This document shows positions 1 to 64,000 of a stretch of DNA of 64,000 nt, piece after piece. Made by a program: the position numbers and the translations under genes. The stretch comes from Corynebacterium mustelae (GTDB lineage: Bacteria; Actinomycetota; Actinomycetes; Mycobacteriales; Mycobacteriaceae). The stretch lies in contig NZ_CP011542.1 in assembly GCF_001020985.1 (NCBI RefSeq), positions 2,356,001-2,420,000 of the forward strand. Reading direction: 5' to 3'. Each line of letters opens with the position of its first letter. Position 1 is the first letter of the stretch. The notes under the pieces are model-generated. The model was not told where the DNA came from and searched no databases. It saw nothing but the letters and a program-made list of their open reading frames with translations.

Positions 1-2
1 CG

Positions 3-2753
3 GCGGAACAGGCGGCACTGAAACACTTCGGCTTCACCCCAACCTCACAGCACATGGTGGGGGTCACGCACACTCGCGCGGGTGGTTTCGCGGCATGGGA
101 TACGGCGGCAACCCCGCAGGAAGCGATACGCATTGCGAAGCTGGTGGCGGACGTGGCGTGGGCACGCACAACTGCCCGTGTACACCCTCGTGCGGTGCTG
201 GATCGTTTCTACACCGTTCGCGCACAACTCGAATCACAAACCCCGCACCTTTTGCCAGCATTTTTTGAAGAAGGTGCCCGTGTTCTCGTGGGCCTGGGGC
301 GGGAGGATTTGGCCAAGCAGTTTTTCGGCTGCGCCCGCGACATTGAAGATATTCATGCGCTCCCCATCGACCCGGCGCGTCGTGCGGCGGTGTTTCGGGA
401 GTTTGCCGCGTATGGGGTGGCGGGGGCTGGCGTGTTGCGGAAGGAGGCGACGGTTGTTTCCCGTCGCATGGCGCCGAAGAATGCGTATGAGTATTTCTTG
501 GGCGTTGTTTTGGGGCAGGCGGAGCGTGGTGTGCCCGCTTATGCGGGTGCTATGGCCGATGTGCGCCGGTTGGGCACACAGGCGGGGTTGTCGCAGGCCC
601 AGGTGGATGAGGATTTTTGTGCTGCGTATGTTTCTTCGGCCGCGTTTGTGCGCTCCCCGGGGTCACTAATCCACGAGATTGTTCGTGTACTGCCTGCGCG
701 GAAGGACCCTGAGTTGGGGTGTGTGTTACGTGATGTGGTGCCGCGCCGGGCGGCGGTGGGTGACTATATTTTGGGGTTGCAGAAGACTGGGGTGTGGGAT
801 GAGCTGGTGCGGGATTCATCGGCGTGGTGTGGGTGGCTTGAGATGGTGTTTGCGCACGCCCGTAGGTACAGGGAGTTTTTGCAGTCGCCGTGTATGGAGC
901 TTGTCGACGCCATCACCGCGCACCCCGAATTGGTTGCGGGGGTTTCGTTTGATGTAACCCATGTGGGTATCCATGCGGTGTATCGTGAGGCGCTGGTGGC
1001 GGCTGGGGCTGTGTATGAAGGCACGCCGCGCGGGGCAGCTCGGGAGGAAACCCTAGGTAATCGCACGGTTTTTGGGGACGGTGTGGTTCCCGCGCCGCCG
1101 GTGTTGGGTGATGCGGCGATGGATGTGTTGCACCAGTTTTTTGTCGGCCCGCAGGCGTTTTACTGTGATCGGGTTGCGCTGGCGCACCGTTTGGCTGAGG
1201 TTTTGGCTGCGCCGCAGGCTGGTGGTGTGGTTGTGGATCAGGTAGGGCTTTACGTGCCGTTGGGGGTTGGGTGTGAAAAATATATTCTCACCCGCCTTGC
1301 CAGTCCCCTGCTTGACCCCGATGTGGCGGAGGAATTGTGCGTGTTTTTCTCCTGGTGTGTGGATGTGGGGTTGGCTGGGCGTTGGTGCATGGAGAAACTG
1401 GAGGATTTCTCGCCTTCCCTTGCGCGTGGTCAGGCTATGTGGGTGAATTCGTGCCTTGTCCTACGTGACCGGGAGGGATATGTGCGACTGACGGAAAAGG
1501 GGCTGGCGGAACCCCCTGAGGATTCCGGGTGGGCTTCGTTGTTCCTTCCCGCCGAGACCTTCCGCCGCGGGCTAGCAGACATTCTTACCTGGCATTCATC
1601 CCGCAAAACAGATGAGAAACCGCGGCTTGGCTGGGAAAATGTGGCGCTGGATGAGGTTGCGCAAGCCCTGGCGATGGACACTGCGTTCCCGCCCATTCTC
1701 TGGCGGGTGTTGTTTGCCGGTGTTTACACGGAGGTGGGGTCTTTCTACTCGTGGCCTGAGCATCAGCGCAAAGCATTGAAGCTGTCGAATCGGGCTCTGG
1801 GGCAGGCGGAGGATATTCACCACGGCTGTCTTGGTAGTGAGCTTGCGCTGGTCATGGGGGCTGGTTGGCACGACGATTACCTGCGCACAGGCCCACAAGT
1901 TCACCAGATCACCACCATGTGGCGAGAGCTTTTCGGTACCCCGTGGATTCACCTTGACGACGCCACGTTTACCGACATTGCGGCCGATGTTGCGCACACG
2001 GGTGCGGCGTTCTTTAGTTCCCAGCCGGACTACCAGGCGGTGGAGCCAAGGTATCAGCACACGCTTTTCGACGCCTATCTGCGCCTATGGGACCAAGTAG
2101 CACCTGGGAGTGTTCCAGCATGTAACCTTGCCGAACGCATCGAGGCGTTCCGCAGCTATCAGGTGGCCGACTCCCATATTGCGTTGGGTTCCACGCTTGA
2201 TCCGAGTAGGTTTAAAGCCAGCGAACCGGCAGAGCATTCCCCACGGGCGGTGGCCGAGGGATACCTAGATGAAGTAGTAGGTTACCTACGCACCGGCACC
2301 CCACTTGTGGGGGATGCTCACGATCCGAAGCACAGCGCCCCGGAGTGTGTCGCCGAGGCCGCGCACACCCTTGGCATTTCGCCAGATGCTGCGCGGTACT
2401 TCCTCCAGCTGCTTGCACTCGCCCACCCTGGAGATGCCAACATTAAACGCTGGAACGGGTGGAAGCCCGCGCAGTTAAATGCAGCATCGCAAGAGCTGGT
2501 GGCTGCGAAGTTGGTGGTCCAGGCGGAGCGGAAAGGATCCGGGCGGAAAGTGTTTGTTCCCGGTGGGTGGCTAAACAAATCCGAGACCGGCGTGGGGTTG
2601 GAGGTGTGGAAGAAACCCCACTACCTGCTGTGGGACTCACCGGCGCACTGCCCCATAATCCCCAGTTGCCCACCGCTTGTGCCCTACCCCGAGCTGTTTC
2701 GCCATGTGTGGCAGCGGTATGTATTAGGTGATCGGCCTGGTTATGGGCACTAG
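3..2753 (+). CDS. C-terminal part of a giant MoxR/VWA-associated protein (5' end outside the window)
   Basis: The reading frame is open to the left edge, so the Met at 54 is internal and the gene starts outside the window. About 916 residues are visible. Around residues 250-340 there is a module (G-x-W-D-E-L, then GWLEMVFAH, then a YREALVAAGAVYE-like segment) that recurs in the three downstream genes. The last 130 residues, with RYFLQLLALAHPG, KRWNGWKPAQ and LVAAKLVVQAERKGSGRKVF, look like a winged-helix-like tail. From memory, this tail is typical of very large actinobacterial proteins, often labelled DNA-binding, encoded beside MoxR, VWA and SWIM genes. Those partners lie 8 kb to the right here, on the other strand. 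The biochemical function is unknown. The class assignment is by recollection of the family and is moderately sure. Confidence 0.75.
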   Translation, partial: AEQAALKHFGFTPTSQHMVGVTHTRAGGFAAWDTAATPQEAIRIAKLVADVAWARTTARVHPRAVLDRFYTVRAQLESQTPHLLPAFFEEGARVLVGLGREDLAKQFFGCARDIEDIHALPIDPARRAAVFREFAAYGVAGAGVLRKEATVVSRRMAPKNAYEYFLGVVLGQAERGVPAYAGAMADVRRLGTQAGLSQAQVDEDFCAAYVSSAAFVRSPGSLIHEIVRVLPARKDPELGCVLRDVVPRRAAVGDYILGLQKTGVWDELVRDSSAWCGWLEMVFAHARRYREFLQSPCMELVDAITAHPELVAGVSFDVTHVGIHAVYREALVAAGAVYEGTPRGAAREETLGNRTVFGDGVVPAPPVLGDAAMDVLHQFFVGPQAFYCDRVALAHRLAEVLAAPQAGGVVVDQVGLYVPLGVGCEKYILTRLASPLLDPDVAEELCVFFSWCVDVGLAGRWCMEKLEDFSPSLARGQAMWVNSCLVLRDREGYVRLTEKGLAEPPEDSGWASLFLPAETFRRGLADILTWHSSRKTDEKPRLGWENVALDEVAQALAMDTAFPPILWRVLFAGVYTEVGSFYSWPEHQRKALKLSNRALGQAEDIHHGCLGSELALVMGAGWHDDYLRTGPQVHQITTMWRELFGTPWIHLDDATFTDIAADVAHTGAAFFSSQPDYQAVEPRYQHTLFDAYLRLWDQVAPGSVPACNLAERIEAFRSYQVADSHIALGSTLDPSRFKASEPAEHSPRAVAEGYLDEVVGYLRTGTPLVGDAHDPKHSAPECVAEAAHTLGISPDAARYFLQLLALAHPGDANIKRWNGWKPAQLNAASQELVAAKLVVQAERKGSGRKVFVPGGWLNKSETGVGLEVWKKPHYLLWDSPAHCPIIPSCPPLVPYPELFRHVWQRYVLGDRPGYGH

Positions 2754-2816
2754 TGCACAGGTAATTTTCAGGCCAAACCCCTGATTCGTGGAAAACCCTG
2801 CGCTTAGAATGCAACC

Positions 2817-4334
2817 ATGTCTTTTGTTCAATTAGTGCTCACCGACGATCACACGTTGAACTTTGCCACCATCGACGATTACGTCACCACGCTCATCGAC
2901 TTAGGCCAGTGGGGTCTTCTCACCCAAAACGCCGCCGAGTTTGCAGGTTGGTTGCAGCATGTTTTCGATATGTCAATCTACTCGTGGGAGTTTTTGGCCA
3001 GGCCAAACCCCGCGCTGATTGATGCCCTCCTCACCGTCTCTTTCCCCACCGACTTGCAGCTGAGGGTGTATACCGCACGTGTCAATCCCGACTACCTCGA
3101 CGCCCTCACCCTCAGCGGTGTGAGCTGGGAACACAACGCTGAATGGGAGGAGGAAAACCCCAGCTCCTTGGACGTGCTCAACCTTGATGCGTGGGCGAAA
3201 TATGGCACCCGCGACCTTGCGGCGTTGCTTGCCCAAACACACCACAGTTTTGCAGCCCTCAAGTCGATCCCGTTGCGCTGGGCCGAGTGGTCGCAGGACG
3301 AGCCCGGCGCGGTCGTCGAAAAGCTGCTGAGATTCGCGCACACGCGTGCGTTTTTATCGCGGGCGCTCGACGAATGCGCCGCACTGCGGGTCGACTATGC
3401 CGGGTCGCGACCGGCGTGGCAGGTGTACCGCCGGATACGCGCCCCCTTAGACCGCAGTGAATTGTATGCGCTGAACGAGGGCGCGATGGCAACAATGTTC
3501 AGCTTCGACACGGCCGAAGAGTTTGCTCAGCGCCTGCGCTGCGGCACAGTGGTGGAATACACGTGGCCCGACTATGAGTCTTATGCCGAAACACAACACG
3601 ACTTTGCAAGCTGCCCACTGTTTCCTGCCCATGATCCGTGGCTGTGGGAGGAAGTCACCCGACGGGGTGGGCACGATGAGCGGACGGTGCTACGCGAAAT
3701 TTTAAACGAACGCGGAATCGACTCGTTTGACCTGAGCACAGTTCCCGAAAAATTCCGGCTGTCCCGCATGAGCTTCCTCCACCCTGTCACAGACGATACC
3801 GCCGCCTCACCGCTGGGGTCGGTGGGCGGCCACCACGTTGGCCTGGTGTTCTACTGGGAAGGCCCGTACTTCGAGGAGTTCGTTTTCCTCGGTCCGCTGG
3901 GCACTATCACGTGGGAGGAGCAGCCACCTGTTGTGCTGCGGCGCCCCAGCGACGATGGGTTGTGGGTGCAGGATGGTCAGCTTTACGACGCCGCAACCGC
4001 CACCGAAATCGAAACGGCTCTCACGCACACAGGCACACCCCACCCGCTGTACTGGATGACCCGCGAAAGCCTCCATTTTCTTCAGATACGCAACAAGCAG
4101 GCAAGTCTCAGAATGCGTGGCTGCACCAATGAGCAGGCGCAACAGCTCATCGACGACCCCACACGAATCCTCGCATTCGCTGGCCACGACGAGGTTTTAG
4201 CTAGCGCCATCGCCGGAATCCTCGCCAACCTCCTTCACGACGCCGATGGGGCCATTCACCTGCCCGATCTACTCCAGCCCCCGAAATTCCTCACTCACCT
4301 GTACGCCACCTACCAGGAACTCCAGCAGCCATGA
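2817..4334 (+). CDS. Paralogous module protein 1 of the MoxR/VWA-associated family
   Basis: 505 aa, function unknown. The N-terminal ~110 residues follow a scheme shared with the next two genes and with an internal part of the upstream giant protein: TLIDLGQWGLL, then AGWLQHVFD, then NPDYLDALTLSGVSWE. A central block contains EYTWPDYE. A C-terminal block has ASPLGSV, LGPLG, RRPSDDGLWV and an RMRGCTNEQAQQLIDDPTRIL segment. No signal peptide or membrane segment is seen, so it is probably cytoplasmic. No strong Shine-Dalgarno precedes the ATG, but TAGAAT lies a few bases upstream, so a leaderless transcript is possible. The stop overlaps the next start as ATGA, indicating translational coupling. 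It is about 100 aa shorter than its two neighbours because it lacks the LGNRTFFGD region. Confidence 0.8.
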   Translation: MSFVQLVLTDDHTLNFATIDDYVTTLIDLGQWGLLTQNAAEFAGWLQHVFDMSIYSWEFLARPNPALIDALLTVSFPTDLQLRVYTARVNPDYLDALTLSGVSWEHNAEWEEENPSSLDVLNLDAWAKYGTRDLAALLAQTHHSFAALKSIPLRWAEWSQDEPGAVVEKLLRFAHTRAFLSRALDECAALRVDYAGSRPAWQVYRRIRAPLDRSELYALNEGAMATMFSFDTAEEFAQRLRCGTVVEYTWPDYESYAETQHDFASCPLFPAHDPWLWEEVTRRGGHDERTVLREILNERGIDSFDLSTVPEKFRLSRMSFLHPVTDDTAASPLGSVGGHHVGLVFYWEGPYFEEFVFLGPLGTITWEEQPPVVLRRPSDDGLWVQDGQLYDAATATEIETALTHTGTPHPLYWMTRESLHFLQIRNKQASLRMRGCTNEQAQQLIDDPTRILAFAGHDEVLASAIAGILANLLHDADGAIHLPDLLQPPKFLTHLYATYQELQQP

Positions 4335-6148
4335 ATCACGATTGTGCACACCCTCTACCCGCGATCACCGCATTCACCACCATCACCGCTTACGTAGACG
4401 CACTGGTGGAATCGGGGCACTGGGACGAAATCACCGCCGCCGAAGAAACGTTCACCGAGTGGCTTGGGCAGGTGTTTTCTCACGATTCGTGGGGGTTCTT
4501 GTCCCGCTCAGATAACCGTCTCCTTGAAGCAATCACGGGCCTTCACCCCAGCCCTAGCCACGTATTCCCCATTGCGCACGACTCGAAAATACACCTCGAC
4601 TACCTCGACGCTCTCGCAGCCAGCGGGGTTTCGTGGCAGATCGACCCCGAAAACATCAGTTTCTTGTCATGGTTGGAGCACCACAATCGCGACCTCAATT
4701 CCCTCGTGACTGTCCCAGAGGTTCGCGCCGCCCTCCTCGATGATCTTTCCTTCGTTCTCAACGGTTTCCACAACGACTCCTGCGAAACAGACCTTGCAAC
4801 CCTCCTTGCTTATCCGGCGACGCGCCAGGTGGTCGTCGACAAGCTCACTAGAATGGCCGAGGCGCACGGCACCGTCGCCGGTTCCCAGGAGGCGTGGGAG
4901 GATTTCTTGAAAGACTACGGCTGGTTGCAGCGGGCCGACCTGCACGAACTTAACCCCGACGCCATCGACACTTTGTTTCGCTTTGACCCGGCGGCAGAGC
5001 TTGCTGTGCGGCTCCAGCGCGGAACACTTGTGGAATACACGTGGCCGGAATACGAAAAGGTCATGGCTGACATTGACGGTGACGTTTTCATCACCGAGCA
5101 CTTCCCGTTTGTGAGTGTCGCCGACGGCACCACCCTCACCCTTCTCGGCGGTGAGCACCCCCGCACCTTCACTATCCCTACTCACGAAAACCTCCGGCGA
5201 GCAATCCCTGTCGAAGATGATCTATTCCTCCACTTCGACGACCCCGAAGGTGCCAGCTACTGGTGGGCAAGCACCAACACCACCACCCGATATGAAACCC
5301 CCGCGCACATCCTTAATGCTTTCCACACCGACAGCTACATCTTAGGTAACCGCACCTTCTTCGGCGACGTGGAACTGACCCCCGGTAAAGAACTCACTAC
5401 CGAACCCGCAGGGGAACTTTTCGGGCAAAACATCCTCTACCACCGCATGTACGTGCCCACCACACCCGGCCCGACAATCCTTCACGGTAAGGCCCCAGAC
5501 CTCACGTGGGAGATTTTCCACGAACAATTACGCGCCGGGACGCTCCCAGGTATCTCAGTCTTCCCTGATGGTATTCGCGAAATACCAGATGAGCTGAGCT
5601 TTCGGTTTTCCAGCTTCATTCACCCCGTCACAGAAGAAACCGCCGCCTCGCCGCTCGGTGCCATCAACAACTACCACTTCTGTTACCGCTTTGAAGCTGA
5701 TATCGACGACGAATCCGTAGCTCTCGGCCCCTTAGGCTACTTCACGGTTGGCGACGGGGCGCGGACTCCCCTCACCCGCCCCGGTGGCGGCATCTGGTTC
5801 GCCTCCGGGTGCGAGGTTTGCGACGGCGAAACACGCACCCAAATCGCACTTTCCCGCACGCACACAGGCGACGAACACAACCTGCATAAGCTGCCGGTTA
5901 TGGGGTTCCACCACCTCACGGTTCGACATGAGGACGTCAGCCAACGCATGCGCGAGTGCACACCTGAGCAGGCGAAGGCGCTTCTCGACAACCCCACAGA
6001 AATCCTCACCTTCGCCGATTACGATGAAGTTCTAGCCGCGGCCATCGCCGGAATCATTGCCGACATAGCATCAATAAAAGAATTCGGGGTTGATCTGCCC
6101 GCTCTTGACCAGATCCCTGACTATCTCGAATACTTGTATTCCTCATGA
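4331..6148 (+). CDS. Paralogous module protein 2 of the MoxR/VWA-associated family
   Basis: 605 aa, the longest and most complete of the three tandem paralogues. Blocks in order: N-terminal DALVESGHWDEI / TEWLGQVFSH / HLDYLDALAASGVSWQ (residues ~15-100); EYTWPEYEK (~235); a middle region with LGNRTFFGDVELTPG and AGELFGQNILYH (~335-380); a C-terminal region with AASPLGAINNYH, LGPLGYFT, RPGGGIWFASG and QRMRECTPEQAKALLDNP. The LGNRTFFGD block also matches LGNRTVFGD in the upstream giant protein, which supports common descent. The gene begins and ends in ATGA overlaps with its neighbours. It is probably a soluble cytoplasmic protein. Function unknown. Confidence 0.8.
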   Translation: MNHDCAHPLPAITAFTTITAYVDALVESGHWDEITAAEETFTEWLGQVFSHDSWGFLSRSDNRLLEAITGLHPSPSHVFPIAHDSKIHLDYLDALAASGVSWQIDPENISFLSWLEHHNRDLNSLVTVPEVRAALLDDLSFVLNGFHNDSCETDLATLLAYPATRQVVVDKLTRMAEAHGTVAGSQEAWEDFLKDYGWLQRADLHELNPDAIDTLFRFDPAAELAVRLQRGTLVEYTWPEYEKVMADIDGDVFITEHFPFVSVADGTTLTLLGGEHPRTFTIPTHENLRRAIPVEDDLFLHFDDPEGASYWWASTNTTTRYETPAHILNAFHTDSYILGNRTFFGDVELTPGKELTTEPAGELFGQNILYHRMYVPTTPGPTILHGKAPDLTWEIFHEQLRAGTLPGISVFPDGIREIPDELSFRFSSFIHPVTEETAASPLGAINNYHFCYRFEADIDDESVALGPLGYFTVGDGARTPLTRPGGGIWFASGCEVCDGETRTQIALSRTHTGDEHNLHKLPVMGFHHLTVRHEDVSQRMRECTPEQAKALLDNPTEILTFADYDEVLAAAIAGIIADIASIKEFGVDLPALDQIPDYLEYLYSS

Positions 6149-7923
6149 CTTCTCAGTTCCCACACTTACACCACATGCCCACTAGGCCATGCACCGTTTC
6201 ACAGTACGTGCGCAGCCTGAAACGGCAGCGGAAATGGCAGCGTATTTCCTCAACGGAAACTTTTGGCACGTGGCTGGGCATTATTTTCACCCACGCCCGC
6301 GACTGTTCCACGTTCCTTGGGCACCCAGACCCTGACGTTCTTGACGCGATCGATACCGTGGGGCACCAACTTTCCGAAACTTTCGCGCTTCCACAAAGCG
6401 GGGTTCACCTCGATTACCTTGATGCACTCACCGCTGCGGGAATCACGTGGGAGTTTCTTCCCACGAAGTGGCCGGAGGACGAGTCCGCGCTGAACTTCAC
6501 CAGCTGGGCTGACACAGGGATGAGGGATTTGGGCGCACTGTGTGGGAAGGAAAGCATCCAGGACACGCTCTGTGCAAGCCTCTACGCGCAGCCTGCTGGG
6601 CAGCTCGAACGGATTCTCACCAGGCTGCTTTCTACTCCTGCAACCTGCGCGTTTGTCGCCCGGTGGTTGGGGTGGGTGGCGGGTCGGCGTCGACAAGCGA
6701 AAGGGTCTGTGTCGCGCTGGGCGAAACTGCAACCGGTACGCCGATTGTTGTCCAACCCGCGTTTCGCCGCGCTCAACCCCGCCGCGCACCGCGAAATCAT
6801 GCACGTCGACGCGGCGGAGGAAGTGTGTGCACGGCTGCGGCTGGGGTCGCTTCGCGAATACACGTGGCCGGCATTTGAGGAAACCGTCGCGAGGAAAACC
6901 TTCGACCCAACCCTTGTGTGCTGCGACTTCCCCACCGTCGCCGTCTCCGACGGGCACACCGTGACCCTCCTTGTCGGCGATGAGCGACGCAGCGCAACAA
7001 TTCCCGCCCACACGCAACTCAAGCACGCCGTCGACACCGGGCGTGACACCTACGTCGAGTATTGCGACACGCGCGGAACGTGGCACTACCTGTGGCTTCG
7101 CGAGGGAATACCCCGCGCCTTTGACACGCCCGCGCCCCTGATGGAGCGCGAATTTTCCGACGCACAGAAAATCGGCGACACCTGGTATCTTGGGTCAACC
7201 CCGCTCACACCGAGGCTCACCCAGCAACCGTACGGGGAACTGTTCGGCCTCGACCCCACATTTTTCTTCACCCCAGACCACACCACCCCACACCCCATGC
7301 TCAGCCCTGTCACCTGCGTCAATACCGGCGAAACGCTCAGCCGCGACGAGTTCGACGCCTACGTGTGGGAAACACTGCTTGGGAAACCCCCTCAGATGCG
7401 CCCGGGGGAATGGTTCAACTTTTCCAGCACCCTCACCCGCACCACACCTAACACCTGCGACTCGCCGTTGGGCGATGAGAACGGCACACACTACTGCATC
7501 ATGTTCGGCGGCAATGCGGACGAAGACACTGTTCTTTTCACCCCACTGGGGCAGTTCAGCGGCCCGTTTGGCCTGTGCACCGCGATGAAACGACCAGGTG
7601 GCGGCACATGGATTGTGGGCAATGAGCTTTTCGACGCCGCCACCAACCTCCCCATCACCCCAGCGCCCACCCCGCTAAGCGCAGCCCACCCACTGGAATG
7701 GTTACCGCTACAAGCACTGCACTATCTTCGGGTGCGCAACCTCGATGTGAGCAGGAAAATGCGGGCCTGCACTGTCAGCGACGCCACGCGCCTGCTAGCG
7801 GAGCCGGAATCAGTACACGAATTCACATGCGGCGATGTGGTGCTTGCAGATATGGTGAATGAAATCATTGCCACTGTCCAAGCCCTCACCCTCCCGCCTG
7901 CAACGAAAGAACCGCCACAATGA
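6145..7923 (+). CDS. Paralogous module protein 3 of the MoxR/VWA-associated family
   Basis: 592 aa, the third tandem paralogue and the most diverged at its N-terminus, which is basic (SLKRQRKWQRI). It keeps the shared blocks GTWLGIIFTH, HLDYLDALTAAGITWE, LREYTWPAFEE, LGSTPLTPR with YGELFGLD, DSPLGDENG, TPLGQF, RPGGGTWIVGNELFDAATN and RKMRACTVSDATRLLAEPE. The start codon lies in an ATGA overlap with the previous gene and the stop overlaps the SUKH gene start. The extra arginines around residues 170-195 may be a nucleic-acid or partner contact, but that is only inference. Function unknown. Confidence 0.8.
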   Translation: MTSQFPHLHHMPTRPCTVSQYVRSLKRQRKWQRISSTETFGTWLGIIFTHARDCSTFLGHPDPDVLDAIDTVGHQLSETFALPQSGVHLDYLDALTAAGITWEFLPTKWPEDESALNFTSWADTGMRDLGALCGKESIQDTLCASLYAQPAGQLERILTRLLSTPATCAFVARWLGWVAGRRRQAKGSVSRWAKLQPVRRLLSNPRFAALNPAAHREIMHVDAAEEVCARLRLGSLREYTWPAFEETVARKTFDPTLVCCDFPTVAVSDGHTVTLLVGDERRSATIPAHTQLKHAVDTGRDTYVEYCDTRGTWHYLWLREGIPRAFDTPAPLMEREFSDAQKIGDTWYLGSTPLTPRLTQQPYGELFGLDPTFFFTPDHTTPHPMLSPVTCVNTGETLSRDEFDAYVWETLLGKPPQMRPGEWFNFSSTLTRTTPNTCDSPLGDENGTHYCIMFGGNADEDTVLFTPLGQFSGPFGLCTAMKRPGGGTWIVGNELFDAATNLPITPAPTPLSAAHPLEWLPLQALHYLRVRNLDVSRKMRACTVSDATRLLAEPESVHEFTCGDVVLADMVNEIIATVQALTLPPATKEPPQ

Positions 7924-8528
7924 CCTCCTACCTGCGCACATTCTATGAAACGGTGACCACCACGTGGCCAACTACACCTGCCGATGGCCAGCCTGATTAT
8001 GGGGTGGAGCTTCCGCCGCGCATCCCCACCCCGGCCACCGAGGATACAATCGCGGCAGTTGTTTCGCGCTACCCACTCGCCCCACCTGAACTTCTCTGCT
8101 TACTGCGGGAAGCGGATGGAACATGGCACAAGGGTGACTTCCGAGGGTTCCTGGTGTTTTTCCGTGAAGTGGATGGATATGTTGAGTCCGCCTGCCTGAA
8201 CTCCTGCCAAGACATCCTCGACTATAACGAGACGGAAAGCCTCGAAGACTACTACGGTATGGACACGATTCGCGCCGAAGGGGAAAGTCTCCTTGACCCG
8301 CGAATCGACCCGACAATCCCCATGAATCAGCGCATGTGGATCGGCACCGACCGTGTTTTCTACGACGTGTACCTCGACTTCAACCCAGCGGAAGGCGGCA
8401 AAGTGGGCCAAGTTGTGTGGTCAGTACACGACGCCGACGAGTGGCGCGTCATCGCACCTAGCTTCGCTGACTACCTTTCAACACTCGAAGCACAAGCTGC
8501 GACTAACGCCCGGAACTACCACCCCTAG
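7920..8528 (+). CDS. SMI1/KNR4 (SUKH) family protein
   Basis: 202 aa. It has the order of elements expected of an SMI1/KNR4 domain: an acidic N-terminal helix with YPLAPPELLCLLREADGT, then LVFFREVDGY and DILDYNE, a DRVFYDVYLDFNPA strand pair with GQVVW, and a final FADYLSTLE helix. SUKH proteins are known mainly as immunity proteins against polymorphic toxins, but many have no known toxin. The gene begins in an ATGA overlap with the third paralogue, so it is the last gene of a four-gene coupled operon. No toxin domain is obvious in the operon, so an immunity role is only a possibility. Confidence 0.8.
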   Translation: MTSYLRTFYETVTTTWPTTPADGQPDYGVELPPRIPTPATEDTIAAVVSRYPLAPPELLCLLREADGTWHKGDFRGFLVFFREVDGYVESACLNSCQDILDYNETESLEDYYGMDTIRAEGESLLDPRIDPTIPMNQRMWIGTDRVFYDVYLDFNPAEGGKVGQVVWSVHDADEWRVIAPSFADYLSTLEAQAATNARNYHP

Positions 8529-8672
8529 AGGCTGGTGAAAACCTGTGCTCACATCGGTTTACAGCCGCAGACACATTCAGCCTTGAAGCCGAAAATATGT
8601 GGGTTTTCGAAACACGAAACTACGTGAGTGTTCAGCCGCGATGATTAGCTTCACGCACCCTGCCGCACAACG

Positions 8673-8686
8673 TGTACAAGTAGTAC
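8673..8686. promoter_or_regulatory. Putative YefM/Phd operator (TGTACA plus inverted GTAC)
   Basis: The stretch TGTACAAGTAGTAC sits about 10 bases before the antitoxin start. It contains TGTACA, the hexamer bound by YefM-type antitoxins, and two GTAC half sites 5 bases apart. Autoregulation of the antitoxin gene is inferred from this site and its position. Confidence 0.5.
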
Positions 8687-8696
8687 GCTAGGGGCA

Positions 8697-8942
8697 ATGA
8701 TGCACGTACCCCTTTCCCAATTCCGCGATAAACTAAGCGACTACATCGCGGCTGCGCAGCGCGAACCCGTAGTTGTCACGTCGCGTGGAGCTAGGCGTCG
8801 CGCAGTTGTGGTTTCACCTGAGTTTTACGATCAAGCAGTGCAAGCGATCGAAGAACAAGAGGATATTCGCGCAGCAACCGAAGCACGCAACGAGAACGGA
8901 CGTGTCTTAAATGATGAACTCATCCGCGAACTAGGGATCTGA
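8697..8942 (+). CDS. Type II antitoxin, Phd/YefM family
   Basis: 81 aa. The N-terminus has the Phd/YefM DNA-binding fold pattern (VPLSQFRDKLSDYIAAAQREPVVV followed by SRGARRRAVVVSPEFYDQA), with an acidic, probably flexible tail (EEQEDIRAATEARNENG) that would wrap a toxin. Two ATG codons in tandem precede HVPLS, and the first was taken. The stop overlaps an ATG as TGATG, the usual link to a toxin gene, but that toxin frame is broken (next entry). The antitoxin itself looks intact. Confidence 0.85.
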   Translation: MMHVPLSQFRDKLSDYIAAAQREPVVVTSRGARRRAVVVSPEFYDQAVQAIEEQEDIRAATEARNENGRVLNDELIRELGI

Positions 8943-9209
8943 TGCTTTACCTCTGCCCCACGAAATTAGCTAGGTCCCTTCTGGCGCACAAGCAATGAGA
9001 AAGCTTACAGGCTCACTGCCCTAAGAATTGCGAGCGCGATCGGCGAACTAGCAAACAACCCACGACCGCACGGATGCATTCAGCTTTGGGGCGGAAATGG
9101 TGAGTATCGCATAAGGGTAGGCAGCTATCGGATAATCTATGATATCCAAGACCAAGAGCTCATTATTCTTGTGCTCCGGGTAGGCCATCGGCGTGAAATC
9201 TATCGCTAA
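8942..9209 (+). pseudogene. Frameshifted RelE/ParE-type toxin gene
   Basis: The ATG at 8942 overlaps the antitoxin stop but gives only 18 codons before TGA at 8996-8998. The typical C-terminus of a RelE-family toxin is in another frame, open from 8970 to the TAA at 9207: LRIASAIGELANNPRP, then GNGEYRIRVGSYRIIYDI, then LRVGHRREIYR. That frame has no start codon after the TAG at 8967. The simplest reading is a single-frame toxin broken by an indel between about 8970 and 9000. The catalytic-side residues at the C-terminus are well kept, which suggests a recent lesion or a sequencing error. Confidence 0.75.
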
Positions 9210-9333
9210 ATACACACAGTTACTCAATCGATAAGACCGCTATCAATATGACGCGAACGCATCATATCTAATACCTAACACCTAATTTTCGTGCTTTATT
9301 GAAAGCACCATATGCCGCAGCTGCATTTTCCAT

Positions 9334-9534
9334 TCAAGCTACGTCCGCATTATTCTGCGGATATCCACCATTCATACCGTGTTTCAGGACCCGGTGATGT
9401 TGTCCAGCTAAAGCCGAGGACATCAGCATTGCTGACGCCGCTAGATAATTGTGGGCAAATAAAACAACAATTGCAGCGATTCCCATAACGATTGAGCCGA
9501 CAAGATAAAGGCGAGCTTCACTCATGACACCCAT
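9334..9534 (-). CDS. Small membrane protein, unknown
   Basis: 66 aa with two hydrophobic stretches: LYLVGSIVMGIAAIVVLFA (residues ~9-27) and LAASAMLMSSALAG (~31-44), followed by a short polar tail. It may start at the first ATG or at the second Met (MSEARL, 9525). The ribosome binding site is weak. It lies alone in an AT-rich stretch between the broken toxin and the PH-domain gene. No family recognised; coding status is moderate. Confidence 0.45.
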   Translation of the reverse strand: MGVMSEARLYLVGSIVMGIAAIVVLFAHNYLAASAMLMSSALAGQHHRVLKHGMNGGYPQNNADVA

Positions 9535-9903
9535 TAAAACACCACTACCACCTTTCCGCCAGGCGCAGTTTCATCAGGAGATCAGTGGCACCAGGATGGC
9601 TGCTTAAATTGTGTCTTAGATTCAAGGTAAAACAGATATCCTTATCCGCCATCTTCCAGCACACGACCACCACAGCACCCCTCCAACAAAAACCCAGCAA
9701 CTGAATAAGCTTCGAAATCTATTGGAATGAAGGATTTCCTTGTAGCCGAAAGGGAAAATATCCACAGGGAGAAATAGTTGTTTATTCTCCCCTGTGTGTA
9801 GATACAACCAAAGCGCATAAACGATCACAACGGTGAATTCTAAATTTTACCCAACCACCCGCGATCAGTGTCCCGCCTGATAACACCAACAGTTTTCTAC
9901 GGC

Positions 9904-10275
9904 TTAAGAAGAACCGAGAATGCTGTGAGCGATAAGCATGTCGAGGCGTCTAACGTCGAGACCTCGACCGATTTTGATCTTAATCTTGCCCGCCCGTGTC
10001 CATAATTCGACTTCCGCGTTAAAGTCCAAAGTTCCTGCGTTTTCTGTAGACCACATATTGATTGACGAATAAGGAAGAGAGTAAATTTCCACCTTTTTGC
10101 CACGCAATCCTTGGGCATCACGTACAATCAACCGTTTCGTTGTGAAAATCGCGCTGTCACGTAGTGTCTTAAACGCCACCACAGGCTGCTCGCCAGGTAC
10201 CATCAGCCCTACAACATCAGCTGGGATCGGCACTTCTTCTATGAATGTCCACTCAGCGATTCCCGCCATCTCCAT
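9904..10275 (-). CDS. Bacterial PH-domain protein
   Basis: 123 aa, cytoplasmic. The sequence fits the bacterial pleckstrin-homology family (bPH, YvbH-like): GEQPVVAFKTLRDSAIFTTKRLIVRD, then KKVEIYSLPYSSINMWSTENAG, then DFNAEVELWTRAGKIKIKIGRG, with a closing helix DVRRLDMLIAHSI. GGAG precedes the ATG at good spacing. Such proteins form ring-like oligomers of largely unknown role. It stands between the two convergent halves of the MoxR/VWA-type locus but has its own promoter region, so membership of that system is uncertain. Confidence 0.8.
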   Translation of the reverse strand: MEMAGIAEWTFIEEVPIPADVVGLMVPGEQPVVAFKTLRDSAIFTTKRLIVRDAQGLRGKKVEIYSLPYSSINMWSTENAGTLDFNAEVELWTRAGKIKIKIGRGLDVRRLDMLIAHSILGSS

Positions 10276-10598
10276 AGCTGCACTCCTATCAATTTTTCAG
10301 CAAAAACTCACTTGAACATTACTATATCCCTTTCACTGTGGCAGGGTTGCCAGATTTCGCATTTTCGCTATTTTTGCCTTCCTGAGCTACTTTTATCCAC
10401 TAATGAGCATTTGAGGACGTCTCTAATTGAACCACCTAGCTCGCCTTTTGACACAACGATCGTTTCCCAGCCAGTTATCAACCATCAGTGAAACTCATCA
10501 ATCGCAGCCCACTCGTACCAACCAAACAAAATAGCGTTGGCGTAACCGGCAAAATTTAAAAGGCATCGCGAAAGTCGCCCCAAACGGTAAAAATTTCC
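10276..10598. other. Intergenic stretch, AT-rich, no gene seen
   Basis: 323 bases between the start of the PH-domain gene and the end of the propeller-like gene. It must hold the PH gene promoter. No convincing open frame with a ribosome binding site, no strong hairpin and no repeat was found. Confidence 0.5.
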
Positions 10599-11438
10599 TT
10601 AAAGCACGCGGTCAGATATCAGCCTACAAAATTCCTCTTTCCCAACATGAATATTGGCGGTGGCGAGTTGCTGCGCGTTGCGGTCAAACCAGGTTTTATT
10701 AAAAATCACTTCGTCGTCGGATATTTTCATACTGGAAATATTGGAGGAATTGATGCCCAGTTCATCTGGTTGCGGTTCGTGACCTGTGATTACTATTTCG
10801 CCGATCACCTCTAATGTCGGAATGGTGATTGCGTAAAACCGGCCTGCATCTGTGCACATAACCGCGATGGAATCGGTTATTTTCCAGATATTCGTCAGAC
10901 ACGTTTCATCCAAGTCCTGGAATTCTCTTTCTATTTCGCATGTGAAGTCGGGATACGATAATACAGCGAGTTTTTCGTCATAGAAATCTGCACATATAAC
11001 GTGATTTCCCACGCTAAACATGAACGTTAATTCCGGTCGAAATTCATACGCAGTGGTAAGTTTTTGGCCGTCGAATTGGACGCAATAATCTTGGCTACCG
11101 TCCTGCCCGGCCGCGAGAGAAATGACGACGCGATCGGCATCAGGAAGCGGGATTATGTCGATGGTGGAATCACCAAACGGGTCAGGTAGCGCGAGTGTTC
11201 CGAGCGTGGTTACGGTGGAATCCGCGACAGTAACCTGCACGGAATCGGCGTCCAGGCGGCTAAAAGTCCAGTGATATTGACGCTTGCCGCCGGGGCTGGT
11301 TTCGTCCGCTTCTTCGGTCACGCACACGGCAGTGTTTTCCGCTTCGTTGTTTTCACAATCGGAGTTGGTAAAAAACGTTGTTTTAGGGATTAACTCTGTT
11401 GTCGTTTCGGTGTATTCCGTGATAGAAATCGGCCGCAT
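10599..11438 (-). CDS. Beta-propeller-like protein of the MoxR/VWA locus
   Basis: 279 aa, function unknown. The sequence is a run of short beta strands with repeated V-I/C-x-D and L-x-V-I patterns (DRVVISLAAGQDG, FMFSVGNHVICADFYDEKLAVLSYP, DSIAVMCTDAGRFYAITIPTLEVIGEI), consistent with a small propeller or beta-rich scaffold. No signal peptide. AAAGGA lies just before the ATG, and only 16 bases separate it from the SWIM gene upstream, so it is the last gene of the MoxR-DUF5682/VWA-SWIM operon. A role as the substrate- or partner-binding member of that set is inferred from position. Confidence 0.65.
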   Translation of the reverse strand: MRPISITEYTETTTELIPKTTFFTNSDCENNEAENTAVCVTEEADETSPGGKRQYHWTFSRLDADSVQVTVADSTVTTLGTLALPDPFGDSTIDIIPLPDADRVVISLAAGQDGSQDYCVQFDGQKLTTAYEFRPELTFMFSVGNHVICADFYDEKLAVLSYPDFTCEIEREFQDLDETCLTNIWKITDSIAVMCTDAGRFYAITIPTLEVIGEIVITGHEPQPDELGINSSNISSMKISDDEVIFNKTWFDRNAQQLATANIHVGKEEFCRLISDRVL

Positions 11439-11454
11439 TATGATCCTTTTGGGG

Positions 11455-12930
11455 TTAATTGCCTAGGCAGTAAAATGCCAAGGCTGTGATGTGTGGGATC
11501 GTGTAGTGGGTGGCAATTCGTTCCAGCAACTCCGCCCCGGTGGGCGCATTCATCGCACGCAGCTGGGCCCGATCGGTTTTCAACTGCTCATGATGTACAC
11601 CGGACTGGCCTTGAAGCGCGATGCGCTGTAACCACGAATAGACCACGGTTGTGGGACTGGGATCGATATAGCCTAACTCTTTGTTGGGGCTAACGACTGC
11701 GATGTCGGCACCGCGCCGGTCAAGGCCCGGAATAAGCCGAGTTTCGTCGATCCATACGGCTTTTATTATCCGGTCGTGGACAACCAGCGTGATGGTTTCG
11801 GCATCAAGGACATCCGCCACCAGTCCCGCCACCCCGCACTGAGTGGCGGTGCGACTAAAAAAGTAGTCGGAACCGGGACCGAATGATATTTTGGCGAGAT
11901 CCGCGTAACTAGGAGTGCCGGTAACGGTGTCGACGCCGGGTATGGTTGCGACGTCGCCACAAGTAACAGCCCGGCCTTGGGCAGCGCGAATGTTTTTGCC
12001 TGATCCGATGCGGCCGTCCGTGCTCGCAGACCCGCCGGAAATGATGACTGTTCGGGTGGATAGCTCGGTGAAACTGGTGTTGATGTCGCCAAGCCGGACG
12101 GGACCGTGCCATACTTTGGCAACATCGTTGAGAGTCCCTGGCGGGGTTTTGCCCACTGTATATAGCTTCCCGGTTTTATCGGCCAAGGTCACCACTACGC
12201 CGGCAAAGCCAGAGTCGGTGACAACGGGCTCGGCGAAGATTGGGGTGAAGGTTCCGTCGTCGCGCCCTGGGGTTAGTTCGGTGTAGCTGCGTCGTGCCAC
12301 ACCGATGGTGGCGGGGTTGTCGGGTTGGTGGGAAATAAGGTGGGCGATTTGCAGGAGGTTTCCGAATGCCTGGGTGATCGCTTGTCGACGTGGCCCGGTG
12401 CGCTGGTTGCCGCCACGGATCCTGTTGCGAACCGTAACCACGGCTGTCAGGGCGCGTTCCAAGCGATAAAGCTTATGGGTGCGCGCATGGTGAACAGCGG
12501 CAACCAGCTGCGCGTAACTGAGCGGACTGAGCGCGGGCAATCCGTAGGTTATCAATTCCGTTAACACTGGTTGGATAAGATCACTTGCTGTACGCAACGC
12601 CGCTTGCTGTTCGGATGTCGATAAAGCCGGGACGGTTTCTTCCTGTGGCTTGCTGTCGGGTGTGGCTGCCGCGATTGGGGTGTCGTCAGCGACATCGGCG
12701 GCAAGCGCGACGGCCCCGCAGTGGGCACATTTAGGTGACAGCAAACAGTCGCAGGCTAATTCGTTTTCACTAAAGGTAACGGTATTTGTACCAATCGTGA
12801 TCGTTAGGGGCGCATCGCTAATCGTCCACGTTTGGGCATCCTGCGCGAGTGCATCGGCGCGTTTCTTGAGCCGAGTGGGCAGGTCACTGATGATGTCATG
12901 GATTAGCTGCGCTGGTAATTGGTAGGTCAC
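11455..12930 (-). CDS. SWIM zinc-finger protein (YehQ-like)
   Basis: 491 aa from the GTG at 12930. I prefer this start over the ATG at 12951 because GGAGG lies 7 bases upstream and the GTG overlaps the upstream stop as GTGA. The SWIM signature CxCx5CxH is at residues 60-70 (C60, C62, C68, H70), preceded by a two-strand segment. The remaining ~400 residues contain an Asp/Gly-rich beta domain (VVTLADKTGKLYTVG, LGDINTSFTELSTRTVIISGG). SWIM domains bind nucleic acid or protein. E. coli YehQ is the comparable gene beside yehL, yehM and yehP. The gene is the third in the MoxR operon. Confidence 0.85.
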   Translation of the reverse strand: MTYQLPAQLIHDIISDLPTRLKKRADALAQDAQTWTISDAPLTITIGTNTVTFSENELACDCLLSPKCAHCGAVALAADVADDTPIAAATPDSKPQEETVPALSTSEQQAALRTASDLIQPVLTELITYGLPALSPLSYAQLVAAVHHARTHKLYRLERALTAVVTVRNRIRGGNQRTGPRRQAITQAFGNLLQIAHLISHQPDNPATIGVARRSYTELTPGRDDGTFTPIFAEPVVTDSGFAGVVVTLADKTGKLYTVGKTPPGTLNDVAKVWHGPVRLGDINTSFTELSTRTVIISGGSASTDGRIGSGKNIRAAQGRAVTCGDVATIPGVDTVTGTPSYADLAKISFGPGSDYFFSRTATQCGVAGLVADVLDAETITLVVHDRIIKAVWIDETRLIPGLDRRGADIAVVSPNKELGYIDPSPTTVVYSWLQRIALQGQSGVHHEQLKTDRAQLRAMNAPTGAELLERIATHYTIPHITALAFYCLGN

Positions 12931-15900
12931 GCTAGCACCTCCGTTACCCACCTGGCCAGCTCCAATGGGGTCACTTGGGCAACCCGCATTCCGGCGCTGG
13001 CTACCTGTCGAGCCACTGCTTCGTCGTAAGTAGCGACACCGGAATCATCCAAGGCTGCGCAGCCTAACAGTTTCACCCCGTCGTCGTGGAGCCGCCGAAC
13101 GGTATCAACTAGTCGATTGATCGAACCATATTCTTCAAAGTCTGTAATGAGAATGACTGCGGTTCGGGTGGGATTTTCAATAAGCGTTTCGGCATACATC
13201 AGTCCCTTGGCAATATTGGTTCCGCCGCCGACGGAGATTTCGAGTAACAACGCTAGTGGGTCTTCGACGTGGTCGCTTAAATCGATGACCTGTGTGTCGA
13301 AAGTGACGAAATGTACCTTTAGTGTGCGGATTTGCGTAAGAATCGCTGCGGTCATGGAGGCATAGATGGTGGAAGCTTCCATCGACCCGGAAACATCCAC
13401 AACAACGATGATGTGCCACGGCGAAATTTTTGTCTGCGTCTGGTAAAACCTCGGATTGACTGGGACGATTGTGCGCCGATTATCGTGTTCCACGACGTTT
13501 GTGAGATTCGCCCGAATCGTCGCGGCCAACGCTAGCCTGGGGGATTTCTTCGTCGACGTTTTCACGTTGGTCAGTTGCGTCAGTGCGGGGCGGACCGTGG
13601 TGGCGAGTTGTTTACTCAACTCCGATACGATGCGAGCGACTATGGGGCGCAGTTTCGCTAACCGCGCTTCTGGTAATGCACCTTTCAAATTCAAAATGGT
13701 CTTCAACGAATCCACGCTAGGTGTCACCGAATCAGGGTCGAGTGCGGCCGCCACATCACCGCGCCCAGCTTCAAGTGCATCACCGAAGATTTCTTGAACC
13801 CCTTGATGCCCAAATAGTGACTCGATGTCTTCTTTCCATACCCGGGCGGAGATAGTGCCAGGCTTATGCCCAGCAGTTATTCGGCCATCACCAGGTGATG
13901 CGTCCCCATTCGGGCTAAAACCATAGAGTTCATCCAAGGCCGTCGCCATTTTCTGCGCTGTACCGGTTAGTTGATCCGGCTGGGCACCGAGGATCAATCG
14001 CCACCGGGTAGCTGGATCGAAGGAAAGGTCCATCAACCCTAAGGCGTCAAGAAGTTCCCGGGCGCGGGCATCTTCCGTGGCAAACTCTACGGCGCGCTGC
14101 GGATCAAGTGTCGTATCGATGTGCCCAATGCGTTCGTAGAGCCGATCAAGAAACGCTTCGCGCTCCCCCGCTGATGTCAGATCAAACGTGGATCTGAAAC
14201 TTGGCAGCATATTTATGAATGCGCTGTCCGCGATGGTTTCAATGTTGTCGATAAACTCGTCAAGCAAATACGAATCCGGCCAGGCTGGCCCCAATGCGGA
14301 AAGGAATCCCACCAAGTATGGTTTCGACGCCTGGTCGGTCCACGATCCCACTAACGCTTTCGTATCGTCATCGGGGGCAAGCGCATAGGCAGCTCCTTGC
14401 ATAAGCGTACTGCCATGCGTTTTCAACCGGTACAGTGTGTGTTTAAGCAGACCCGCGTATTCGGTGCCAAAGGACATCAAGTGCCCTAATGCCCTGGCAT
14501 CGTGGGGATCAGTGGAACCGGCGATGCCATTAACGCTGGAAATAATGATCGGCGCTAATTCGTCGGCAAGGCTAACACACCGGTTTTTAGTGTCGTCTGC
14601 CAGCAACAGGGCGCCAGCGTCCGTAGCGGAGACCACCCCGGATAAAGTTTCAGCAACCGTAATGGCCTGATGCAGGCTGAGGGAATTGAGCCAATTCCGG
14701 GTTAGTTCTTGCACAACATAGTTGACCACCTGGTCAATTCCGCAGCCAATGGCAACCCCCAATGTTGTCAGCAACGTGTCCAGTGGCACATCAGGCTCAT
14801 TCAATGTCACCAATAGAATATGGGCCACGGCTTGCTCCACGGTAACACCGTGCGCTGCGGCAAGATTGGTCGCGGTCTCCGCACCGGGACTCCACGTACA
14901 AGTAATCGTGTACCCTTGCGCCTTCAATCCGCGTTGGGTGCCTTCGGTTTTGTCGGTTGTGTACGGAATACCCAAAACCTCAAGCTGTTTGAACAACACG
15001 TGTCGTTTCAGCGCGGTGTGGCCGCTGAACGGATCGACCCTAAGCGTTTTTGACGGTTCTTTGATTTCCGACGGCAGTTTCACGGAAGCCAATTGGTGTT
15101 TGATCTCGACAACCAGTGCCGGGTGTGGTGCCGCTGGCGCAACCGAGCCCCTTTTATCGCCTACCAACACCTCTTGGAGCGCCTGGGCGACCGCACGACC
15201 TCGACCTAAGATTTCACCGTGGGCAAACACGGTGGTCACGGCCTCGATGGCTTCACGACGCCCCACGCTTGGCAATTTCCGCAAGCTGGCCAAGTCTAAT
15301 GCGACGCGGACCGCTTCCATGGTCTCTCCAGTTCCAGCCGGATGACCTTGGTGCCGAAGCTCACGGGTGACCGATACCATCACGTCCCGAACAACATCCA
15401 CCACTTCGGCGCGGCTTTTGCCCATAACTGCTTGTTGCCACCAGGGGTCCCGAATCCCAGCCGCGTACCCGGACCGGGAATCAAGTTGTGCGAAAGAATA
15501 CGGAACAACCGAGGCAGTAACCAGTGACCAGTCGGTTTCCAGATCGGGGGTGGTGTCGTTCGCACTGTTATCGAGCAAGCCTAAACAGTGATATGATCCA
15601 ACCACTACCAGTGTGACGCCAGGCAGCTTTCTAAGCGCCTGGCGCATAAATTTTTCCCGCCTTAAAGTGTGATAATCCGGCGGTTGTAGAAACCTAGTTG
15701 CAGCGCCCACCGCCAATGCTGCGGTTTGGATATTATGCCACGACTGCCCCACCGCGGCGGTTTCTACCTGTGTATCCCAGCTTTCCTGGCTGATAACCTC
15801 AGCTATGCGTTCTTGGTGTTCCTGAACTTCAATTTCGTCCTCACCGACACATGGATGTTTCGGCGCACCAACTGGCAAATCAATGGCGTGGACCGGGATG

Positions 15901-16220
15901 TTTCGCTTATGTGCCCACCGGATGATCGCAAGCTCGGGCGAAAAATCCGCAAACGGGTACAAGCACCCCGAGTGCGGGTCCCCCGTCACTGCCGCAGCAA
16001 TGGCGATCGGCGCCGTGGTTTCGTCATGCGCTAGCCACGTGATGCAATCGTGGAGGTCGGCGGGTAATTCCACCGCGATTGCTTCGGGGTTCAGTTCTTC
16101 GGCGGCCTCCACCACCATGCGGGCGCATGCTGGCGAGTGATGCCGGATGCCGAAAATATTCTCGTGGTGCCCAAGCTGCTCCAATGCCGCTTCGAGATCA
16201 TAAGGTTTAACTGATGTCAT
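12927..16220 (-). CDS. DUF5682 protein fused to a C-terminal VWA domain (YehM-YehP-like)
   Basis: 1097 aa from the ATG at 16220 (MTSVKPYD), which overlaps the MoxR gene by 14 bases; a longer frame reaches 16343 but would overlap much more. The N-terminal half carries DUF5682 features: FGIRHHSPACARMVVEA, AVELPADLHDC, YPFADFSPELAIIRWA, VVVGSYHCLGLL. The C-terminus is a VWA domain with a complete MIDAS: DVSGSM at ~942, GGGTN at ~998 and ITDFEE at ~1026. In E. coli and, as I recall, most other bacteria these are two genes, so the fusion is notable. VWA proteins act with MoxR ATPases to remodel or load partner proteins, probably in the cytoplasm here. Confidence 0.85.
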   Translation of the reverse strand: MTSVKPYDLEAALEQLGHHENIFGIRHHSPACARMVVEAAEELNPEAIAVELPADLHDCITWLAHDETTAPIAIAAAVTGDPHSGCLYPFADFSPELAIIRWAHKRNIPVHAIDLPVGAPKHPCVGEDEIEVQEHQERIAEVISQESWDTQVETAAVGQSWHNIQTAALAVGAATRFLQPPDYHTLRREKFMRQALRKLPGVTLVVVGSYHCLGLLDNSANDTTPDLETDWSLVTASVVPYSFAQLDSRSGYAAGIRDPWWQQAVMGKSRAEVVDVVRDVMVSVTRELRHQGHPAGTGETMEAVRVALDLASLRKLPSVGRREAIEAVTTVFAHGEILGRGRAVAQALQEVLVGDKRGSVAPAAPHPALVVEIKHQLASVKLPSEIKEPSKTLRVDPFSGHTALKRHVLFKQLEVLGIPYTTDKTEGTQRGLKAQGYTITCTWSPGAETATNLAAAHGVTVEQAVAHILLVTLNEPDVPLDTLLTTLGVAIGCGIDQVVNYVVQELTRNWLNSLSLHQAITVAETLSGVVSATDAGALLLADDTKNRCVSLADELAPIIISSVNGIAGSTDPHDARALGHLMSFGTEYAGLLKHTLYRLKTHGSTLMQGAAYALAPDDDTKALVGSWTDQASKPYLVGFLSALGPAWPDSYLLDEFIDNIETIADSAFINMLPSFRSTFDLTSAGEREAFLDRLYERIGHIDTTLDPQRAVEFATEDARARELLDALGLMDLSFDPATRWRLILGAQPDQLTGTAQKMATALDELYGFSPNGDASPGDGRITAGHKPGTISARVWKEDIESLFGHQGVQEIFGDALEAGRGDVAAALDPDSVTPSVDSLKTILNLKGALPEARLAKLRPIVARIVSELSKQLATTVRPALTQLTNVKTSTKKSPRLALAATIRANLTNVVEHDNRRTIVPVNPRFYQTQTKISPWHIIVVVDVSGSMEASTIYASMTAAILTQIRTLKVHFVTFDTQVIDLSDHVEDPLALLLEISVGGGTNIAKGLMYAETLIENPTRTAVILITDFEEYGSINRLVDTVRRLHDDGVKLLGCAALDDSGVATYDEAVARQVASAGMRVAQVTPLELARWVTEVLA

Positions 16221-17322
16221 CGCGGTGTTCCCAGATAGTAGACCATGGCGAATTGGGGTTAGCCTTCGCCCGACGCTGGACGGCTTTATCGAAATAGGCA
16301 ACGATCCGTTCGCTGTCCTTTTCGTCGTCTTTACGCACCGCACCGAGGATGTGCCCCGGGATCAGACCCAATTGGGTGCCAGAATCCGGAAAATAGGCCG
16401 ATGCCAAGCTAATGGAGGTTGAAATAGCAACCGCCTCCGCCGTTGACATGACAGTTGATGGTTGGGCAACGCTCCACCCCTCTGAGGTGATGCCTGTTCT
16501 GAGGTCTTTAAAAATTGTGACCAACGTTTCCACCACTAAGTCGTCCACATCGACGATGGCATGGGCATCCGCTATTGCGCGCTGGGTTCGGCTTTTCACC
16601 AATGCGATTTCGGCAGCTTTGTCCGCAATCGGGTCGATGTGTTCAAAATTGAAACGACGTTTCAGCGCCGCTGACATCTCGGAAACGCCGCGGTCGCGCA
16701 AGTTCGCGGTGGCGATAACGCAAAAGCCTTCCCTGGCAGCCACGCTGTAATCGCCTAATTCGGGAATAGCTATTCGACGCTCCGATAATACCGGCACCAG
16801 GCTATCTTGAATCTCCGGTTGACACCGGGTAATCTCTTCGATTCGAGCCACTTTCCCGCTGGTCATCGCCGTAAGCACCGGAGAAGGCACTAATGCGTTG
16901 ATGCTTGGGCCCTCGGCAAGCAGCAGTCCGTAATTCCAGCCGTATCGTAGTTGGTCTTCAGTGGTCCCCGCACTGCCCTGCACCGTTAGAGCTGATGTTC
17001 CGCTGATTGCTGCCGCCAGTAACTCCGACAGCATGGATTTAGCAGTACCGGGTTCGCCAACTAAAAGCAGCCCTCTGGCACCCGCTAGGGTAACCACGCA
17101 CCGCTCCACTAACGCCTTGTCACCAATGAATTTCGGCGGAATATCCATGCGGGTGTTACCCGCTAACCGCAATCCAGCGGCACCGCAGATAAACGCCACG
17201 ACCGCTTGAGGGGTCAGCTGCCAACCGGGAGGTTTCGGCCCATCATCCCACCGCCGTAAAAACTCGATTTGTTCTGCGTATTCATCTTCCGGCACCAGCA
17301 TCTGGACATTGAGGTTTTCCAT
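16207..17322 (-). CDS. MoxR-type AAA+ ATPase (YehL-like)
   Basis: 371 aa from the ATG at 17322 (MENLNVQM); the frame is open further upstream but that part is unlike the family. Walker A GEPGTAKS is at residues 89-96 and sensor 1 IATANLRD at ~213-220, with Arg-finger candidates in ALKRRFN at ~229-235. The Walker B region reads VARIEEI (158-164), with no Asp before the paired Glu; this is a variant and may be a family trait. MoxR ATPases work as chaperones with VWA partners, and the next gene encodes such a partner in overlap. It is the first gene of the operon and is separated from dinB by only 59 bases. Confidence 0.9.
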   Translation of the reverse strand: MENLNVQMLVPEDEYAEQIEFLRRWDDGPKPPGWQLTPQAVVAFICGAAGLRLAGNTRMDIPPKFIGDKALVERCVVTLAGARGLLLVGEPGTAKSMLSELLAAAISGTSALTVQGSAGTTEDQLRYGWNYGLLLAEGPSINALVPSPVLTAMTSGKVARIEEITRCQPEIQDSLVPVLSERRIAIPELGDYSVAAREGFCVIATANLRDRGVSEMSAALKRRFNFEHIDPIADKAAEIALVKSRTQRAIADAHAIVDVDDLVVETLVTIFKDLRTGITSEGWSVAQPSTVMSTAEAVAISTSISLASAYFPDSGTQLGLIPGHILGAVRKDDEKDSERIVAYFDKAVQRRAKANPNSPWSTIWEHRDDIS

Positions 17323-17381
17323 AGCGAATGATTGTAGTTTTCGCCCCCAACACGACGGGGGCGATTCTCCCCCTTTTGTGG

Positions 17382-18782
17382 TTACTCGGCTTCTTGCCGC
17401 ATAAACCACTCGTCCCACTCCACACTGTCCAACGGATCACCCGCCTGTAATTGCTCATCGAACACGCCAAATGTTTTGGTAAAACTGTGTGTTGTAGTGC
17501 GAGTTTCAAACCGCACTGTCACTATCCCATGCCCCACCCCTTGAATCCAGCCGTGCCCAAATTCCGGGTGGAACACATCCTGAGTGGGAAACCACGTCAC
17601 CGCCGGTTCCTCTGAGCTTTCGGTTTCCTCGGGTAGATCGATGGCAGTTTCGTGGGTGTTGTCGCCCCGCACCCCGGATTCCCAATCCGTTTCCACGATC
17701 GTGGTGGGTTTGACGAATTGCAGTTCCGGAAATAGCATTTCTTGGCTTGGCTTTTCCAGATTGGAAAACGACACCCCCACCAAGCGGATTGGCCCTACTT
17801 CGTCCGGGTACCGCACCAGAAGATCGACCATGCTGCGCAGTTGTGACTGGTCGTCGGTGGCATACAGCACGGATTGCGACCTGGATTCGATATGAAAATC
17901 CGCCAGTTTTAGCTTGACGCTGACAGTACGGGCTCCACGCCCATCGGCGATAAGGCGTCGAAAAGCGGCTGCGAAAGCTCGATCAACGGCGGTGTCAAGC
18001 TCGGTGCGGGTGATGAGATCCTTTGGGTAGGTATATTCCGCACCAATCGACTTCGCCTCCGCGCGGGGCGCAACCGGGGCGGTGTCGTTGCCGCGCGCAA
18101 CATTCCACAGCGACAATCCGACCGCTTTACCCAGGCTGATTTCCACTTCCTTGGGCGGCAGCGCCGCAAAATCAGCGATGGTGTAAACCCCCATTCGCTG
18201 CAATTTCACCTCCGCAACCGGCCCGATCCCCCACAGTTTCCGCACCGGCAGTGGCCCTAAAATCTCTGCTTCTTCCGCGCGCGAAATCACGAACGTACCG
18301 TCGGGTTTGGCCATGCCCGACCCGATCTTCGCCGCTTGTTTACCCGCCCCGGCACCTATCGACGACGGCAACCCCGTCTCCGCTCTAATTGCCTCACGCA
18401 GCTCATTCGCCCACTGACGCACCTCATCCGGCGAAGCTCCGACCAAGGCAGGCGGTTCCATAAACGCCTCGTCGATACTGATCTGCTCAATCACCCCGGC
18501 ACGCGCCGCCACCAACTGAAACACCCGGCGCGACACCATCGAGTACAGCTTGTGCCTGGGGCGTACACTAATTCCGCGAAACCCCACCAGGGCGCGGGCT
18601 TGGTGCATCGGCATTGCTGATCGTGCTCCCAGGGCGCGGGCTTCGTAGCTTGCCCCGGCGACCACTCCCCGCCCGGAGGTGCCTCCCACCAGCACAGGCC
18701 TACCCCGGAGGGTGGGTCTGGTGAGTTGTTCGACGGATGCAAAAAACGCGTCCATGTCGATATGTAACACCCACCGCTGCAT
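17382..18782 (-). CDS. dinB: DNA polymerase IV (Y-family)
   Basis: 466 aa, translesion DNA polymerase. The catalytic carboxylates are visible: D9 in HIDMDAF and D104-E105 in SIDEAF. The little-finger part follows with AKSIGAEYTYPKDL and RTVSVKLKLADF. The protein is about 100 residues longer than the E. coli enzyme: a C-terminal extension (GHGWIQGVGHGIVTVRFETRT) seen in several actinobacterial DinB proteins could be a small beta domain. No Shine-Dalgarno precedes the ATG, so the mRNA may be leaderless. I saw no SOS box directly upstream. The MoxR operon follows at 59 bases, possibly on the same transcript. Confidence 0.93.
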   Translation of the reverse strand: MQRWVLHIDMDAFFASVEQLTRPTLRGRPVLVGGTSGRGVVAGASYEARALGARSAMPMHQARALVGFRGISVRPRHKLYSMVSRRVFQLVAARAGVIEQISIDEAFMEPPALVGASPDEVRQWANELREAIRAETGLPSSIGAGAGKQAAKIGSGMAKPDGTFVISRAEEAEILGPLPVRKLWGIGPVAEVKLQRMGVYTIADFAALPPKEVEISLGKAVGLSLWNVARGNDTAPVAPRAEAKSIGAEYTYPKDLITRTELDTAVDRAFAAAFRRLIADGRGARTVSVKLKLADFHIESRSQSVLYATDDQSQLRSMVDLLVRYPDEVGPIRLVGVSFSNLEKPSQEMLFPELQFVKPTTIVETDWESGVRGDNTHETAIDLPEETESSEEPAVTWFPTQDVFHPEFGHGWIQGVGHGIVTVRFETRTTTHSFTKTFGVFDEQLQAGDPLDSVEWDEWFMRQEAE

Positions 18783-18826
18783 AGGTTTAAGGGTAGCAAT
18801 AGATACCAGGATAAAGAGCTTTTGAG

Positions 18827-19678
18827 CTATCTACGGACGATCACCGCAACGACGACTAAGGCGATACCGACCAGTTCAATTGCGGTGGGTAGCTGCCCGA
18901 GCATGACTGCGCCGCAGATAGTTGCCACCAGGGGCATGAGTGCAGTGAGTACCGCATATAACGAGGCCGACGATAGCCGCATGGCGACGATTTCCAATGA
19001 GCTTGGAATAACCGTTGATAAGACTGCAAGGCCGACCACTAATCCAATCATCGTAGCCGGGTCCATCGGCACCGAGGTAGGAAACTGAAATACCACCAGT
19101 GGCAAGGCGAATAATGCGCCATAGAGCAACCCAACCCCCAGCATTTGTTGGGTTTCTTTTCTGCCTAACAATACCCGCGACATTTTCAACCCAACGGCAA
19201 TGTACATGCCCCACCCGGCCGCTGCACCTAGGGCAAATAGTATGCCACGGGCGTTGTCTGTCCACTGCGCTCCGGATAGCACAATCACCCCTGCTGCAGC
19301 TAATAGGAGTGCAACCCACTGTTGAATTTTTCGGCTTGCAACTGCTCCGACAACAATGGGCCCCAAAAACTCCACGGCCACCGCTGTCCCCAACGGTATT
19401 GTCTCAATGGCGTTGTAGAAACAAATATTCATCAACACCATTGATGCCCCGTAGGCCATCGCGAGCTTCGATTTATCGCCCACGAAGCTTTTAAAATGTG
19501 GGCGATAAATGATTGTCATTATCAACCCGGCGCAAAACACCCGCAGCCAGGCAACGTGGGTTGGTGGCAAGACGACGAATAATCCTACCGCAACAGCTGC
19601 ACCGATATAGACGCTGGCTCCGCTGGCAATGATCAATCCGATAGGCGCCAACCTTTGATAAGTGGAGTTTTCAGTCAC
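18827..19678 (-). CDS. EamA/RhtA-type amino-acid or metabolite exporter
   Basis: 283 aa inner-membrane protein of the DMT superfamily. About ten hydrophobic segments are arranged as two EamA repeats (first half around GASVYIGAAVAVGLF to AVEFLGPIVVGAVA, second from LLLAAAGVIVLSG to ATICGAVMLGQLP). The AVAVEFLGP motif at the end of repeat 1 is characteristic of the RhtA (threonine/homoserine exporter) branch. GTG start at 19678; a TAATCT-like -10 lies just upstream, so the transcript may be leaderless. Divergent from the SGNH gene. The substrate is not determinable. Confidence 0.85.
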   Translation of the reverse strand: MTENSTYQRLAPIGLIIASGASVYIGAAVAVGLFVVLPPTHVAWLRVFCAGLIMTIIYRPHFKSFVGDKSKLAMAYGASMVLMNICFYNAIETIPLGTAVAVEFLGPIVVGAVASRKIQQWVALLLAAAGVIVLSGAQWTDNARGILFALGAAAGWGMYIAVGLKMSRVLLGRKETQQMLGVGLLYGALFALPLVVFQFPTSVPMDPATMIGLVVGLAVLSTVIPSSLEIVAMRLSSASLYAVLTALMPLVATICGAVMLGQLPTAIELVGIALVVVAVIVRR

Positions 19679-19784
19679 GGCGTCTAAGATTAGTAGGTAA
19701 TTTTACCAATGCCTAAAACGAAAAAGCCGTGTTATCCTTGGCTCTTGTCGTTATTTACACATCAACTACATAGTTAAGCACATC

Positions 19785-20768
19785 ATGAAAAAAGCCTTAA
19801 CCTGCACTCGGTCGGCCGCTATTGCGGCAGCACTAGCTACTACCTGTGCTCTTTTGCTTACCCCGCACGCGGTACTGGCGCAACCCTTCCCACCTGAAAT
19901 CAAGGAAGAACCGCTACCGGATCTAAACCTTGCGGAGCCAAAAAGTAATCCGGGTAAGTATCAGGCGGTGCCGCACGGTGGTGCACAATACGTGGCTTTC
20001 GGCGATTCCTACGCGGCTAACCCCAACACCGAGGAACAATACGAGGCACGCCAAGACGGCGATCCGTGCCGCTGGGGTGATAATTCCTACCCCATGCATC
20101 TATCTAAGAACTTCTCGTCCTTTTTCAACGCCACCTGCTCGGGTGCTGTGATCGAACAGGATTACTTCAAGGCTGCGCCGGTTACCGCACGGCTGAGCCA
20201 ATTGGTGGATCGGGCGGAAAACGTACACGCATTAGGACCACAAACGCAGCTGGTAACCATAACCATCGGTGGGAATGAAGCGTGGTACGCTATCCGCGAC
20301 TATGGTCATTTGGGTTCCTCAAAGATGATCACCCCTGCGGAATACAGCCGAAGGATCGGCCCGTCGATCGCCCGGATTCGCGCCCAGGCTCCAAACGCCC
20401 GGATTTTGCTCGTCGGCTATCCCGAGTTTGTCGGTGCGGACAACCGTTTGTGTTATATCGACACCACCCGCTACGGCTTCCCGCTAAAGATAGTGGTGCA
20501 CGACCCAACCCAACGTACCTACATCAAAGCGTTAAATGATGCCATGCGCATGTCTGCCCCAGATCTTGGCACCGAATACGTCGACGTGTTCACCCCTTCC
20601 CAAGGGCACGGATCCTGTGTACCGGATGACCAACGGTGGGTAAAAAATCTGCTCGATGCCCCGGAGCGCGATCCGCACCTTATCCTTCACCTCAATGAGG
20701 TCGGCACTAAGGAACAAGCCCGGATCGTTGGTGAATACCTGAAATTGGATAATCTGCCACAGCTTTAA
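19785..20768 (+). CDS. Secreted SGNH/GDSL hydrolase
   Basis: 327 aa. The N-terminal signal peptide (KKALTCTRSAAIAAALATT, then a hydrophobic run ending VLAQ at ~33) predicts export by Sec. SGNH blocks: GDSY with catalytic Ser75; the oxyanion segment around CSGAV (~118-122); IGGNEA at ~161-166 with the block III Asn; and a C-terminal HLNEVG with the likely catalytic His ~302. Corynebacteria secrete several such esterases that act on mycolate or other envelope lipids; substrate unknown here. Four or more Cys suggest disulfides. Divergent promoter region with the EamA gene. Confidence 0.88.
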   Translation: MKKALTCTRSAAIAAALATTCALLLTPHAVLAQPFPPEIKEEPLPDLNLAEPKSNPGKYQAVPHGGAQYVAFGDSYAANPNTEEQYEARQDGDPCRWGDNSYPMHLSKNFSSFFNATCSGAVIEQDYFKAAPVTARLSQLVDRAENVHALGPQTQLVTITIGGNEAWYAIRDYGHLGSSKMITPAEYSRRIGPSIARIRAQAPNARILLVGYPEFVGADNRLCYIDTTRYGFPLKIVVHDPTQRTYIKALNDAMRMSAPDLGTEYVDVFTPSQGHGSCVPDDQRWVKNLLDAPERDPHLILHLNEVGTKEQARIVGEYLKLDNLPQL

Positions 20769-20809
20769 TCGTCGACAAGCACTAGCACCAAACACGATAG
20801 GTTCCTACC

Positions 20810-21316
20810 ATGGCTGCATCGGAGTATTGCCCTGGGGTCGCGGTCACCGATCCGCAGACCTCCATTCGGCTCTGCCGGGAACTTATCTATCGGTTCTTTC
20901 CCGGGAATATCCGCAGCTCTAAAGTGTGGATTGATCCGCACCTCTACCCAACCAAACAGTTTTCCTTCAAGCGTCCGTTTGCCACAACTGATGCGACACG
21001 GGTAACGCCCGCGCAGCTCACCGCATTGTTTCCGAGCGAAGAGCTCTACGTTCTTCCGCACCACCCGGTCGCAGGCGTTGAAAACACGGTGCTGCGCGCC
21101 TCTAGCTCTATGCTTTTCGACGCCCTCAGCGACCTCGATAATCCCAACAGCGCGGCTCTTTCCACCATCATGGAATGGGCGTATATCTTCGACCAGGATT
21201 TCACCCACTGTTTCTGGGTTTCCGACAGCACCATGCCGATTCAAACACCCACTGGAAATATCCATCAGGCGATCATGTTCATGTATTCCCCCTGCCAGAT
21301 TCACAGTTCCCATTAG
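20810..21316 (+). CDS. Hypothetical protein, 168 aa
   Basis: No family recognised. It is a soluble-looking protein starting MAASEYCPGVAVTDPQTS, with SMLFDALSDLDNPNSAALSTI and TMPIQTPTGNIHQAIMFMYSP segments. The codon use and length are credible. It follows the SGNH gene by 41 bases on the same strand and has a weak AGG before the ATG. A competing frame of the MFS gene overlaps its 3' half, but that frame starts properly only at 21429. An exact copy of the CGTCGAAAAGC motif (reverse) lies inside at 21112-21122. Confidence 0.55.
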   Translation: MAASEYCPGVAVTDPQTSIRLCRELIYRFFPGNIRSSKVWIDPHLYPTKQFSFKRPFATTDATRVTPAQLTALFPSEELYVLPHHPVAGVENTVLRASSSMLFDALSDLDNPNSAALSTIMEWAYIFDQDFTHCFWVSDSTMPIQTPTGNIHQAIMFMYSPCQIHSSH

Positions 21317-21428
21317 CGGTTCGCCCACAATTGCCTGCGGTTTTCATGAGGAAATCAGCATTCCCTTTTCCCGAAACCGCACTACAGACAGCTATTATTC
21401 ACTAATTCTTTTTGTGGACGTTTTCGCT

Positions 21429-22610
21429 ATGAGCATTATCAATCGGTTTTATACTTTCATTTTCAGTGCCAACCTTGTCGATGGAATTATCGGTGCCTAC
21501 CTGCCGCTGGCTGCCGCCGCCAGCGGATCTTCTGCGTTGACCGTGGGGATCCTATCCTTCTTTTCGTTTCTTCCGTGGCTTTTAAGCGCCGTGATTGGTG
21601 TTTATGTTGACACCATTGGAAGCGCACGATTTTTGTTGTTAACCACCTATTTTCGCGCGGCAGCGTTACTGTTGGCCGCGGTTCTTGCCTGGGCGGTCGG
21701 TGTTTCCCTACCAGTGGCACTTAGCTGGGTTGTAGTGGCATTCATCATCGGATTGAGCGACATGTCGACGGATATTTCCGCACAAAGTCACGCCTTCCGC
21801 CTCAACTCTCCTGCCCGGCCGGAAACGGTCTACGGCGCAGTCGCTACTCTCCAAACCATCAGCGGCATGCTTATTGCACCAGCAGTTGCTGGAGTTTTGG
21901 CATCAACTTCGGTCATCCCTGTTATCGTTGGCGCTGCAGTTGTGTCGGCACTCCTCATTCCATTGGTCGCAGGCATCAGCACGCACAACGCGTTAGGACA
22001 ACCGCAGTCTGCCCACACTAGTGGCTCAGTCATTCGAGATGCGCAAGCTGGATTAACCGAGATTAGAAATGACTCGTGGTTAGGTCGCACCGCTTGGGTC
22101 ATTGCTGCGCTAAATATTGCATCTGCTGCATCAATGACAGTCGCTACCGTCTATATAGTTCAACACTTGGCACTTGATCCGGCCGGAGTTGGTTTTCTAT
22201 TTTCTGCCATCGGCGCTGCTAGCGCCATGGGTGGTGTCCTGGCTGCCCGGTACGCGGCGCAGATAGGTTTCCGAAAAGCGGTTGTATTTGGTGGCACCGG
22301 AATCGCTTTAACATTATTCGCCCCAGCACTTAGCTCCACTATTTCCATCGTGGCATTGGTCTGGGCAATTGGCGCATTGTTCTCACCGTTTTTCGGCGTG
22401 AGTATTATCAGCCACCGGCAAAAGTCTTATGATCCAAGCCTAATCGGACGCATCAACGGCGCCTTTCAATTCATTGGCGTAGGAATCGCACCACTAGGCG
22501 GCATCATCGGCGGCGCCCTCGCCAGCATCATCGGTTTAGTTCCAACCCTGTGGCTGGTCGCTGGATTCGCCAGTTTCGCCATCCTAAGCGGAAGGCCGTG
22601 GCAAACATAG
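21429..22610 (+). CDS. MFS transporter
   Basis: 393 aa, polytopic membrane protein with about 11-12 hydrophobic helices. The start was placed at ATG 21429 (MSIINRFYTFIFSANLVDG) because upstream codons of the longer frame lie inside the preceding gene and do not encode membrane segments. A typical MFS loop 2-3 motif is present in modified form (GVYVDTIGSARFLLL). Resembles MFS_3-type exporters of drugs or siderophores; substrate not determinable. No strong ribosome binding site. Its stop is only 9 bases from the convergent rloB-like gene, with no hairpin between them. Confidence 0.82.
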   Translation: MSIINRFYTFIFSANLVDGIIGAYLPLAAAASGSSALTVGILSFFSFLPWLLSAVIGVYVDTIGSARFLLLTTYFRAAALLLAAVLAWAVGVSLPVALSWVVVAFIIGLSDMSTDISAQSHAFRLNSPARPETVYGAVATLQTISGMLIAPAVAGVLASTSVIPVIVGAAVVSALLIPLVAGISTHNALGQPQSAHTSGSVIRDAQAGLTEIRNDSWLGRTAWVIAALNIASAASMTVATVYIVQHLALDPAGVGFLFSAIGAASAMGGVLAARYAAQIGFRKAVVFGGTGIALTLFAPALSSTISIVALVWAIGALFSPFFGVSIISHRQKSYDPSLIGRINGAFQFIGVGIAPLGGIIGGALASIIGLVPTLWLVAGFASFAILSGRPWQT

Positions 22611-22619
22611 GGAAAACCG

Positions 22620-23273
22620 CTAATCCTCACTAAAGTGACGTTTCACCAAATCGAAGAAAACCGGCATTGCGGTAGACGGAACTGGCCCGATCTTGTTGGC
22701 TGCCGTCGTTTTACATTGTGTCTTTGCGTTTTCGCAGGCTACTTCATAATCCTGTTTCGGAAAATCAGGAGGTAAACTTTTCCCTTCCTTCATAAGCAAC
22801 CCTTCTTTCTCGACAAGCTCCCTAATTTCTCTTTTAGTTGACGGGCATTTCTTAGACGAGTGCATAGCAAGCCAAACCTCAAAGCAAGGATTAGAGACGA
22901 TAACCGTTATTCCTTCTTCCTGGGCTAGCCGCATGGCTTTTTCGAGTTTGTCTCCCCACTCATCAACATCAACTATGGCGAAACACTCAACAAATTTACT
23001 CCTTCCTTCACCATCACGCGCGTCTCTTTCTTCGATTGCTTTTTCGACGACACTTAGTGGATCTGGATTCCAATTGCCCTTTGCTCCTTTAGGGATACAG
23101 CGAATTGCTATCTTTTTGTCATTAAGTACTCGCCCTAAGTTTTCAAAGTATTGCGGTTCAGTGCAGGTACCTTCAGTAACAACCAGAACATGCTTATGCT
23201 CTGGCATATTGGGGCCACGCCCTGCCCTGCGACCAAGGCGTGGACCAGCGTTTCTAGGTTGTTTTTTCGCCAT
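22620..23273 (-). CDS. RloB-like TOPRIM protein (AbiL-type defence nuclease)
   Basis: 217 aa. Basic N-terminus, then the RloB/TOPRIM pattern: VVTEGTCTEPQYFENL with the conserved Glu34, and FAIVDVDEWGD with Asp102 and Asp104, matching the metal-binding E...DxD of TOPRIM nucleases. NPCFEVWLAMHS is another RloB hallmark. The pair with the AAA gene 3 bases upstream corresponds to RloA/RloB and to AbiLi/AbiLii of the lactococcal abortive-infection system AbiL. It is probably the effector nuclease, released or activated by the ATPase on phage infection. That role is inferred from the family, not shown for this locus. Confidence 0.85.
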   Translation of the reverse strand: MAKKQPRNAGPRLGRRAGRGPNMPEHKHVLVVTEGTCTEPQYFENLGRVLNDKKIAIRCIPKGAKGNWNPDPLSVVEKAIEERDARDGEGRSKFVECFAIVDVDEWGDKLEKAMRLAQEEGITVIVSNPCFEVWLAMHSSKKCPSTKREIRELVEKEGLLMKEGKSLPPDFPKQDYEVACENAKTQCKTTAANKIGPVPSTAMPVFFDLVKRHFSED

Positions 23274-23276
23274 AGG

Positions 23277-24599
23277 TTAGATTGCCTGTTTCTCCCCCGA
23301 AACTAGTCCACGAATCGTAGACGGAGAGGGATAAGGAATCGCACCATAATTTCCATCGAGATAGCGCTTTTCATAGTTTGCCTTCGGTTGGTTTGGATAC
23401 CGGCTTAAACAGCGATATTCGCTGGCACCGCTATAGTTTTTCGATACAAACCAATACGAATCCTCTATTAGTCCAAGATCGCGACGTTGTTCCAAAATAT
23501 TGGTGTTGTGCGAACTGAAAAAGAGTTGTGCACCTGCGGTATTGATTGATGGATCGCTGAAGCATTCCACCACCATCGATACAATCGCGCTGTGTAAGCT
23601 ACTATCAAGTTCATCAACCACCAAAATTTTGCCGTTGCGTAAAACGTCCAGCAAGACAGGAGCTAGCGATAGCCACAACAATGTCCCGGTTGATTCTTCC
23701 TCCATTTCCAATGTGAATATTTCGCCGTTTTCTCCCCAATGTGCAAAGCGAAGAACGTAAGCGATCCGCTCAATCATTTCGTCTTCAAGGGTTTCCAGGT
23801 TAGGACGTTTGACTTCCGTATCTTCGCTGTTCAAGGTCTCGATGAATTCGATTAATGACTTCAAATGCTCGAAAGCCTTTTCAGGAAGTTCCTCCTCTTC
23901 AATACGGACATCTACAATCCCAGTGTCAGCGGCCTGTAGCATGAGCGCGAGGTCGTGAATGCGGAATTTATTGTTTCGTACCAATTGAATGAATTGTGAA
24001 ATCCGTCGATCCCGATACATCTCACCAAGTGGTAATAGAACAATGGAGTCCAGCAAGACTGAACCGATCTCACCCAAAGTCCCGATATTGTGCTTCGTTG
24101 CTGCGGAAATAAATAGTTCAGAGTCATTAAACTTTGCCAGGAACTTGGAGTCCTCAGCAGGAAAAACGGATCGGTTGAAATATGTGTCGCCACCTGATCG
24201 CTCCCGATCCAGGCACAATGTCCATCGCGCTGCCTTGCGGGACAACCATTCACCGTGAATCCCGTCGAAAGAATACGAAAAACCATAGATATAGCGGGTT
24301 TCATTGTGGATGAATTCAAATTCAAAACTACTAGGTTGGTTTCGCCATTTTTCAGACAATTTGAATGGGTAATGCGGCTTTGGCCGACCACTTTTGGAAG
24401 ATTGCCATTCCGTTGCGGATAGCTTGATCGCAGAAAGCGCAAAGCCTAATGCATCGATTACGTTACTTTTACCCGATGCATTGGCGCCAAACAGCGCAAC
24501 CACCGGCAATGGCGTTTCTTTCTTTGTGGAAGTGAAATGAATAGTCTGCTCTTCACTGATGCTACGAAAATTTGAAACAGAAAACCGTAGTAGGTCCAT
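23277..24599 (-). CDS. RloA-like AAA15 ATPase (AbiL-type defence sensor)
   Basis: 440 aa from ATG 24599 (MDLLRFSVSNFRSI), where GGTGGGG precedes the start; the frame extends to 24689 without family similarity. Features of the OLD/RloA SMC-like ATPases: N-terminal SNFRSI strand, Walker A GANASGKS at 38-45, a long insert, Walker B ILVVDELDSSLH, and the downstream FSSHNTNIL His. AAA15 ATPases sense phage and control TOPRIM partners in PARIS, AbiL and related systems. An AT-rich stretch (24620-24650) upstream may hold a promoter. The gene might also be co-transcribed with the beta-helix genes 71 bases upstream. Confidence 0.87.
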   Translation of the reverse strand: MDLLRFSVSNFRSISEEQTIHFTSTKKETPLPVVALFGANASGKSNVIDALGFALSAIKLSATEWQSSKSGRPKPHYPFKLSEKWRNQPSSFEFEFIHNETRYIYGFSYSFDGIHGEWLSRKAARWTLCLDRERSGGDTYFNRSVFPAEDSKFLAKFNDSELFISAATKHNIGTLGEIGSVLLDSIVLLPLGEMYRDRRISQFIQLVRNNKFRIHDLALMLQAADTGIVDVRIEEEELPEKAFEHLKSLIEFIETLNSEDTEVKRPNLETLEDEMIERIAYVLRFAHWGENGEIFTLEMEEESTGTLLWLSLAPVLLDVLRNGKILVVDELDSSLHSAIVSMVVECFSDPSINTAGAQLFFSSHNTNILEQRRDLGLIEDSYWFVSKNYSGASEYRCLSRYPNQPKANYEKRYLDGNYGAIPYPSPSTIRGLVSGEKQAI

Positions 24600-24670
24600 A
24601 GCCCCACCATAACATCTAAATGGCAAATTTTTATATTTTTTATCAAAAATCTGGGTTAATAATTCGATTT

Positions 24671-25507
24671 CTACGGAGCTAAAGCCCATCCCTGCACCCG
24701 CTGCTGCAGAAATGGAATGATCTCGTTGAAACCGGTCAACTCGTCAATGGTTCCGAGCCACGGCTGTGTGATGGTGGTACCGGGTGTGTCGTCGATGACA
24801 ATCAGGTGCCCGGTTGCGGTTCGACTCAGGGTGAGAATTGCGTTGTCTGCGCCAAGTCCGGTGATGGTGACGTAGTGGTCGGTGGCAGCGATGCCGGCGG
24901 TGCCCGTGATTATTCCTGCACCACCAACAGCTGCCTTGCCGTGGATGTGGGCAGAGCCGGAAATCTGAACCTGGTCGGCTATAGAAGCTTTTCCCGTGAT
25001 TTTTGCGGAGCCGAAAATTTCCGGGGCACCAGTTATCCTCACCTCGCCGGAAATGTGGGGTGAGCCGGAGATTATCGCGCTGTCTTTTAATTCTGCATTT
25101 CCGGTGATGGTGGCACTTCCTTCCACTGTGACGGCATCGGCTATCCGGGCGTTAGCGGATACGGAAGCTGTACCGAAAATGAGCGCTTCGCCACCAACAG
25201 ATGCTGTCCCGCTGATGCATGCCTGTTCGGATACCGTTGCACGTTCCGATACTGTTGCCTGGTCGCGAACAATTGCCTGGTCCGTGATGATCGCTACCCC
25301 AAAGACCAGAGCTTCGCCGTAGACTTTCGCATCCTTGTCCACCCAGGCGCAATCGGCAAGATTGCCTGGATGCTCAATCCAGCCGCCGATGTCACCTGCC
25401 CGAACGACTGGCGACAGGTCCCGGGTTGCCCTAATCCGTTTGAGGATGCGCGCATCGAATTCCAGCTCGTCGCCGCTAAATTCCCAATGTCTGATTAATG
25501 TCGTCAT
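24671..25507 (-). CDS. Left-handed beta-helix (hexapeptide-like repeat) protein 1
   Basis: 278 aa from ATG 25507, which overlaps the previous stop as ATGA. From residue ~45 to ~205 the protein is a run of about 25 imperfect hexapeptide repeats (I-S-G-x-A-x and I-x-G-x-A-x, such as ISGTAS, IFGTAS, ITGNAE, ISGSPH, ITGAPE), the sequence signature of a left-handed beta helix. A globular C-terminus follows (VTITGLGADNAILTLSRTATGHLIVIDD). No acyltransferase catalytic His is evident, so a structural or polymer-forming role, as for YdcK-like proteins, is as likely as an enzyme. The gene's place in a regulator/membrane-protein operon is unusual. Confidence 0.75.
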   Translation of the reverse strand: MTTLIRHWEFSGDELEFDARILKRIRATRDLSPVVRAGDIGGWIEHPGNLADCAWVDKDAKVYGEALVFGVAIITDQAIVRDQATVSERATVSEQACISGTASVGGEALIFGTASVSANARIADAVTVEGSATITGNAELKDSAIISGSPHISGEVRITGAPEIFGSAKITGKASIADQVQISGSAHIHGKAAVGGAGIITGTAGIAATDHYVTITGLGADNAILTLSRTATGHLIVIDDTPGTTITQPWLGTIDELTGFNEIIPFLQQRVQGWALAP

Positions 25508-26121
25508 TGTGACTGCTCCCATTTCTGAGCCACGGTGGTTAACCATGGCGTGAGCGTCGAAAAGCGTTCGTCTAATTCGTCGATTGTGATAACCGTTGGT
25601 GCTTGGTAGGTCGCTGGTTTCGGTGGGTAATGCAGCGGCCTGGGCAGTGGGATCGCCGCACCCGGCGCAATCACGACTTTGTGCCCGGACCTGGTGCGAA
25701 ACATCGTCAGGTGGGTGCCGCTGGCATCGAGTGGATCGATGGAAATCCAGTGGGAGTCGCTACACACGTCGGCGTCACCGGCAATGATGGCACGGCCGCA
25801 TAGATGGACATCGCCATAGACGCGAGCCGTTCCACAGATATGCACCCGGTCGCCTACGGTGGCAAGCCCGCTCACCTGTGCGTTTCCGCAGATTTCCGCA
25901 TAATCAGAGACACACGCGGCACCGGAGATGACGGCGTTGCCCCAGACGATCGCATCGACGCCGATATCCGCATTGCCGCGTATGTTTGCAGCGGATTCCA
26001 CCCACCCGGCGCGACTGCCGGGAATGTCCGGCCAGCAGTCGGTGCTGTAGCGCAGGCGATAAAGGGTGTGCCCATAGTGGTCGCGAGTGTCGTTTGTGAG
26101 GAGAAATCGGGAGATTGTCAT
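25504..26121 (-). CDS. Left-handed beta-helix (hexapeptide-like repeat) protein 2
   Basis: 205 aa, paralogue of the next gene with fewer repeats. The N-terminal ~45 residues (GHTLYRLRYSTDCW, SRAGWVES) resemble the pre-helix cap of its neighbour (GDIGGWIEH). The coil region (~48-130) has INRGNADIG-like rungs: VWGNAV, ISGAAC, ICGNAQ, ICGTAR, LCGRAI. The C-terminus again has ISIDPLDASGTHLTMFRTRSGHKV. ATG in an ATGA overlap with the DUF1648 gene and stop in an ATGA overlap with the next helix gene. Probably forms hetero-oligomers with its paralogue; function unknown. Confidence 0.75.
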   Translation of the reverse strand: MTISRFLLTNDTRDHYGHTLYRLRYSTDCWPDIPGSRAGWVESAANIRGNADIGVDAIVWGNAVISGAACVSDYAEICGNAQVSGLATVGDRVHICGTARVYGDVHLCGRAIIAGDADVCSDSHWISIDPLDASGTHLTMFRTRSGHKVVIAPGAAIPLPRPLHYPPKPATYQAPTVITIDELDERFSTLTPWLTTVAQKWEQSQ

Positions 26122-27083
26122 GACGCGTGCGAGTTGTTGGTGAGGTAAAAGTTGGCGGCCTGTACTGCAGCTTCGGCATCATCGACAGTGATAACCAGCG
26201 GCCGGGTGCTGCGGCGGGAAATCTTTATGCCCGGGCCACCGCGTAGCAGGATGGCGGTGGATTCGCCGTTGAAGCGATAACCCCAGCCACCGTAGTCACC
26301 GGGCGAAACGGTCACCAATTCCACCCCGGTGATCTCAGGCCATGGAATGGTTTTGGCAATTATTCCACCGAGAGCCCATCGAATCCCCTTGTCGGTGATA
26401 GTGACGGCCACTCGCAAAATCAGCAGCGCAATCACCAGTGTGATCACCCCGATCACCATCGTGAGTATGGAATCAACAAAATAGCTGAGAACCATCGCAC
26501 CAATGGAGGTTACAATCATGAGCATCCCAACAGCCCAGTGTGTCTGTCCGGAGCCGATCCATATTACTTGTGCAGTCGGCGGAACCGAAAGACTGGGGAT
26601 ACTGGTTGTGGCGGAAGTTTTCGATGCTGCCCCACTATACGCAGCCGGATTTATGAGTGCGCGCCCCAGCAGGAAGAATCCCGCTGCGATTATTACCCCA
26701 AGCAGCAACCACGCGGGGGCGAATTGGGCTTGTGCCGGGTCAGTTAGGTCCCGTTGAATCCACAGGGAGTAAAGCGTCACAAAACCTAAGAAGCTGGTTA
26801 TTGCCAGTGTTAATCCACCATGGATATGGAAGTTGCGTGGCGCGGGTGGGACCGCATAGAAACTAAAGCACATGAATGCACTTAAAAGCACTGCCATCCC
26901 TGTTATTCCGGCGATATATGTAACTGGGTCACCGAAGTTATCTGGGGTTGTGCCGCTAAAGTGAACCGCTATCTTTTCCGGCAGTCGCGGTAATTGTGCT
27001 ACAGCGACTGCTGCCCAGATTGCGGTTAGTCCGACGTTCGCGGCCACTATTTTTAGTATTTCGCGGTGTTGAGGTTTGCTCAT
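26118..27083 (-). CDS. DUF1648-type membrane protein, copy 1
   Basis: 321 aa. The N-terminal part has the DUF1648 signature: a membrane helix followed by LPRLPEKIAVHFSGTTPDNFGDP, then further helices (about seven in total). The C-terminal ~85 residues (IRWALGGIIAKTIPWPEITGVELVTVSPGDYGGWGYRF ending in VDDAEAAVQAANFYL) look like a cytoplasmic PH-like domain. DUF1648 genes commonly follow a small YtrA-type GntR gene, as here, with an ATGA overlap. A paralogue lies just downstream of the regulator on the other side (27599-28561). Role presumed in envelope stress response; not established. Confidence 0.8.
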   Translation of the reverse strand: MSKPQHREILKIVAANVGLTAIWAAVAVAQLPRLPEKIAVHFSGTTPDNFGDPVTYIAGITGMAVLLSAFMCFSFYAVPPAPRNFHIHGGLTLAITSFLGFVTLYSLWIQRDLTDPAQAQFAPAWLLLGVIIAAGFFLLGRALINPAAYSGAASKTSATTSIPSLSVPPTAQVIWIGSGQTHWAVGMLMIVTSIGAMVLSYFVDSILTMVIGVITLVIALLILRVAVTITDKGIRWALGGIIAKTIPWPEITGVELVTVSPGDYGGWGYRFNGESTAILLRGGPGIKISRRSTRPLVITVDDAEAAVQAANFYLTNNSHAS

Positions 27084-27445
27084 GTAAGTCCCCGCTTTCG
27101 TAGTTCGTTGATTACCGTTTCTGCTGAAATTGCGTGGTCATTACACGCTGTAGTTAGGGCGTCGATAAGCTTTTCGACGCTTGCCGGCACCGTAGCGTTA
27201 GGCGTTTGCGGCGCCAAAACGATCGCACCCCGGCTGCGGCGCAGTTCTATTACGCCACTGTCTCGCAAGTGTCGGTATGCCTGCAAGACAGTGTTGCGAT
27301 TGATCCCCAATGCTGCAGCCAGGTCTTTGGCAACAGGCAGGTGGTCACCAGTTTTAAGTGAACCTTCCGCGATACGGATTACAACCTGGTCGATGATTTG
27401 TTGGTAAATCGGCTTCGTATTGGCTGGGTCAATGACGAGCAACAT
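27080..27445 (-). CDS. YtrA-type GntR transcriptional regulator
   Basis: 121 aa, the short YtrA subclass: an N-terminal winged helix (PIYQQIIDQVVIRIAEGSLKTGD, then LAAALGINRNTVLQAYRHLRDSGVIELRRSRG) and only ~45 residues after it, too short for a FadR or HutC ligand domain. Such regulators repress their own operon, usually with transporter or membrane-protein genes. It is the first gene of a four-gene coupled operon with DUF1648 and two beta-helix genes. An exact copy of the 11-mer CGTCGAAAAGC (reverse) lies inside at 27169-27179. Confidence 0.9.
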   Translation of the reverse strand: MLLVIDPANTKPIYQQIIDQVVIRIAEGSLKTGDHLPVAKDLAAALGINRNTVLQAYRHLRDSGVIELRRSRGAIVLAPQTPNATVPASVEKLIDALTTACNDHAISAETVINELRKRGLT

Positions 27446-27462
27446 GCCTTTAGACTACATGA

Positions 27463-27485
27463 ACTAGCACTACTAGCACAAGTAG
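27463..27485. promoter_or_regulatory. Putative operator of the YtrA-type regulator
   Basis: Directly upstream of the regulator gene, ACTAGCAC occurs twice with a 9-base period (27463, 27472), and CTACT-N6-AGTAG forms an inverted repeat (27470-27485). The position and symmetry fit an autorepression site. Not verified. Confidence 0.4.
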
Positions 27486-27505
27486 CTTTAATTGCTTTAA
27501 CACCG

Positions 27506-27566
27506 AAAAACCGTCGTCGGTTCCCATACATCTGGAAACTGATGACGGTTTAAGCGTCGAAAAGCT
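27506..27566 (-). terminator. Hairpin terminator, repeat copy 1
   Basis: On the minus strand the stem AAACCGTC...GACGACGGTTT is followed by five T, 3' of the second DUF1648 gene. The 61-base element is repeated at 28694-28754 with a single difference (27543 T versus 28731 C; here one stem pair becomes G-T). It includes the 11-mer CGTCGAAAAGC at its outer edge (27555-27565). Confidence 0.75.
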
Positions 27567-27598
27567 AAGTTTCGGCCACTTCGAAACTTAAACTTCAT

Positions 27599-28561
27599 TT
27601 ACGACAGTCGCGGCTGCCGCTTGATGTGATAATTAATCACCTGGCTAGCTATTTCAGCATCGTCGATACCGACAATAACGGACCCGGTCTCCCCCACCCT
27701 GGCCAAAACCTTTACCCCTGGGCCGTCACTGAGAACCAGCGCGGTCTGCTCTTCACTCAATCGAACGCCCCAACCACCGTATTCCTTCGCCGTTACCATT
27801 AACGATTCGGCTCCTGTTATTTTATCCCACGGCACCGTCATAGAGATTATATGAAGCAGCAATCCCACATGTATTCCATCAGCATTAATGGCGACCGAAA
27901 TCTGGACAAGCTGCAAGACTATCAGCGGTAACACTATCCCCATGGCCATGGCTGAGACAGAGTGGAACATAAACCCAAGGAGAACAACCACACAACCGAC
28001 CGCAATCAATACGACTTTCAGCTTCCGGCCGATCCGAACATTACCCGCCCAGGTTTGTTCCGGGGAGATTGCCGCAGATTCCCCCGATCGCCCTAACATA
28101 GCTGGCGCCACAGCCCGTGTGTTTACGATTACCCGACCAAGCAGAAAGAAAACCAGCGCAATAATCAATGCTGGAACAATCCACAGCGGCGAAAACTTAG
28201 CGTCAGCAGCCTTAGCCACACCGACCTGCCCCAGCACAATGCCTAACGTATAGGTTCCAAGGAAGCCGGTTGTTGCCAGCGCTAACCCACTATGTAGCCG
28301 GAAACTGTTAACCGACGCAGCACCAAGGCGCAACACTTGGCACAGGAATACAGAAACCAGCACGGCTATCAGGGCATGTGACCACACGAACACTGCGGGG
28401 CTGCCAAAGTTATACGGCGTTGTACCAGTTAAGTTGAACCCCACCGCCATGGGGTTCGGCAATTGGGCTAACTGCATGGTGGCATAGATCGCCCACAACG
28501 CAGTAAACACAATCGCCACCCAGGTCAGTTTGCGAATTTCGCGGCGCTTAGGATTAACCAT
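27599..28561 (-). CDS. DUF1648-type membrane protein, copy 2
   Basis: 320 aa from ATG 28561. This start aligns exactly with the paralogue (MVNPKRREI against MSKPQHREI) and is preferred over the GTG at 28573, which abuts the GGGGAG. Same architecture: membrane helix, LPNPMAVGFNLTGTTPYNFGSP (DUF1648), about seven helices, and a C-terminal cytoplasmic domain with MTVPWDKITGAESLMVTAKEYGGWGVRLSEEQTALVLSDGPGVK. It is a separate transcription unit ended by the hairpin at 27506. No regulator gene lies directly upstream of it, so it may be controlled by the nearby YtrA-type protein. Function unknown. Confidence 0.8.
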   Translation of the reverse strand: MVNPKRREIRKLTWVAIVFTALWAIYATMQLAQLPNPMAVGFNLTGTTPYNFGSPAVFVWSHALIAVLVSVFLCQVLRLGAASVNSFRLHSGLALATTGFLGTYTLGIVLGQVGVAKAADAKFSPLWIVPALIIALVFFLLGRVIVNTRAVAPAMLGRSGESAAISPEQTWAGNVRIGRKLKVVLIAVGCVVVLLGFMFHSVSAMAMGIVLPLIVLQLVQISVAINADGIHVGLLLHIISMTVPWDKITGAESLMVTAKEYGGWGVRLSEEQTALVLSDGPGVKVLARVGETGSVIVGIDDAEIASQVINYHIKRQPRLS

Positions 28562-28693
28562 CGTCGAACTCACTCCCCTTAATTATTTATAACCATTGTC
28601 GATGTATCGCTATGGTCACTGTACCCGCTCGCGGCGGCGCTAACAGGCTTTTCGACGAAAAACGCATCGGACGTAAAGTGCCTTGTAAAAGTC

Positions 28694-28754
28694 AAAAACC
28701 GTCGTCGGTTCCCATACATCTGGAAACTGACGACGGTTTAAGCGTCGAAAAGCT
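28694..28754 (-). terminator. Hairpin terminator of ileS, repeat copy 2
   Basis: Begins three bases after the ileS stop. On the minus strand it forms an 11-bp perfect stem (AAACCGTCGTC / GACGACGGTTT), with extra pairing inside the loop, followed by TTTTT. 60 of 61 bases match the element at 27506-27566. The 11-mer CGTCGAAAAGC occupies its outer flank (28743-28753). Confidence 0.85.
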
Positions 28755-28756
28755 CC

Positions 28757-31700
28757 TTACACCTTTGACACAGCAGCCGTAACGTTAGCCACCACTTCAT
28801 GCGGCAAGCTTTGATCTGTCACGACGCTAAAGTCCACCGCGAGGACCTCACCAGCGATAAATTCCTTGTGGCGGTTAGCCCACTCCACTTTATCGGCGGG
28901 CACAGCCAACGTAACCGCAATCCGGTCGGAGACTTCAAAGCCGCTAGACTTACGTGCGTCCTGCAACCCACGAACCACGTCTGCAGCCCAACCTTCGGCC
29001 TCCAATTCCTCGGTAACGGTCATGTCCAACAAAACCAAACCACCAACTCCTGGAATCTGAGCCGTGGACTTTGGATCAGCCGCAACCAACCGCTCGTTAA
29101 ACTCATCCGGATTCAGCTCAATGCCATCAGCTATAACCGTACCGGAATCAGTGTGCTCATAATTACCAGCTTTGACGGCCTTGATAACCCGCTGCACATC
29201 GCCACCTAAGCGTGGACCTGCGACCTTAGCGTTAACTACCACTTCGAAGCGACCAACGGAATCAACATCATCGGTAAGGACAACCTCCTTCACGTTGACC
29301 TCATCACGGATGATAGCTGCGAAATCACTCAACTGGTCGGACTCCGTAACTGCAACAGTCAGTTTCGGCAACGGCAACCGGTTCCGCAACTTATGAGCCT
29401 TACGCAGCGACGATGCCGCAGAACACACGCCACAGGTTTCATCCATGGCAGACACTAGCGCAGCATCTGCCGGGAAGTCCTCCGGCTTCGGGAAGTCCGT
29501 CAGATGCACGGAGCGCACACCAGTCAAACCACGCCAGATCACCTCAGAGATCATCGGCAACAGCGGCGCAGTTACCCGGGTCAGCGTCTCCAAAACCGTA
29601 TAAAGCGTATTAAATGCTTCCGGATGCTCATCGTCGCCTGCCCAGAACCGTTCCCGTGACCGACGCACATACCAGTTGGTTAACGCCTCACAGAACCAGC
29701 GGACTTCATCACATGCACGAGCGATATCCGTGTTATCCAATGCCTCATTGGTGTTTCGCACCAGATCGTGCAGCTTGGCCAGGATATACCGGTCCAGCAC
29801 ATCACTGGAATCCACCGACCAGGTTGCAGGCTTTGACGAATACAGCTGCAAGAAGGAATACGCATTCCACATCGGCAATAATGCTTGGCGCACGCCTTCA
29901 CGGATACCCTGCTCGGTGACAATCAGGTTGCCGCCGCGCAGGATAGGCGAGGACATGAGGAACCACCGCATCGCGTCCGAACCATCCCGTTGGAACACCT
30001 CATTAACATTCGGGTAATTGCCCTTAGACTTACTCATCTTCAGGCCGTCATCGCCCAAAACGATGCCGTGTGCCACTACCTTCTTGTATGCAGGCCGATC
30101 AAAAAGCGCCGTTGCCAACACATGCATGGTGTAGAACCAACCCCTCGTCTGGCCGGAATACTCCACGATGAAATCGGAAGGGGAATGAGTTTCAAACCAC
30201 TCCTTGTTTTCAAACGGGTAGTGCTTTTGCGCAAACGGCATCGAACCCGACTCAAACCAACAATCCAGAACCTCCGGAACCCGGCGCATCATGGACTTAC
30301 CAGTTGGATCATCTGGGTTAGGGCGCACCAACTCGTCGATATATGGCCGGTGTAACGAGGTTGGACGCACCCCGAAGTCCCGCTCAAGCTCATCAAGGGA
30401 ACCATAGACGTCCACCCGTGGATAGTTCTCATCATCAGAAACCCACACCGGGATTGGTGAACCCCAATAACGGTTGCGGGAGATATTCCAGTCCCGTGCA
30501 CCTTCTAACCATTTACCAAACTGACCATCCCGGATATGCGCAGGCATCCACTCGATCTCATTATGGTTTAGTTCCACCATGCGATCGCGGAACTTCGTGA
30601 CCGCTACGAACCATGACGGCAAAGCCATGTAGATCAGCGGCTCTCCGGAACGCCAGGAATGCGGATAGGAGTGCTCGATGGTTTGATGCCGAACCACCCG
30701 CTGCGCAGCTTTAAGGTCACGGATGATGTTCTTATTGGCATCGAATACCAACTGGCCTTCATAATCCGGTACCAGTGAGGTGAACTTACCGTCCATGTCC
30801 ACCGGGATAACGACATCAATGCCCGCTGCCTCACAGGCAAACATATCGTCCTCACCGAAAGCAGGTGCAAGGTGGACGATACCGGTACCATCCTCGGTGG
30901 TCACATACTCCGCAGCGATGATCTGGAACGCATTGGGGTGATCCCGGAAATAGTCAAAGACCGGCTCATAAGTCAATCCCACTAGCTCTGAACCAGGGTG
31001 GGTAGACACCACCGTGTACTCCCCTAGTTCCTTGGCGTAAGCAGACACCAAATTTTCCGCCAATAACAACCGCTGGCCCTCAAAGTCTGCCACGCCACCA
31101 GCGCCAACTTCTACCAAGGCATAGGTAACGGAAGGATTCACCGCCAACGCCAAGTTAGAGGGCAACGTCCACGGTGTGGTGGTCCAGGCAAGTGCAGCAG
31201 CTCCCACCAGATCCAGGTTTGCCGAACTATCAGCAAGTCGACCAGTGATCGGCAACGTGACCGTAAGCGTCGGGTCCTGGCGCATCTTGTAGGAATCATC
31301 CAACCGCGTTTCCTGATTAGACAACGGAGTATGCTCCGCCCAGGAATACGGCAACACCCTAAAGCCCTGATAGATCAGTCCCTTATCGTAAAGCGTTTTA
31401 AACGCCCACATGACGGACTCCATAAAGTCCATGTCCATGGTTTTATAACCGTTATCGAAATCCACCCACCGAGCTTGGCGAGTCACATACTCTTTCCACT
31501 CCTCGGTGTATTGCAACACCGACGTGGCGCAGTACTCGTTGAATTTCTCTAGACCCATGGACTCGATCTCACCCTTGTCCTTGATGCCTAGTTGCTTCTC
31601 TGCCTCTAATTCCGCAGGCAAACCGTGGCAGTCCCAGCCAAAGACGCGCCCCACCAAATTGCCCTTCATGGTGCGGTAACGTGGGATGATATCTTTGACG

Positions 31701-31915
31701 TAACCAGTTAACAGGTGCCCATAGTGCGGCAGACCATTTGCAAAAGGCGGGCCGTCATAAAAAACGAATTCTTCATCAGCGGCACGGTTTTCTAAGGAAG
31801 CGCTAAAAGTCCGGCCATCAGCCCAATACGCTAAAACTTGCTGCTCCATTTCCGGAAACTTGGACGATCCACCCGTCATGTCGACTTTGGGATACACTTT
31901 GCCCACATCAGCCAT
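28757..31915 (-). CDS. ileS: Isoleucyl-tRNA synthetase
   Basis: 1052 aa, class I aminoacyl-tRNA synthetase that charges tRNA-Ile. HIGH-like signature GLPHYGHLL near residue 60, editing domain in the middle ([24 protein letters not shown]), catalytic core with [18 protein letters not shown], and KMSKS in [12 protein letters not shown]. The length and the C-terminal region are of the eukaryotic-like type found in Mycobacterium and Corynebacterium, the type known for low mupirocin sensitivity. ATG at 31915 with AGGAG upstream. Controlled by the T-box leader immediately 5' and ended by the hairpin at 28694. Confidence 0.97.
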
Positions 31916-32238
31916 GAGATTGTTCTCCTAAACCTACAAGTTTTTACCAGTTCTTTTATTGGTTGCGGGGACGCTTGCACGCGGTACCACCCCGCTTGGG
32001 TGCAGCTACGCTACACCCCACTTCATTAGGTTAAGGAGATGACGGTCTTACCCGTCCGGTTCTACTGAGGCACTTCATAGGTGCCGGTTCTTCCGGAAGG
32101 CTCCCCGGTGATTGCCGGATCATTGCCTAAAAATAAGGAGGGATATGTTATCTGATAATTCCACCGCAATGCTGATTTATGGTTCAGTGCTACCAACACA
32201 ACCCCATAATCATCAAGTGCGATAAGACTTATCATGTG
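31916..32238 (-). promoter_or_regulatory. ileS T-box leader (tRNA-Ile sensing)
   Basis: The T-box core TGGTACCGCG is on the minus strand at 31989-31980, within GGGGTGGTACCGCG. Upstream are several GC stems, including CCGGCAATCACCGGGG (~32100-32125), whose loop could present ATC as the Ile specifier in an ultrashort stem I of the actinobacterial kind. No U-run terminator follows the T-box. The AGGAG of ileS lies ~55 bases downstream, so control of translation initiation is likely, as established for actinobacterial ileS T-boxes. A TATACT -10 candidate is at 32250-32245. Exact stem boundaries are inferred. Confidence 0.9.
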
Positions 32239-32276
32239 TGGTCAAGTATAACCGACCCTCAGTATCGAAATTCAAA

Positions 32277-32441
32277 TCAGGACTGATCGTTACGCTTACG
32301 CACGTAATCAATCGTGAGACAAATCAGGCCCGCAACAGCCGAAATAATTGCAGCGAATTGCCAATAACCACCAGTCAGGGCCACGGATAGCACCAAAAAG
32401 CCGATGCCTAAAAACCCTAAACCAAGCGCAGCGATCAGCAT
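32277..32441 (-). CDS. Small two-helix membrane protein
   Basis: 54 aa. ATG at 32441 with GGAG (GGAACGGAGTG) five to nine bases upstream. The sequence has two hydrophobic segments (LIAALGLGFLGIGFLVLSVAL and FAAIISAVAGLICLTI) separated by TGGYWQ and ends in a basic tail DYVRKRND. It lies between divIVA and ileS on the same strand. I recall small membrane genes at this place in other corynebacteria, but no function. Confidence 0.7.
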   Translation of the reverse strand: MLIAALGLGFLGIGFLVLSVALTGGYWQFAAIISAVAGLICLTIDYVRKRNDQS

Positions 32442-32530
32442 ATTTCACTCCGTTCCCAATTTAATGTGCATGGCCTTGGAAGCCATTAGATTTTACTATG
32501 TATTTCTAACAAATCTTGTGCTACAACCGC

Positions 32531-32572
32531 AAAAACCTCCTGGGTGAGATCGGTCGTCACCTAGGAGGTTTG
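32531..32572 (-). terminator. Rho-independent terminator of divIVA
   Basis: The stem AAACCTCCTAGGTGA / TCACCCAGGAGGTTT (minus strand, 15 positions, one mismatch), ending in TTTTTG, lies 26 bases after the divIVA stop. Confidence 0.85.
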
Positions 32573-32598
32573 CGTTCGCGCTTAGCTTAGATCAGCAC

Positions 32599-33546
32599 TT
32601 ACTTGTCACTGCCCGGCAAAGCAGAGCCGCGGGATTCCAACTCTTCCAATTGGCTTTGCAGCAGGGTCTTAAGCCGGGTGCGGTATTCGCGCTCGAAGGT
32701 ACGTAATTCCGCAATCCGGGTTTCCAGAGCCGTCTGCTGCTGCTTAACAGTAGCCATGATTTCAGTGTGCTTACGCTCAGCATCAGCCTGAAGCGCATTA
32801 GCCTTGTCTTCGGCAGCCTTAACCTGAGCTTCAGCACGGGAGTTCGCTTCCGCAATAGTTTGCTCAGATTTCGCCTGCGCATCAGAAACCAGACGATCAG
32901 CCAGTGCATTCGCCTCAGCAATCTGCTTATCCGAACGCAACCGGGCGTCTTCCAGGGTGGCGCGCGCGGTAGCTTCAGCAGAGGAGATTTGCTTCTCAGC
33001 TGCAGCACGAGCGTCGTCAAGCATCGAACGAGACTCAGCCTGCGCCTCGCTGGTCATGCGATCAGCCATCTCCTGCGCAAGACCAAGCACCTTTGCAGCC
33101 TGCATGTGGGTGTCTGGGCTGACCGGGTCACCAGTTGGCAAGACTGCAGCGGCGGAAACCGATGCAGCGGAAGAAGCAGACTTTGCAGCTTCAGCTTCAG
33201 CCTTCGCTGCACGCGCCTCAGCATGTGCCCGCTCCGCATCAGCCTTCGCGTCCGCCAACTTCGCGTTGTACTCATTGCGCAACTGCGACTCGATCTGCGC
33301 ACGAATTGCGGACTCATCCACGCTTGCACCACCGCGGGACGGCGCCCCACCGGAACGTGCCTGCTCAAGCTCAGCTTTGAGCTCTTCTACCTGCTGACGA
33401 AGATCATCGTTCTCGTCTTGAATCTCGGCGAGAGTATCCTCAACCAGGTCCAAGAACTGATCGACCTCATCCTCGTTGTAGCCGCGCTTGCCAATCGGCG
33501 GCTTGCTGAAAGCGACGTTATGCACATCGGCTGGAGTCAGCGGCAT
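32599..33546 (-). CDS. divIVA: DivIVA/Wag31 polar growth scaffold
   Basis: 315 aa from ATG 33546 ([13 protein letters not shown]), with GAAGGGA upstream; an in-frame ATG at 33570 is less likely. The N-terminal lipid-binding DivIVA domain ([20 protein letters not shown], then [15 protein letters not shown]) is followed by coiled coil, a short linker, and a long Ala/Glu/Lys-rich coiled coil to residue ~300. In corynebacteria the protein localises at negatively curved poles and recruits the apical cell-wall machinery. It sits at the end of the dcw cluster after yggT, as in Mycobacterium (wag31). Own terminator downstream. Confidence 0.96.
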
Positions 33547-33570
33547 GGAACTATTCCCTTCGAGATTCAT

Positions 33571-34071
33571 AGACTATCTTCAATCCGGATCCGTCGAACC
33601 GAAGATATAACTTTTATAACGTTCTTGTTAACCATAACGCACATTCAAGTCTAAATGTTAAGTCCAGTTATCAATCTGAACGCCGAACGCCCAGGAAGCA
33701 CCTGCGCAGATTCCCGCGATTACAGCGGTAAACAGGTGTTTTAGATAGTCCAAAAAATTCTTATAATTTTTTGGATTTTTAGTCTTTTCACCGCCCCAAG
33801 TAGCCCACCCCACACTCCCACCGCCCCCAGTAGTGGGTACCAAAAATATAGAATCCATAAACCTTTTTCCGACACGCCCGTCGGAAACACCATGAAAGTA
33901 TAAAGAGATTATCGTTCTAGTATTTTTCGCGTTTTCCGCGCGTCCCAATACCGTTAGACGAAAAAACTAACCGGCCCTTCCCACAGAAAAAACCGCAGAA
34001 AAAGGCCGAAAAACTAACGTCCGAACAACTGTTTTATGCCCATCGCCGCTTACAAACCGGCAATGTGAACC
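33571..34071. other. Intergenic region between yggT and divIVA, AT-rich 3' half
   Basis: 501 bases. The part next to divIVA must hold its promoter. A 96-codon minus-strand frame (33658-33948) is present but has only TTG or internal ATG starts, poor codon use and a CACCGCCCCC-rich stretch, so I do not call it. The sequence TTTTTGGATTTTTAGTC with AATTTTTTGG is notably A/T-rich against its surroundings. Confidence 0.4.
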
Positions 34072-34359
34072 TTACAGCACTTGCTGGACCACAAGCTGCA
34101 AAAGCGACAAACCAAAGTACAAAACCAAGACGGACAGATCCAAGGCAACGTTATTCATTCGTAACGGTGGAATGATCGAACGCAGTGCCTTGACCGGTGG
34201 GTCAGTAAGTACGAAAAGAGTTTCAGCGAATCGGGTAAACCAACTCGGAGCTGTGAAGTTTCGGGAAAATGAGACGATCATTTCCACCAAAATCCTACCG
34301 ATGAGGATGTACATGTAAATCTCGATCGCCCAAGACAAGGCAAACTTTACTACTTCCAC
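34072..34359 (-). CDS. YggT family membrane protein
   Basis: 95 aa from a GTG at 34359 (VEVVKFALSWAIEIYMYILIGRILVE). A TTG at 34389 would add ten residues that lack family similarity; GGAAGG lies upstream of the GTG at rather long spacing. Two hydrophobic helices flank the conserved segment FVLTDPPVKALRSIIPP. YggT proteins stand between sepF and divIVA in most actinobacterial dcw clusters and are thought to be linked to division or osmotic balance. This is the expected place and size. Confidence 0.88.
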   Translation of the reverse strand: MEVVKFALSWAIEIYMYILIGRILVEMIVSFSRNFTAPSWFTRFAETLFVLTDPPVKALRSIIPPLRMNNVALDLSVLVLYFGLSLLQLVVQQVL

Positions 34360-34638
34360 GTTGTTTTCATTAACCTTCCGTAGTGACAAAACTGGGGTTT
34401 TAGCCTACTGCATTACTTTAAAGCAGGTTGCGAACTTGGAAAAACCGCTGCCCTAGCCTAAAAAATCCACGCCCTTACACCTTAGCCAATTAAGCTTAAG
34501 TCGCTAATGGTGAAACGACGTGGAGTACGAATTTGTTTCCAGTTACGAAGAATACAACATGATTATGTTTTAAGCGGAAGCGTCGAAGTGCAACATATGT
34601 GTGCGAGAGGAATTATGGTAACCACACTCGCACCAGCG

Positions 34639-35079
34639 CTATTGAATGTTCGCAGCTCGACGCAGGTCGTGAAGATCGACGGTTGAGTGCTCTGGCGTGA
34701 TGGCAAAAATCTTGCCTTCCAGCTTACGCATCTGTCCCCGTAATGCGTAGCACAGCCCGGCAGCGAAATCGATGATGCGCTTCGCTTCATCCGCCTGCAT
34801 TCCACTCATATCGAAAATAACGGCATCGCCATCGCGGAATGGCTCACCGATCTTTACGGCATCGTTGTAATTGAAAATCTTGACCGCAACGATCGAGGTG
34901 TTGTACACCACTTCGCGCTCGTCACGGTAATCGTCGTATGCAGGCTCGTAGGCAACTCGCTCCGGAGCGTATGCTACGGCACCGTCGTAGCGCGGCGCGT
35001 CTGCATAATATGGATCCTCGTGCTCCATCTCATATGGGCCAAGACCGAAGAATTGCTTTGTTTTATTGACGATTGACAT
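34639..35079 (-). CDS. sepF: Cell division protein SepF
   Basis: 146 aa, membrane anchor and bundler of FtsZ in Actinobacteria. The N-terminus can form the amphipathic membrane helix (MSIVNKTKQFFGLGP). An acidic/Tyr-rich linker follows, then the SepF core from ~60: VAVKIFNYNDAVKIGEPFRDGDAVIFDMSGM with EAKRIIDFAAGLCYALRGQM. GAGGGGAAGGGA precedes the ATG. It is preceded by a 149-base gap where yggS would normally lie (see findings). Confidence 0.96.
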   Translation of the reverse strand: MSIVNKTKQFFGLGPYEMEHEDPYYADAPRYDGAVAYAPERVAYEPAYDDYRDEREVVYNTSIVAVKIFNYNDAVKIGEPFRDGDAVIFDMSGMQADEAKRIIDFAAGLCYALRGQMRKLEGKIFAITPEHSTVDLHDLRRAANIQ

Positions 35080-35228
35080 GGTGGTTTAGTTCCCTTCCCC
35101 TCGTATATCTGACTGGTATCAACTTCGTAACGGTTGGATATTTTTTAAAGTACTGTGCCCTACCGTGTGTTACTGGTTCGGACACGCGGTGTGGCGTGAA
35201 AAATTTGCCAAATTTCTCTTATGAAATT

Positions 35229-35954
35229 TTAAGTAAGAAATATGACGCCCGCTTGCCGCCCAGTGGTTCCTTCCCGGCGATAAGAAAAGAAAGATTCGTC
35301 CTCAATAGTGCAACGCGGATCGGCGTCAATTGCGGTCACACCCAGCCCCATTAATTGGCGTACTAGGCCAGCACGGACATCAATTCCCCATGTTTTCTTA
35401 TATGTCCGGGTTAACGAACCAGGCAGATGCTTTTCGACGTCACGGGCCATCGCTTCTGGCACCTCATAACGGTTACCGCTGGCCGCGGCCCCCAGTAACG
35501 CATGTATGTTTTCTGGCTGTGCGCCGAGCCTCATCATTGTTTCCACGGTTGTGGACACTATCCCATTCCTAGCGCCCATCCGCCCGGCATGAACGGCGGC
35601 AATAACGCCAGCTTCGGTATCGGACAGCAACACTGGCACACAATCGGCCACAAGAACGCACAGCGCAAGCTGGGTGTCGGTGGTAACCATCGCATCGGTA
35701 GCAGGCACAACTGTTCCTCGCATTTCCTGATCAACAATGGTTACTGTGTTGGAGTGGATCTGTTCCATCCACAACAGTTGCTCGAATTGCAGGCCAAGCA
35801 CCGAAGCCAATCGCTCTCGATTGGCACGAACCGCCTGAGGATCGTCACCGACATGTTCACCAAGATTGAACGATTCATATGGGGGTACAGACACACCTCC
35901 GAACCGATTGGTAAACACTTTACGGACGGGACGACTATCGACGGTTCTTGCCAT
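35229..35954 (-). CDS. pgeF: Laccase-domain protein PgeF/YfiH (peptidoglycan editing factor or purine nucleoside enzyme)
   Basis: 241 aa of the YfiH/multi-copper polyphenol oxidase domain family. The zinc/copper-type ligands and signature blocks are visible: QIHSNTVTIVDQ, VLVADCVPVLLSD, AAVHAGRMGARNGIV, and the C-terminal CTIEDESFFSYRREG. Members correct peptidoglycan precursors (E. coli PgeF) or phosphorolyse purine nucleosides. AGGAAG lies just before the ATG. Directly downstream of ftsZ, as in Mycobacterium tuberculosis (ftsZ, then the yfiH homologue). Contains an exact reverse copy of the 11-mer motif at 35429-35439. Confidence 0.92.
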   Translation of the reverse strand: MARTVDSRPVRKVFTNRFGGVSVPPYESFNLGEHVGDDPQAVRANRERLASVLGLQFEQLLWMEQIHSNTVTIVDQEMRGTVVPATDAMVTTDTQLALCVLVADCVPVLLSDTEAGVIAAVHAGRMGARNGIVSTTVETMMRLGAQPENIHALLGAAASGNRYEVPEAMARDVEKHLPGSLTRTYKKTWGIDVRAGLVRQLMGLGVTAIDADPRCTIEDESFFSYRREGTTGRQAGVIFLT

Positions 35955-36049
35955 TGACTTCCTAAACTAGCGATTGAATTCTTCGGCGTTTGGGGTTAAC
36001 TGCGATATGATCGCGGTTTATATAAGGCGACCTAAAATAACACCAGTAA

Positions 36050-37267
36050 TTACCGGAGGAAATCCGGTACGTCTAGTTCATCACTATTGGATGCAGGTTG
36101 TTCCCGGTGCTCCCGATTGGTAAACAGTCCACCGCTGCGATCATCGCGGTACGAAGGCTGGAATTCCGTGGAGCGACGATGCCGGGCATCATAGTCATCT
36201 TCACGAGACTCTTGGCCAAACAGTGATGAGCCCTCAGTGACCGGGGCTGGAGTAACTGGCTCAACCAAATGCGGCTTTTGTACTTCTGGCTCCGGCTGCC
36301 GCTGAATCGGGGTATCAGATTTGCGCCCTTCGAATCCGGTAGCGATAACAGTAACCCGGACTTCGTCACCTAAGTTATCGTCAAAAATGGTTCCAAAGAT
36401 TAGGTTAACGTCGCCGTCTGCCTTTTCTTGAACCATGGTGGCAGCGTCATTAACTTCCTGCAGTCCGAGATCAGAACCGCCAGCAACAGAGAGCAACACT
36501 CCCTTGGCACCCTCCATCGTCGATTCTAAAAGCGGGGAGTTAATGGCCTGTTGAGCTGCGCTCATAACGCGATTTTCACCGCGTGCAGAACCTACACCCA
36601 TGAGTGCCGAACCAGCGTCGGCCATAACGGAACGAACATCGGCAAAGTCAACGTTAATCAGACCTGGGATAGTGATTAGGTCGGTAATACCTTGAACACC
36701 GTTGTGCAATACCTGGTCGGCGGCACGAAACGCCTCCATCATGGTCAAATTGGAGGAATCCAGCTGCAACAGGCGGTCATTCGGGATCACTATCAAGGTG
36801 TCACACACCTCACGCAGAGCATCGATTCCAGCCATTGCCTGGCGGGTACGCTTCTGACCCTCGAACTTGAATGGTCGAGTAACGACACCGACGGTCAACG
36901 CGCCCATTTTCTTAGCAATGGCCGCCACCACGGGAGCAGCACCCGTTCCGGTTCCGCCACCTTCACCTGCGGTAACGAATACCATGTCTGCACCCTTGAG
37001 GGTTTCTTCAATTTCGCTCTTGTGGTCTTCAGCGGATTGCCGTCCGACCTCGGGGTTAGCACCGGCGCCTAGGCCACGGGTTGCCTCCCGGCCAATGTCG
37101 AGCTTTACATCTGCATCGGAGAACATAAGGGCTTGCGAATCAGTATTGACCGCAATAAATTCAACGCCCTTTAATCCCTCCTCAATCATGCGGTTGACGG
37201 CGTTGACGCCGCCGCCGCCGACACCAACAACCTTGATAACGGCGAGGTAGTTATCTGGGGAAGTCAT
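36050..37267 (-). CDS. ftsZ: Cell division GTPase FtsZ
   Basis: 405 aa, tubulin-like GTPase that forms the Z-ring. N-terminal GTP-binding blocks [16 protein letters not shown] and the tubulin signature GGGTGTG (in [16 protein letters not shown], ~100). The T7-loop region is [20 protein letters not shown]. The C-terminal linker is long and charged, ending in the conserved partner-binding peptide [11 protein letters not shown] 490-base promoter-rich gap lies upstream, so ftsZ is expressed at least partly on its own. Confidence 0.98.
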
Positions 37268-37727
37268 AAATGAGACTCGCCTTTCCGTATGGGTATATCC
37301 AAAGTTTTGCCTATCGAATCCTATCGTGAACTAAATCCCAGTGAGGTAATTTGGGGTCATTTATCTGCACCCAGCCCCGTGAGAAAGCCAACAATATGAT
37401 TCTGCTTTCGCAGTTACATCTTGTCCGAAAACTCGGCACTGGGTGGGGACATTTTGGGCGGCGTGTCGGCACCTTCAACCCAAGGTTTAGACTTTTTACG
37501 TGCGATTATGAGAATTACCTAAATGGAAATCGAATATGCTACCAGCGGATTCTAGTACCCCCTACGACAGTATCCCCAGCGACTATTTTAAACACTGTTC
37601 TCACTTTTCACCCCATGAGCAGCGCGATTAACTAAAGTGCACAATTGACTTTTTCAGTCACAATAGTTCCTAGTATCACCATCTACCCCAGCGCCAACTG
37701 CCACGCAATTCAAATGATAAATCTAGG
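37268..37727 (-). promoter_or_regulatory. ftsZ upstream region with several candidate promoters
   Basis: About 460 bases without a gene. On the minus strand several -10-like hexamers appear (TAGAAT in TACTAGAATCC, TAAAAT in TTTAAAATAG, TAATTC). ftsZ of corynebacteria is known to have multiple promoters in this gap. Which ones are active cannot be decided from sequence. No repeat or open frame is credible. Confidence 0.5.
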
Positions 37728-37758
37728 GAAATTTTTTCTCCAGCAGTGAAAAAATTTC
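37728..37758 (-). repeat. Perfect 11-bp AT-rich inverted repeat abutting the ftsQ stop
   Basis: GAAATTTTTTC and GAAAAAATTTC separated by nine bases, the last base being the first of the ftsQ stop codon complement. It could fold as a weak hairpin in the ftsQ 3' end, acting as partial terminator or RNA-processing site between ftsQ and ftsZ. Confidence 0.6.
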
Positions 37759-38408
37759 TATCGAACCGCGATGACTGGGGCACCCGAAATATCAAGTTGT
37801 GCTTCAGGTCGAGACAATGCCGCGGCGAAAGCAACTGCTTTATCGCTATTATTCTCCGGTGCTCCCCAGAAAATGACTCGACCGTCGTGAAGCGCCAATT
37901 CCACCGCAATACTGTCTTTGATGCGAATCTCGGCGATATGGACTTTCATGTCCGGGCCTATTGCTTCAAGAACTCCGATCACCGACCGCAAGAAATTTGC
38001 GTCGTCTTCGGATGCCCCGGTCACAGCAATCGCGCCTTCCGGATGATTTTCAATAACGAACGCCACACCATTGGCATTGATGAGGTGCTCACCATCTTCA
38101 CGCGGCGCATAAAGGATGGCTTCGTGCTCCTGCAATTTCACTTCTACTGTGGAAGGAAGTTTTTTTACCGCTGTTGCCGAGGCAATCCACGGCAATGCAA
38201 CAAGCTGGTTGGCAACCTCATTCGTATCCACCCGGAGTACGTTTTCCCCCACCAGCGGCTGAGTTATAGCTTCTAGTTCCTCCGACGTGGTGTGTACTTG
38301 CCCGGACACGTCTACTTTCTTCACCGTTATTACCGGATAAAGCCATAAGGTCAACGCCGCACAGGCAATGATGACGAGCCCGAGAACGGTAATGAGAAAC
38401 TTTTTCAT
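37758..38408 (-). CDS. ftsQ: Cell division protein FtsQ (DivIB)
   Basis: 216 aa, bitopic membrane protein of the divisome. One membrane helix at residues ~3-25 (FLITVLGLVIIACAALTLWL), then the POTRA domain (VKKVDVSGQVHTTSEELEAITQPLVGENVLRVDTNEVANQLVALPWIASATAVKKLPSTVEVKLQEHEAI) and the FtsQ beta domain to the end (SGAPVIAVR). Shorter N-terminus than in mycobacteria. Follows murC after 8 bases, co-transcribed. Confidence 0.95.
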   Translation of the reverse strand: MKKFLITVLGLVIIACAALTLWLYPVITVKKVDVSGQVHTTSEELEAITQPLVGENVLRVDTNEVANQLVALPWIASATAVKKLPSTVEVKLQEHEAILYAPREDGEHLINANGVAFVIENHPEGAIAVTGASEDDANFLRSVIGVLEAIGPDMKVHIAEIRIKDSIAVELALHDGRVIFWGAPENNSDKAVAFAAALSRPEAQLDISGAPVIAVR

Positions 38409-38416
38409 AGCTGCCC

Positions 38417-39865
38417 TTAGTCAACCGACTGATTTTCGTTCCGTAATTGCAACAGAATTTCGTCGGCAAGCATCGTAACAGAACCTGCCCCCATAGTAAT
38501 CACCATATCCTGTGGCTGGGCAATGTCAGCGATAGCTGCCGGTACCCGAGAAAAATTCGGTTCAAATAGTGCAGGCTTCGTCATATGCTGCGTGATGATC
38601 CGAGAATCTATCCCCTCAACAGGTTCCTCCCGCGCGCCAAAAATATCGAGAACTACTACGTGATCGGCAAGCGACAGCGCCTTAGCAAATTCAGTTGCGA
38701 ACTCCATTGTGCGGGAATACAGGTGAGGTTGGAAGGCCACTACTACTCGGCCGGAGCCCCGAGCATCAACCTTTTCCCGTGCTGCTGTTAAAACAGCTTC
38801 TACCTCCGTCGGGTGGTGTGCATAATCGTCGTATACTTCCACCCCTGCAAACTGGCCAGTTTCCACGGCCCCGTGGAACTCGAAACGGCGGCGAACACCG
38901 GTGAATTCCGAAACCCCAGAGGCGAGTTTTTGTAACTCGCCACCGGCTTTCACCCCTGCGGTGAGCGCAGCAGCTGCGTTTAGCACCATGTGCATTCCCG
39001 GTATGTGAAGCGTAATTACCACTTCCTTGCCACATACTGTCAGACGCGCAGTGGTGGCATTATCCCCCACCTTTACTTCTTCAACGATTGTGTCCGCTAG
39101 ATCCGGATACTTTGCCGCCGCCTCGGCCGTGCCATAACCTACAACCGTAATGTTGTCTTTCTTTCGTTGCCCCAGTTCAGCTGCATGATCGTCGTCAAGA
39201 CAGACAATTAGACAACCAGAATCGGACACCCGGTCTGCAAAATCGGAGAACACCTGAAAATATGCCTCCGGGGTTTTGAAGAAATCCAGGTGATCTGGCT
39301 CAATGTTGGTAACCACCGCAATATCTGGGCTATATCGCAACAGCGACGCATCAGATTCATCAGCCTCCGCCACAAAACATTCGCCATTTCCCTGGTGAGC
39401 ATTGGTGCCGGCTTTATTCAATTGACCACCAATAGCGAAACTCGGATCCATTCCAGCAGCTTGCATAGCTACCACAGCCATTGAGGTGGTGGAAGTTTTA
39501 CCGTGAGTACCGGCGATGAGCACTTGAGTTGATCCCACCATGAGTTCGCCTAGAAGATCGGAGCGGCGAATCACTGGAATATTGTTCTCAGCTGCTGCAA
39601 CCAATTCCGGATTGTCTTTCGGAATCGCTGCAAACGAAGTCACCACCACGGTTGGCAATTCATCCGAAAGCCGTAGATTCTCGGGCTTATGTCCAATTGC
39701 AATTTTCGCCCCCATTGATCGCAATGCCAAAATCGGACGGGATTCCTTTACGTCAGAGCCGGTAACGACTGCACCGCGACTCAGCAGAATTCGGGCCACT
39801 CCCGACATTCCTGCCCCGCCGATACCGATTAAATGAACACGGGAAAGATCATAAGTGTTGGTCAT
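38417..39865 (-). CDS. murC: UDP-N-acetylmuramate-L-alanine ligase
   Basis: 482 aa from ATG 39865 ([22 protein letters not shown]); a longer frame to 39892 adds nine unlike residues. Adds L-Ala to UDP-MurNAc in the cytoplasm. Rossmann motif [18 protein letters not shown] loop [20 protein letters not shown] and [10 protein letters not shown] of the Mur ligase centre, and [10 protein letters not shown]. About 100 bases separate it from murG. Confidence 0.97.
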
Positions 39866-39966
39866 GGGAAACGATGTGTTCCTTTCATACATATGTCACG
39901 GTCTAAGGTGACGTGTTCATATTGGCCAGGTCGACAAACTGCCGTGAAATAGGGTCGCAGCCTAGG

Positions 39967-41040
39967 CTATGTAGCGGTAATTTCTTCCACAATATCTGCT
40001 ATCACCTCGGCAGCATTGCGCTCAGTGGCGGAGATCGCAGCCTGTTTCATTGTCGCCAATTCTGCTTCGTCTCCCAAAAGATTTGACACGACATGCAGGA
40101 ATCTGGCCTCAATCTCAGCGTCGTTAATCAACAACGCTGCACCTTTATCCACTACATCTTTCGCATTCAATCCCTGTTCACCATTTCCATGTGGCAACGG
40201 CACATAAACGGCTGGCAATCCCGCTGCGGTGACTTCCGCCACCGTCATTGCGCCAGAGCGGCACACAATCAGATCCGCCGCGGCGTAAGCTGCGGCCATA
40301 TCTTCGATATACGGCACCGCACAGTGATGTTCGCGCGGTGTAGGCGGCTCATTCTTTGCTCCAAACGCATGCAGAATCTGAAAACCGGAAGCCACCAGAT
40401 CCGCGGCGGCGTTGTCCACCGCCGCGTTTAGCGACGCTGCCCCTTGCGAACCGCCTGTAACAAACACAGTTTTGCGGTTAGGATCTAACCCCCAGTTGGC
40501 TAAAGCGCGTTCGCGGGTTTCGGTGCTTTGGGCAGCTTCACTTATCGACGCCCGAATCGGAATCCCCACAACTCGTCCCGACATACCAGAGTTCTTCACT
40601 GCGTTAAGCCCCAAGCCACCGAGTTTCACCCCGAGCTTGTTTGCCATCCCGGCCCGGGCATTGGCTTCGTGAACGATAAAAGGAATCCCGCTCATCTTCG
40701 CAGCTATATATCCAGGAGCCGCGACATACCCACCGAAACCTATGAGAATATCCGCATCAAAGTCTTTTAAAATTTTACGGGTTTGAGCGATGCACTTAAT
40801 AAGACGAAACGGCAGCTTAAACAGATCGCCGTTGATGTTACGGGGAACGGGAACCGGGTTAATAAGTTTCAACTCAAAACCGCGGGCTGGAACGAGACGG
40901 GTTTCCAAACCTCGCTGAGTTCCCAATGCAATCACATTACTGCCGCGTTGCTTTAGCACGCTTGCGACCGCAAGTGCTGGTTCAATGTGGCCTGCGGTAC
41001 CACCACCGGCAACGACAACGTTTAGGTATGTCTTTGTCAT
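39967..41040 (-). CDS. murG: UDP-GlcNAc:lipid I N-acetylglucosaminyltransferase
   Basis: 357 aa, GT28 enzyme making lipid II at the inner membrane face. N-terminal glycine loop GGGTAGHIEPALAVA, acceptor region GFGGYVAAPGYIAAK and HEANARAGMANK, second glycine loop VTGGSQGAASLN, and the C-terminal donor site with CRSGAMTVAEVTAAGLPAVYVPLPHGNGEQGLNA. ATG preceded by AGAAG. Separated from ftsW by 160 bases that show no gene. Confidence 0.97.
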   Translation of the reverse strand: MTKTYLNVVVAGGGTAGHIEPALAVASVLKQRGSNVIALGTQRGLETRLVPARGFELKLINPVPVPRNINGDLFKLPFRLIKCIAQTRKILKDFDADILIGFGGYVAAPGYIAAKMSGIPFIVHEANARAGMANKLGVKLGGLGLNAVKNSGMSGRVVGIPIRASISEAAQSTETRERALANWGLDPNRKTVFVTGGSQGAASLNAAVDNAAADLVASGFQILHAFGAKNEPPTPREHHCAVPYIEDMAAAYAAADLIVCRSGAMTVAEVTAAGLPAVYVPLPHGNGEQGLNAKDVVDKGAALLINDAEIEARFLHVVSNLLGDEAELATMKQAAISATERNAAEVIADIVEEITAT

Positions 41041-41200
41041 GTCTTCTATTGTTCCCGTTCAAATGAGTATATTCAGGAAGTTGAAAACTTCTTCATCTAG
41101 CTCACCGTAAAACTTCACGCACGAGCACCAAAACGAACGATACTCCACCAACACCCACCAAAGCTATTAGCGCATTGCATCACGCTCACCCACGCGGTGG

Positions 41201-42808
41201 CTACCGCTGTCGATATGGCCGGGAGTTTCGGTAGCTTCCGTCGCGGATTCCATCCCGGTACGGCTGCGACTCCGGCATTGTACGAGATCTGCTACGATAG
41301 GTCGCTCCGCGTTCCGAAATAGGTTGCCGCAGCGTCTGACCCCCGCGTCGCGATCTGGTGCGTTGGGTATCCATGCGCTGTGCTGCATTACGTACGGGGA
41401 CTTCTCGGATCCGTTGGTCACGTACACCTGGACGCTTCAAGCGGCGAGGTTCCGGTTCCATATAGCCCATTCCTTCGCCGTTGCGGGGGTAGCTGTTCTT
41501 ACCGCGACGCTGTGGGGTGTCTAGCCCCTTGAGGGTTGGCTCTGGCAGCCGAAGCAAGTTTTCGAAGGTTGGCTTTCCGTAATTTGCCATCGCGGAAATT
41601 GTCTCTGGTTCGTGTCGTGCGCAATTGGCTAGAAGCCCCATAGCCGCCAAGGTGATCACCGCCGAGGTGCCACCAGCGGAAATTAGTGGCAGCTGAATAC
41701 CAGTGACTGGGAGCAACCCGATAACGTATCCGATATTGACGAATGCCTGTGCCACGACACCTGCGGTCAAGGTAGCTGCTAAGAGAGAAAGAAACTGATT
41801 AGAGGTTTTCATCGCGATTCTAAAACCGATAAAACCTAGCCAACCAAATAACGCGATAAAAAGTATGCCTCCGACGAGCCCTAGCTCTTCACCGATAATG
41901 GCGAAAATAAAGTCGTTTTTGGCTTCGGGAAGATAGAACCACTTGGCGCGCGACTGCCCAACCCCAACCCCGGTCAGCCCACCGTCGGCAAGCGAAAGGA
42001 AGCCCTGATAGGACTGGAATGCGGCATCTTTCGATTCCTCAAAATGCCCAAACAGCGCATCGAAATATACTTCGAAGCGTTTACCACGGAACCCGCCCGA
42101 TAGTGCCAGAACGACGACACCCAACAATGCAGTACCGCCGAAAGCCATGAGAAGCTTTCCGTTGATGCCTGCGAAAAATAAGATCGCAAAAACCACGGAC
42201 AAAAACGTCAATGCCATACCGATGTCTTGCTCAAGAATGATGAGCACACACATGAAGGTCGCAACACCAATAAAATTAAAGTACCGAGTGCCAGGCGCGA
42301 AACCGGTAAATTTATGTCCAGCCAGGTAATGTGCGCCCCAAACGGCGATGGCAACTTTGGCAATTTCGGAGGGTTGCAGGCTAAAAAATCCAAGGTTAAG
42401 CCACGATTGTGAACCTTTTGATTCCAAACCAGTACCAATGCCTGGAATCAACACCGCGATAAGGAGAATAAAGGCCACAGTTAATAGAACCCCGGAGAAT
42501 CGTCTAACCCACTTGATGGGCATACGCAGTGCCAACCACATGGTGACAAAGCCCAAAACAACCATGATGCTTTGCCGTAGAGTGGTGGCCCACACTCGCT
42601 GTCCGTCAGCAACGGAGGTAGACATCGACGCGCTCATCACCATGGCAACGCCGAAGAATGCTAGGAGTAACACGACCAACATAATGTTGAAGTAATCGAA
42701 GTACGGTCGCCGGAAAATGTCTTCACGGCGACGCCGGAGCGCTTCCCACAATGTGGGGTTTGCTGATCCGGAGCCGCGCTGGCCTGCGGTTTGTGCCGGT
42801 GCGGTCAT
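41201..42808 (-). CDS. ftsW: Septal peptidoglycan glycosyltransferase FtsW
   Basis: 535 aa from ATG 42808 (MTAPAQTAGQRG), with AGAGGT five bases upstream; the frame to 42892 runs into murD. SEDS-family polymerase of lipid II with ten or so membrane helices from ~residue 45 to ~410, including GSQSWLNLGFFSLQPSEIAKVAI, the region with the catalytic Asp (AKNDFIFAIIGEELGLVGG) and GIQLPLISAGGTSAVITLA. The last ~115 residues form a very Arg-rich cytoplasmic tail (RRLKRPGVRDQRIREVP, RTRSRRGGQTLRQ), likely a partner-binding region. Confidence 0.95.
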   Translation of the reverse strand: MTAPAQTAGQRGSGSANPTLWEALRRRREDIFRRPYFDYFNIMLVVLLLAFFGVAMVMSASMSTSVADGQRVWATTLRQSIMVVLGFVTMWLALRMPIKWVRRFSGVLLTVAFILLIAVLIPGIGTGLESKGSQSWLNLGFFSLQPSEIAKVAIAVWGAHYLAGHKFTGFAPGTRYFNFIGVATFMCVLIILEQDIGMALTFLSVVFAILFFAGINGKLLMAFGGTALLGVVVLALSGGFRGKRFEVYFDALFGHFEESKDAAFQSYQGFLSLADGGLTGVGVGQSRAKWFYLPEAKNDFIFAIIGEELGLVGGILFIALFGWLGFIGFRIAMKTSNQFLSLLAATLTAGVVAQAFVNIGYVIGLLPVTGIQLPLISAGGTSAVITLAAMGLLANCARHEPETISAMANYGKPTFENLLRLPEPTLKGLDTPQRRGKNSYPRNGEGMGYMEPEPRRLKRPGVRDQRIREVPVRNAAQRMDTQRTRSRRGGQTLRQPISERGATYRSRSRTMPESQPYRDGIRDGSYRNSRPYRQR

Positions 42809-42839
42809 GATTACCTCTACTTTATAAACATCGTGGCAA

Positions 42840-44324
42840 TTACTGGGGTTCTCCTTCGTGCCCATCAGTAACATGAGCACCAAGATGCTCACTAATATAC
42901 TGGGTAAACAAGTTTCCGCGGTGCGCCATACCGGAATACATGTCTAAAGATGCTGCGGCGGGGGCTAAAACAATCGCGTCACCCGATTCAGCTTGCGTTA
43001 CCGCCCACGCACACACCGCCGACATTGCCTCCTCCGGGTCCGTTGCATCAGTGACGAACACTTCCACGCCAGGTGCTAGCTTTTCGACGGCTGCAGCGAT
43101 CACCTCGCGATCAGCCCCAAGCACCGCCACCGCCTTCAGACGCTTCGCATGTGTGGCAATCAACTCAGAAACATCTGCGTCTTTGAGCTGACCACCAGCA
43201 ATCCACACGATGGATTCATATCCAGACAACGCGGAATCTGCAGCATGCGGATTCGTAGCTTTGGAATTATCAACCGCCACTATTCCGTCTTTCTCCGCAA
43301 CAACTTGGCCCCGATGTCCTGCCACTTCAAATGTTGCCAAGGCGGCAGATACCTGAGCCGCACTGACACCTACCGCACGTGCCGCGCCAGCTGCCGCAAG
43401 AGCATCGTAAATTCCGGCAGTTCCGGGCGGTTGGATTCCGTCCGCTTCAGCCAGAACGACTTCCGATTCACCGGTTAGCTCATCGCCGTCAACGACCATG
43501 CCGGTTGCGTCGACAAGCTTTCCCTCCCGGATACCTAATTGCCCCGGCATCGGTTCCGCCAAGCTAAAACCAACAATGTTCTCTGTTGTTTCCAATCCAG
43601 CTACTTGCTCCATTACCAGCGGATCATCCGCACCAACAACAGCAATTGGTGCTTTGAGAACCTTGGCTTTAGCCGCTGCATATTCAGCCATCGACCCGTG
43701 CCAGTCGATATGATCTTCGGCCAAGTTCAGCAGGATTCCCACTTCTGGCACTAAATCCTTAGACCAATGCAGTTGGAAACTCGACATTTCCACTACCAAG
43801 ACATCCGCTCGATCAGCACTAGTGAGCGCATCGGCAACGGAAACACCAATGTTTCCCACCGCTACGGCAGCTGCACCTGCTTCAACAAGCATGGCGGCAA
43901 GCATAGCGGTTGCTGTGGTCTTACCATTCGTACCGGTAACCACCAACCAACTGCGGCTTGGCCCAAAAACTTTAGCTTGATCAAGTAGATAACAAACCTC
44001 AACGTCGCCTACGACTTCAAGGCCAGCTTCGGCAGCTGCGACCAGTAACTTAGCCGTTGGCGGCCACCCTGGTGACGTAACAACGCAGCTATAGGTGCCC
44101 AATCGTTCCTGTGCCTGTGCAACAGAAATCCCGACAGCCCCAGTGGCCTCGGCCGCCTCGGCGACAGCAGTTTCGTTTTCGTCAGTAATCTCCACACTCA
44201 CGCCGAGATCAGTAAGCAGTTGGGCTATTCCCCGCCCCGAGATTCCAGCACCGGTTACTAGCACCGGACCAGCAAGAATAAGTGGCAACTCTGCTGTGGC
44301 AGTCTCAGTAGTTTCGGTAGCCAT
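42840..44324 (-). CDS. murD: UDP-N-acetylmuramoyl-L-alanine:D-glutamate ligase
   Basis: 494 aa, third Mur ligase, adds D-Glu. N-terminal UDP-binding loop VTGAGISGRGIAQLL, ATP loop VVTGTNGKTTATAM, central NLAEDHIDWHGSM, VDNSKATNPHAA and the C-terminal LAPAAASLDMYSGMAHRGN. GGAGGT precedes the ATG at 44324. Starts three bases after mraY. Contains a reverse copy of the 11-mer motif (43079-43089), read here as VEKL. Confidence 0.97.
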   Translation of the reverse strand: MATETTETATAELPLILAGPVLVTGAGISGRGIAQLLTDLGVSVEITDENETAVAEAAEATGAVGISVAQAQERLGTYSCVVTSPGWPPTAKLLVAAAEAGLEVVGDVEVCYLLDQAKVFGPSRSWLVVTGTNGKTTATAMLAAMLVEAGAAAVAVGNIGVSVADALTSADRADVLVVEMSSFQLHWSKDLVPEVGILLNLAEDHIDWHGSMAEYAAAKAKVLKAPIAVVGADDPLVMEQVAGLETTENIVGFSLAEPMPGQLGIREGKLVDATGMVVDGDELTGESEVVLAEADGIQPPGTAGIYDALAAAGAARAVGVSAAQVSAALATFEVAGHRGQVVAEKDGIVAVDNSKATNPHAADSALSGYESIVWIAGGQLKDADVSELIATHAKRLKAVAVLGADREVIAAAVEKLAPGVEVFVTDATDPEEAMSAVCAWAVTQAESGDAIVLAPAAASLDMYSGMAHRGNLFTQYISEHLGAHVTDGHEGEPQ

Positions 44325-44327
44325 GTG

Positions 44328-45428
44328 TTAAATACCTCCCAGCGACAGCCACTCACCGTAGAAAATAGCTGCGCCAAATAGTGCGGCAACGGAAGCAATC
44401 AGCCAGAACCGAATCACCACTGTGGTTTCAGCCCAGCCGCCGTTTTCGAAATGGTGATGGAACGGCGCCATCCGGAAAATACGAATTTTACGGGTCCGAT
44501 AGCCGACCACCTGGATCACAACCGAGGCTGCTTCGATAACGAACAATGCCCCGACAACAATCATCAGCAATTCGGTGCGGGACGCGACCGAAATACCAGC
44601 TACCAATCCGCCGAGGGCAAGTGACCCCGTATCACCCATAAAAATCTTGGCAGGGGCAGCGTTCCACCAAAGGAAACCCAAACAAGCCCCTAGGCCAGCT
44701 GCTGCCAAAACCGCCAGGTCCAATGGGTCACGAACGTCGTAACAACCGGGGGCTGCGGTATCGGCACAAGAATTACGGAATTGCCAGAACGTAATCGCGG
44801 CATATGCACCCATAACGATTGCGGTTGCACCAGAGGCCAAACCATCAAGGCCGTCGGTTAAGTTGACCGCGTTACTCCAGGCGGAAATTAAGATGTACAT
44901 GAATGCCAGGAACACGATGATTCCAAGAATGCCGCCGCCGAATGCGATGTCTACGGTATCCAGATCCCGCAAAAAACTAAGATGCGTTGACCCTGGCGTT
45001 AAGCCGTCTTCGTTGGGAAACAGCAGGATTAAAATACCAAAAGCCAATGATGCGGCTAATTGACCCGCCAGCTTAGCCCGCTTGTTTAGCCCCAGATTCC
45101 GGCCAAGGTACAGCTTGATAAAATCATCCGCAAAGCCTAAACCGCCCAACACCAATGTGAGGCCTAAAACCAGAAGGCCCGAGGCGGTAAAACCACCAAC
45201 ATCGGTGATTTCTCCGTAAGTCGCGGTGGTCACGTAGGCCACGGTGATACCAGCCAGAATCGCAATTCCACCCATCGTCGGAGTACCGCGTTTACGCAGG
45301 TGCGATTTCGGCCCTTCTTCCCGAATCTCTTGTCCTATTCCCACCGCGCTGAACTTTCGGATCAACCACGGAGTAATAAAAATGGACACCAGTAGACCAA
45401 TGGCCCCGGCGAGAATCATCTGGGTCAT
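44328..45428 (-). CDS. mraY: Phospho-N-acetylmuramoyl-pentapeptide transferase
   Basis: 366 aa, polytopic enzyme making lipid I on undecaprenyl phosphate. About ten membrane helices. Signature blocks: [31 protein letters not shown] with the Asp pair, [38 protein letters not shown] and [23 protein letters not shown] precedes the ATG. Three bases after murF, tightly co-transcribed. Confidence 0.98.
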
Positions 45429-45431
45429 TGC

Positions 45432-46985
45432 TTAGTTCTCCTGCTTTCCGTTATTCGCCAAAACTGCTTCAGCGACCTTCCACAGTTGGTAAACATTTGA
45501 TGCCTTTGCCAACACCACGTCAGAAGGCTGCACTTCGTCCAAGACAATCTGCGTGGCTTCATCGCAATGTGCCGCTGCGGTGACTTTCACTCCTAAGTGA
45601 GAGGCCGCAGAAACCATTGCTTCGCTGTTACCATCGTTGCCAACAATTACCAGTTGGTCAATTCCACTTGTTGCCACGACATCAATGAGCTGGCGGTGTT
45701 CCTCGATCGCTTCTTCACCTAACTCCGCCATCGGACCCAAAACCGCGATGGCGCGGGCACCATCACCTTGGTGTTGCTTGGTTTTAGCTAAAACTGCTAA
45801 CCCAGCTCGCATTGATTCTGGATTGGCATTGTAGGCATCGTCGATCACCACCACCCCATCCCCCCGTTGGCGGACATCCATTCGGTGGGCAGAAACTGGA
45901 ACATGTCCTTTGACAGCAGCCACGATGTCAGCACAATCAATTCCGGCAGCCAGTCCCACCGCTACTGCCGCAAGCACGTTGGACACTTGATGCAACCCAG
46001 AAAGCTGAAGTCCAATCTGCTCTGACGAAACATTCCCCTCATCATCGCGTATGTATAGCCGAAACGATGGCCGAGTCAATGCGTCCACTTCGATATCTTC
46101 GGCCCATACACGGGGTGGTTGCTGACCATAGTAACGACCACCTGCCGCTACTGGTTCCGAATCCTGAGAACGATAGTTAGTCGAGTACAGCCAAACGTCT
46201 GCCTGGGTTCGGCTCGACATTGCAGCGACAAGTGCATCGTCACCATTCAAAATCGCGATACCGGATTCAGGTAGCGCTTCAACCAACTCGCCTTTGGCGT
46301 AAGCGATGTTTTCCCGAGAGCCAAATTCGCCAAGATGAGCGGAACCGACATTTAAAACGACGCCGATTACCGGTGGTGCAATCTCTGCCAGTTGTCTTAC
46401 ATGCCCGATACCCCGGGCAGACATCTCTGCCACAAGGAACTTGGTTTCAGGTGTACACCGCAATGCGGTATAGGGGTGACCAATCTCGTTATTAAATGAC
46501 CCAGGTGGCGCGACGGTAGGCCCCGAGCTGCGCAGCACTGTGGCGATAATGTCCTTCGTCGATGTCTTACCTGCCGAGCCAGTAACACCTATAACCTTCA
46601 GTCCTGCCTGCCGTTTGGCGAGATCATCAACAACAAACCGCGCAAGCTTCGCTAATCCCGCTAACACGGCGGCGACTGAACCATCCGCATCGTGTTCCGT
46701 AGCGTAAGAAACCGTGTCACTCGCCATTTTTTCCGCAGGCGGAACGATAACTGCGGGCACTCCCACAGCCCGAGCAGCTAGCACCCCGACTGCCCCGTTG
46801 ATCATTGCTGTTTCAGCGAAGTCGTGGCCATCCACTCGGGCGCCAGGGATAGCAAGGAAAAGATCGCCCGGGTTAACTGCACGTGAGTCGAATTCCACGC
46901 CGCCGGTAACTTCTTCCGCCCCGGAGGCATCGGCAAGCGTCCCACCCACGATATCCGCAATCGTAGCTAGCGTGAGATTAATCAT
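45432..46985 (-). CDS. murF: UDP-MurNAc-tripeptide:D-Ala-D-Ala ligase
   Basis: 517 aa, adds D-Ala-D-Ala to complete the pentapeptide. N-terminal MurF domain (VTGGVEFDSRAVNPGDLFLAIPGARVDGHDF), ATP loop GVTGSAGKTSTKDII, NEIGHPYTAL, NVGSAHLGEFGSRENIA and VIDDAYNANPESM. The start overlaps the murE end by 8 bases. AAGGAAG lies upstream of the ATG. Confidence 0.97.
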   Translation of the reverse strand: MINLTLATIADIVGGTLADASGAEEVTGGVEFDSRAVNPGDLFLAIPGARVDGHDFAETAMINGAVGVLAARAVGVPAVIVPPAEKMASDTVSYATEHDADGSVAAVLAGLAKLARFVVDDLAKRQAGLKVIGVTGSAGKTSTKDIIATVLRSSGPTVAPPGSFNNEIGHPYTALRCTPETKFLVAEMSARGIGHVRQLAEIAPPVIGVVLNVGSAHLGEFGSRENIAYAKGELVEALPESGIAILNGDDALVAAMSSRTQADVWLYSTNYRSQDSEPVAAGGRYYGQQPPRVWAEDIEVDALTRPSFRLYIRDDEGNVSSEQIGLQLSGLHQVSNVLAAVAVGLAAGIDCADIVAAVKGHVPVSAHRMDVRQRGDGVVVIDDAYNANPESMRAGLAVLAKTKQHQGDGARAIAVLGPMAELGEEAIEEHRQLIDVVATSGIDQLVIVGNDGNSEAMVSAASHLGVKVTAAAHCDEATQIVLDEVQPSDVVLAKASNVYQLWKVAEAVLANNGKQEN

Positions 46986-48561
46986 TGTGTTTCACTTCCT
47001 TGCCAAACCGGGTGTTGATTGCGGCTTGAAGTTCTTCCCGGTCATCAAAGTGGTGTTGCACCCCCGCGATGAGTTGTCCAATTTCATGCCCTTTGCCCGC
47101 CACCACAACTACGTCTCCTGGTTGCGCCCACGCAACCGCTGTTTCGATTGCTTTTCGACGGTCCCCTAGCTCGATCACCTCTACCTGGGGATTGGTCTGT
47201 GTTACTTCCGCATCCGCCGTACCGGCTAGAACCGCAGCACGAATGGCTGCCGGATCCTCCGAACGAGGATTATCGTCCGTAATAATGACGAGATCCGCCC
47301 GTTTCGCCGCTTCTTTGCCCATGATCGGCCGTTTTCCGGCATCTCGATCGCCACCAGCGCCAACCACGATCGCAACCCGGCCGGATGTCTGCGCGCGGAC
47401 AGTATCTAATACCGCTGCAATAGCCGCAGGTTTGTGAGCGTAATCAACAATCGCCAAGAATTCTTGTCCACAGTCAATTCGCTGCATTCGCCCTGGAACG
47501 CCAACGTCCGCGATACCCGCGATCACGGCCGCACGATCCGGTACACCGGCAGCATCCGCCAAAGCTACCGCTAGCGCCGCGTTAGCAACATTAAATTTTC
47601 CAGGTAGCGGCACAACAAGCTCAGCTACGCCATGGGAGTTGGCCAGCGAACAAGTTTGAATCCCATTAGCTGCCACCTCAACGTTTTCGGTGCGGTAATC
47701 AGCGTTGTCATAACACGAGGAATCTGGGGTGGTTGCAACAGTCCACACTGCGCTGTCTTCACGCTCGGCGCAGGCGACATCAAACATCTTCCTGCCCCAC
47801 TCATCATCAACACAAATGACTGCTCGATCCGCCCGAATCGGCGAACCTGCGGCGAAAAACATCGCCTTAGCATCAAAGTATTCCGACATGGACGAGTGGA
47901 AATCGAGATGATCCTGCGACAAATTGGTAAAACCGGCCACATCAAAGTCCACGCCTTGAACCCGCCCTAACAAAAGAGCATGGGAGGAAACCTCCATCAC
48001 CACATGGCTTACACCTTCCGCACGCATACGCTCAAATAACGCCTGCAACGTTGGTGCCTCCGGGGTGGTCAAGGAGGTAGGAACCGGTTGACCTGCGATC
48101 CGGGTACCAGTGGTGCCAATCAGCCCTACTTTCAAACCTGCACGCATCAATCCGGCTTCCAACAGGTAACTGGTAGTGGTTTTGCCAGATGTACCAGTAA
48201 TACCGATGACTGTCATGTCTGCGGATGGGTTTCCATACACCTGCGCTGATAGCATCCCGAGGACTTTTCGCACATCAGGTACTTCCAACACCGGTCGGGT
48301 TTCGCCTTCTTCCAACAGAATTAGCCAGCCCGCGTGGTCGGTAAGCACCGCTGCGGAATGAGTGCGAGCCGCGAACTGCGCCCCATGCACTTTCGTTCCA
48401 GGCAGCGCAGCAAACAATCCACCATGTTCTGTATCCGACGAATCTAGACTGACAGAGGTTATCGCCTGCGCCAATAGATCAGTGGGGGCATCGGCTACGC
48501 TTTCTGGCACATGCACAGTGGCGTCGATAAGCGTAGCGAGATCAGAAATCGTTGGTGTCAT
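46978..48561 (-). CDS. murE: UDP-MurNAc-Ala-Glu:meso-diaminopimelate ligase
   Basis: 527 aa. ATP loop GITGTSGKTTTSYLLE, acceptor region TTPEAPTLQALFE, NLSQDHLDFHSSM, and the DNPR motif (TDDNPRSEDP) that is diagnostic of meso-diaminopimelate rather than lysine specificity, consistent with a corynebacterial wall. GGAG precedes the ATG at 48561. A 258-base gap separates it from ftsI and probably holds an internal promoter. Contains a reverse 11-mer copy (47150-47160), read here as RRKA. Confidence 0.97.
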   Translation of the reverse strand: MTPTISDLATLIDATVHVPESVADAPTDLLAQAITSVSLDSSDTEHGGLFAALPGTKVHGAQFAARTHSAAVLTDHAGWLILLEEGETRPVLEVPDVRKVLGMLSAQVYGNPSADMTVIGITGTSGKTTTSYLLEAGLMRAGLKVGLIGTTGTRIAGQPVPTSLTTPEAPTLQALFERMRAEGVSHVVMEVSSHALLLGRVQGVDFDVAGFTNLSQDHLDFHSSMSEYFDAKAMFFAAGSPIRADRAVICVDDEWGRKMFDVACAEREDSAVWTVATTPDSSCYDNADYRTENVEVAANGIQTCSLANSHGVAELVVPLPGKFNVANAALAVALADAAGVPDRAAVIAGIADVGVPGRMQRIDCGQEFLAIVDYAHKPAAIAAVLDTVRAQTSGRVAIVVGAGGDRDAGKRPIMGKEAAKRADLVIITDDNPRSEDPAAIRAAVLAGTADAEVTQTNPQVEVIELGDRRKAIETAVAWAQPGDVVVVAGKGHEIGQLIAGVQHHFDDREELQAAINTRFGKEVKHND

Positions 48562-48819
48562 TGTCTACCTCGCGCTCCTTTCACTTGTGGTTTTAAGTAT
48601 GGTCGGCATCCTTAGATCACGTTAATTCCAGCCGACAAAAGTGTCCTTGTATGAAATTAGTACATAGTACCGACACGACAGGTGCCGATCGGCAATCAGA
48701 TTTTTACGTATGCATCCCACACTGTGGTTTTTGTGTATAAATGCCCATAAACGGTAACCAAGCCCACAACTTTACCCCGTCTGTGGGATAAGCCCGTCTT
48801 CAACTGTTTTCGTGCCACA

Positions 48820-50811
48820 TTACTGAGCCTGTAAAACCAATTGCCCTTCTGCTGGCGGCGAAAGTGGGACGTTATCGCGATCAAGAAGCCAGGAAGCAAT
48901 ATCGTGGAACAGCGGCGCTGCGGACTGGCCGCCTTCACCATGTACACCCCGAGTTGGGTTATCAAGCATCAAAGCCACCACAAATCGCGGATTGTCGGCG
49001 GGCGCGATGCCTGCGAAAGTAATCCAGTATTTCGAATTGGAATAAGCACCTGTATTGGGGTCAACCTGCTGGGCGGTACCAGTCTTGCCCGCAATCTGAT
49101 AGCCCTCGACTGCTGCACCCGCACCGGTGCCTTGTTGAATGCCAGCCGGATCTGATTGCACAACCGAACGGAACATATCCACTACCGTGCGTGCGGTTGA
49201 TTCAGACACCACCCGAGTCTTTTTCGGTGCGGGTTGTTCGATCACTTTGCCCGTGTTATCGCGGATTTCTGCCACGATTCGCGGCTCTATTCGTTCGCCA
49301 CCATTCGCCAGAGTCTGATACACACCTGCCATTTGCAAAAGCGTCAAACTCATGCCTTGTCCAATAGGAAGGTTGGCAAACGTACCGCCTGACCATTGTT
49401 CCAATTGTGGCCGCAGACCAGCCGATTCACTCGGTAATTCAATTCCGGTCGTTTGCCCAATACCAAAACCAGTCAAAAGCGAATCGAACCGTTGCTCGCC
49501 TAACCGTTGCGCCAACATGAGTGTTCCCACGTTCGATGATTTACCAAAGATGCCCGTGGTGGTGTACGGAGTTGGCCCATGATCCCATGCATCTTTCACA
49601 TTCACACCCGCCATATCAATGGAGCCGGGAACCGTCAGCACTTCATCAGGGGTGGAAAGCCTATCCTCGATCACACCTGCCGCCGTGATGATCTTGGCAA
49701 CTGAGCCAGGTTCAAACGGCTCAGAAACCGTGGAATTGCCAAATTTCTTGCCTCGATCAAGTTGTTTTTGAATATCCCCCATTGGGTTAATAGCGTCAGT
49801 GTTAGCCATCGCTAGCACCTCGGCGGTTTCAACATCAAGGACAACTGCCGAAGCGCCCTTCGCCCCGGAATTAGTCTTGGCTTGCTCAAGCTGCTGTTGG
49901 ACATATGTTTGCAAATCCAAATCGAGGGTCAACGTCACATCAGAACCGTTCATGGCGGCGACTTGATCACGAGTAGTACCAGGAATAATCTGCCCATCTG
50001 TGGAAACATCCACCACAGTCTGCCCATTGATACCAGACAACAACGAATCATTAGAGGCTTCAAAGCCAAACTGTCCTTGGCCGTCTTGGCTAATCTTTCC
50101 AATAACATTGGATGCAACTGACCCATTGGGGTACTGACGGATGTCTTGAATATCCGCCGCAATTCCGTGGTGTTGTTCCGAAATCGACACAGCTACGTCT
50201 GGATCAACGTTGCGAACCAATACTTCGTAGGTTGTGTCCGCATCTAGTTTCTTGCGGATTTCTTCCGACTTGATCTCGCTTGTCGACGCCCCAGTCTCAG
50301 CGATGATCCGCGGAATTTCCTCGGAATATGAGTCCAAATAGTCAAGCACTTTTTGGTCAATGCGCTTTTCGCGCTCCTCTTTGCTTAACCCGTAGTAATT
50401 GTCAACGGATTTAGCTAAATCATTGTTTGCCACATAGCGCAGCTCCTTGCGCAAATTCTTCGGCGACACCGTTAACGAACGCGCCTGCATGGTATAAGCA
50501 AGTTGCTGACCAGACCTATCTTGAATTTCTCCCCGCCGTGCCGGGTCTGTGTACACCCGATACCGCTGATCAGCTGCCTTTTGGCTCAGTTCTGGCCCCC
50601 AGACCAACTGCACCCACGCCATGCGACCTGCCAGTAATACGCACACGCCTATGGCAATGACTTGAACCCACCGTAACCTACTCAGCATTGTTGTTCGCTG
50701 TGTCTCAGGACGGGAAGGCTTGCTGCTAGGGCGCTCTTGGGGCTGGCCCGTTTGACGAGTACGGGGCGAGTTAGTTGCTCGCCCCGTACGGCCAGATCTC
50801 GGCTGGTTCAC
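48820..50811 (-). CDS. ftsI: Septal transpeptidase FtsI (PBP3)
   Basis: 663 aa, class B penicillin-binding protein that cross-links septal peptidoglycan. Basic cytoplasmic N-terminus (1-45), one membrane helix (~47-66), dimerisation domain beginning RRGEIQDRSGQQLAYTM, then the transpeptidase with S370-V-A-K373, S425-S-N427 and K576-T-G578, all intact. GTG start at 50811. No PASTA repeats. Follows ftsL after 28 bases. Confidence 0.97.
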   Translation of the reverse strand: MNQPRSGRTGRATNSPRTRQTGQPQERPSSKPSRPETQRTTMLSRLRWVQVIAIGVCVLLAGRMAWVQLVWGPELSQKAADQRYRVYTDPARRGEIQDRSGQQLAYTMQARSLTVSPKNLRKELRYVANNDLAKSVDNYYGLSKEEREKRIDQKVLDYLDSYSEEIPRIIAETGASTSEIKSEEIRKKLDADTTYEVLVRNVDPDVAVSISEQHHGIAADIQDIRQYPNGSVASNVIGKISQDGQGQFGFEASNDSLLSGINGQTVVDVSTDGQIIPGTTRDQVAAMNGSDVTLTLDLDLQTYVQQQLEQAKTNSGAKGASAVVLDVETAEVLAMANTDAINPMGDIQKQLDRGKKFGNSTVSEPFEPGSVAKIITAAGVIEDRLSTPDEVLTVPGSIDMAGVNVKDAWDHGPTPYTTTGIFGKSSNVGTLMLAQRLGEQRFDSLLTGFGIGQTTGIELPSESAGLRPQLEQWSGGTFANLPIGQGMSLTLLQMAGVYQTLANGGERIEPRIVAEIRDNTGKVIEQPAPKKTRVVSESTARTVVDMFRSVVQSDPAGIQQGTGAGAAVEGYQIAGKTGTAQQVDPNTGAYSNSKYWITFAGIAPADNPRFVVALMLDNPTRGVHGEGGQSAAPLFHDIASWLLDRDNVPLSPPAEGQLVLQAQ

Positions 50812-50839
50812 TACTTACACCTTAGTCGGTTCACTCTAT

Positions 50840-51649
50840 CTAATTCCCGGACGGAATACTTGCAAGATATGGTGCAACATTTGGCAAGGATGGTTGCACC
50901 GGCTGAACCTCATTGAGGTTTCCGGAAACCTCTTGCGTCGCCACTGGATCACTTGAGGCAACCCGTGGCCGAACTTGCTGACCATTGACATCAACTATAG
51001 GGCGAGTTACGTCACCTGGCGGGCGTTGCTCCACCATGTCGCCGGTTTCATTTCGGATTAGTATTCCCGGCTGGTCGGGAACAACCATCCCCATCTCCTG
51101 CGCCTGTCGCGCAATTTCCGCAGTAGCAGACACGTTTTGCAGATCGCGATTCAGCGTTTCCAGCTGATTGTGCAACGTCGCTTCCTGATGCCGCAATTGC
51201 TGAATCTGGAAAGTTTGCTCCGTTGAAAGACCTGACAGCACCATCGCCATAACAACGCCGAATACCAGAATCAATGACGTTGAGGCTGCAAACCGAACTT
51301 TCTTCGGATCCGCCTTCGGCCGCACCAAGCGCTTACCCCGCTCAGTAAATACCTGTTGCGAACCAGCGGACCGCTGAAACTTACGCTTCGGTACCGCTGT
51401 TGTCCGTGGCCGATGCGGCACCCGGGTAGGCGCACCCGAAAAATTATGCTGCTCCACCAGCGACGTGGGCTCTGTGAGGACCATCGTGGTTCCGCTAGAA
51501 CTGCTGAGATCGCGCGACGTGTACGCAGACGGGCGATAGCTTTTCGACGACCTACCGCGCGCATAAGAAGACGCATCACGATTGTGGGCACGATGAGTGT
51601 TCCTACTGTCCCTGCGACGAGGCTCTCTGATTTGATATTGGGTGCTCAT
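50840..51649 (-). CDS. ftsL: FtsL-like divisome protein with long basic cytoplasmic region
   Basis: 269 aa. Identified by place (between rsmH and ftsI) and architecture: ~115 basic/Ser-rich residues in the cytoplasm, one membrane helix (~119-140, [21 protein letters not shown]), a coiled coil (~143-175, [23 protein letters not shown]) and a ~85-residue Pro/Val-rich periplasmic tail. Corynebacterial FtsL is known to be much larger than that of E. coli. ATG in an ATGA overlap with rsmH, AAAGGAG upstream. Confidence 0.88.
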
Positions 51650-52716
51650 TCTTTCGTCTCCTTTCTGTCATATACGCAACTTCCGTCCGGGTTCAACGCT
51701 TCGATTGCACGAACTCGAACCGGTGCCGCCCGCGGATTTTCCGCGATTTCTGCCTCTGTAGCTTTTTCTGCACCACGGGTAACCAACCGGAATTTGGCCG
51801 CATATTCCGGAAGATCCACAGGCAAGCCCGGTGGTGTTTTTGACTGACAAAGCTCGCTGAAAAATTTCTTCACCAGCTTGTCTTCCAAGGATTGATAGGA
51901 CATGAATACCGCCCGACCACCCGGGATCAACCGCTTGGTGATCAGCGGAAGAACATTTTCGATGGCCTCTAGCTCCTTATTCACTTCCACTCGCAACGCC
52001 TGGAACGTTCGTTTAGCAGGATGCCCACCCGTACGCCGGGTCGCGGCTGGAATCGTTTCGTACAACAGCTCAACCAACCGCGCTGACGTCGAAAAGCTAC
52101 GTTTTTCTCGTTCCTTCACGATCGCCTTGGCGATTTTTCCCGCGAACCGTTCGTCACCGTAGTTTTTTAAAATCCGGGCTAAATCCCCATGCGAATAGGT
52201 ATTAAGAATGTCCGCAGCAGTTATGCCTTCGGTATCGTTCATCCGCATGTCAAGCGGCGCATCGACGCGATATGCGAAACCACGGGCTACTTGATCGAGC
52301 TGCATCGACGACACGCCCAAATCAAACAAGGCATCCGCGATACCCTGCTCCAAAGCGGCCTTGCACGCCACATTCCCGGACTCGGCAGCCTCTTCCATCG
52401 GTTGAATAAATTGATCGAACCGAGTGTGAAGCCCCACGAAACGATCCCCGAATCGTTCCAGACGACGCCGCGCCGCCTCCAATGCGTGAACGTCCCGATC
52501 CAGGCCGATCACGTAGGCATCAGGAAAAGTCTCCAAAAAGAATTCAGAGTGCCCACCAGCACCCAAAGTCCCATCAATGATCACCGCACCCGGACCCGCA
52601 TGAGCGATCGCTGGCGCCAGCAATTCGGTCACACGATTACGCAGCACTGGTACATGCCCATGGTTGGCTGTCAGCTCATCCTGCAACTTACTTGTTGATT
52701 GTTGGGGATCGACCAT
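51646..52716 (-). CDS. rsmH: 16S rRNA m4C1402 methyltransferase
   Basis: 356 aa, SAM-dependent methyltransferase of 16S rRNA C1402. N-terminal [18 protein letters not shown] loop [38 protein letters not shown] and the C-terminal [18 protein letters not shown] with [19 protein letters not shown] precedes the ATG at 52716. Contains a forward 11-mer copy at 52087-52097, read here as SFSTS. Follows mraZ after 169 bases. Confidence 0.97.
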
Positions 52717-52885
52717 TACAGCCCCCTCTCTCGCACCGTGTCCGTTTATTGTCTGTTCCTACATGTAGCGGTGTGCATAGAGCCCCACTCGAGTAAAAAA
52801 TTCTGATATCGGGGAAGTACACCAGACTTATTCACTTCGAGTGGAGTTCTTACGCACACTCCCAATGCGTTGCAGCAATCGCCTA

Positions 52886-53317
52886 CTACAACAGGCCACC
52901 CAGCACATCAGCATTTGCTTCGGCAAACGCTGCCTCTGTCTCCGCCTGGTAGCGGTTCCAGGATTCGGCGTCCCAGATTTCCAGGAAGTCCATCGAACCA
53001 ATGACGACACATTCCTTTGTCAACCCCGCATATGCACGATGCGCCGCCGACAGGGTAATTCGCCCTTGACCGTCCGGTCGTTGCTCGTCAGCACTAGCCG
53101 CCAAGTTTCGGATAAACGCCCGGGCTTCGGGATTTGTGCGTGAAACCTCAGCGGCCTTACGCGCCCGTTGGATGAATTCCTCTTTGGGGTAAACCGCCAA
53201 CGAGTGATCCTGCCCTTTCGTCACCATCAACCCTCCTGCTAATTCCTCTCGAAATTTCGCCGGAAGAGTTAATCGGCCCTTATCGTCAAGCTTCGGTGTG
53301 TAGGTACCAAGAAACAT
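52886..53317 (-). CDS. mraZ: Transcriptional regulator MraZ
   Basis: 143 aa, two AbrB-like swapped-hairpin domains: [25 protein letters not shown] in the first and [20 protein letters not shown] in the second. MraZ forms rings that bind tandem TGGG(N) boxes upstream of its own operon and represses or tunes the dcw cluster. Matching boxes are at 53421-53445 here. First gene of the cluster, ATG 53317 with AGGTAGG upstream. Confidence 0.97.
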
Positions 53318-53420
53318 CTCGGAACACCTACCTCTCCGAAAACCTCCGCGATATAACGAACAACTTCCTGCAGTTCCAAGAAAACCGAGTCACATTAGTC
53401 CCAACTTTCCCGTCACTGTC

Positions 53421-53445
53421 CCCCACAATACCCCACAATCCCCCA
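53421..53445 (-). promoter_or_regulatory. MraZ operator: three TGGGG boxes at exact 10-base period
   Basis: On the minus strand TGGGG-N5-TGGGG-N5-TGGGG starts about 105 bases upstream of mraZ. This is the established arrangement of MraZ sites (TGGGN repeats with 5-base spacers), so autoregulation is very likely. Confidence 0.85.
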
Positions 53446-54190
53446 CTTTTTACACTCCGGATCGATTTTCTTCGCCACTTTCCAGAAAATATGCACCTTA
53501 AGCTGCGTATTTATTGGTGGGGAAAAATGACACGCCACCCCCAAGCGCCGGAAAAAATGGTTAAAAAATGGCAACAATAATCACAATTGCAAAAATAGCC
53601 ACTACAGCCATTCCCTTAACTTTCAACACCAAACGACAACAATCACAACTCCTTACCTGGGAATTTAATCAAACCAACCCCGCCTAACTGGCAAAATAGC
53701 AGCCAAGATCAGCAAACAAGCTACCGGCCCCATCCCCCACCCAGTGGGGCAAAGTGGGGGTCGTGGGGCAAAGTGGGGAAACCCAACCCGACCAACACAG
53801 CGCATTTGATACCTCATGTTGGTGTAATTTTCCTCACACCAAAACCCCCGCACTTCACCAATCTACGTAGAAGCCGACGCTCACTCAGACGCCTACCCAT
53901 TTTTCGCGATGCTGTGTCGTAGGTCTTCAGCAACCCGGACTAATCGAATCCAGCCAGACACACCAGTTCATACAAAACATAAAAACCGCGAAACCCCACG
54001 AACGCCACAGGCATTTCCGTCATCCCATGACCACATCGGGGCTTCCGGTGAGTTCACTCCAGAAACTTGCAGCCACTCGCCTTTAGAAATAATTAAAACG
54101 CCTGATAAACGGTAAAAATACGAGCTAGATAAATACATTCACATTAACTCCACGCGCAGCTGGTACTTTCCTGTTTTAAGACTCGGCCGG
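53446..54190. other. Long gene-poor region upstream of mraZ
   Basis: About 745 bases rich in CACC, AACC and CCCCAC runs, with AT-rich parts. Contains the second TGGGG array (53745-53778). Short frames at 53665-53853 and 53909-54115 lack ribosome binding sites and sensible composition. No gene is called. Confidence 0.45.
53745..53778 (+). promoter_or_regulatory. Second TGGGG box array, opposite orientation
   Basis: Four TGGGG boxes on the plus strand at 53745, 53755, 53764 and 53774 (spacings 10, 9, 10), with GTGGGGCAAAGTGGGG occurring twice. The pattern is that of MraZ sites but lies ~430 bases from mraZ and points away from it. Role unknown. Confidence 0.5.
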
Positions 54191-54600
54191 TGAAATCTCC
54201 GTCTTGTAGAAGTGTGTGTGGGTGCTTGTCGACGCTGCCAGCGTGGCGTGTGGGTTGGGGTTGTTGCGCCAGTTTTTGGAAGTCGGGGATTGCAAGGTTG
54301 CGGTTGGTTCGTTCCTGGGGTTTTAGGGAGTATTGGGTGGAATCTCCGACTTGATAGGGGTGGTGGGTGCGAAAGTCGGAGATTTCCGAAATCCGAACAG
54401 CTTTGGTCGGTATTGACCCTAGGTTTTGCGTAAATCTCCGACTTGAAGAAGTGCGTGGCTGCTTGTCGACGTCGCCGGCGTGGCGTGTGGGTTGGGGTTA
54501 TTGTGCCAGCTTTTGGAAGTCGGGGATTGTGTTTAACGCCTGGTTCTTTCCAGCGGTTTTGGTGCTGGGTGGGTGGAATCTCCGACTTGATGGGGTGGCG
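54190..54600. repeat. Tandem ~239-base repeat with seven alternating 12-mer copies
   Basis: Two diverged units begin near 54193 and 54432. The 12-mer AATCTCCGACTT (or its complement AAGTCGGRGATT) occurs at 54194 (one mismatch), 54280 (reverse), 54341, 54373 (reverse), 54433, 54517 (reverse) and 54577, strictly alternating in orientation. The units also share a TGCTTGTCGACG segment and a GGCGTGTGGGTTGGGGTT segment. The block lies just upstream of the lipoprotein/PPE-like operon. Confidence 0.8.
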
Positions 54601-54736
54601 GTGGGTTACCCGTTTGGGGGTGTGTGTATTTTTTATGGAACCGATTGGGGTGGTGAGTGAGTCTAACTCTATAGAGCACGTTGTCTATATGGTTTTACAC
54701 TGGTTGTCAGTGGCGTTGAAAGGCGGTTTTAGAAAA

Positions 54737-55423
54737 ATGGTCAAGAAAATGTCAATGCATGCCAGGACTATGCCTAATCAGATGACAGCTCGTTCAGCAC
54801 ACCGCGTCTTAATAGCAACTGTGGTGTGCTGTGTCTTTCTGCTTTCTGGCTGCGGGCTATCTACACCTTTGGCTCAGTACTTGGCTGTTAAAAACCAGCC
54901 GCAATCCCACCAACTACCAGCGTCATCGCAGGTGGCTGAACCGAAAACGCTTGGTGAGGTGTTGGAGGTAGGTACCGGAACGTTTGACCCAAGCGACCCT
55001 AATTTCATGGTTTTTGATCCCTGCGGGGAAGTAACCAAAGAACAATATGAAGAGTTCGGTTTTGTTGTGTCAGATGTTTCTCGGATAGCCCGCAAAGATT
55101 TTGCCGTGTGTACCCTCAGACCGAACGATTATTCCGACGGCAACGTTGGATTCAATATTGCGACTGATGTTGTTACTTATGAACATGTAGCCTCATTAGG
55201 TCTTATTGTGGATCAGTCGTTGGTATCTCTGCCAGATCACTGGTATCAGCATAAACTCTCTGATATTGATGATGAACTCAGCTGTACGATAGCTGTCCCC
55301 ACGAATAGAGGACGATTCACTATTACATCGCTCGGATCGCGATTGACTTTTGGTCTAACACCTGAGAAGTCCTGTCAGAAAGCAGTAGACATGTTGCAGA
55401 AAATCTTTGCTCTGAAAGGATAA
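54737..55423 (+). CDS. DUF3558-like lipoprotein
   Basis: 228 aa from ATG 54737; in-frame Mets at 54749, 54755, 54770 and 54782 are alternatives. The frame is open back to 54443, but that part is repeat sequence and composition argues against it. Signal peptide with lipobox LSGC (Cys39): lipid-anchored outside the cell. The mature part begins with a low-complexity linker, then FDPCGEVTKEQYEEFGF, typical of DUF3558 lipoproteins of Mycobacteriales. C-terminal FTITSLGSRLTFGLTPEKSCQKAVDMLQKIF, with paired Cys. Three bases before the PPE-like gene, so the two probably work together. Function unknown. Confidence 0.75.
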   Translation: MVKKMSMHARTMPNQMTARSAHRVLIATVVCCVFLLSGCGLSTPLAQYLAVKNQPQSHQLPASSQVAEPKTLGEVLEVGTGTFDPSDPNFMVFDPCGEVTKEQYEEFGFVVSDVSRIARKDFAVCTLRPNDYSDGNVGFNIATDVVTYEHVASLGLIVDQSLVSLPDHWYQHKLSDIDDELSCTIAVPTNRGRFTITSLGSRLTFGLTPEKSCQKAVDMLQKIFALKG

Positions 55424-55426
55424 TCA

Positions 55427-57112
55427 ATGTCCATGCTAATTAATTCGCCATCATTTGTGGCGGCGTTTAAAAGTATCCAAGATGCACAAGTTGATACTCA
55501 TAGCCTGTTGGGAACCACATTGAAGCAAACGCTGAGTGGTGGGTTTTCATCATTGTCTGGGTTACACGAATTAGGGCTTAATCATGCGCAGGTGATCCAG
55601 GGTGGGGCAGGTAGTGCCCGGGATGTGCTGGCGAGTTTCCGGGATTTGGTGGAGTGGTTGGGGATGAACCTGCGGTTAAATCATGTGGCGTTTACTGGCC
55701 ATGATCTTGCGTTATCGCGTGGGTTGGATACCGCTGACAGTGGTGGAACGTTTGAACACGATATTGCGGAGTTTGCGTCGAAACCGGCGGCGTCGTTTGC
55801 GGATTTCCCATTCCTCCCACCTACTCCGGTTCCGTCGGTGTCGTTGGAAACATTAGTCGCACAACTGGGTGCGACACAGTCGGGTCAGGCTGCTCAGGCT
55901 GCGGCGGATTGGCAGTCGATGGCGACGTATGCAACAAGTATCGCGACACAGTTAGAAGGTATTGCGTCCCAGTTATCAGCGCAGAATCAGGGGGTTGCGG
56001 TGTTGCGGGCAACTGCTGGGATGAAGGCTACTGCGGCGAAAGCATCGTATTTCGCCGCGAACGCCACAGAGATGGCGAGGTCGGTGGGGATTTTGTCGAC
56101 GATTGCGCCGCATTTCCACACTCAAGCATCCCAAGCATTGTCTGCGTTGCAGACTATTGCGAATCCTGCGGAGAAAGAAGCAGCCGAAAAAGCGTATCTG
56201 ACGGCGTTTCATGGGATATATAGTGGTGCGTTATCCCAAGCAGTACCAGTAATTAGAAACCTCATGATTGATAACAGCCCCGGCCTAGGTGGCGGTAGTG
56301 CCACGATCGGGTCGGATTCCACTGGTGCACCACCTGCACCCACCACGAATGCGCTTAGTCCGGCGGGGATGGGAACGCAGGCCGCATCAACTGCAACACT
56401 GCCTGTTACTGGTGGTGGGGTGGGTACACCAACAGCACCGGTATCGGGTATGCCACCGATCACGGGGCTACCCACAGGTGCAGGACCGGGTGGTTCCGGT
56501 GTTGGTGGTGCGCCGGTGTTTAGTGGACTTACCCCCGGCATGGGTGGGAATAATCGTTCCGGGTTAAGCGGTGGTGGGAGTATTCCCGCGTCTGGTGGAC
56601 TCCGACCCGGACACTCCGCTACCAGTGGTGGTCGTAGTACCACTGGTACCAGTATGGGTGCCGGTATGAACGGACTCGGTGGTTACGGTATGGCCGGTGG
56701 GACAGGTTCGGCTGGCATGCGAGGCGGAACCGGTGGTGCTGGTGGCCGCGCATTCGGCAGTGGTGGTCGTGGCTTTGGCACCGGCATGGGTCCTGGTGGT
56801 GGGGTTGGTGTGTCACCGAAAACCCCGAACGCAACCGGTAGCGGCAGTGGTGGTGTGGGAAACGGCACCAGTGCTGGTGCGAAGTCAGCCGCTGGTGCTG
56901 GTGGTGCAAACAGTGGCGGGCGTGCGGGTACCCCGATGATAGGTGCACCGATCGGTGGGCAGAACAACAACAATAATGAGAATCAGCGGAAACGTAAAAA
57001 GCCGATACGGGGTATTACCACGAGCGTGGAACGAGACGTGAACCTCAAAGCGTTGTTAGGCGAACAACCCAAAGTAATCCCAGGTGTTATCGGAAACTGG
57101 GTACGCGAATAG
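55427..57112 (+). CDS. PPE/EspB-like helical protein with glycine-rich tail
   Basis: 561 aa. Residues 1-275 are helical and Ala-rich with WQSMATYATSIATQLEGIASQL and YLTAFHGIYSGALSQAVPVI, resembling the PE/PPE- or WXG100-like helical bundle of type VII secretion substrates. Residues ~280-525 are a Gly/Ser/Thr/Pro low-complexity tract (GGTGSAGMRGGTGGAGG). A basic segment (NQRKRKKPIRG) precedes a conserved-looking end, LLGEQPKVIPGVIGNWV. No Sec signal. AAAGGA six bases before the ATG, coupled to the lipoprotein gene. No ESX core gene lies in the window, so secretion is inference. Confidence 0.75.
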   Translation: MSMLINSPSFVAAFKSIQDAQVDTHSLLGTTLKQTLSGGFSSLSGLHELGLNHAQVIQGGAGSARDVLASFRDLVEWLGMNLRLNHVAFTGHDLALSRGLDTADSGGTFEHDIAEFASKPAASFADFPFLPPTPVPSVSLETLVAQLGATQSGQAAQAAADWQSMATYATSIATQLEGIASQLSAQNQGVAVLRATAGMKATAAKASYFAANATEMARSVGILSTIAPHFHTQASQALSALQTIANPAEKEAAEKAYLTAFHGIYSGALSQAVPVIRNLMIDNSPGLGGGSATIGSDSTGAPPAPTTNALSPAGMGTQAASTATLPVTGGGVGTPTAPVSGMPPITGLPTGAGPGGSGVGGAPVFSGLTPGMGGNNRSGLSGGGSIPASGGLRPGHSATSGGRSTTGTSMGAGMNGLGGYGMAGGTGSAGMRGGTGGAGGRAFGSGGRGFGTGMGPGGGVGVSPKTPNATGSGSGGVGNGTSAGAKSAAGAGGANSGGRAGTPMIGAPIGGQNNNNNENQRKRKKPIRGITTSVERDVNLKALLGEQPKVIPGVIGNWVRE

Positions 57113-57152
57113 TTATCCTTAAATGGGTTTCAGGGGACGTCGAAAAGTATTA

Positions 57153-57174
57153 AACCCCGATTATTATCGGGGTT
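57153..57174. terminator. Shared hairpin between convergent genes
   Basis: Perfect 9-bp stem AACCCCGAT / ATCGGGGTT with a TATT loop, between the ends of the PPE-like gene (plus) and the osmoprotectant binding protein gene (minus). A near copy of the 11-mer (CGTCGAAAAGT) is just before it at 57138-57148. The minus-strand side has TTTAATACTTTT after the stem. Confidence 0.65.
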
Positions 57175-57196
57175 CGCCGTGCATGATTGGATTGAG

Positions 57197-58114
57197 CTAG
57201 ACGCTTGCTAAGAAATCTTCAGCGATCTTTTTCGGGCTTGCCTTTTCCGCGCCAGCTGAACGTTCATTCATCTCAATGAGGCGTTCTGTAGTGAGTTTTT
57301 GGTTTACCTCATTGATGACGTCCCGTATTTCAGGGGCAACAGCAGAATCCCGTAGCAGTGGTAAAACTTGCTGCGGCAAAATCATGTTCTTAGGGTCTTC
57401 AAGTGTCACAAGATCGGCACCAAATAATGGGCTTGTTGTGTAAATATCGGCGATGTCGGCGGCACCAGATTCCAAAGCCTCAATTGTCAGCGGCCCACCG
57501 CTGTCGGAAATAGCCAAGAAGTCTTTCACAGGCACGTTATAAACATCTTTTAAACCAGCAGCACCATACGGACGGTCTTTCAGCTCAGGGTTGCCTGCAA
57601 CAGTGACAGATTCCAGAGTAGAAAGATCGGCGAGTGATGTGAGATTGTGCTTTTCCGCAAATTCCCGGGTTACCCGGTACGAATCTTTAGATTCAGCAGG
57701 CGCGGGCTCCCCAGCAGCTATTTCTTCCGGTAAGACAGTTTTCAACTTTTCAATGATCTCCGCTGATGTCGCACCAACCGGTAATTCTTCAGACGTTTTG
57801 GATAAGTAAAACTGGGTGACGTTACCAGAATATTCTGGGACTATGTCAACGCTGCCTTCCGCAAGTGCCTTAAGATATACTTCGCGGGAACCGATACCAG
57901 ATTTAATAGAGACATCGTATCCCTTAGCTTCCAGCGCTGATGCCCATATAGTGCCAATGATTTCCGATTCCGGGAAATTAGCTGTTCCAATAGTTATAGT
58001 TGAGCTATCATTTGCGCTGGTTGTATCACTCGATTGTTCAAATGGGTCAGCGGCGCAAGAAGTCACGAGACCAGCGGTGACGATGGCTGCGACCGTTCGA
58101 AGTATTTTTTTCAT
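57197..58114 (-). CDS. Osmoprotectant ABC transporter, substrate-binding lipoprotein
   Basis: 305 aa of the OpuC/ProX family (glycine betaine, carnitine, choline and related compounds). Lipobox LVTSC with Cys20. Family blocks: ITIGTANFPESEIIGTIWASALEAKGY, GSREVYLKALAEGSVDIVPEYSGN and TIEALESGAADIADIYTTSPL. Aromatic ligand-box residues are not certain by eye. Last gene of a four-gene minus-strand operon (ATPase, permease, permease, binding protein). Likely induced by hyperosmotic stress, by analogy. Confidence 0.92.
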   Translation of the reverse strand: MKKILRTVAAIVTAGLVTSCAADPFEQSSDTTSANDSSTITIGTANFPESEIIGTIWASALEAKGYDVSIKSGIGSREVYLKALAEGSVDIVPEYSGNVTQFYLSKTSEELPVGATSAEIIEKLKTVLPEEIAAGEPAPAESKDSYRVTREFAEKHNLTSLADLSTLESVTVAGNPELKDRPYGAAGLKDVYNVPVKDFLAISDSGGPLTIEALESGAADIADIYTTSPLFGADLVTLEDPKNMILPQQVLPLLRDSAVAPEIRDVINEVNQKLTTERLIEMNERSAGAEKASPKKIAEDFLASV

Positions 58115-58152
58115 TGCTTTTGTCCTTTTCTTTCTGTTGGTGTTTTCTAAGA

Positions 58153-58764
58153 CTATTTTCGGGAAGGAAATCGGTTATCAGCTTTATGCTGAGCCCAGGC
58201 AAGCACGACGTCGGCAAGTAACGCAAGCAGCGATACTGTAATCGCACCGATCAGAACCATCGTGTAATCACGCAGCGCAATGCCGTCGATAATATAGCGA
58301 CCCAAACCGCCCATGCCGATGAAGGCTGCAACTGTGGCTGTTGATAAAACCTGCAGAACACAGGAACGGAAGCCACCAAGGATGCTCGGCAGCGCCAACG
58401 GCCAGGCCACTTGGCGGATAACTTGAGTAGAGGTCATTCCCATTGCGAAAGATGCATCATAGACTGCGGGGCTAACCGTGCGCACCCCGTTTATCGTTCC
58501 CGCTAGTACAGGTGGAATCGCCAGGATAATCAATACCACCACTGCCGCAAACAACGAATGCTTGATTCCCACATACAGCGTTGTGAGAGTGAGAAGACCC
58601 AATGTGGGTAGGGCGCGCAAACCACCGCTTAGGGCTAAGACGAACTGCGCCTTGGCGCTGCGGCCTAAAACCAACCCTAGACCGACACCAATTATGGTGG
58701 CGACAATGATCGCAACCCCTGAGATTTGTAGATGTTCGAGAATACGAGTGAATAAATTATCCAT
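58153..58764 (-). CDS. Osmoprotectant ABC transporter, permease 2
   Basis: 203 aa from ATG 58764, with GGAGGAAAC directly upstream; the frame to 58920 lies within the preceding gene. Five or so membrane helices with the BPD permease loop SFAMGMTSTQVIRQVAWPLALPSILGGFR, which contacts the ATPase. Overlaps the upstream permease by 8 bases. Contains a forward 11-mer copy only in the neighbouring gene (58813), not here. Partner of the first permease in a heterodimeric channel. Confidence 0.9.
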   Translation of the reverse strand: MDNLFTRILEHLQISGVAIIVATIIGVGLGLVLGRSAKAQFVLALSGGLRALPTLGLLTLTTLYVGIKHSLFAAVVVLIILAIPPVLAGTINGVRTVSPAVYDASFAMGMTSTQVIRQVAWPLALPSILGGFRSCVLQVLSTATVAAFIGMGGLGRYIIDGIALRDYTMVLIGAITVSLLALLADVVLAWAQHKADNRFPSRK

Positions 58765-59395
58765 GTTTCCTCCGCCACGGAGCAACAACCCGGGTAAGCG
58801 CCAACAGTATGACGTCGAAAAGCACTGCCAAGACAACAGTGCCAATGACACCAGCGGCAACTTCGGTAGGAAATGCTCGGTTAAAACCGTTTGTAAATAA
58901 TGTGCCCAATGACTCCACACCGATTAACGCACCAACAGATACCAAGCTGATCGTGCTGGCTGATACAACTCGCAACCCGGTAAGCATCTCAGGCAGTGCC
59001 AACGGTAATTGCACTGCCCACCACCTATGCCGATTTGAATATCCCATGGCTTGGGCAGCAGCCAGAACTGATCTGTCAACGGATTGCAACGCATCCGCTG
59101 TGTTTCTTACTTGAAGTGCCAGACCATACAGTGTCATGGCGATAATCACGTTCAACGGTGACAAAATTGAGGTACCAATTACCGTGGGCAAAACCACAAA
59201 CAACGCCAACGACGGAATTGCATACAACAACCCTGATCCAATAATCAGCGACTGGTTCATCCGTTGAGAACGCTGTGCCCACGCCCCCAACGGTAGCGCC
59301 AAAATAAACGACAAAACCACTGGCGGCCAAACCAAATTGATATGCGCGAGTGTCAATCTGATTAACAGGTCCTGGTTTCCTACTATCCAATTCAT
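58757..59395 (-). CDS. Osmoprotectant ABC transporter, permease 1
   Basis: 212 aa, BPD-type inner-membrane permease of the OpuCB kind. About five to six helices. The cytoplasmic coupling loop AAQAMGYSNRHRWWAVQLPLALPEMLTGLR carries the EAA-like pattern. ATG overlaps the stop of the ATPase gene as TAATG. The forward 11-mer at 58813-58823 is read here on the minus strand as LFDV. Confidence 0.92.
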   Translation of the reverse strand: MNWIVGNQDLLIRLTLAHINLVWPPVVLSFILALPLGAWAQRSQRMNQSLIIGSGLLYAIPSLALFVVLPTVIGTSILSPLNVIIAMTLYGLALQVRNTADALQSVDRSVLAAAQAMGYSNRHRWWAVQLPLALPEMLTGLRVVSASTISLVSVGALIGVESLGTLFTNGFNRAFPTEVAAGVIGTVVLAVLFDVILLALTRVVAPWRRKHG

Positions 59396-60201
59396 TAATC
59401 CAAGACACCCCGCACGCGGCCATGTGCATCAACAATGACATCTTTATTGTTATGCGACGCCACATGTAATTTTCGATCGTCAAGACCGACAAATTGTGCG
59501 ACGAAGTCATTGGCCGGAACAGTGATAAGCTCCTCAGGTGTCCCAGCTTGTTCAATCTTCGCACCGACGCTGAGTAAAACGACCTCGTCACCTAGCCGGA
59601 AGGCTTCGTCAATATCGTGGGTAACCAAGATGATCGTTTTCGCTAGATTCTGTTGTAACCGCAACATCATGGTTTGCAGTTCCCGCCGCACCACCGGATC
59701 AACCGCACCGAATGGTTCATCCATGAGCAAAATATCCGGTTCAGCAGCCAACGCACGAGCAACACCGACACGTTGGGCTTGTCCACCAGAAAGTTCAGCC
59801 GGGTATCTGTCAGCTAGTGCAGGATCAAGATCTAGCAGCTGCATGTAGTGGGCCACATCGGTAGTCTTGTTTTGCAGTTGAGCCACCATGGAAATATTGT
59901 GAGCTACCGTTCGGTGCGGCATAAGCCCACCCTGCTGCATAACGTAACCTATCGAGCGCCGCAGCTGAACCGGGTCGCCCTGAGCAATGTCCTCACCCCG
60001 GACAACAATGCGGCCCGTGGTGGGTTCCTCCATTCTGTTAATCAGCCGAAGTAGTGTCGATTTACCGCAACCAGACGACCCAACCAGACAGGTGGTTTTT
60101 CCTTCTTTAAACCGGTAGCTGAAATCTTGGACCGCAGATAAGGTGGCCTGTTTTTTATTATTTGCGGAGTACGTCTTTGTTACAGAATCAAAAAGAATCA
60201 T
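59395..60201 (-). CDS. Osmoprotectant ABC transporter, ATPase
   Basis: 268 aa. Walker A GSSGCGKST at 41-49, Q-loop YVMQQGGLMPHRTVAHNI, signature LSGGQAQRVGVARAL, Walker B ILLMDEPFGAVDP, switch His in ILVTHDIDEAF. The DEAFRLGDEVVLL ending fits OpuCA/OsmV-type ATPases. No tandem CBS domains follow, unlike many OpuA/OpuC ATPases, so regulation by ionic strength through CBS is not expected. First gene of the operon; AGG precedes the ATG. Confidence 0.94.
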   Translation of the reverse strand: MILFDSVTKTYSANNKKQATLSAVQDFSYRFKEGKTTCLVGSSGCGKSTLLRLINRMEEPTTGRIVVRGEDIAQGDPVQLRRSIGYVMQQGGLMPHRTVAHNISMVAQLQNKTTDVAHYMQLLDLDPALADRYPAELSGGQAQRVGVARALAAEPDILLMDEPFGAVDPVVRRELQTMMLRLQQNLAKTIILVTHDIDEAFRLGDEVVLLSVGAKIEQAGTPEELITVPANDFVAQFVGLDDRKLHVASHNNKDVIVDAHGRVRGVLD

Positions 60202-60529
60202 AATTACCTAATGTAAGAAATTGTGGCCAAGCGGTGACCAATCACACGCCCTAAATGAGTGCGCCCATGATGAGTTCTTATTGCGCGGGGAGAAACTCAC
60301 CAGAGCCATCGCCTGCTCAATAATTAGCGCGCTGTTGGACATTCACCTTTCGTATATCGCAGCATGCTCAAAACCAGCTTTCCGTATCCAGCCTAACCAC
60401 TTTTTCATTTCCTCCGGTTGTCAGTGCGCTGGAAAAACTCGGCCAGCAGTTGAAAATCCTCCCATTACAACCAATAAATGGTGGCAATTATTCCCGCAAG
60501 TTTTCGCAGTTCAGGTCACCTGCAACACA
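60202..60529. other. Intergenic region, upstream of the osmoprotectant operon
   Basis: 328 bases holding the operon promoter (TACATT near the ATPase start). A 124-codon plus-strand frame (60221-60595) crosses the terminator at 60530 and has no ribosome binding site or family similarity, so it is not called. Confidence 0.5.
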
Positions 60530-60564
60530 AAAACCGGTTTGCTGCGATATGTATGCAAACCGGT
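60530..60564 (-). terminator. Rho-independent terminator of the DUF3040 gene
   Basis: ACCGGTTTGC / GCAAACCGGT, a 10-bp perfect stem with a 12-base loop, followed by TTTTTG on the minus strand. It lies 27 bases after the DUF3040 stop. Confidence 0.85.
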
Positions 60565-60591
60565 AACGAAGAAATATTTAAATTGTGGATT

Positions 60592-60978
60592 TTAATTTTC
60601 GAAGCGACGCCGGAAATTGTCTTCCATCCGGTCGCCTAATCCGCCGCGACGCTCACCCCGGCTACTCCGAGAAGACTTGCTTAGGGAGGAGTCCCGAACG
60701 GCACCGCCGCCGCGCAGCATCCATACGCCGCCCGCGACCATAACCAAAAATCCCAGAACGCTTAGCCCCACTAGCCATAGCGAAACTTGGCTTAAGGCAA
60801 CACCGGTTACTAGCAACACAAGGCCAATGACAATTACCGCTATTCCACGTAATGTAACTAGGCCCTGCTGCCCGCCAAATTCACCGCCGGCAACGGCGGC
60901 ACTGAACTTGGGATCTTCGGCGAGCAAAGATTGCTCGATCTCCTTGAGCAATTGTTGCTCATGCTCGGAAAGTGCCAC
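60592..60978 (-). CDS. DUF3040 membrane protein
   Basis: 128 aa from the GTG at 60978 (VALSEHEQQLLKEIEQSLL), supported by GGGAGG five to six bases upstream and by the family's usual MALSEHEQ start. A cytoplasmic helix ending LLAEDPKFSAAV is followed by two membrane helices (VTLRGIAVIVIGLVLLVTGVAL and LWLVGLSVLGFLVMVAGGVWML) and a basic Ser/Arg tail (SRSSRGERRGG). DUF3040 proteins are common next to mraZ in Actinobacteria. Function unknown. Confidence 0.88.
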   Translation of the reverse strand: MALSEHEQQLLKEIEQSLLAEDPKFSAAVAGGEFGGQQGLVTLRGIAVIVIGLVLLVTGVALSQVSLWLVGLSVLGFLVMVAGGVWMLRGGGAVRDSSLSKSSRSSRGERRGGLGDRMEDNFRRRFEN

Positions 60979-61119
60979 TATTCCTCCCATTGGCGAGTGA
61001 TCCGACAACGATGATTTAATGCATTTGCCTTGTTATGCGCCGAGCAAGAACCAGCTACCTGCAAAACCAACTGTTAGTTATGAATATACAACTAAGTTAC
61101 ATTAATAAATAATGTCCAT

Positions 61120-61178
61120 CTACCTGTTACAACGACAAGGGTAATAGTAAAGTTCCCCATGGTGTAAATAACAGGTAG
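61120..61178. repeat. 10-bp inverted repeat CTACCTGTTA, 39 bases apart
   Basis: CTACCTGTTA at 61120-61129 and TAACAGGTAG at 61169-61178 are a perfect inverted pair in the 273-base gap between the DUF3040 and HEPN genes. It may be a double operator or a long-loop hairpin. An AT-rich tract with several TAATAA-like hexamers flanks it, so the DUF3040 promoter is probably here. Confidence 0.5.
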
Positions 61179-61251
61179 AACCACCACAAAAGAACGGGAA
61201 CGAAAGGTTGATGGCGAAAACTGTGATATGAGCTAAACGCCACAATTTTGC

Positions 61252-61677
61252 TTAAGCAGCTGCCGGGGTTCCGCCATTATCAAACTCAACCGCATCGAGA
61301 AATTCGCCTGCCAACCTGATCAGACGATCCACAATGGCGGTATCCACATTTGTATCGATCCCACTTGATACCCGAGAACGCAACCGGGAATACTGGCCCA
61401 ACGTGTCTGCCCACTGCGCTGAAATTGCATCCACTAATCGCAATTGATCCCAGGCATTGGTTGGCTTGCGGCTTCGTTTTGCAACCGCGCTTTGGGCTAT
61501 CCGAGCTGCAGCTGTGCGAAGCGCAGCTTGGTAAGCGTACTCCAACGCAAGGTCAAGACGTCCTTGACCTCGGTAGCCGATCGCCTCGGACAACAAAAGA
61601 TGCGCTTTATGGATAAATTCTGCGCTTTTTACTGGGCGATCACTAAAACGTGTTGTTGCAGAGACGACGGTGCTCAT
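61252..61677 (-). CDS. SAV_6107-like HEPN protein
   Basis: 141 aa from ATG 61677; a TTG at 61686 with AAAGGAGT is the alternative. All-helical. The pattern AEFIHKAHLLLSEAIGYRGQGRLDLALEYAYQAALRTAAARIA matches the SAV_6107 HEPN family of Actinobacteria. The canonical RNase motif Rx4-6H is not evident, so it is probably a non-catalytic HEPN. Conserved near metF in corynebacteria, as I recall. Divergent from the GNAT gene. Confidence 0.78.
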   Translation of the reverse strand: MSTVVSATTRFSDRPVKSAEFIHKAHLLLSEAIGYRGQGRLDLALEYAYQAALRTAAARIAQSAVAKRSRKPTNAWDQLRLVDAISAQWADTLGQYSRLRSRVSSGIDTNVDTAIVDRLIRLAGEFLDAVEFDNGGTPAAA

Positions 61678-61795
61678 AATCTCCAACTCCTTTCTTATGA
61701 AAATAACTTTGAATGATTACCGTGATCTACTGTCATCATTCTCTGTTGTCTGTTGACACCATAGAAAACAACTCCGACATGACCTACCCCAATTA

Positions 61796-61811
61796 TAGAA
61801 CGTTCGTTCGA
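61796..61811. promoter_or_regulatory. Candidate LexA (SOS) box
   Basis: TAGAAC-GTTC-GTTCGA differs at one base from the actinobacterial SOS box TCGAAC-N4-GTTCGA. It lies between the divergent HEPN and GNAT genes, 88 bases before the GNAT start. Regulation of either gene by LexA is a prediction. Confidence 0.45.
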
Positions 61812-61899
61812 CTTTGAAAAGGGTGTGGAATATAAAACTTCGATAATTTTGCACACGCCTTCACCCACAATGGAGAAAAAAGTGGTTCGATGAGAAGTT

Positions 61900-62448
61900 G
61901 TGTCCCTGATTATTCAACCCCTCAGCACCCTGGAGTTTTCCGCGTTAGCTCCAATACTCGTCGATATTTACATTGATGCGATGGGTTATGAGAAGAAAAT
62001 TCGCTCTTCGCGGATCAAAGCATGGCGGCTTGCTGTAACGGAACGTAATTTTCAGGCCGTATGCGCTCACGACAACACTCATGTTTATGGAGTCGCGTAC
62101 GGATACCACGGCAGTCGAATTCAATGGTGGGATCAAGAAATAAGGCGAGGATTACGAGAACGTGGGGGCGCTACCAGCCAAGAACTTACCATGCTGAATA
62201 ACTATTTCTCCTTGATGGAGGTGCATGTTTCCCCTGTCATGCAAGGCAAAGGCATCGGACGGGAATTGTTAAAAGGTCTTCTTTCCAAAGCGAACGCGCC
62301 GTTTACGTTGCTTTCTACTCCTGAAGTCCCGCATGAGGCTAATAATGCCTTTGGCCTTTATCGATCCCTAGGATTTTTCGATGTTCTGCGTAATTTTTAT
62401 TTCCGGGGAGACGACCGGGCATTTGCAATCCTCGCTAACAAAATATGA
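61900..62448 (+). CDS. GNAT-family N-acetyltransferase
   Basis: 182 aa, GTG start at 61900. GNAT core: beta-4 LMEVHVSPVMQGKGIGRELLKGLL with the acetyl-CoA P-loop Q-G-K-G-I-G-R, then HEANNAFGLYRSLGFFDVLRNFYF. The N-terminal part (IYIDAMGYEKKIRSSRIKAW) is longer than the minimal fold. Acceptor substrate unknown. A weak ribosome binding site precedes the start. Convergent with metF over 163 bases in which no clear terminator is seen. Confidence 0.85.
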   Translation: MSLIIQPLSTLEFSALAPILVDIYIDAMGYEKKIRSSRIKAWRLAVTERNFQAVCAHDNTHVYGVAYGYHGSRIQWWDQEIRRGLRERGGATSQELTMLNNYFSLMEVHVSPVMQGKGIGRELLKGLLSKANAPFTLLSTPEVPHEANNAFGLYRSLGFFDVLRNFYFRGDDRAFAILANKI

Positions 62449-62611
62449 TCTTGCCCTTTAGGTACTTTGACCCCACCCAGATCGTGAATAGCCTAAGCTC
62501 CTGCAATAGTCTCACGCAGGTTCAACCGTAGAGGCTTGCTAAGAATCTCACTCGGGCACCCCTACCCCACGGTGTCGCGCGACCACTGACCTCTGCATTG
62601 TCTTATGTGCT

Positions 62612-63589
62612 TTACCGCACTGCGTCATGCCCCAGTTCCGGACCCCAAGCTGGCGCCATTCCCAAATTGTGCAGCACTTCCTGAGTAGCCCTGGCGAAGT
62701 TCAACGTCATGAAATGGAGGTCAGGCGCACCTTCAGCGATGAGCCGTTCAGCCATAAGTGTTGATTCTTCAATTCCCACTTTTCGGATTTCTTCTTGGTT
62801 TTTACTCTCATCACCATCAGCTGCCTTGAGGAGCCTTTCTTCGAGTTTCGCTGGCAGCTTCGCCCCAGAAAGCTCCAGTTGCCGCCGCACAGAACGCAGC
62901 GAGGTGATCGGCATGATTCCTGGGATAATGGGTTTTAGCCCCTGCTCTGGGTCGCGCGCCAATCTATCCCGAAGGCGAAGATAATACTCAACATCAAAAA
63001 ACATCTGAGTAATGGAAAACTCGGCTCCTGCTCGAAGTTTAGCCAGGGTAAACTCCGTGTCAGCTTCCAACGTTGGTGCCCGATGATGCCCTTCCGGAAA
63101 GGATGCGATGCCGATATGGAAGTGTGAGGTTTCGTCTAACCGCTTAGTAAGTTTAATAAGTTGCTCTGCGTATTCGTAACCGCCTGGAACTGGCTGCCAC
63201 TCCCCCAGCGGATCAGCACCCGGCGGATCGCCACGTAACGCCAAAAGATTAGATAGCCCAGCATTAGCATAGTCACACAGAATCTCAATCAGCTCTGATT
63301 CCGTGTGCCCCACAAGAGTCAGGTGCACCAGTGTTGTCAGCGGATGCCGCGCCAGCTCGTGGGCAATTCGCATTGTCCGATCCCGGGAGGAACCACCCGC
63401 ACCATAGGTCACCGAAACGAAAGCGGCACCTAGATCATGGAATACTTCCGCAGCTTTCCACAGCCGTTGCTCTGCTTCATCATTGCGAGGTGGCATAAAT
63501 TCCACCGAGAATGGTATGCGTCCCGGCGCGGTAGCGGAGATAACGTCGACGATGGAACGTTGATAACGGGCAGGAATTGGTGCGGACAT
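62612..63589 (-). CDS. metF: 5,10-methylenetetrahydrofolate reductase
   Basis: 325 aa from ATG 63589 (MSAPIPARYQRSIVDV); the frame to 63676 adds a stretch unlike the family. FAD enzyme giving 5-methyl-THF for methionine synthesis. FSVEFMPPRN with the catalytic Glu30, VTYGAGGSSRDRTM, HLTLVGHTESEL, LLALRGDPPG and ITQMFFDVEYYLRLRDR are all present. No Shine-Dalgarno; GATAATATAC sits just upstream, so the transcript may be leaderless. No McbR-type site was seen. Confidence 0.95.
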   Translation of the reverse strand: MSAPIPARYQRSIVDVISATAPGRIPFSVEFMPPRNDEAEQRLWKAAEVFHDLGAAFVSVTYGAGGSSRDRTMRIAHELARHPLTTLVHLTLVGHTESELIEILCDYANAGLSNLLALRGDPPGADPLGEWQPVPGGYEYAEQLIKLTKRLDETSHFHIGIASFPEGHHRAPTLEADTEFTLAKLRAGAEFSITQMFFDVEYYLRLRDRLARDPEQGLKPIIPGIMPITSLRSVRRQLELSGAKLPAKLEERLLKAADGDESKNQEEIRKVGIEESTLMAERLIAEGAPDLHFMTLNFARATQEVLHNLGMAPAWGPELGHDAVR

Positions 63590-63792
63590 GGTTTTGTATA
63601 TTATCGCCAAGACCGGTTTTATTAATCCTTTAGCGATACAAAATGCATATAACCCAGCTTTACTGGCATTTTTCACATTTCAGATTACCCAGATCGGTTT
63701 GATTCCGGTTTCTTGTGTACGGGCTCTTCGGTGCCGGTGGGCTACACTTAAGTAGTTATTGCAGGCTTTTTTCAAGGCTGTTTTTTACGGGT

Positions 63793-64000
63793 ATGTTAGG
63801 TGTGGCTACTGTCATGGGAATTGAGACGGAACGTATGGATTATGCTGAACGAACCGAGCTTGGTGCGATGCCCGCCCCGGAGGAGATTCCCCACTTGGTG
63901 GCAGAAAGTTTAGAACGGTTTTTCCGAAACCAAGATTCAACCATTGCTGCCATTGGCGAACCAGTTTCCCGCACGGTGGGAATGTTGGAGCAATACGTTT
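63793..64000 (+). CDS. idsA: Polyprenyl diphosphate synthase, N-terminal part (cut by the window edge)
   Basis: At least 69 codons to the right edge. The sequence PHLVAESLERFFRNQ followed by AIGEPVSRTVGMLEQYV is the typical beginning of a trans-isoprenyl (geranylgeranyl) diphosphate synthase. In C. glutamicum, as I recall, idsA is next to metF in this arrangement. The catalytic DDxxD lies beyond the edge. ATG 63793 is one of several possible starts (63814 and 63835 are in frame). TACACT at ~63743 may be its -10. Confidence 0.8.
   Translation, partial: MLGVATVMGIETERMDYAERTELGAMPAPEEIPHLVAESLERFFRNQDSTIAAIGEPVSRTVGMLEQYV

Follow-up and report, generated by a model that had tools for sequence, protein, structure and literature searches.

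CGTCG-NN-AAGC, an abundant bipartite DNA word with lineage-specific dialects, as a putative DNA uptake sequence of Corynebacterium

The genome of Corynebacterium mustelae is studded with a bipartite word, CGTCG-NN-AAGC, which is represented in some other members of the genus by the dialect CATCG-NN-AAGC, and which we consider to be a putative DNA uptake sequence of Corynebacterium (probability roughly 0.6). It came to light in a window of 64,000 nt (NZ_CP011542.1, positions 2,356,001-2,420,000, forward strand), the whole stretch of DNA analysed here, for which a first-pass annotation had listed 16 copies of an exact 11-mer, CGTCGAAAAGC. All 16 copies, counted on both strands, were found at precisely the coordinates given, while dinucleotide shuffling (100 shuffles) yields a mean of 0.04 and a maximum of 1, and Markov models (orders 1 to 5) predict 0.05 to 0.23 copies, so that the claimed over-representation holds in the window against each of these models. 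Its genome-wide nature was borne out as well: the exact 11-mer is present 676 times in the genome (335 forward, 341 reverse) vs 23 times for the reversed, non-complemented control, and the motif is therefore not restricted to the window.

The description of the motif as a fixed 11-mer is real as far as it goes and incomplete, since its positions 6 and 7 vary; given the flexibility of these two positions, the true motif is the bipartite CGTCG-NN-AAGC. This word is found 33 times in the window (0.61 expected; Table 1) and 1,682 times in the genome vs 87 for the reversed control; position 6 is A in 1,242 of these copies (control 31) and another base in 440 (control 56). The nine fixed positions are near-absolutely conserved and near-matches are few: in 444 kb of the C. 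mustelae genome, one-base changes at any of them produce words found 0 to 7 times each, while the two commonest forms of the motif are represented there by 96 and 51 copies. Its flanks display a weak G-rich and A-rich tendency and no longer shared sequence.

Table 1. Copies of the motif and of its variants in the 64,000-nt window
Feature	Positions	Strand	Remark
CGTCGAAAAGC copy	2063..2073	-	exact match
CGTCGAAAAGC copy	3314..3324	+	exact match
CGTCGAAAAGC copy	7626..7636	-	exact match
CGTCGAAAAGC copy	17956..17966	+	exact match
CGTCGAAAAGC copy	21112..21122	-	exact match
CGTCGAAAAGC copy	25555..25565	+	exact match
Overlapping inverted pair	27160..27179		CGTCGATAAGC, +, 27160-27170; CGTCGAAAAGC, -, 27169-27179
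CGTCGAAAAGC copy	27555..27565	+	extragenic; terminator-like hairpin 27566-27590 begins right after
Motif copy, extragenic	28647..28657	-	inverted relative to 28743 copy, 96 bp away
CGTCGAAAAGC copy, extragenic	28743..28753	+	exact match
CGTCGAAAAGC copy	35429..35439	-	exact match
CGTCGAAAAGC copy	43079..43089	-	exact match
CGTCGAAAAGC copy	47150..47160	-	exact match
CGTCGAAAAGC copy	51539..51549	-	exact match
CGTCGAAAAGC copy	52087..52097	+	exact match
CGTCGAAAAGC copy	58813..58823	+	exact match
Variant CGTCGACAAGC	899..909	-	absent from the first-pass list
Variant CGTCGACAAGC	4834..4844	+	
Variant CGTCGACAAGC	6688..6698	+	
Variant CGTCGACAAGC	12380..12390	-	
Variant CGTCGACAAGC	20770..20780	+	
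Variant CGTCGACAAGC	43508..43518	+	
Variant CGTCGACAAGC	50278..50288	-	
Variant CGTCGACAAGC	54224..54234	-	
Variant CGTCGACAAGC	54461..54471	-	
Variant CGTCGTAAAGC	3980..3990	-	
Variant CGTCGTGAAGC	15250..15260	-	
Variant CGTCGTCAAGC	33012..33022	+	
Variant CGTCGTGAAGC	37883..37893	+	
Variant CGTCGGCAAGC	38461..38471	+	
Variant CGTCGGCAAGC	41983..41993	+	
Variant CGTCGATAAGC	48522..48532	+	

The motif is fairly evenly spaced (CGTCGAHAAGC: mean gap 2.3 kb, CV 0.87 in 444 kb). In the sampled part of the C. mustelae genome, 47 of 170 copies are intergenic vs 27.7 expected when genes are assigned by a simple gene caller, and the genic copies, 58 on the gene strand and 65 on the opposite one, are read in several frames, one antisense frame holding 47 of the 123. 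For the exact copies of the window, a division into 13 genic and three intergenic ones had been proposed; this is about right, and four of the 16 are extragenic by either criterion applied, namely those at 27169, 27555, 28647 and 28743 when ORFs of at least 150 aa are considered, and those at 27555, 28647, 28743 and 51539 according to the simple gene caller. Most of the orthologous sites compared keep the motif (148 of 214 aligned sites vs 66.3 for random words, in hand-picked locus pairs with reciprocal comparisons counted twice), and two comparisons revealed no conservation (0 of 7 sites; 6 of 12 vs 51 per cent expected). The use of several frames and both strands, the intergenic enrichment and the conservation at orthologous sites support the proposal that the word acts at the level of DNA.

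Two copies had also been placed inside terminator hairpins, an assignment that was not borne out within positions 26900-29000, where the single terminator-like hairpin adjoins the 27555 copy and is not built from it, and where terminator-like matches are no commoner than in shuffled sequences. When many loci are considered, the motif favours inverted pairs that form hairpins: 12 pairs of one orientation lie within 60 bp of each other vs 2.6 expected (three of these 12 represent one orthologous pair in related species), while the other orientations account for 2, 3 and 3 pairs.

No copy of the motif was encountered in the plasmid-like, phage-like or prophage DNA analysed, which derives from two genomes. 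Two small replicons of the C. mustelae genome (82.7 kb) contain 0 copies vs about 41 expected, and a 200-kb prophage region of C. glutamicum (1.78-1.98 Mb) likewise contains 0 copies vs 46 in six control stretches; the mobile nature of the tested DNA is indicated by matches to a relaxase and a tape-measure protein and by two tail-fibre-like proteins.

Among 242 Corynebacterium genomes, 169 carry more than 40 copies of CGTCGAMAAGC, and 14 carry 232-508 copies of the dialect CATCGRCAAGC; 13 of the latter have 40 or fewer copies of CGTCGAMAAGC. The CGTCG and CATCG forms are thus nearly mutually exclusive, with one genome (G024) possessing both, and the centre bases of the motif differ by lineage as well. 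Low scores for both patterns were recorded for 57 of the 242 genomes, and inspection of about 121 kb each of two of these low-motif genomes (G043, G131) and of 57 kb of a third (G207) yielded no convincing genome-wide substitute word. Across 39 fetched loci from genera other than Corynebacterium, 0 or 1 copy was found.

The dialects, the inverted pairs and the absence from the examined mobile DNA together are best accommodated by an uptake sequence, a likeness that the first-pass annotation had already drawn. Many of the traits that characterize DUS and USS were encountered here: abundance, both orientations, hairpin pairs, intergenic enrichment, scarcity in acquired DNA, dialects and genes for the machinery. 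In the scenario that we envision, a Tad-type pilus together with ComEA/ComEC would import DNA, and one DNA-binding component of this machinery would prefer word-bearing molecules so that conspecific DNA is favoured; by recombination of the imported DNA, the word would then be enriched, maintained and spread in the resident chromosome. Plasmids and prophages would arrive by other routes and hence without it. We infer that the uptake machinery is active and reads the word.

The best-known counterpart is the DUS of the Neisseriaceae, described as a short, non-palindromic word with thousands of copies, common in genes although intergenic regions are permissive, with terminator-associated inverted pairs and dialects that track phylogeny (PMC3630211); integrative elements are marked by an atypical DUS distribution (PMC7371117). 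The Corynebacterium motif resembles what these sources portray in being a short non-palindromic word with many copies, inverted pairs and dialects, but it differs in sequence and has two free central bases, its hosts encode a Tad-type pilus, with no ComP known from them, and it is a putative uptake sequence, whereas DUS-dependent transformation has been demonstrated in the Neisseriaceae. Unlike the latter, Corynebacterium is an actinobacterial host with a mycolate envelope. The function of the Pasteurellaceae USS has been shown by experiment; word and phylum are unrelated to those considered here. HIP1 of the cyanobacteria is hugely over-represented lineage-wide, as is the Corynebacterium motif, but it is an octameric palindrome, whereas the latter is asymmetric and bipartite and has dialects. 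In Micrococcus luteus, Tad-type pili play a role in competence, and we know of no uptake sequence in this species. It is a naturally transformable actinobacterium (PMC6667448). H. influenzae contains about 1,300 USS copies, often as inverted pairs in terminators (PMC5217627); for C. aurimucosum, C. jeikeium and C. urealyticum, which were among the genomes of this survey of spaced motifs, the passages considered mention CRISPR pairs only. A search of open-licence papers provided no account of the word or of uptake sequences in Corynebacterium (those containing its letters bear unrelated titles), and no report of natural transformation in this genus.

Other roles for the word need to be weighed, and the options that had been declared equally open are unequal after these tests. 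Chi and KOPS are short, abundant and conserved words as well, but they function in a single orientation, with a skew towards one of the replication strands. The copy number, the word length and the conserved sites would agree with a recombination or replication-directing signal of this type; it is strongly disfavoured by the lack of replication co-orientation and, in our estimation, highly improbable. The orientation of the motif relative to the replication arms, a check that the first-pass annotation had proposed, revealed no bias: 112 of 231 sampled sites (100 and 131 on the two arms) are co-oriented, an outcome with a probability of 5e-18 if three quarters were expected, and neither an ori-ter gradient nor a strand bias is visible in the sample. 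High-count genomes contain roughly as many forward as reverse copies, a balance that taken alone is compatible with a skew by arm. That the word is a mere by-product of mutation bias, of codon preference (LFDA, VEK and LADA peptides) or of an old repeat family is a notion to which we give hardly any credence: the strong preference for some frames, above all one antisense frame, speaks for it, but the surplus of copies relative to Markov expectations up to order 5, the intergenic enrichment, the lack of an extended common flank, the few one-mismatch words and the empty 200 kb of prophage DNA in a motif-bearing genome all speak against it.

A more serious competitor, although still an unlikely one, is a chromosome-wide site for a cytoplasmic DNA-binding protein involved in nucleoid organisation, segregation or self/foreign marking, with drift in its specificity giving rise to the dialects. 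Even spacing and nine near-absolutely conserved positions would suit such a protein, absence from plasmids and prophages would also be expected if sites accumulate slowly, and 17 low-motif genomes keep their com genes; however, the sampled sites show neither gradient nor strand bias, hairpin-forming inverted pairs would be of no obvious use to it, and no candidate emerged among the competence and Tad genes, the group that was searched.

These genes are present in almost every genome tested. The Tad ATPase family is found in 239 of 242 genomes, ComEC and a ComEA-type helix-hairpin-helix (HhH) protein in 48 of 48 tested, and DprA in 35 of 35; ComEC, ComEA and DprA are all present in each of the 17 tested genomes scoring low for both patterns, and the HhH domain is uninterrupted in eight of nine ComEA genes read from low-motif genomes. 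Whether a genome possesses ComEC, ComEA, DprA or Tad genes therefore does not explain whether it carries the motif, and this explanation was rejected.

With respect to the component of the uptake machinery that would recognize the word, the HhH domain of the envelope protein ComEA is probably the reader, in our inference. When phylogeny is corrected for, hairpin residues of ComEA show covariation with one base of the motif, a result that is suggestive, not decisive. For base A at motif position 6, residue 204 ranked first of 2,051 columns in a phylogenetically corrected analysis that used samples of about 20 kb for most genomes. It fell to rank 15 with whole-genome counts, where the 15 best of 1,051 columns include four columns of the HhH domain, 211, 179, 183 and 204, vs 0.81 expected (simulated p 0.015). 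A rank test across all ComEA HhH columns was not significant, and motif position 7 showed no association with ComEA HhH residues. The G-to-A dialect switch is fitted better by columns of holA, a neighbouring gene, than by those of ComEA, even after correction. Column association without phylogeny is of no use for naming the reader, since columns of holA and degV score equally. In other bacteria, ComEA is described as non-specific (PMC9747964).

An uptake sequence might instead be read by a component other than ComEA, such as a Tad minor pilin, a sub-case of the uptake-sequence reading whose confidence overlaps with that of the latter and which we regard as rather unlikely. The Neisseria reader is the minor pilin ComP (PMC3630211, PMC12061091), the dialect switch is not best explained by ComEA, and small pilin-like genes adjoin TadA in 20 of 20 Tad loci compared; since these loci were selected for holding TadA, all that the last figure demonstrates is conservation of the neighbouring genes. 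Of the pilin-like genes of C. mustelae, one scores above and one below its NCBIfam cut-off, and a Flp-like one is not named by NCBIfam. A more far-reaching proposal, which we consider less likely than not, is that the word serves self-recognition during uptake and is read by the ComEA HhH domain, not by a pilin, and that changes in the hairpin residues would shift the centre bases and so create dialects limiting gene exchange between Corynebacterium species, C. glutamicum included.

To our knowledge, uptake sequences are known only from two Gram-negative families. If the uptake-sequence reading is true, Corynebacterium would provide a third, independent case, situated in the actinobacteria and in the genus to which the industrial C. 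glutamicum and some common skin bacteria belong. It would predict a hidden competence in Corynebacterium along with a test for it, the entry of word-bearing DNA; the word would furnish a cheap marker for recently acquired DNA and might ease the genetics of laboratory strains that are hard to transform. Moreover, the natural series of dialects, combined with natural ComEA variants, would make the reading of sequence by uptake machines directly testable.

The 11-mer CGTCGAAAAGC, which the first-pass annotation had read by eye as hugely over-represented, is indeed present in 16 exact copies on both strands of the window, compared with expectations of 0.04 copies from dinucleotide shuffles and of 0.05 to 0.23 copies from Markov backgrounds of orders 1 to 5. 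Its supposed genome-wide character was borne out as well: the source genome (3.47 Mb in three contigs, with the window lying inside the 3.39-Mb contig) contains 676 copies (335 forward, 341 reverse), versus 23 of the reversed control. A second word, CGTCGACAAGC, occurs nine times in the window, and the remaining one-base variants of CGTCGAAAAGC are found 0 to 2 times each. In a 444-kb sample of the chromosome, consisting of the window and 19 stretches of 20 kb, CGTCGAAAAGC (96 copies) is the most frequent form, ahead of CGTCGACAAGC (51), CGTCGATAAGC (23) and CGTCGTCAAGC (16), and single changes at the nine other positions of the first two yield 0 to 7 words. Since two central positions vary and variants at the other nine are few, the motif is CGTCG-NN-AAGC. 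It is represented by 33 copies in the window (0.61 expected) and by 1,682 in the genome; position 6 is A in 1,242 of these and another base in 440 (reversed controls: 31 and 56, respectively). The flanks of intergenic copies tend to be G-rich before the word and A-rich after it. Two copies in the window share 25 upstream bases with one mismatch, so this context is duplicated, and the two contexts flank a 324-amino-acid open reading frame (see the table).

By the sequence tests applied here, CGTCG-NN-AAGC resembles a DNA uptake sequence (DUS), and we regard it as a putative, not a demonstrated, DUS. Its high copy number, its strict core, its dialects, its neutrality with respect to strand, its pairing in hairpins and its absence from mobile DNA together correspond to what is reported for, or generally ascribed to, the DUS of the Neisseriaceae and the uptake signal sequences (USS) of the Pasteurellaceae (PMC3630211; PMC7371117; PMC5217627). 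A role as Chi or KOPS, both of which are orientation-biased chromosomal words, is disfavored by the orientation of the copies: with the replication arms set by GC skew, forward and reverse copies number 50 and 50 on the left arm of the source genome sample and 69 and 62 on the right, which places 112 of 231 in the direction of replication. Binding of the motif by a cytoplasmic chromosome-binding protein is possible. In the 444-kb sample, CGTCGAHAAGC sites are spaced a little more evenly than random (mean 2.3 kb, CV 0.87); 47 of 170 are intergenic with regard to the called genes (27.7 expected), an approximate figure given that the simple script used for gene calling missed some genes, and genic copies fall into 58 and 65 by strand. 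Neighbors 11 to 60 bases apart were analyzed among 894 sites from 143 loci (2.84 Mb in total). Minus-plus pairs number 12 versus 2.6 expected, the other arrangements 2, 3 and 3; all 12 fold into hairpins (-16 to -37 kcal/mol), three of them representing a single orthologous pair in related species.

The putative DUS is absent from the two small replicons of the source genome (82.7 kb in total), for which 41 copies would be expected at the genome rate. These are a 39.9-kb plasmid-like replicon, encoding a TrwC-type relaxase and two coupling-type (TraG/TraD-type) proteins, and a 42.8-kb phage-like replicon, encoding a tape-measure protein, a family-A DNA polymerase and a VapE-like protein; these assignments rest on eight proteins scanned from both replicons together. 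One of the motif-rich genomes of the genus, presumably that of C. glutamicum ATCC 13032, contains 1,183 copies of CGTCG-NN-AAGC (control: 72). Ten adjoining 20-kb stretches of it, which we take to be the CGP3 prophage island, contain none, versus 46 copies in six control stretches, one of which has 8,000 masked bases. Nine proteins from five of these ten stretches were scanned, and six match phage families: two are tail-fibre-like, two belong to DNA metabolism and two have no known function.

Coordinates of the features discussed
Feature	Position	Locus
CGTCGAAAAGC, plus strand of the window	3314, 17956, 25555, 27555, 28743, 52087, 58813	
CGTCGAAAAGC, minus strand of the window	2063, 7626, 21112, 27169, 28647, 35429, 43079, 47150, 51539	
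Duplicated context, copy at 27555	27530-27565	
Duplicated context, copy at 28743	28718-28753	
Open reading frame between the two contexts	27599-28573	
Plasmid-like and phage-like replicons of the source genome	G000:C2 / G000:C3	L028, L280-L283
C. glutamicum stretches free of the motif	1.78-1.98 Mb	
CCTCATTGGGG cluster in genome G131	G131:C1:2300001-2320000	L059

Conservation was assessed in 16 hand-picked pairs of related loci, 15 of them compared both ways (31 comparisons). The word is retained at 148 of 214 orthologous sites versus 66.3 expected for random words of the same shape, a count in which reciprocal comparisons are non-independent. In comparisons at 74 to 76 per cent identity, the share of sites retained runs from 5 of 12 to 5 of 5, versus 11 to 13 per cent for random words. 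No conservation is seen in two locus pairs (0/3 and 0/4; 3/7 and 3/5, where random words retain 51 per cent).

Across 242 Corynebacterium genomes (the counts include seven with completeness under 90 per cent or contamination over 5 per cent), copy numbers of CGTCGAMAAGC vary strongly; in a tally of genomes made by hand, they exceed 40 in 169 and amount to 40 or fewer in 73. In 100-kb samples of four low-count genomes, the dialect CATCG-NN-AAGC emerged in G001 and G097, and no comparable word in G043 and G131. One locus of G131 carries seven copies of CCTCATTGGGG in both orientations inside about 16 kb, and a further 100 kb or so of that genome only a single shorter match, CCTCATTGGG; here an unrelated word is clustered locally. 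CATCGRCAAGC reaches 232 to 508 copies in 14 of the 242 genomes, 56 to 71 in three and at most 44 in the rest, some of which nonetheless lie above their controls (0 to 8). Thirteen of the 14 fall among the 73 low-CGTCGAMAAGC genomes; the exception, G024, has both forms. With the three weak CATCGRCAAGC genomes also set aside, 57 genomes are low for both patterns, and part of these may use center bases or a dialect outside the patterns counted. Among 80 loci collected from public genomes via ComEA, the 39 not labeled Corynebacterium (Mycobacterium, Rhodococcus, Gordonia, Nocardia and more distant names, some from metagenome bins; 3.8 to 20.8 kb apiece) contain at most one copy of each form.

The Tad/type II secretion ATPase family is matched in 239 of 242 genomes, ComEC and a ComEA-type helix-hairpin-helix (HhH) protein in the same 48 of 48, and DprA in 35 of 35; the latter two sets each include the same 17 genomes low for both patterns. 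Every one of 20 Tad loci, selected for containing TadA and including five from low-motif genomes, has the same TadA neighbors, among them an Ssd/CpaE-like ATPase, a helicase and three small pilin-like genes. At the Tad locus of the source genome, TadA, a CpaE-like protein, a helicase and an Rv3654c-like protein exceed the NCBIfam cut-offs, a TadE-like protein falls under its cut-off, and a Flp-like protein is left unnamed. The machinery is thus present nearly everywhere, word or no word. Nine comEA genes of low-motif genomes were read (G207 and G120 included): eight encode an uninterrupted HhH domain, and that of G007 has a stop ahead of the second hairpin. In-frame stops occur in comEA of G007 and G200, and profile matches are partial or piecewise in G138, G128 and G088. 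G138 and G128 have many motif copies despite this, and the damage may reflect recent gene decay. Among the 48 genomes searched, an extra HhH_3 match over the cut-off lies inside open reading frames of about 1,080 to 1,330 amino acids in 12 low-motif genomes only (G018, G101, G045, G007, G050, G119, G227, G049, G206, G037, G120, G241); it is probably a clade marker, the proteins possibly being, as a guess, DnaE2-type polymerases.

The hairpin residues of ComEA are mostly near-invariant in other genera (GVG-PV-TA and V-D-GIG; L135-L179) and vary widely at the same places in Corynebacterium, whose ComEA is matched by the solved ComEA structures 8dfk and 8dss. Published work on Bacillus and Geobacillus ComEA describes lysines in the same hairpins that touch DNA in a model and are important for transformation, and terms ComEA non-specific (PMC9747964). 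In the alignment, variation at the hairpin-flanking residues 179 and 204 (G126 numbering) parallels that of the word. Where residue 204 is lysine, A makes up a fraction of 0.45 to 0.87 at motif position 6; the fraction is 0.15 to 0.18 with proline (three related genomes), 0.29 to 0.73 with serine, 0.20 to 0.70 with arginine and 0.65 with glutamine (one genome). These ranges overlap. In the C. tuberculostearicum group, the ComEA residues are those of CATCG genomes yet the word is mixed, mostly CGTCG, which speaks against a simple residue-to-word code.

The ComEA-word association is strongly confounded by shared ancestry. Uncorrected column association (74 genomes with at least 5 sites and more than 0.15 per kb) was rejected as a pointer to the reader, columns of holA, a neighbor of comEA, and of degV doing equally well. 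Under phylogenetic least squares (72 of the 74 genomes, G020 and G128 being left out; ten genes), ComEA 204 is the top column of 2,051 for position 6 (p 8e-5), but holA leads for the G-to-A dialect switch, where ComEA 179 comes only 59th. With whole-genome counts (67 of 80 genomes, 13 being dropped for lacking the CGTCG form; five genes, 1,051 columns), ComEA 211, 179, 183 and 204 hold ranks 1, 10, 12 and 15 for position 6. In both analyses, the ranks of 179 and 204 are not fully independent evidence, since these residues were first chosen by eye from 20 genomes. With the whole-genome counts, four HhH columns are in the top 15 versus 0.81 in 200 simulations (p 0.015), and p below 0.001 is reached by 4 of 51 HhH columns versus 13 of 1,000 others (Fisher p 0.007). 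The looser cut-offs of p below 0.01 and 0.05, and a rank test over all HhH columns, do not set the HhH columns apart, and motif position 7 shows no association with ComEA. ComEA is the leading but unproven candidate for the protein that would read the word in Corynebacterium.
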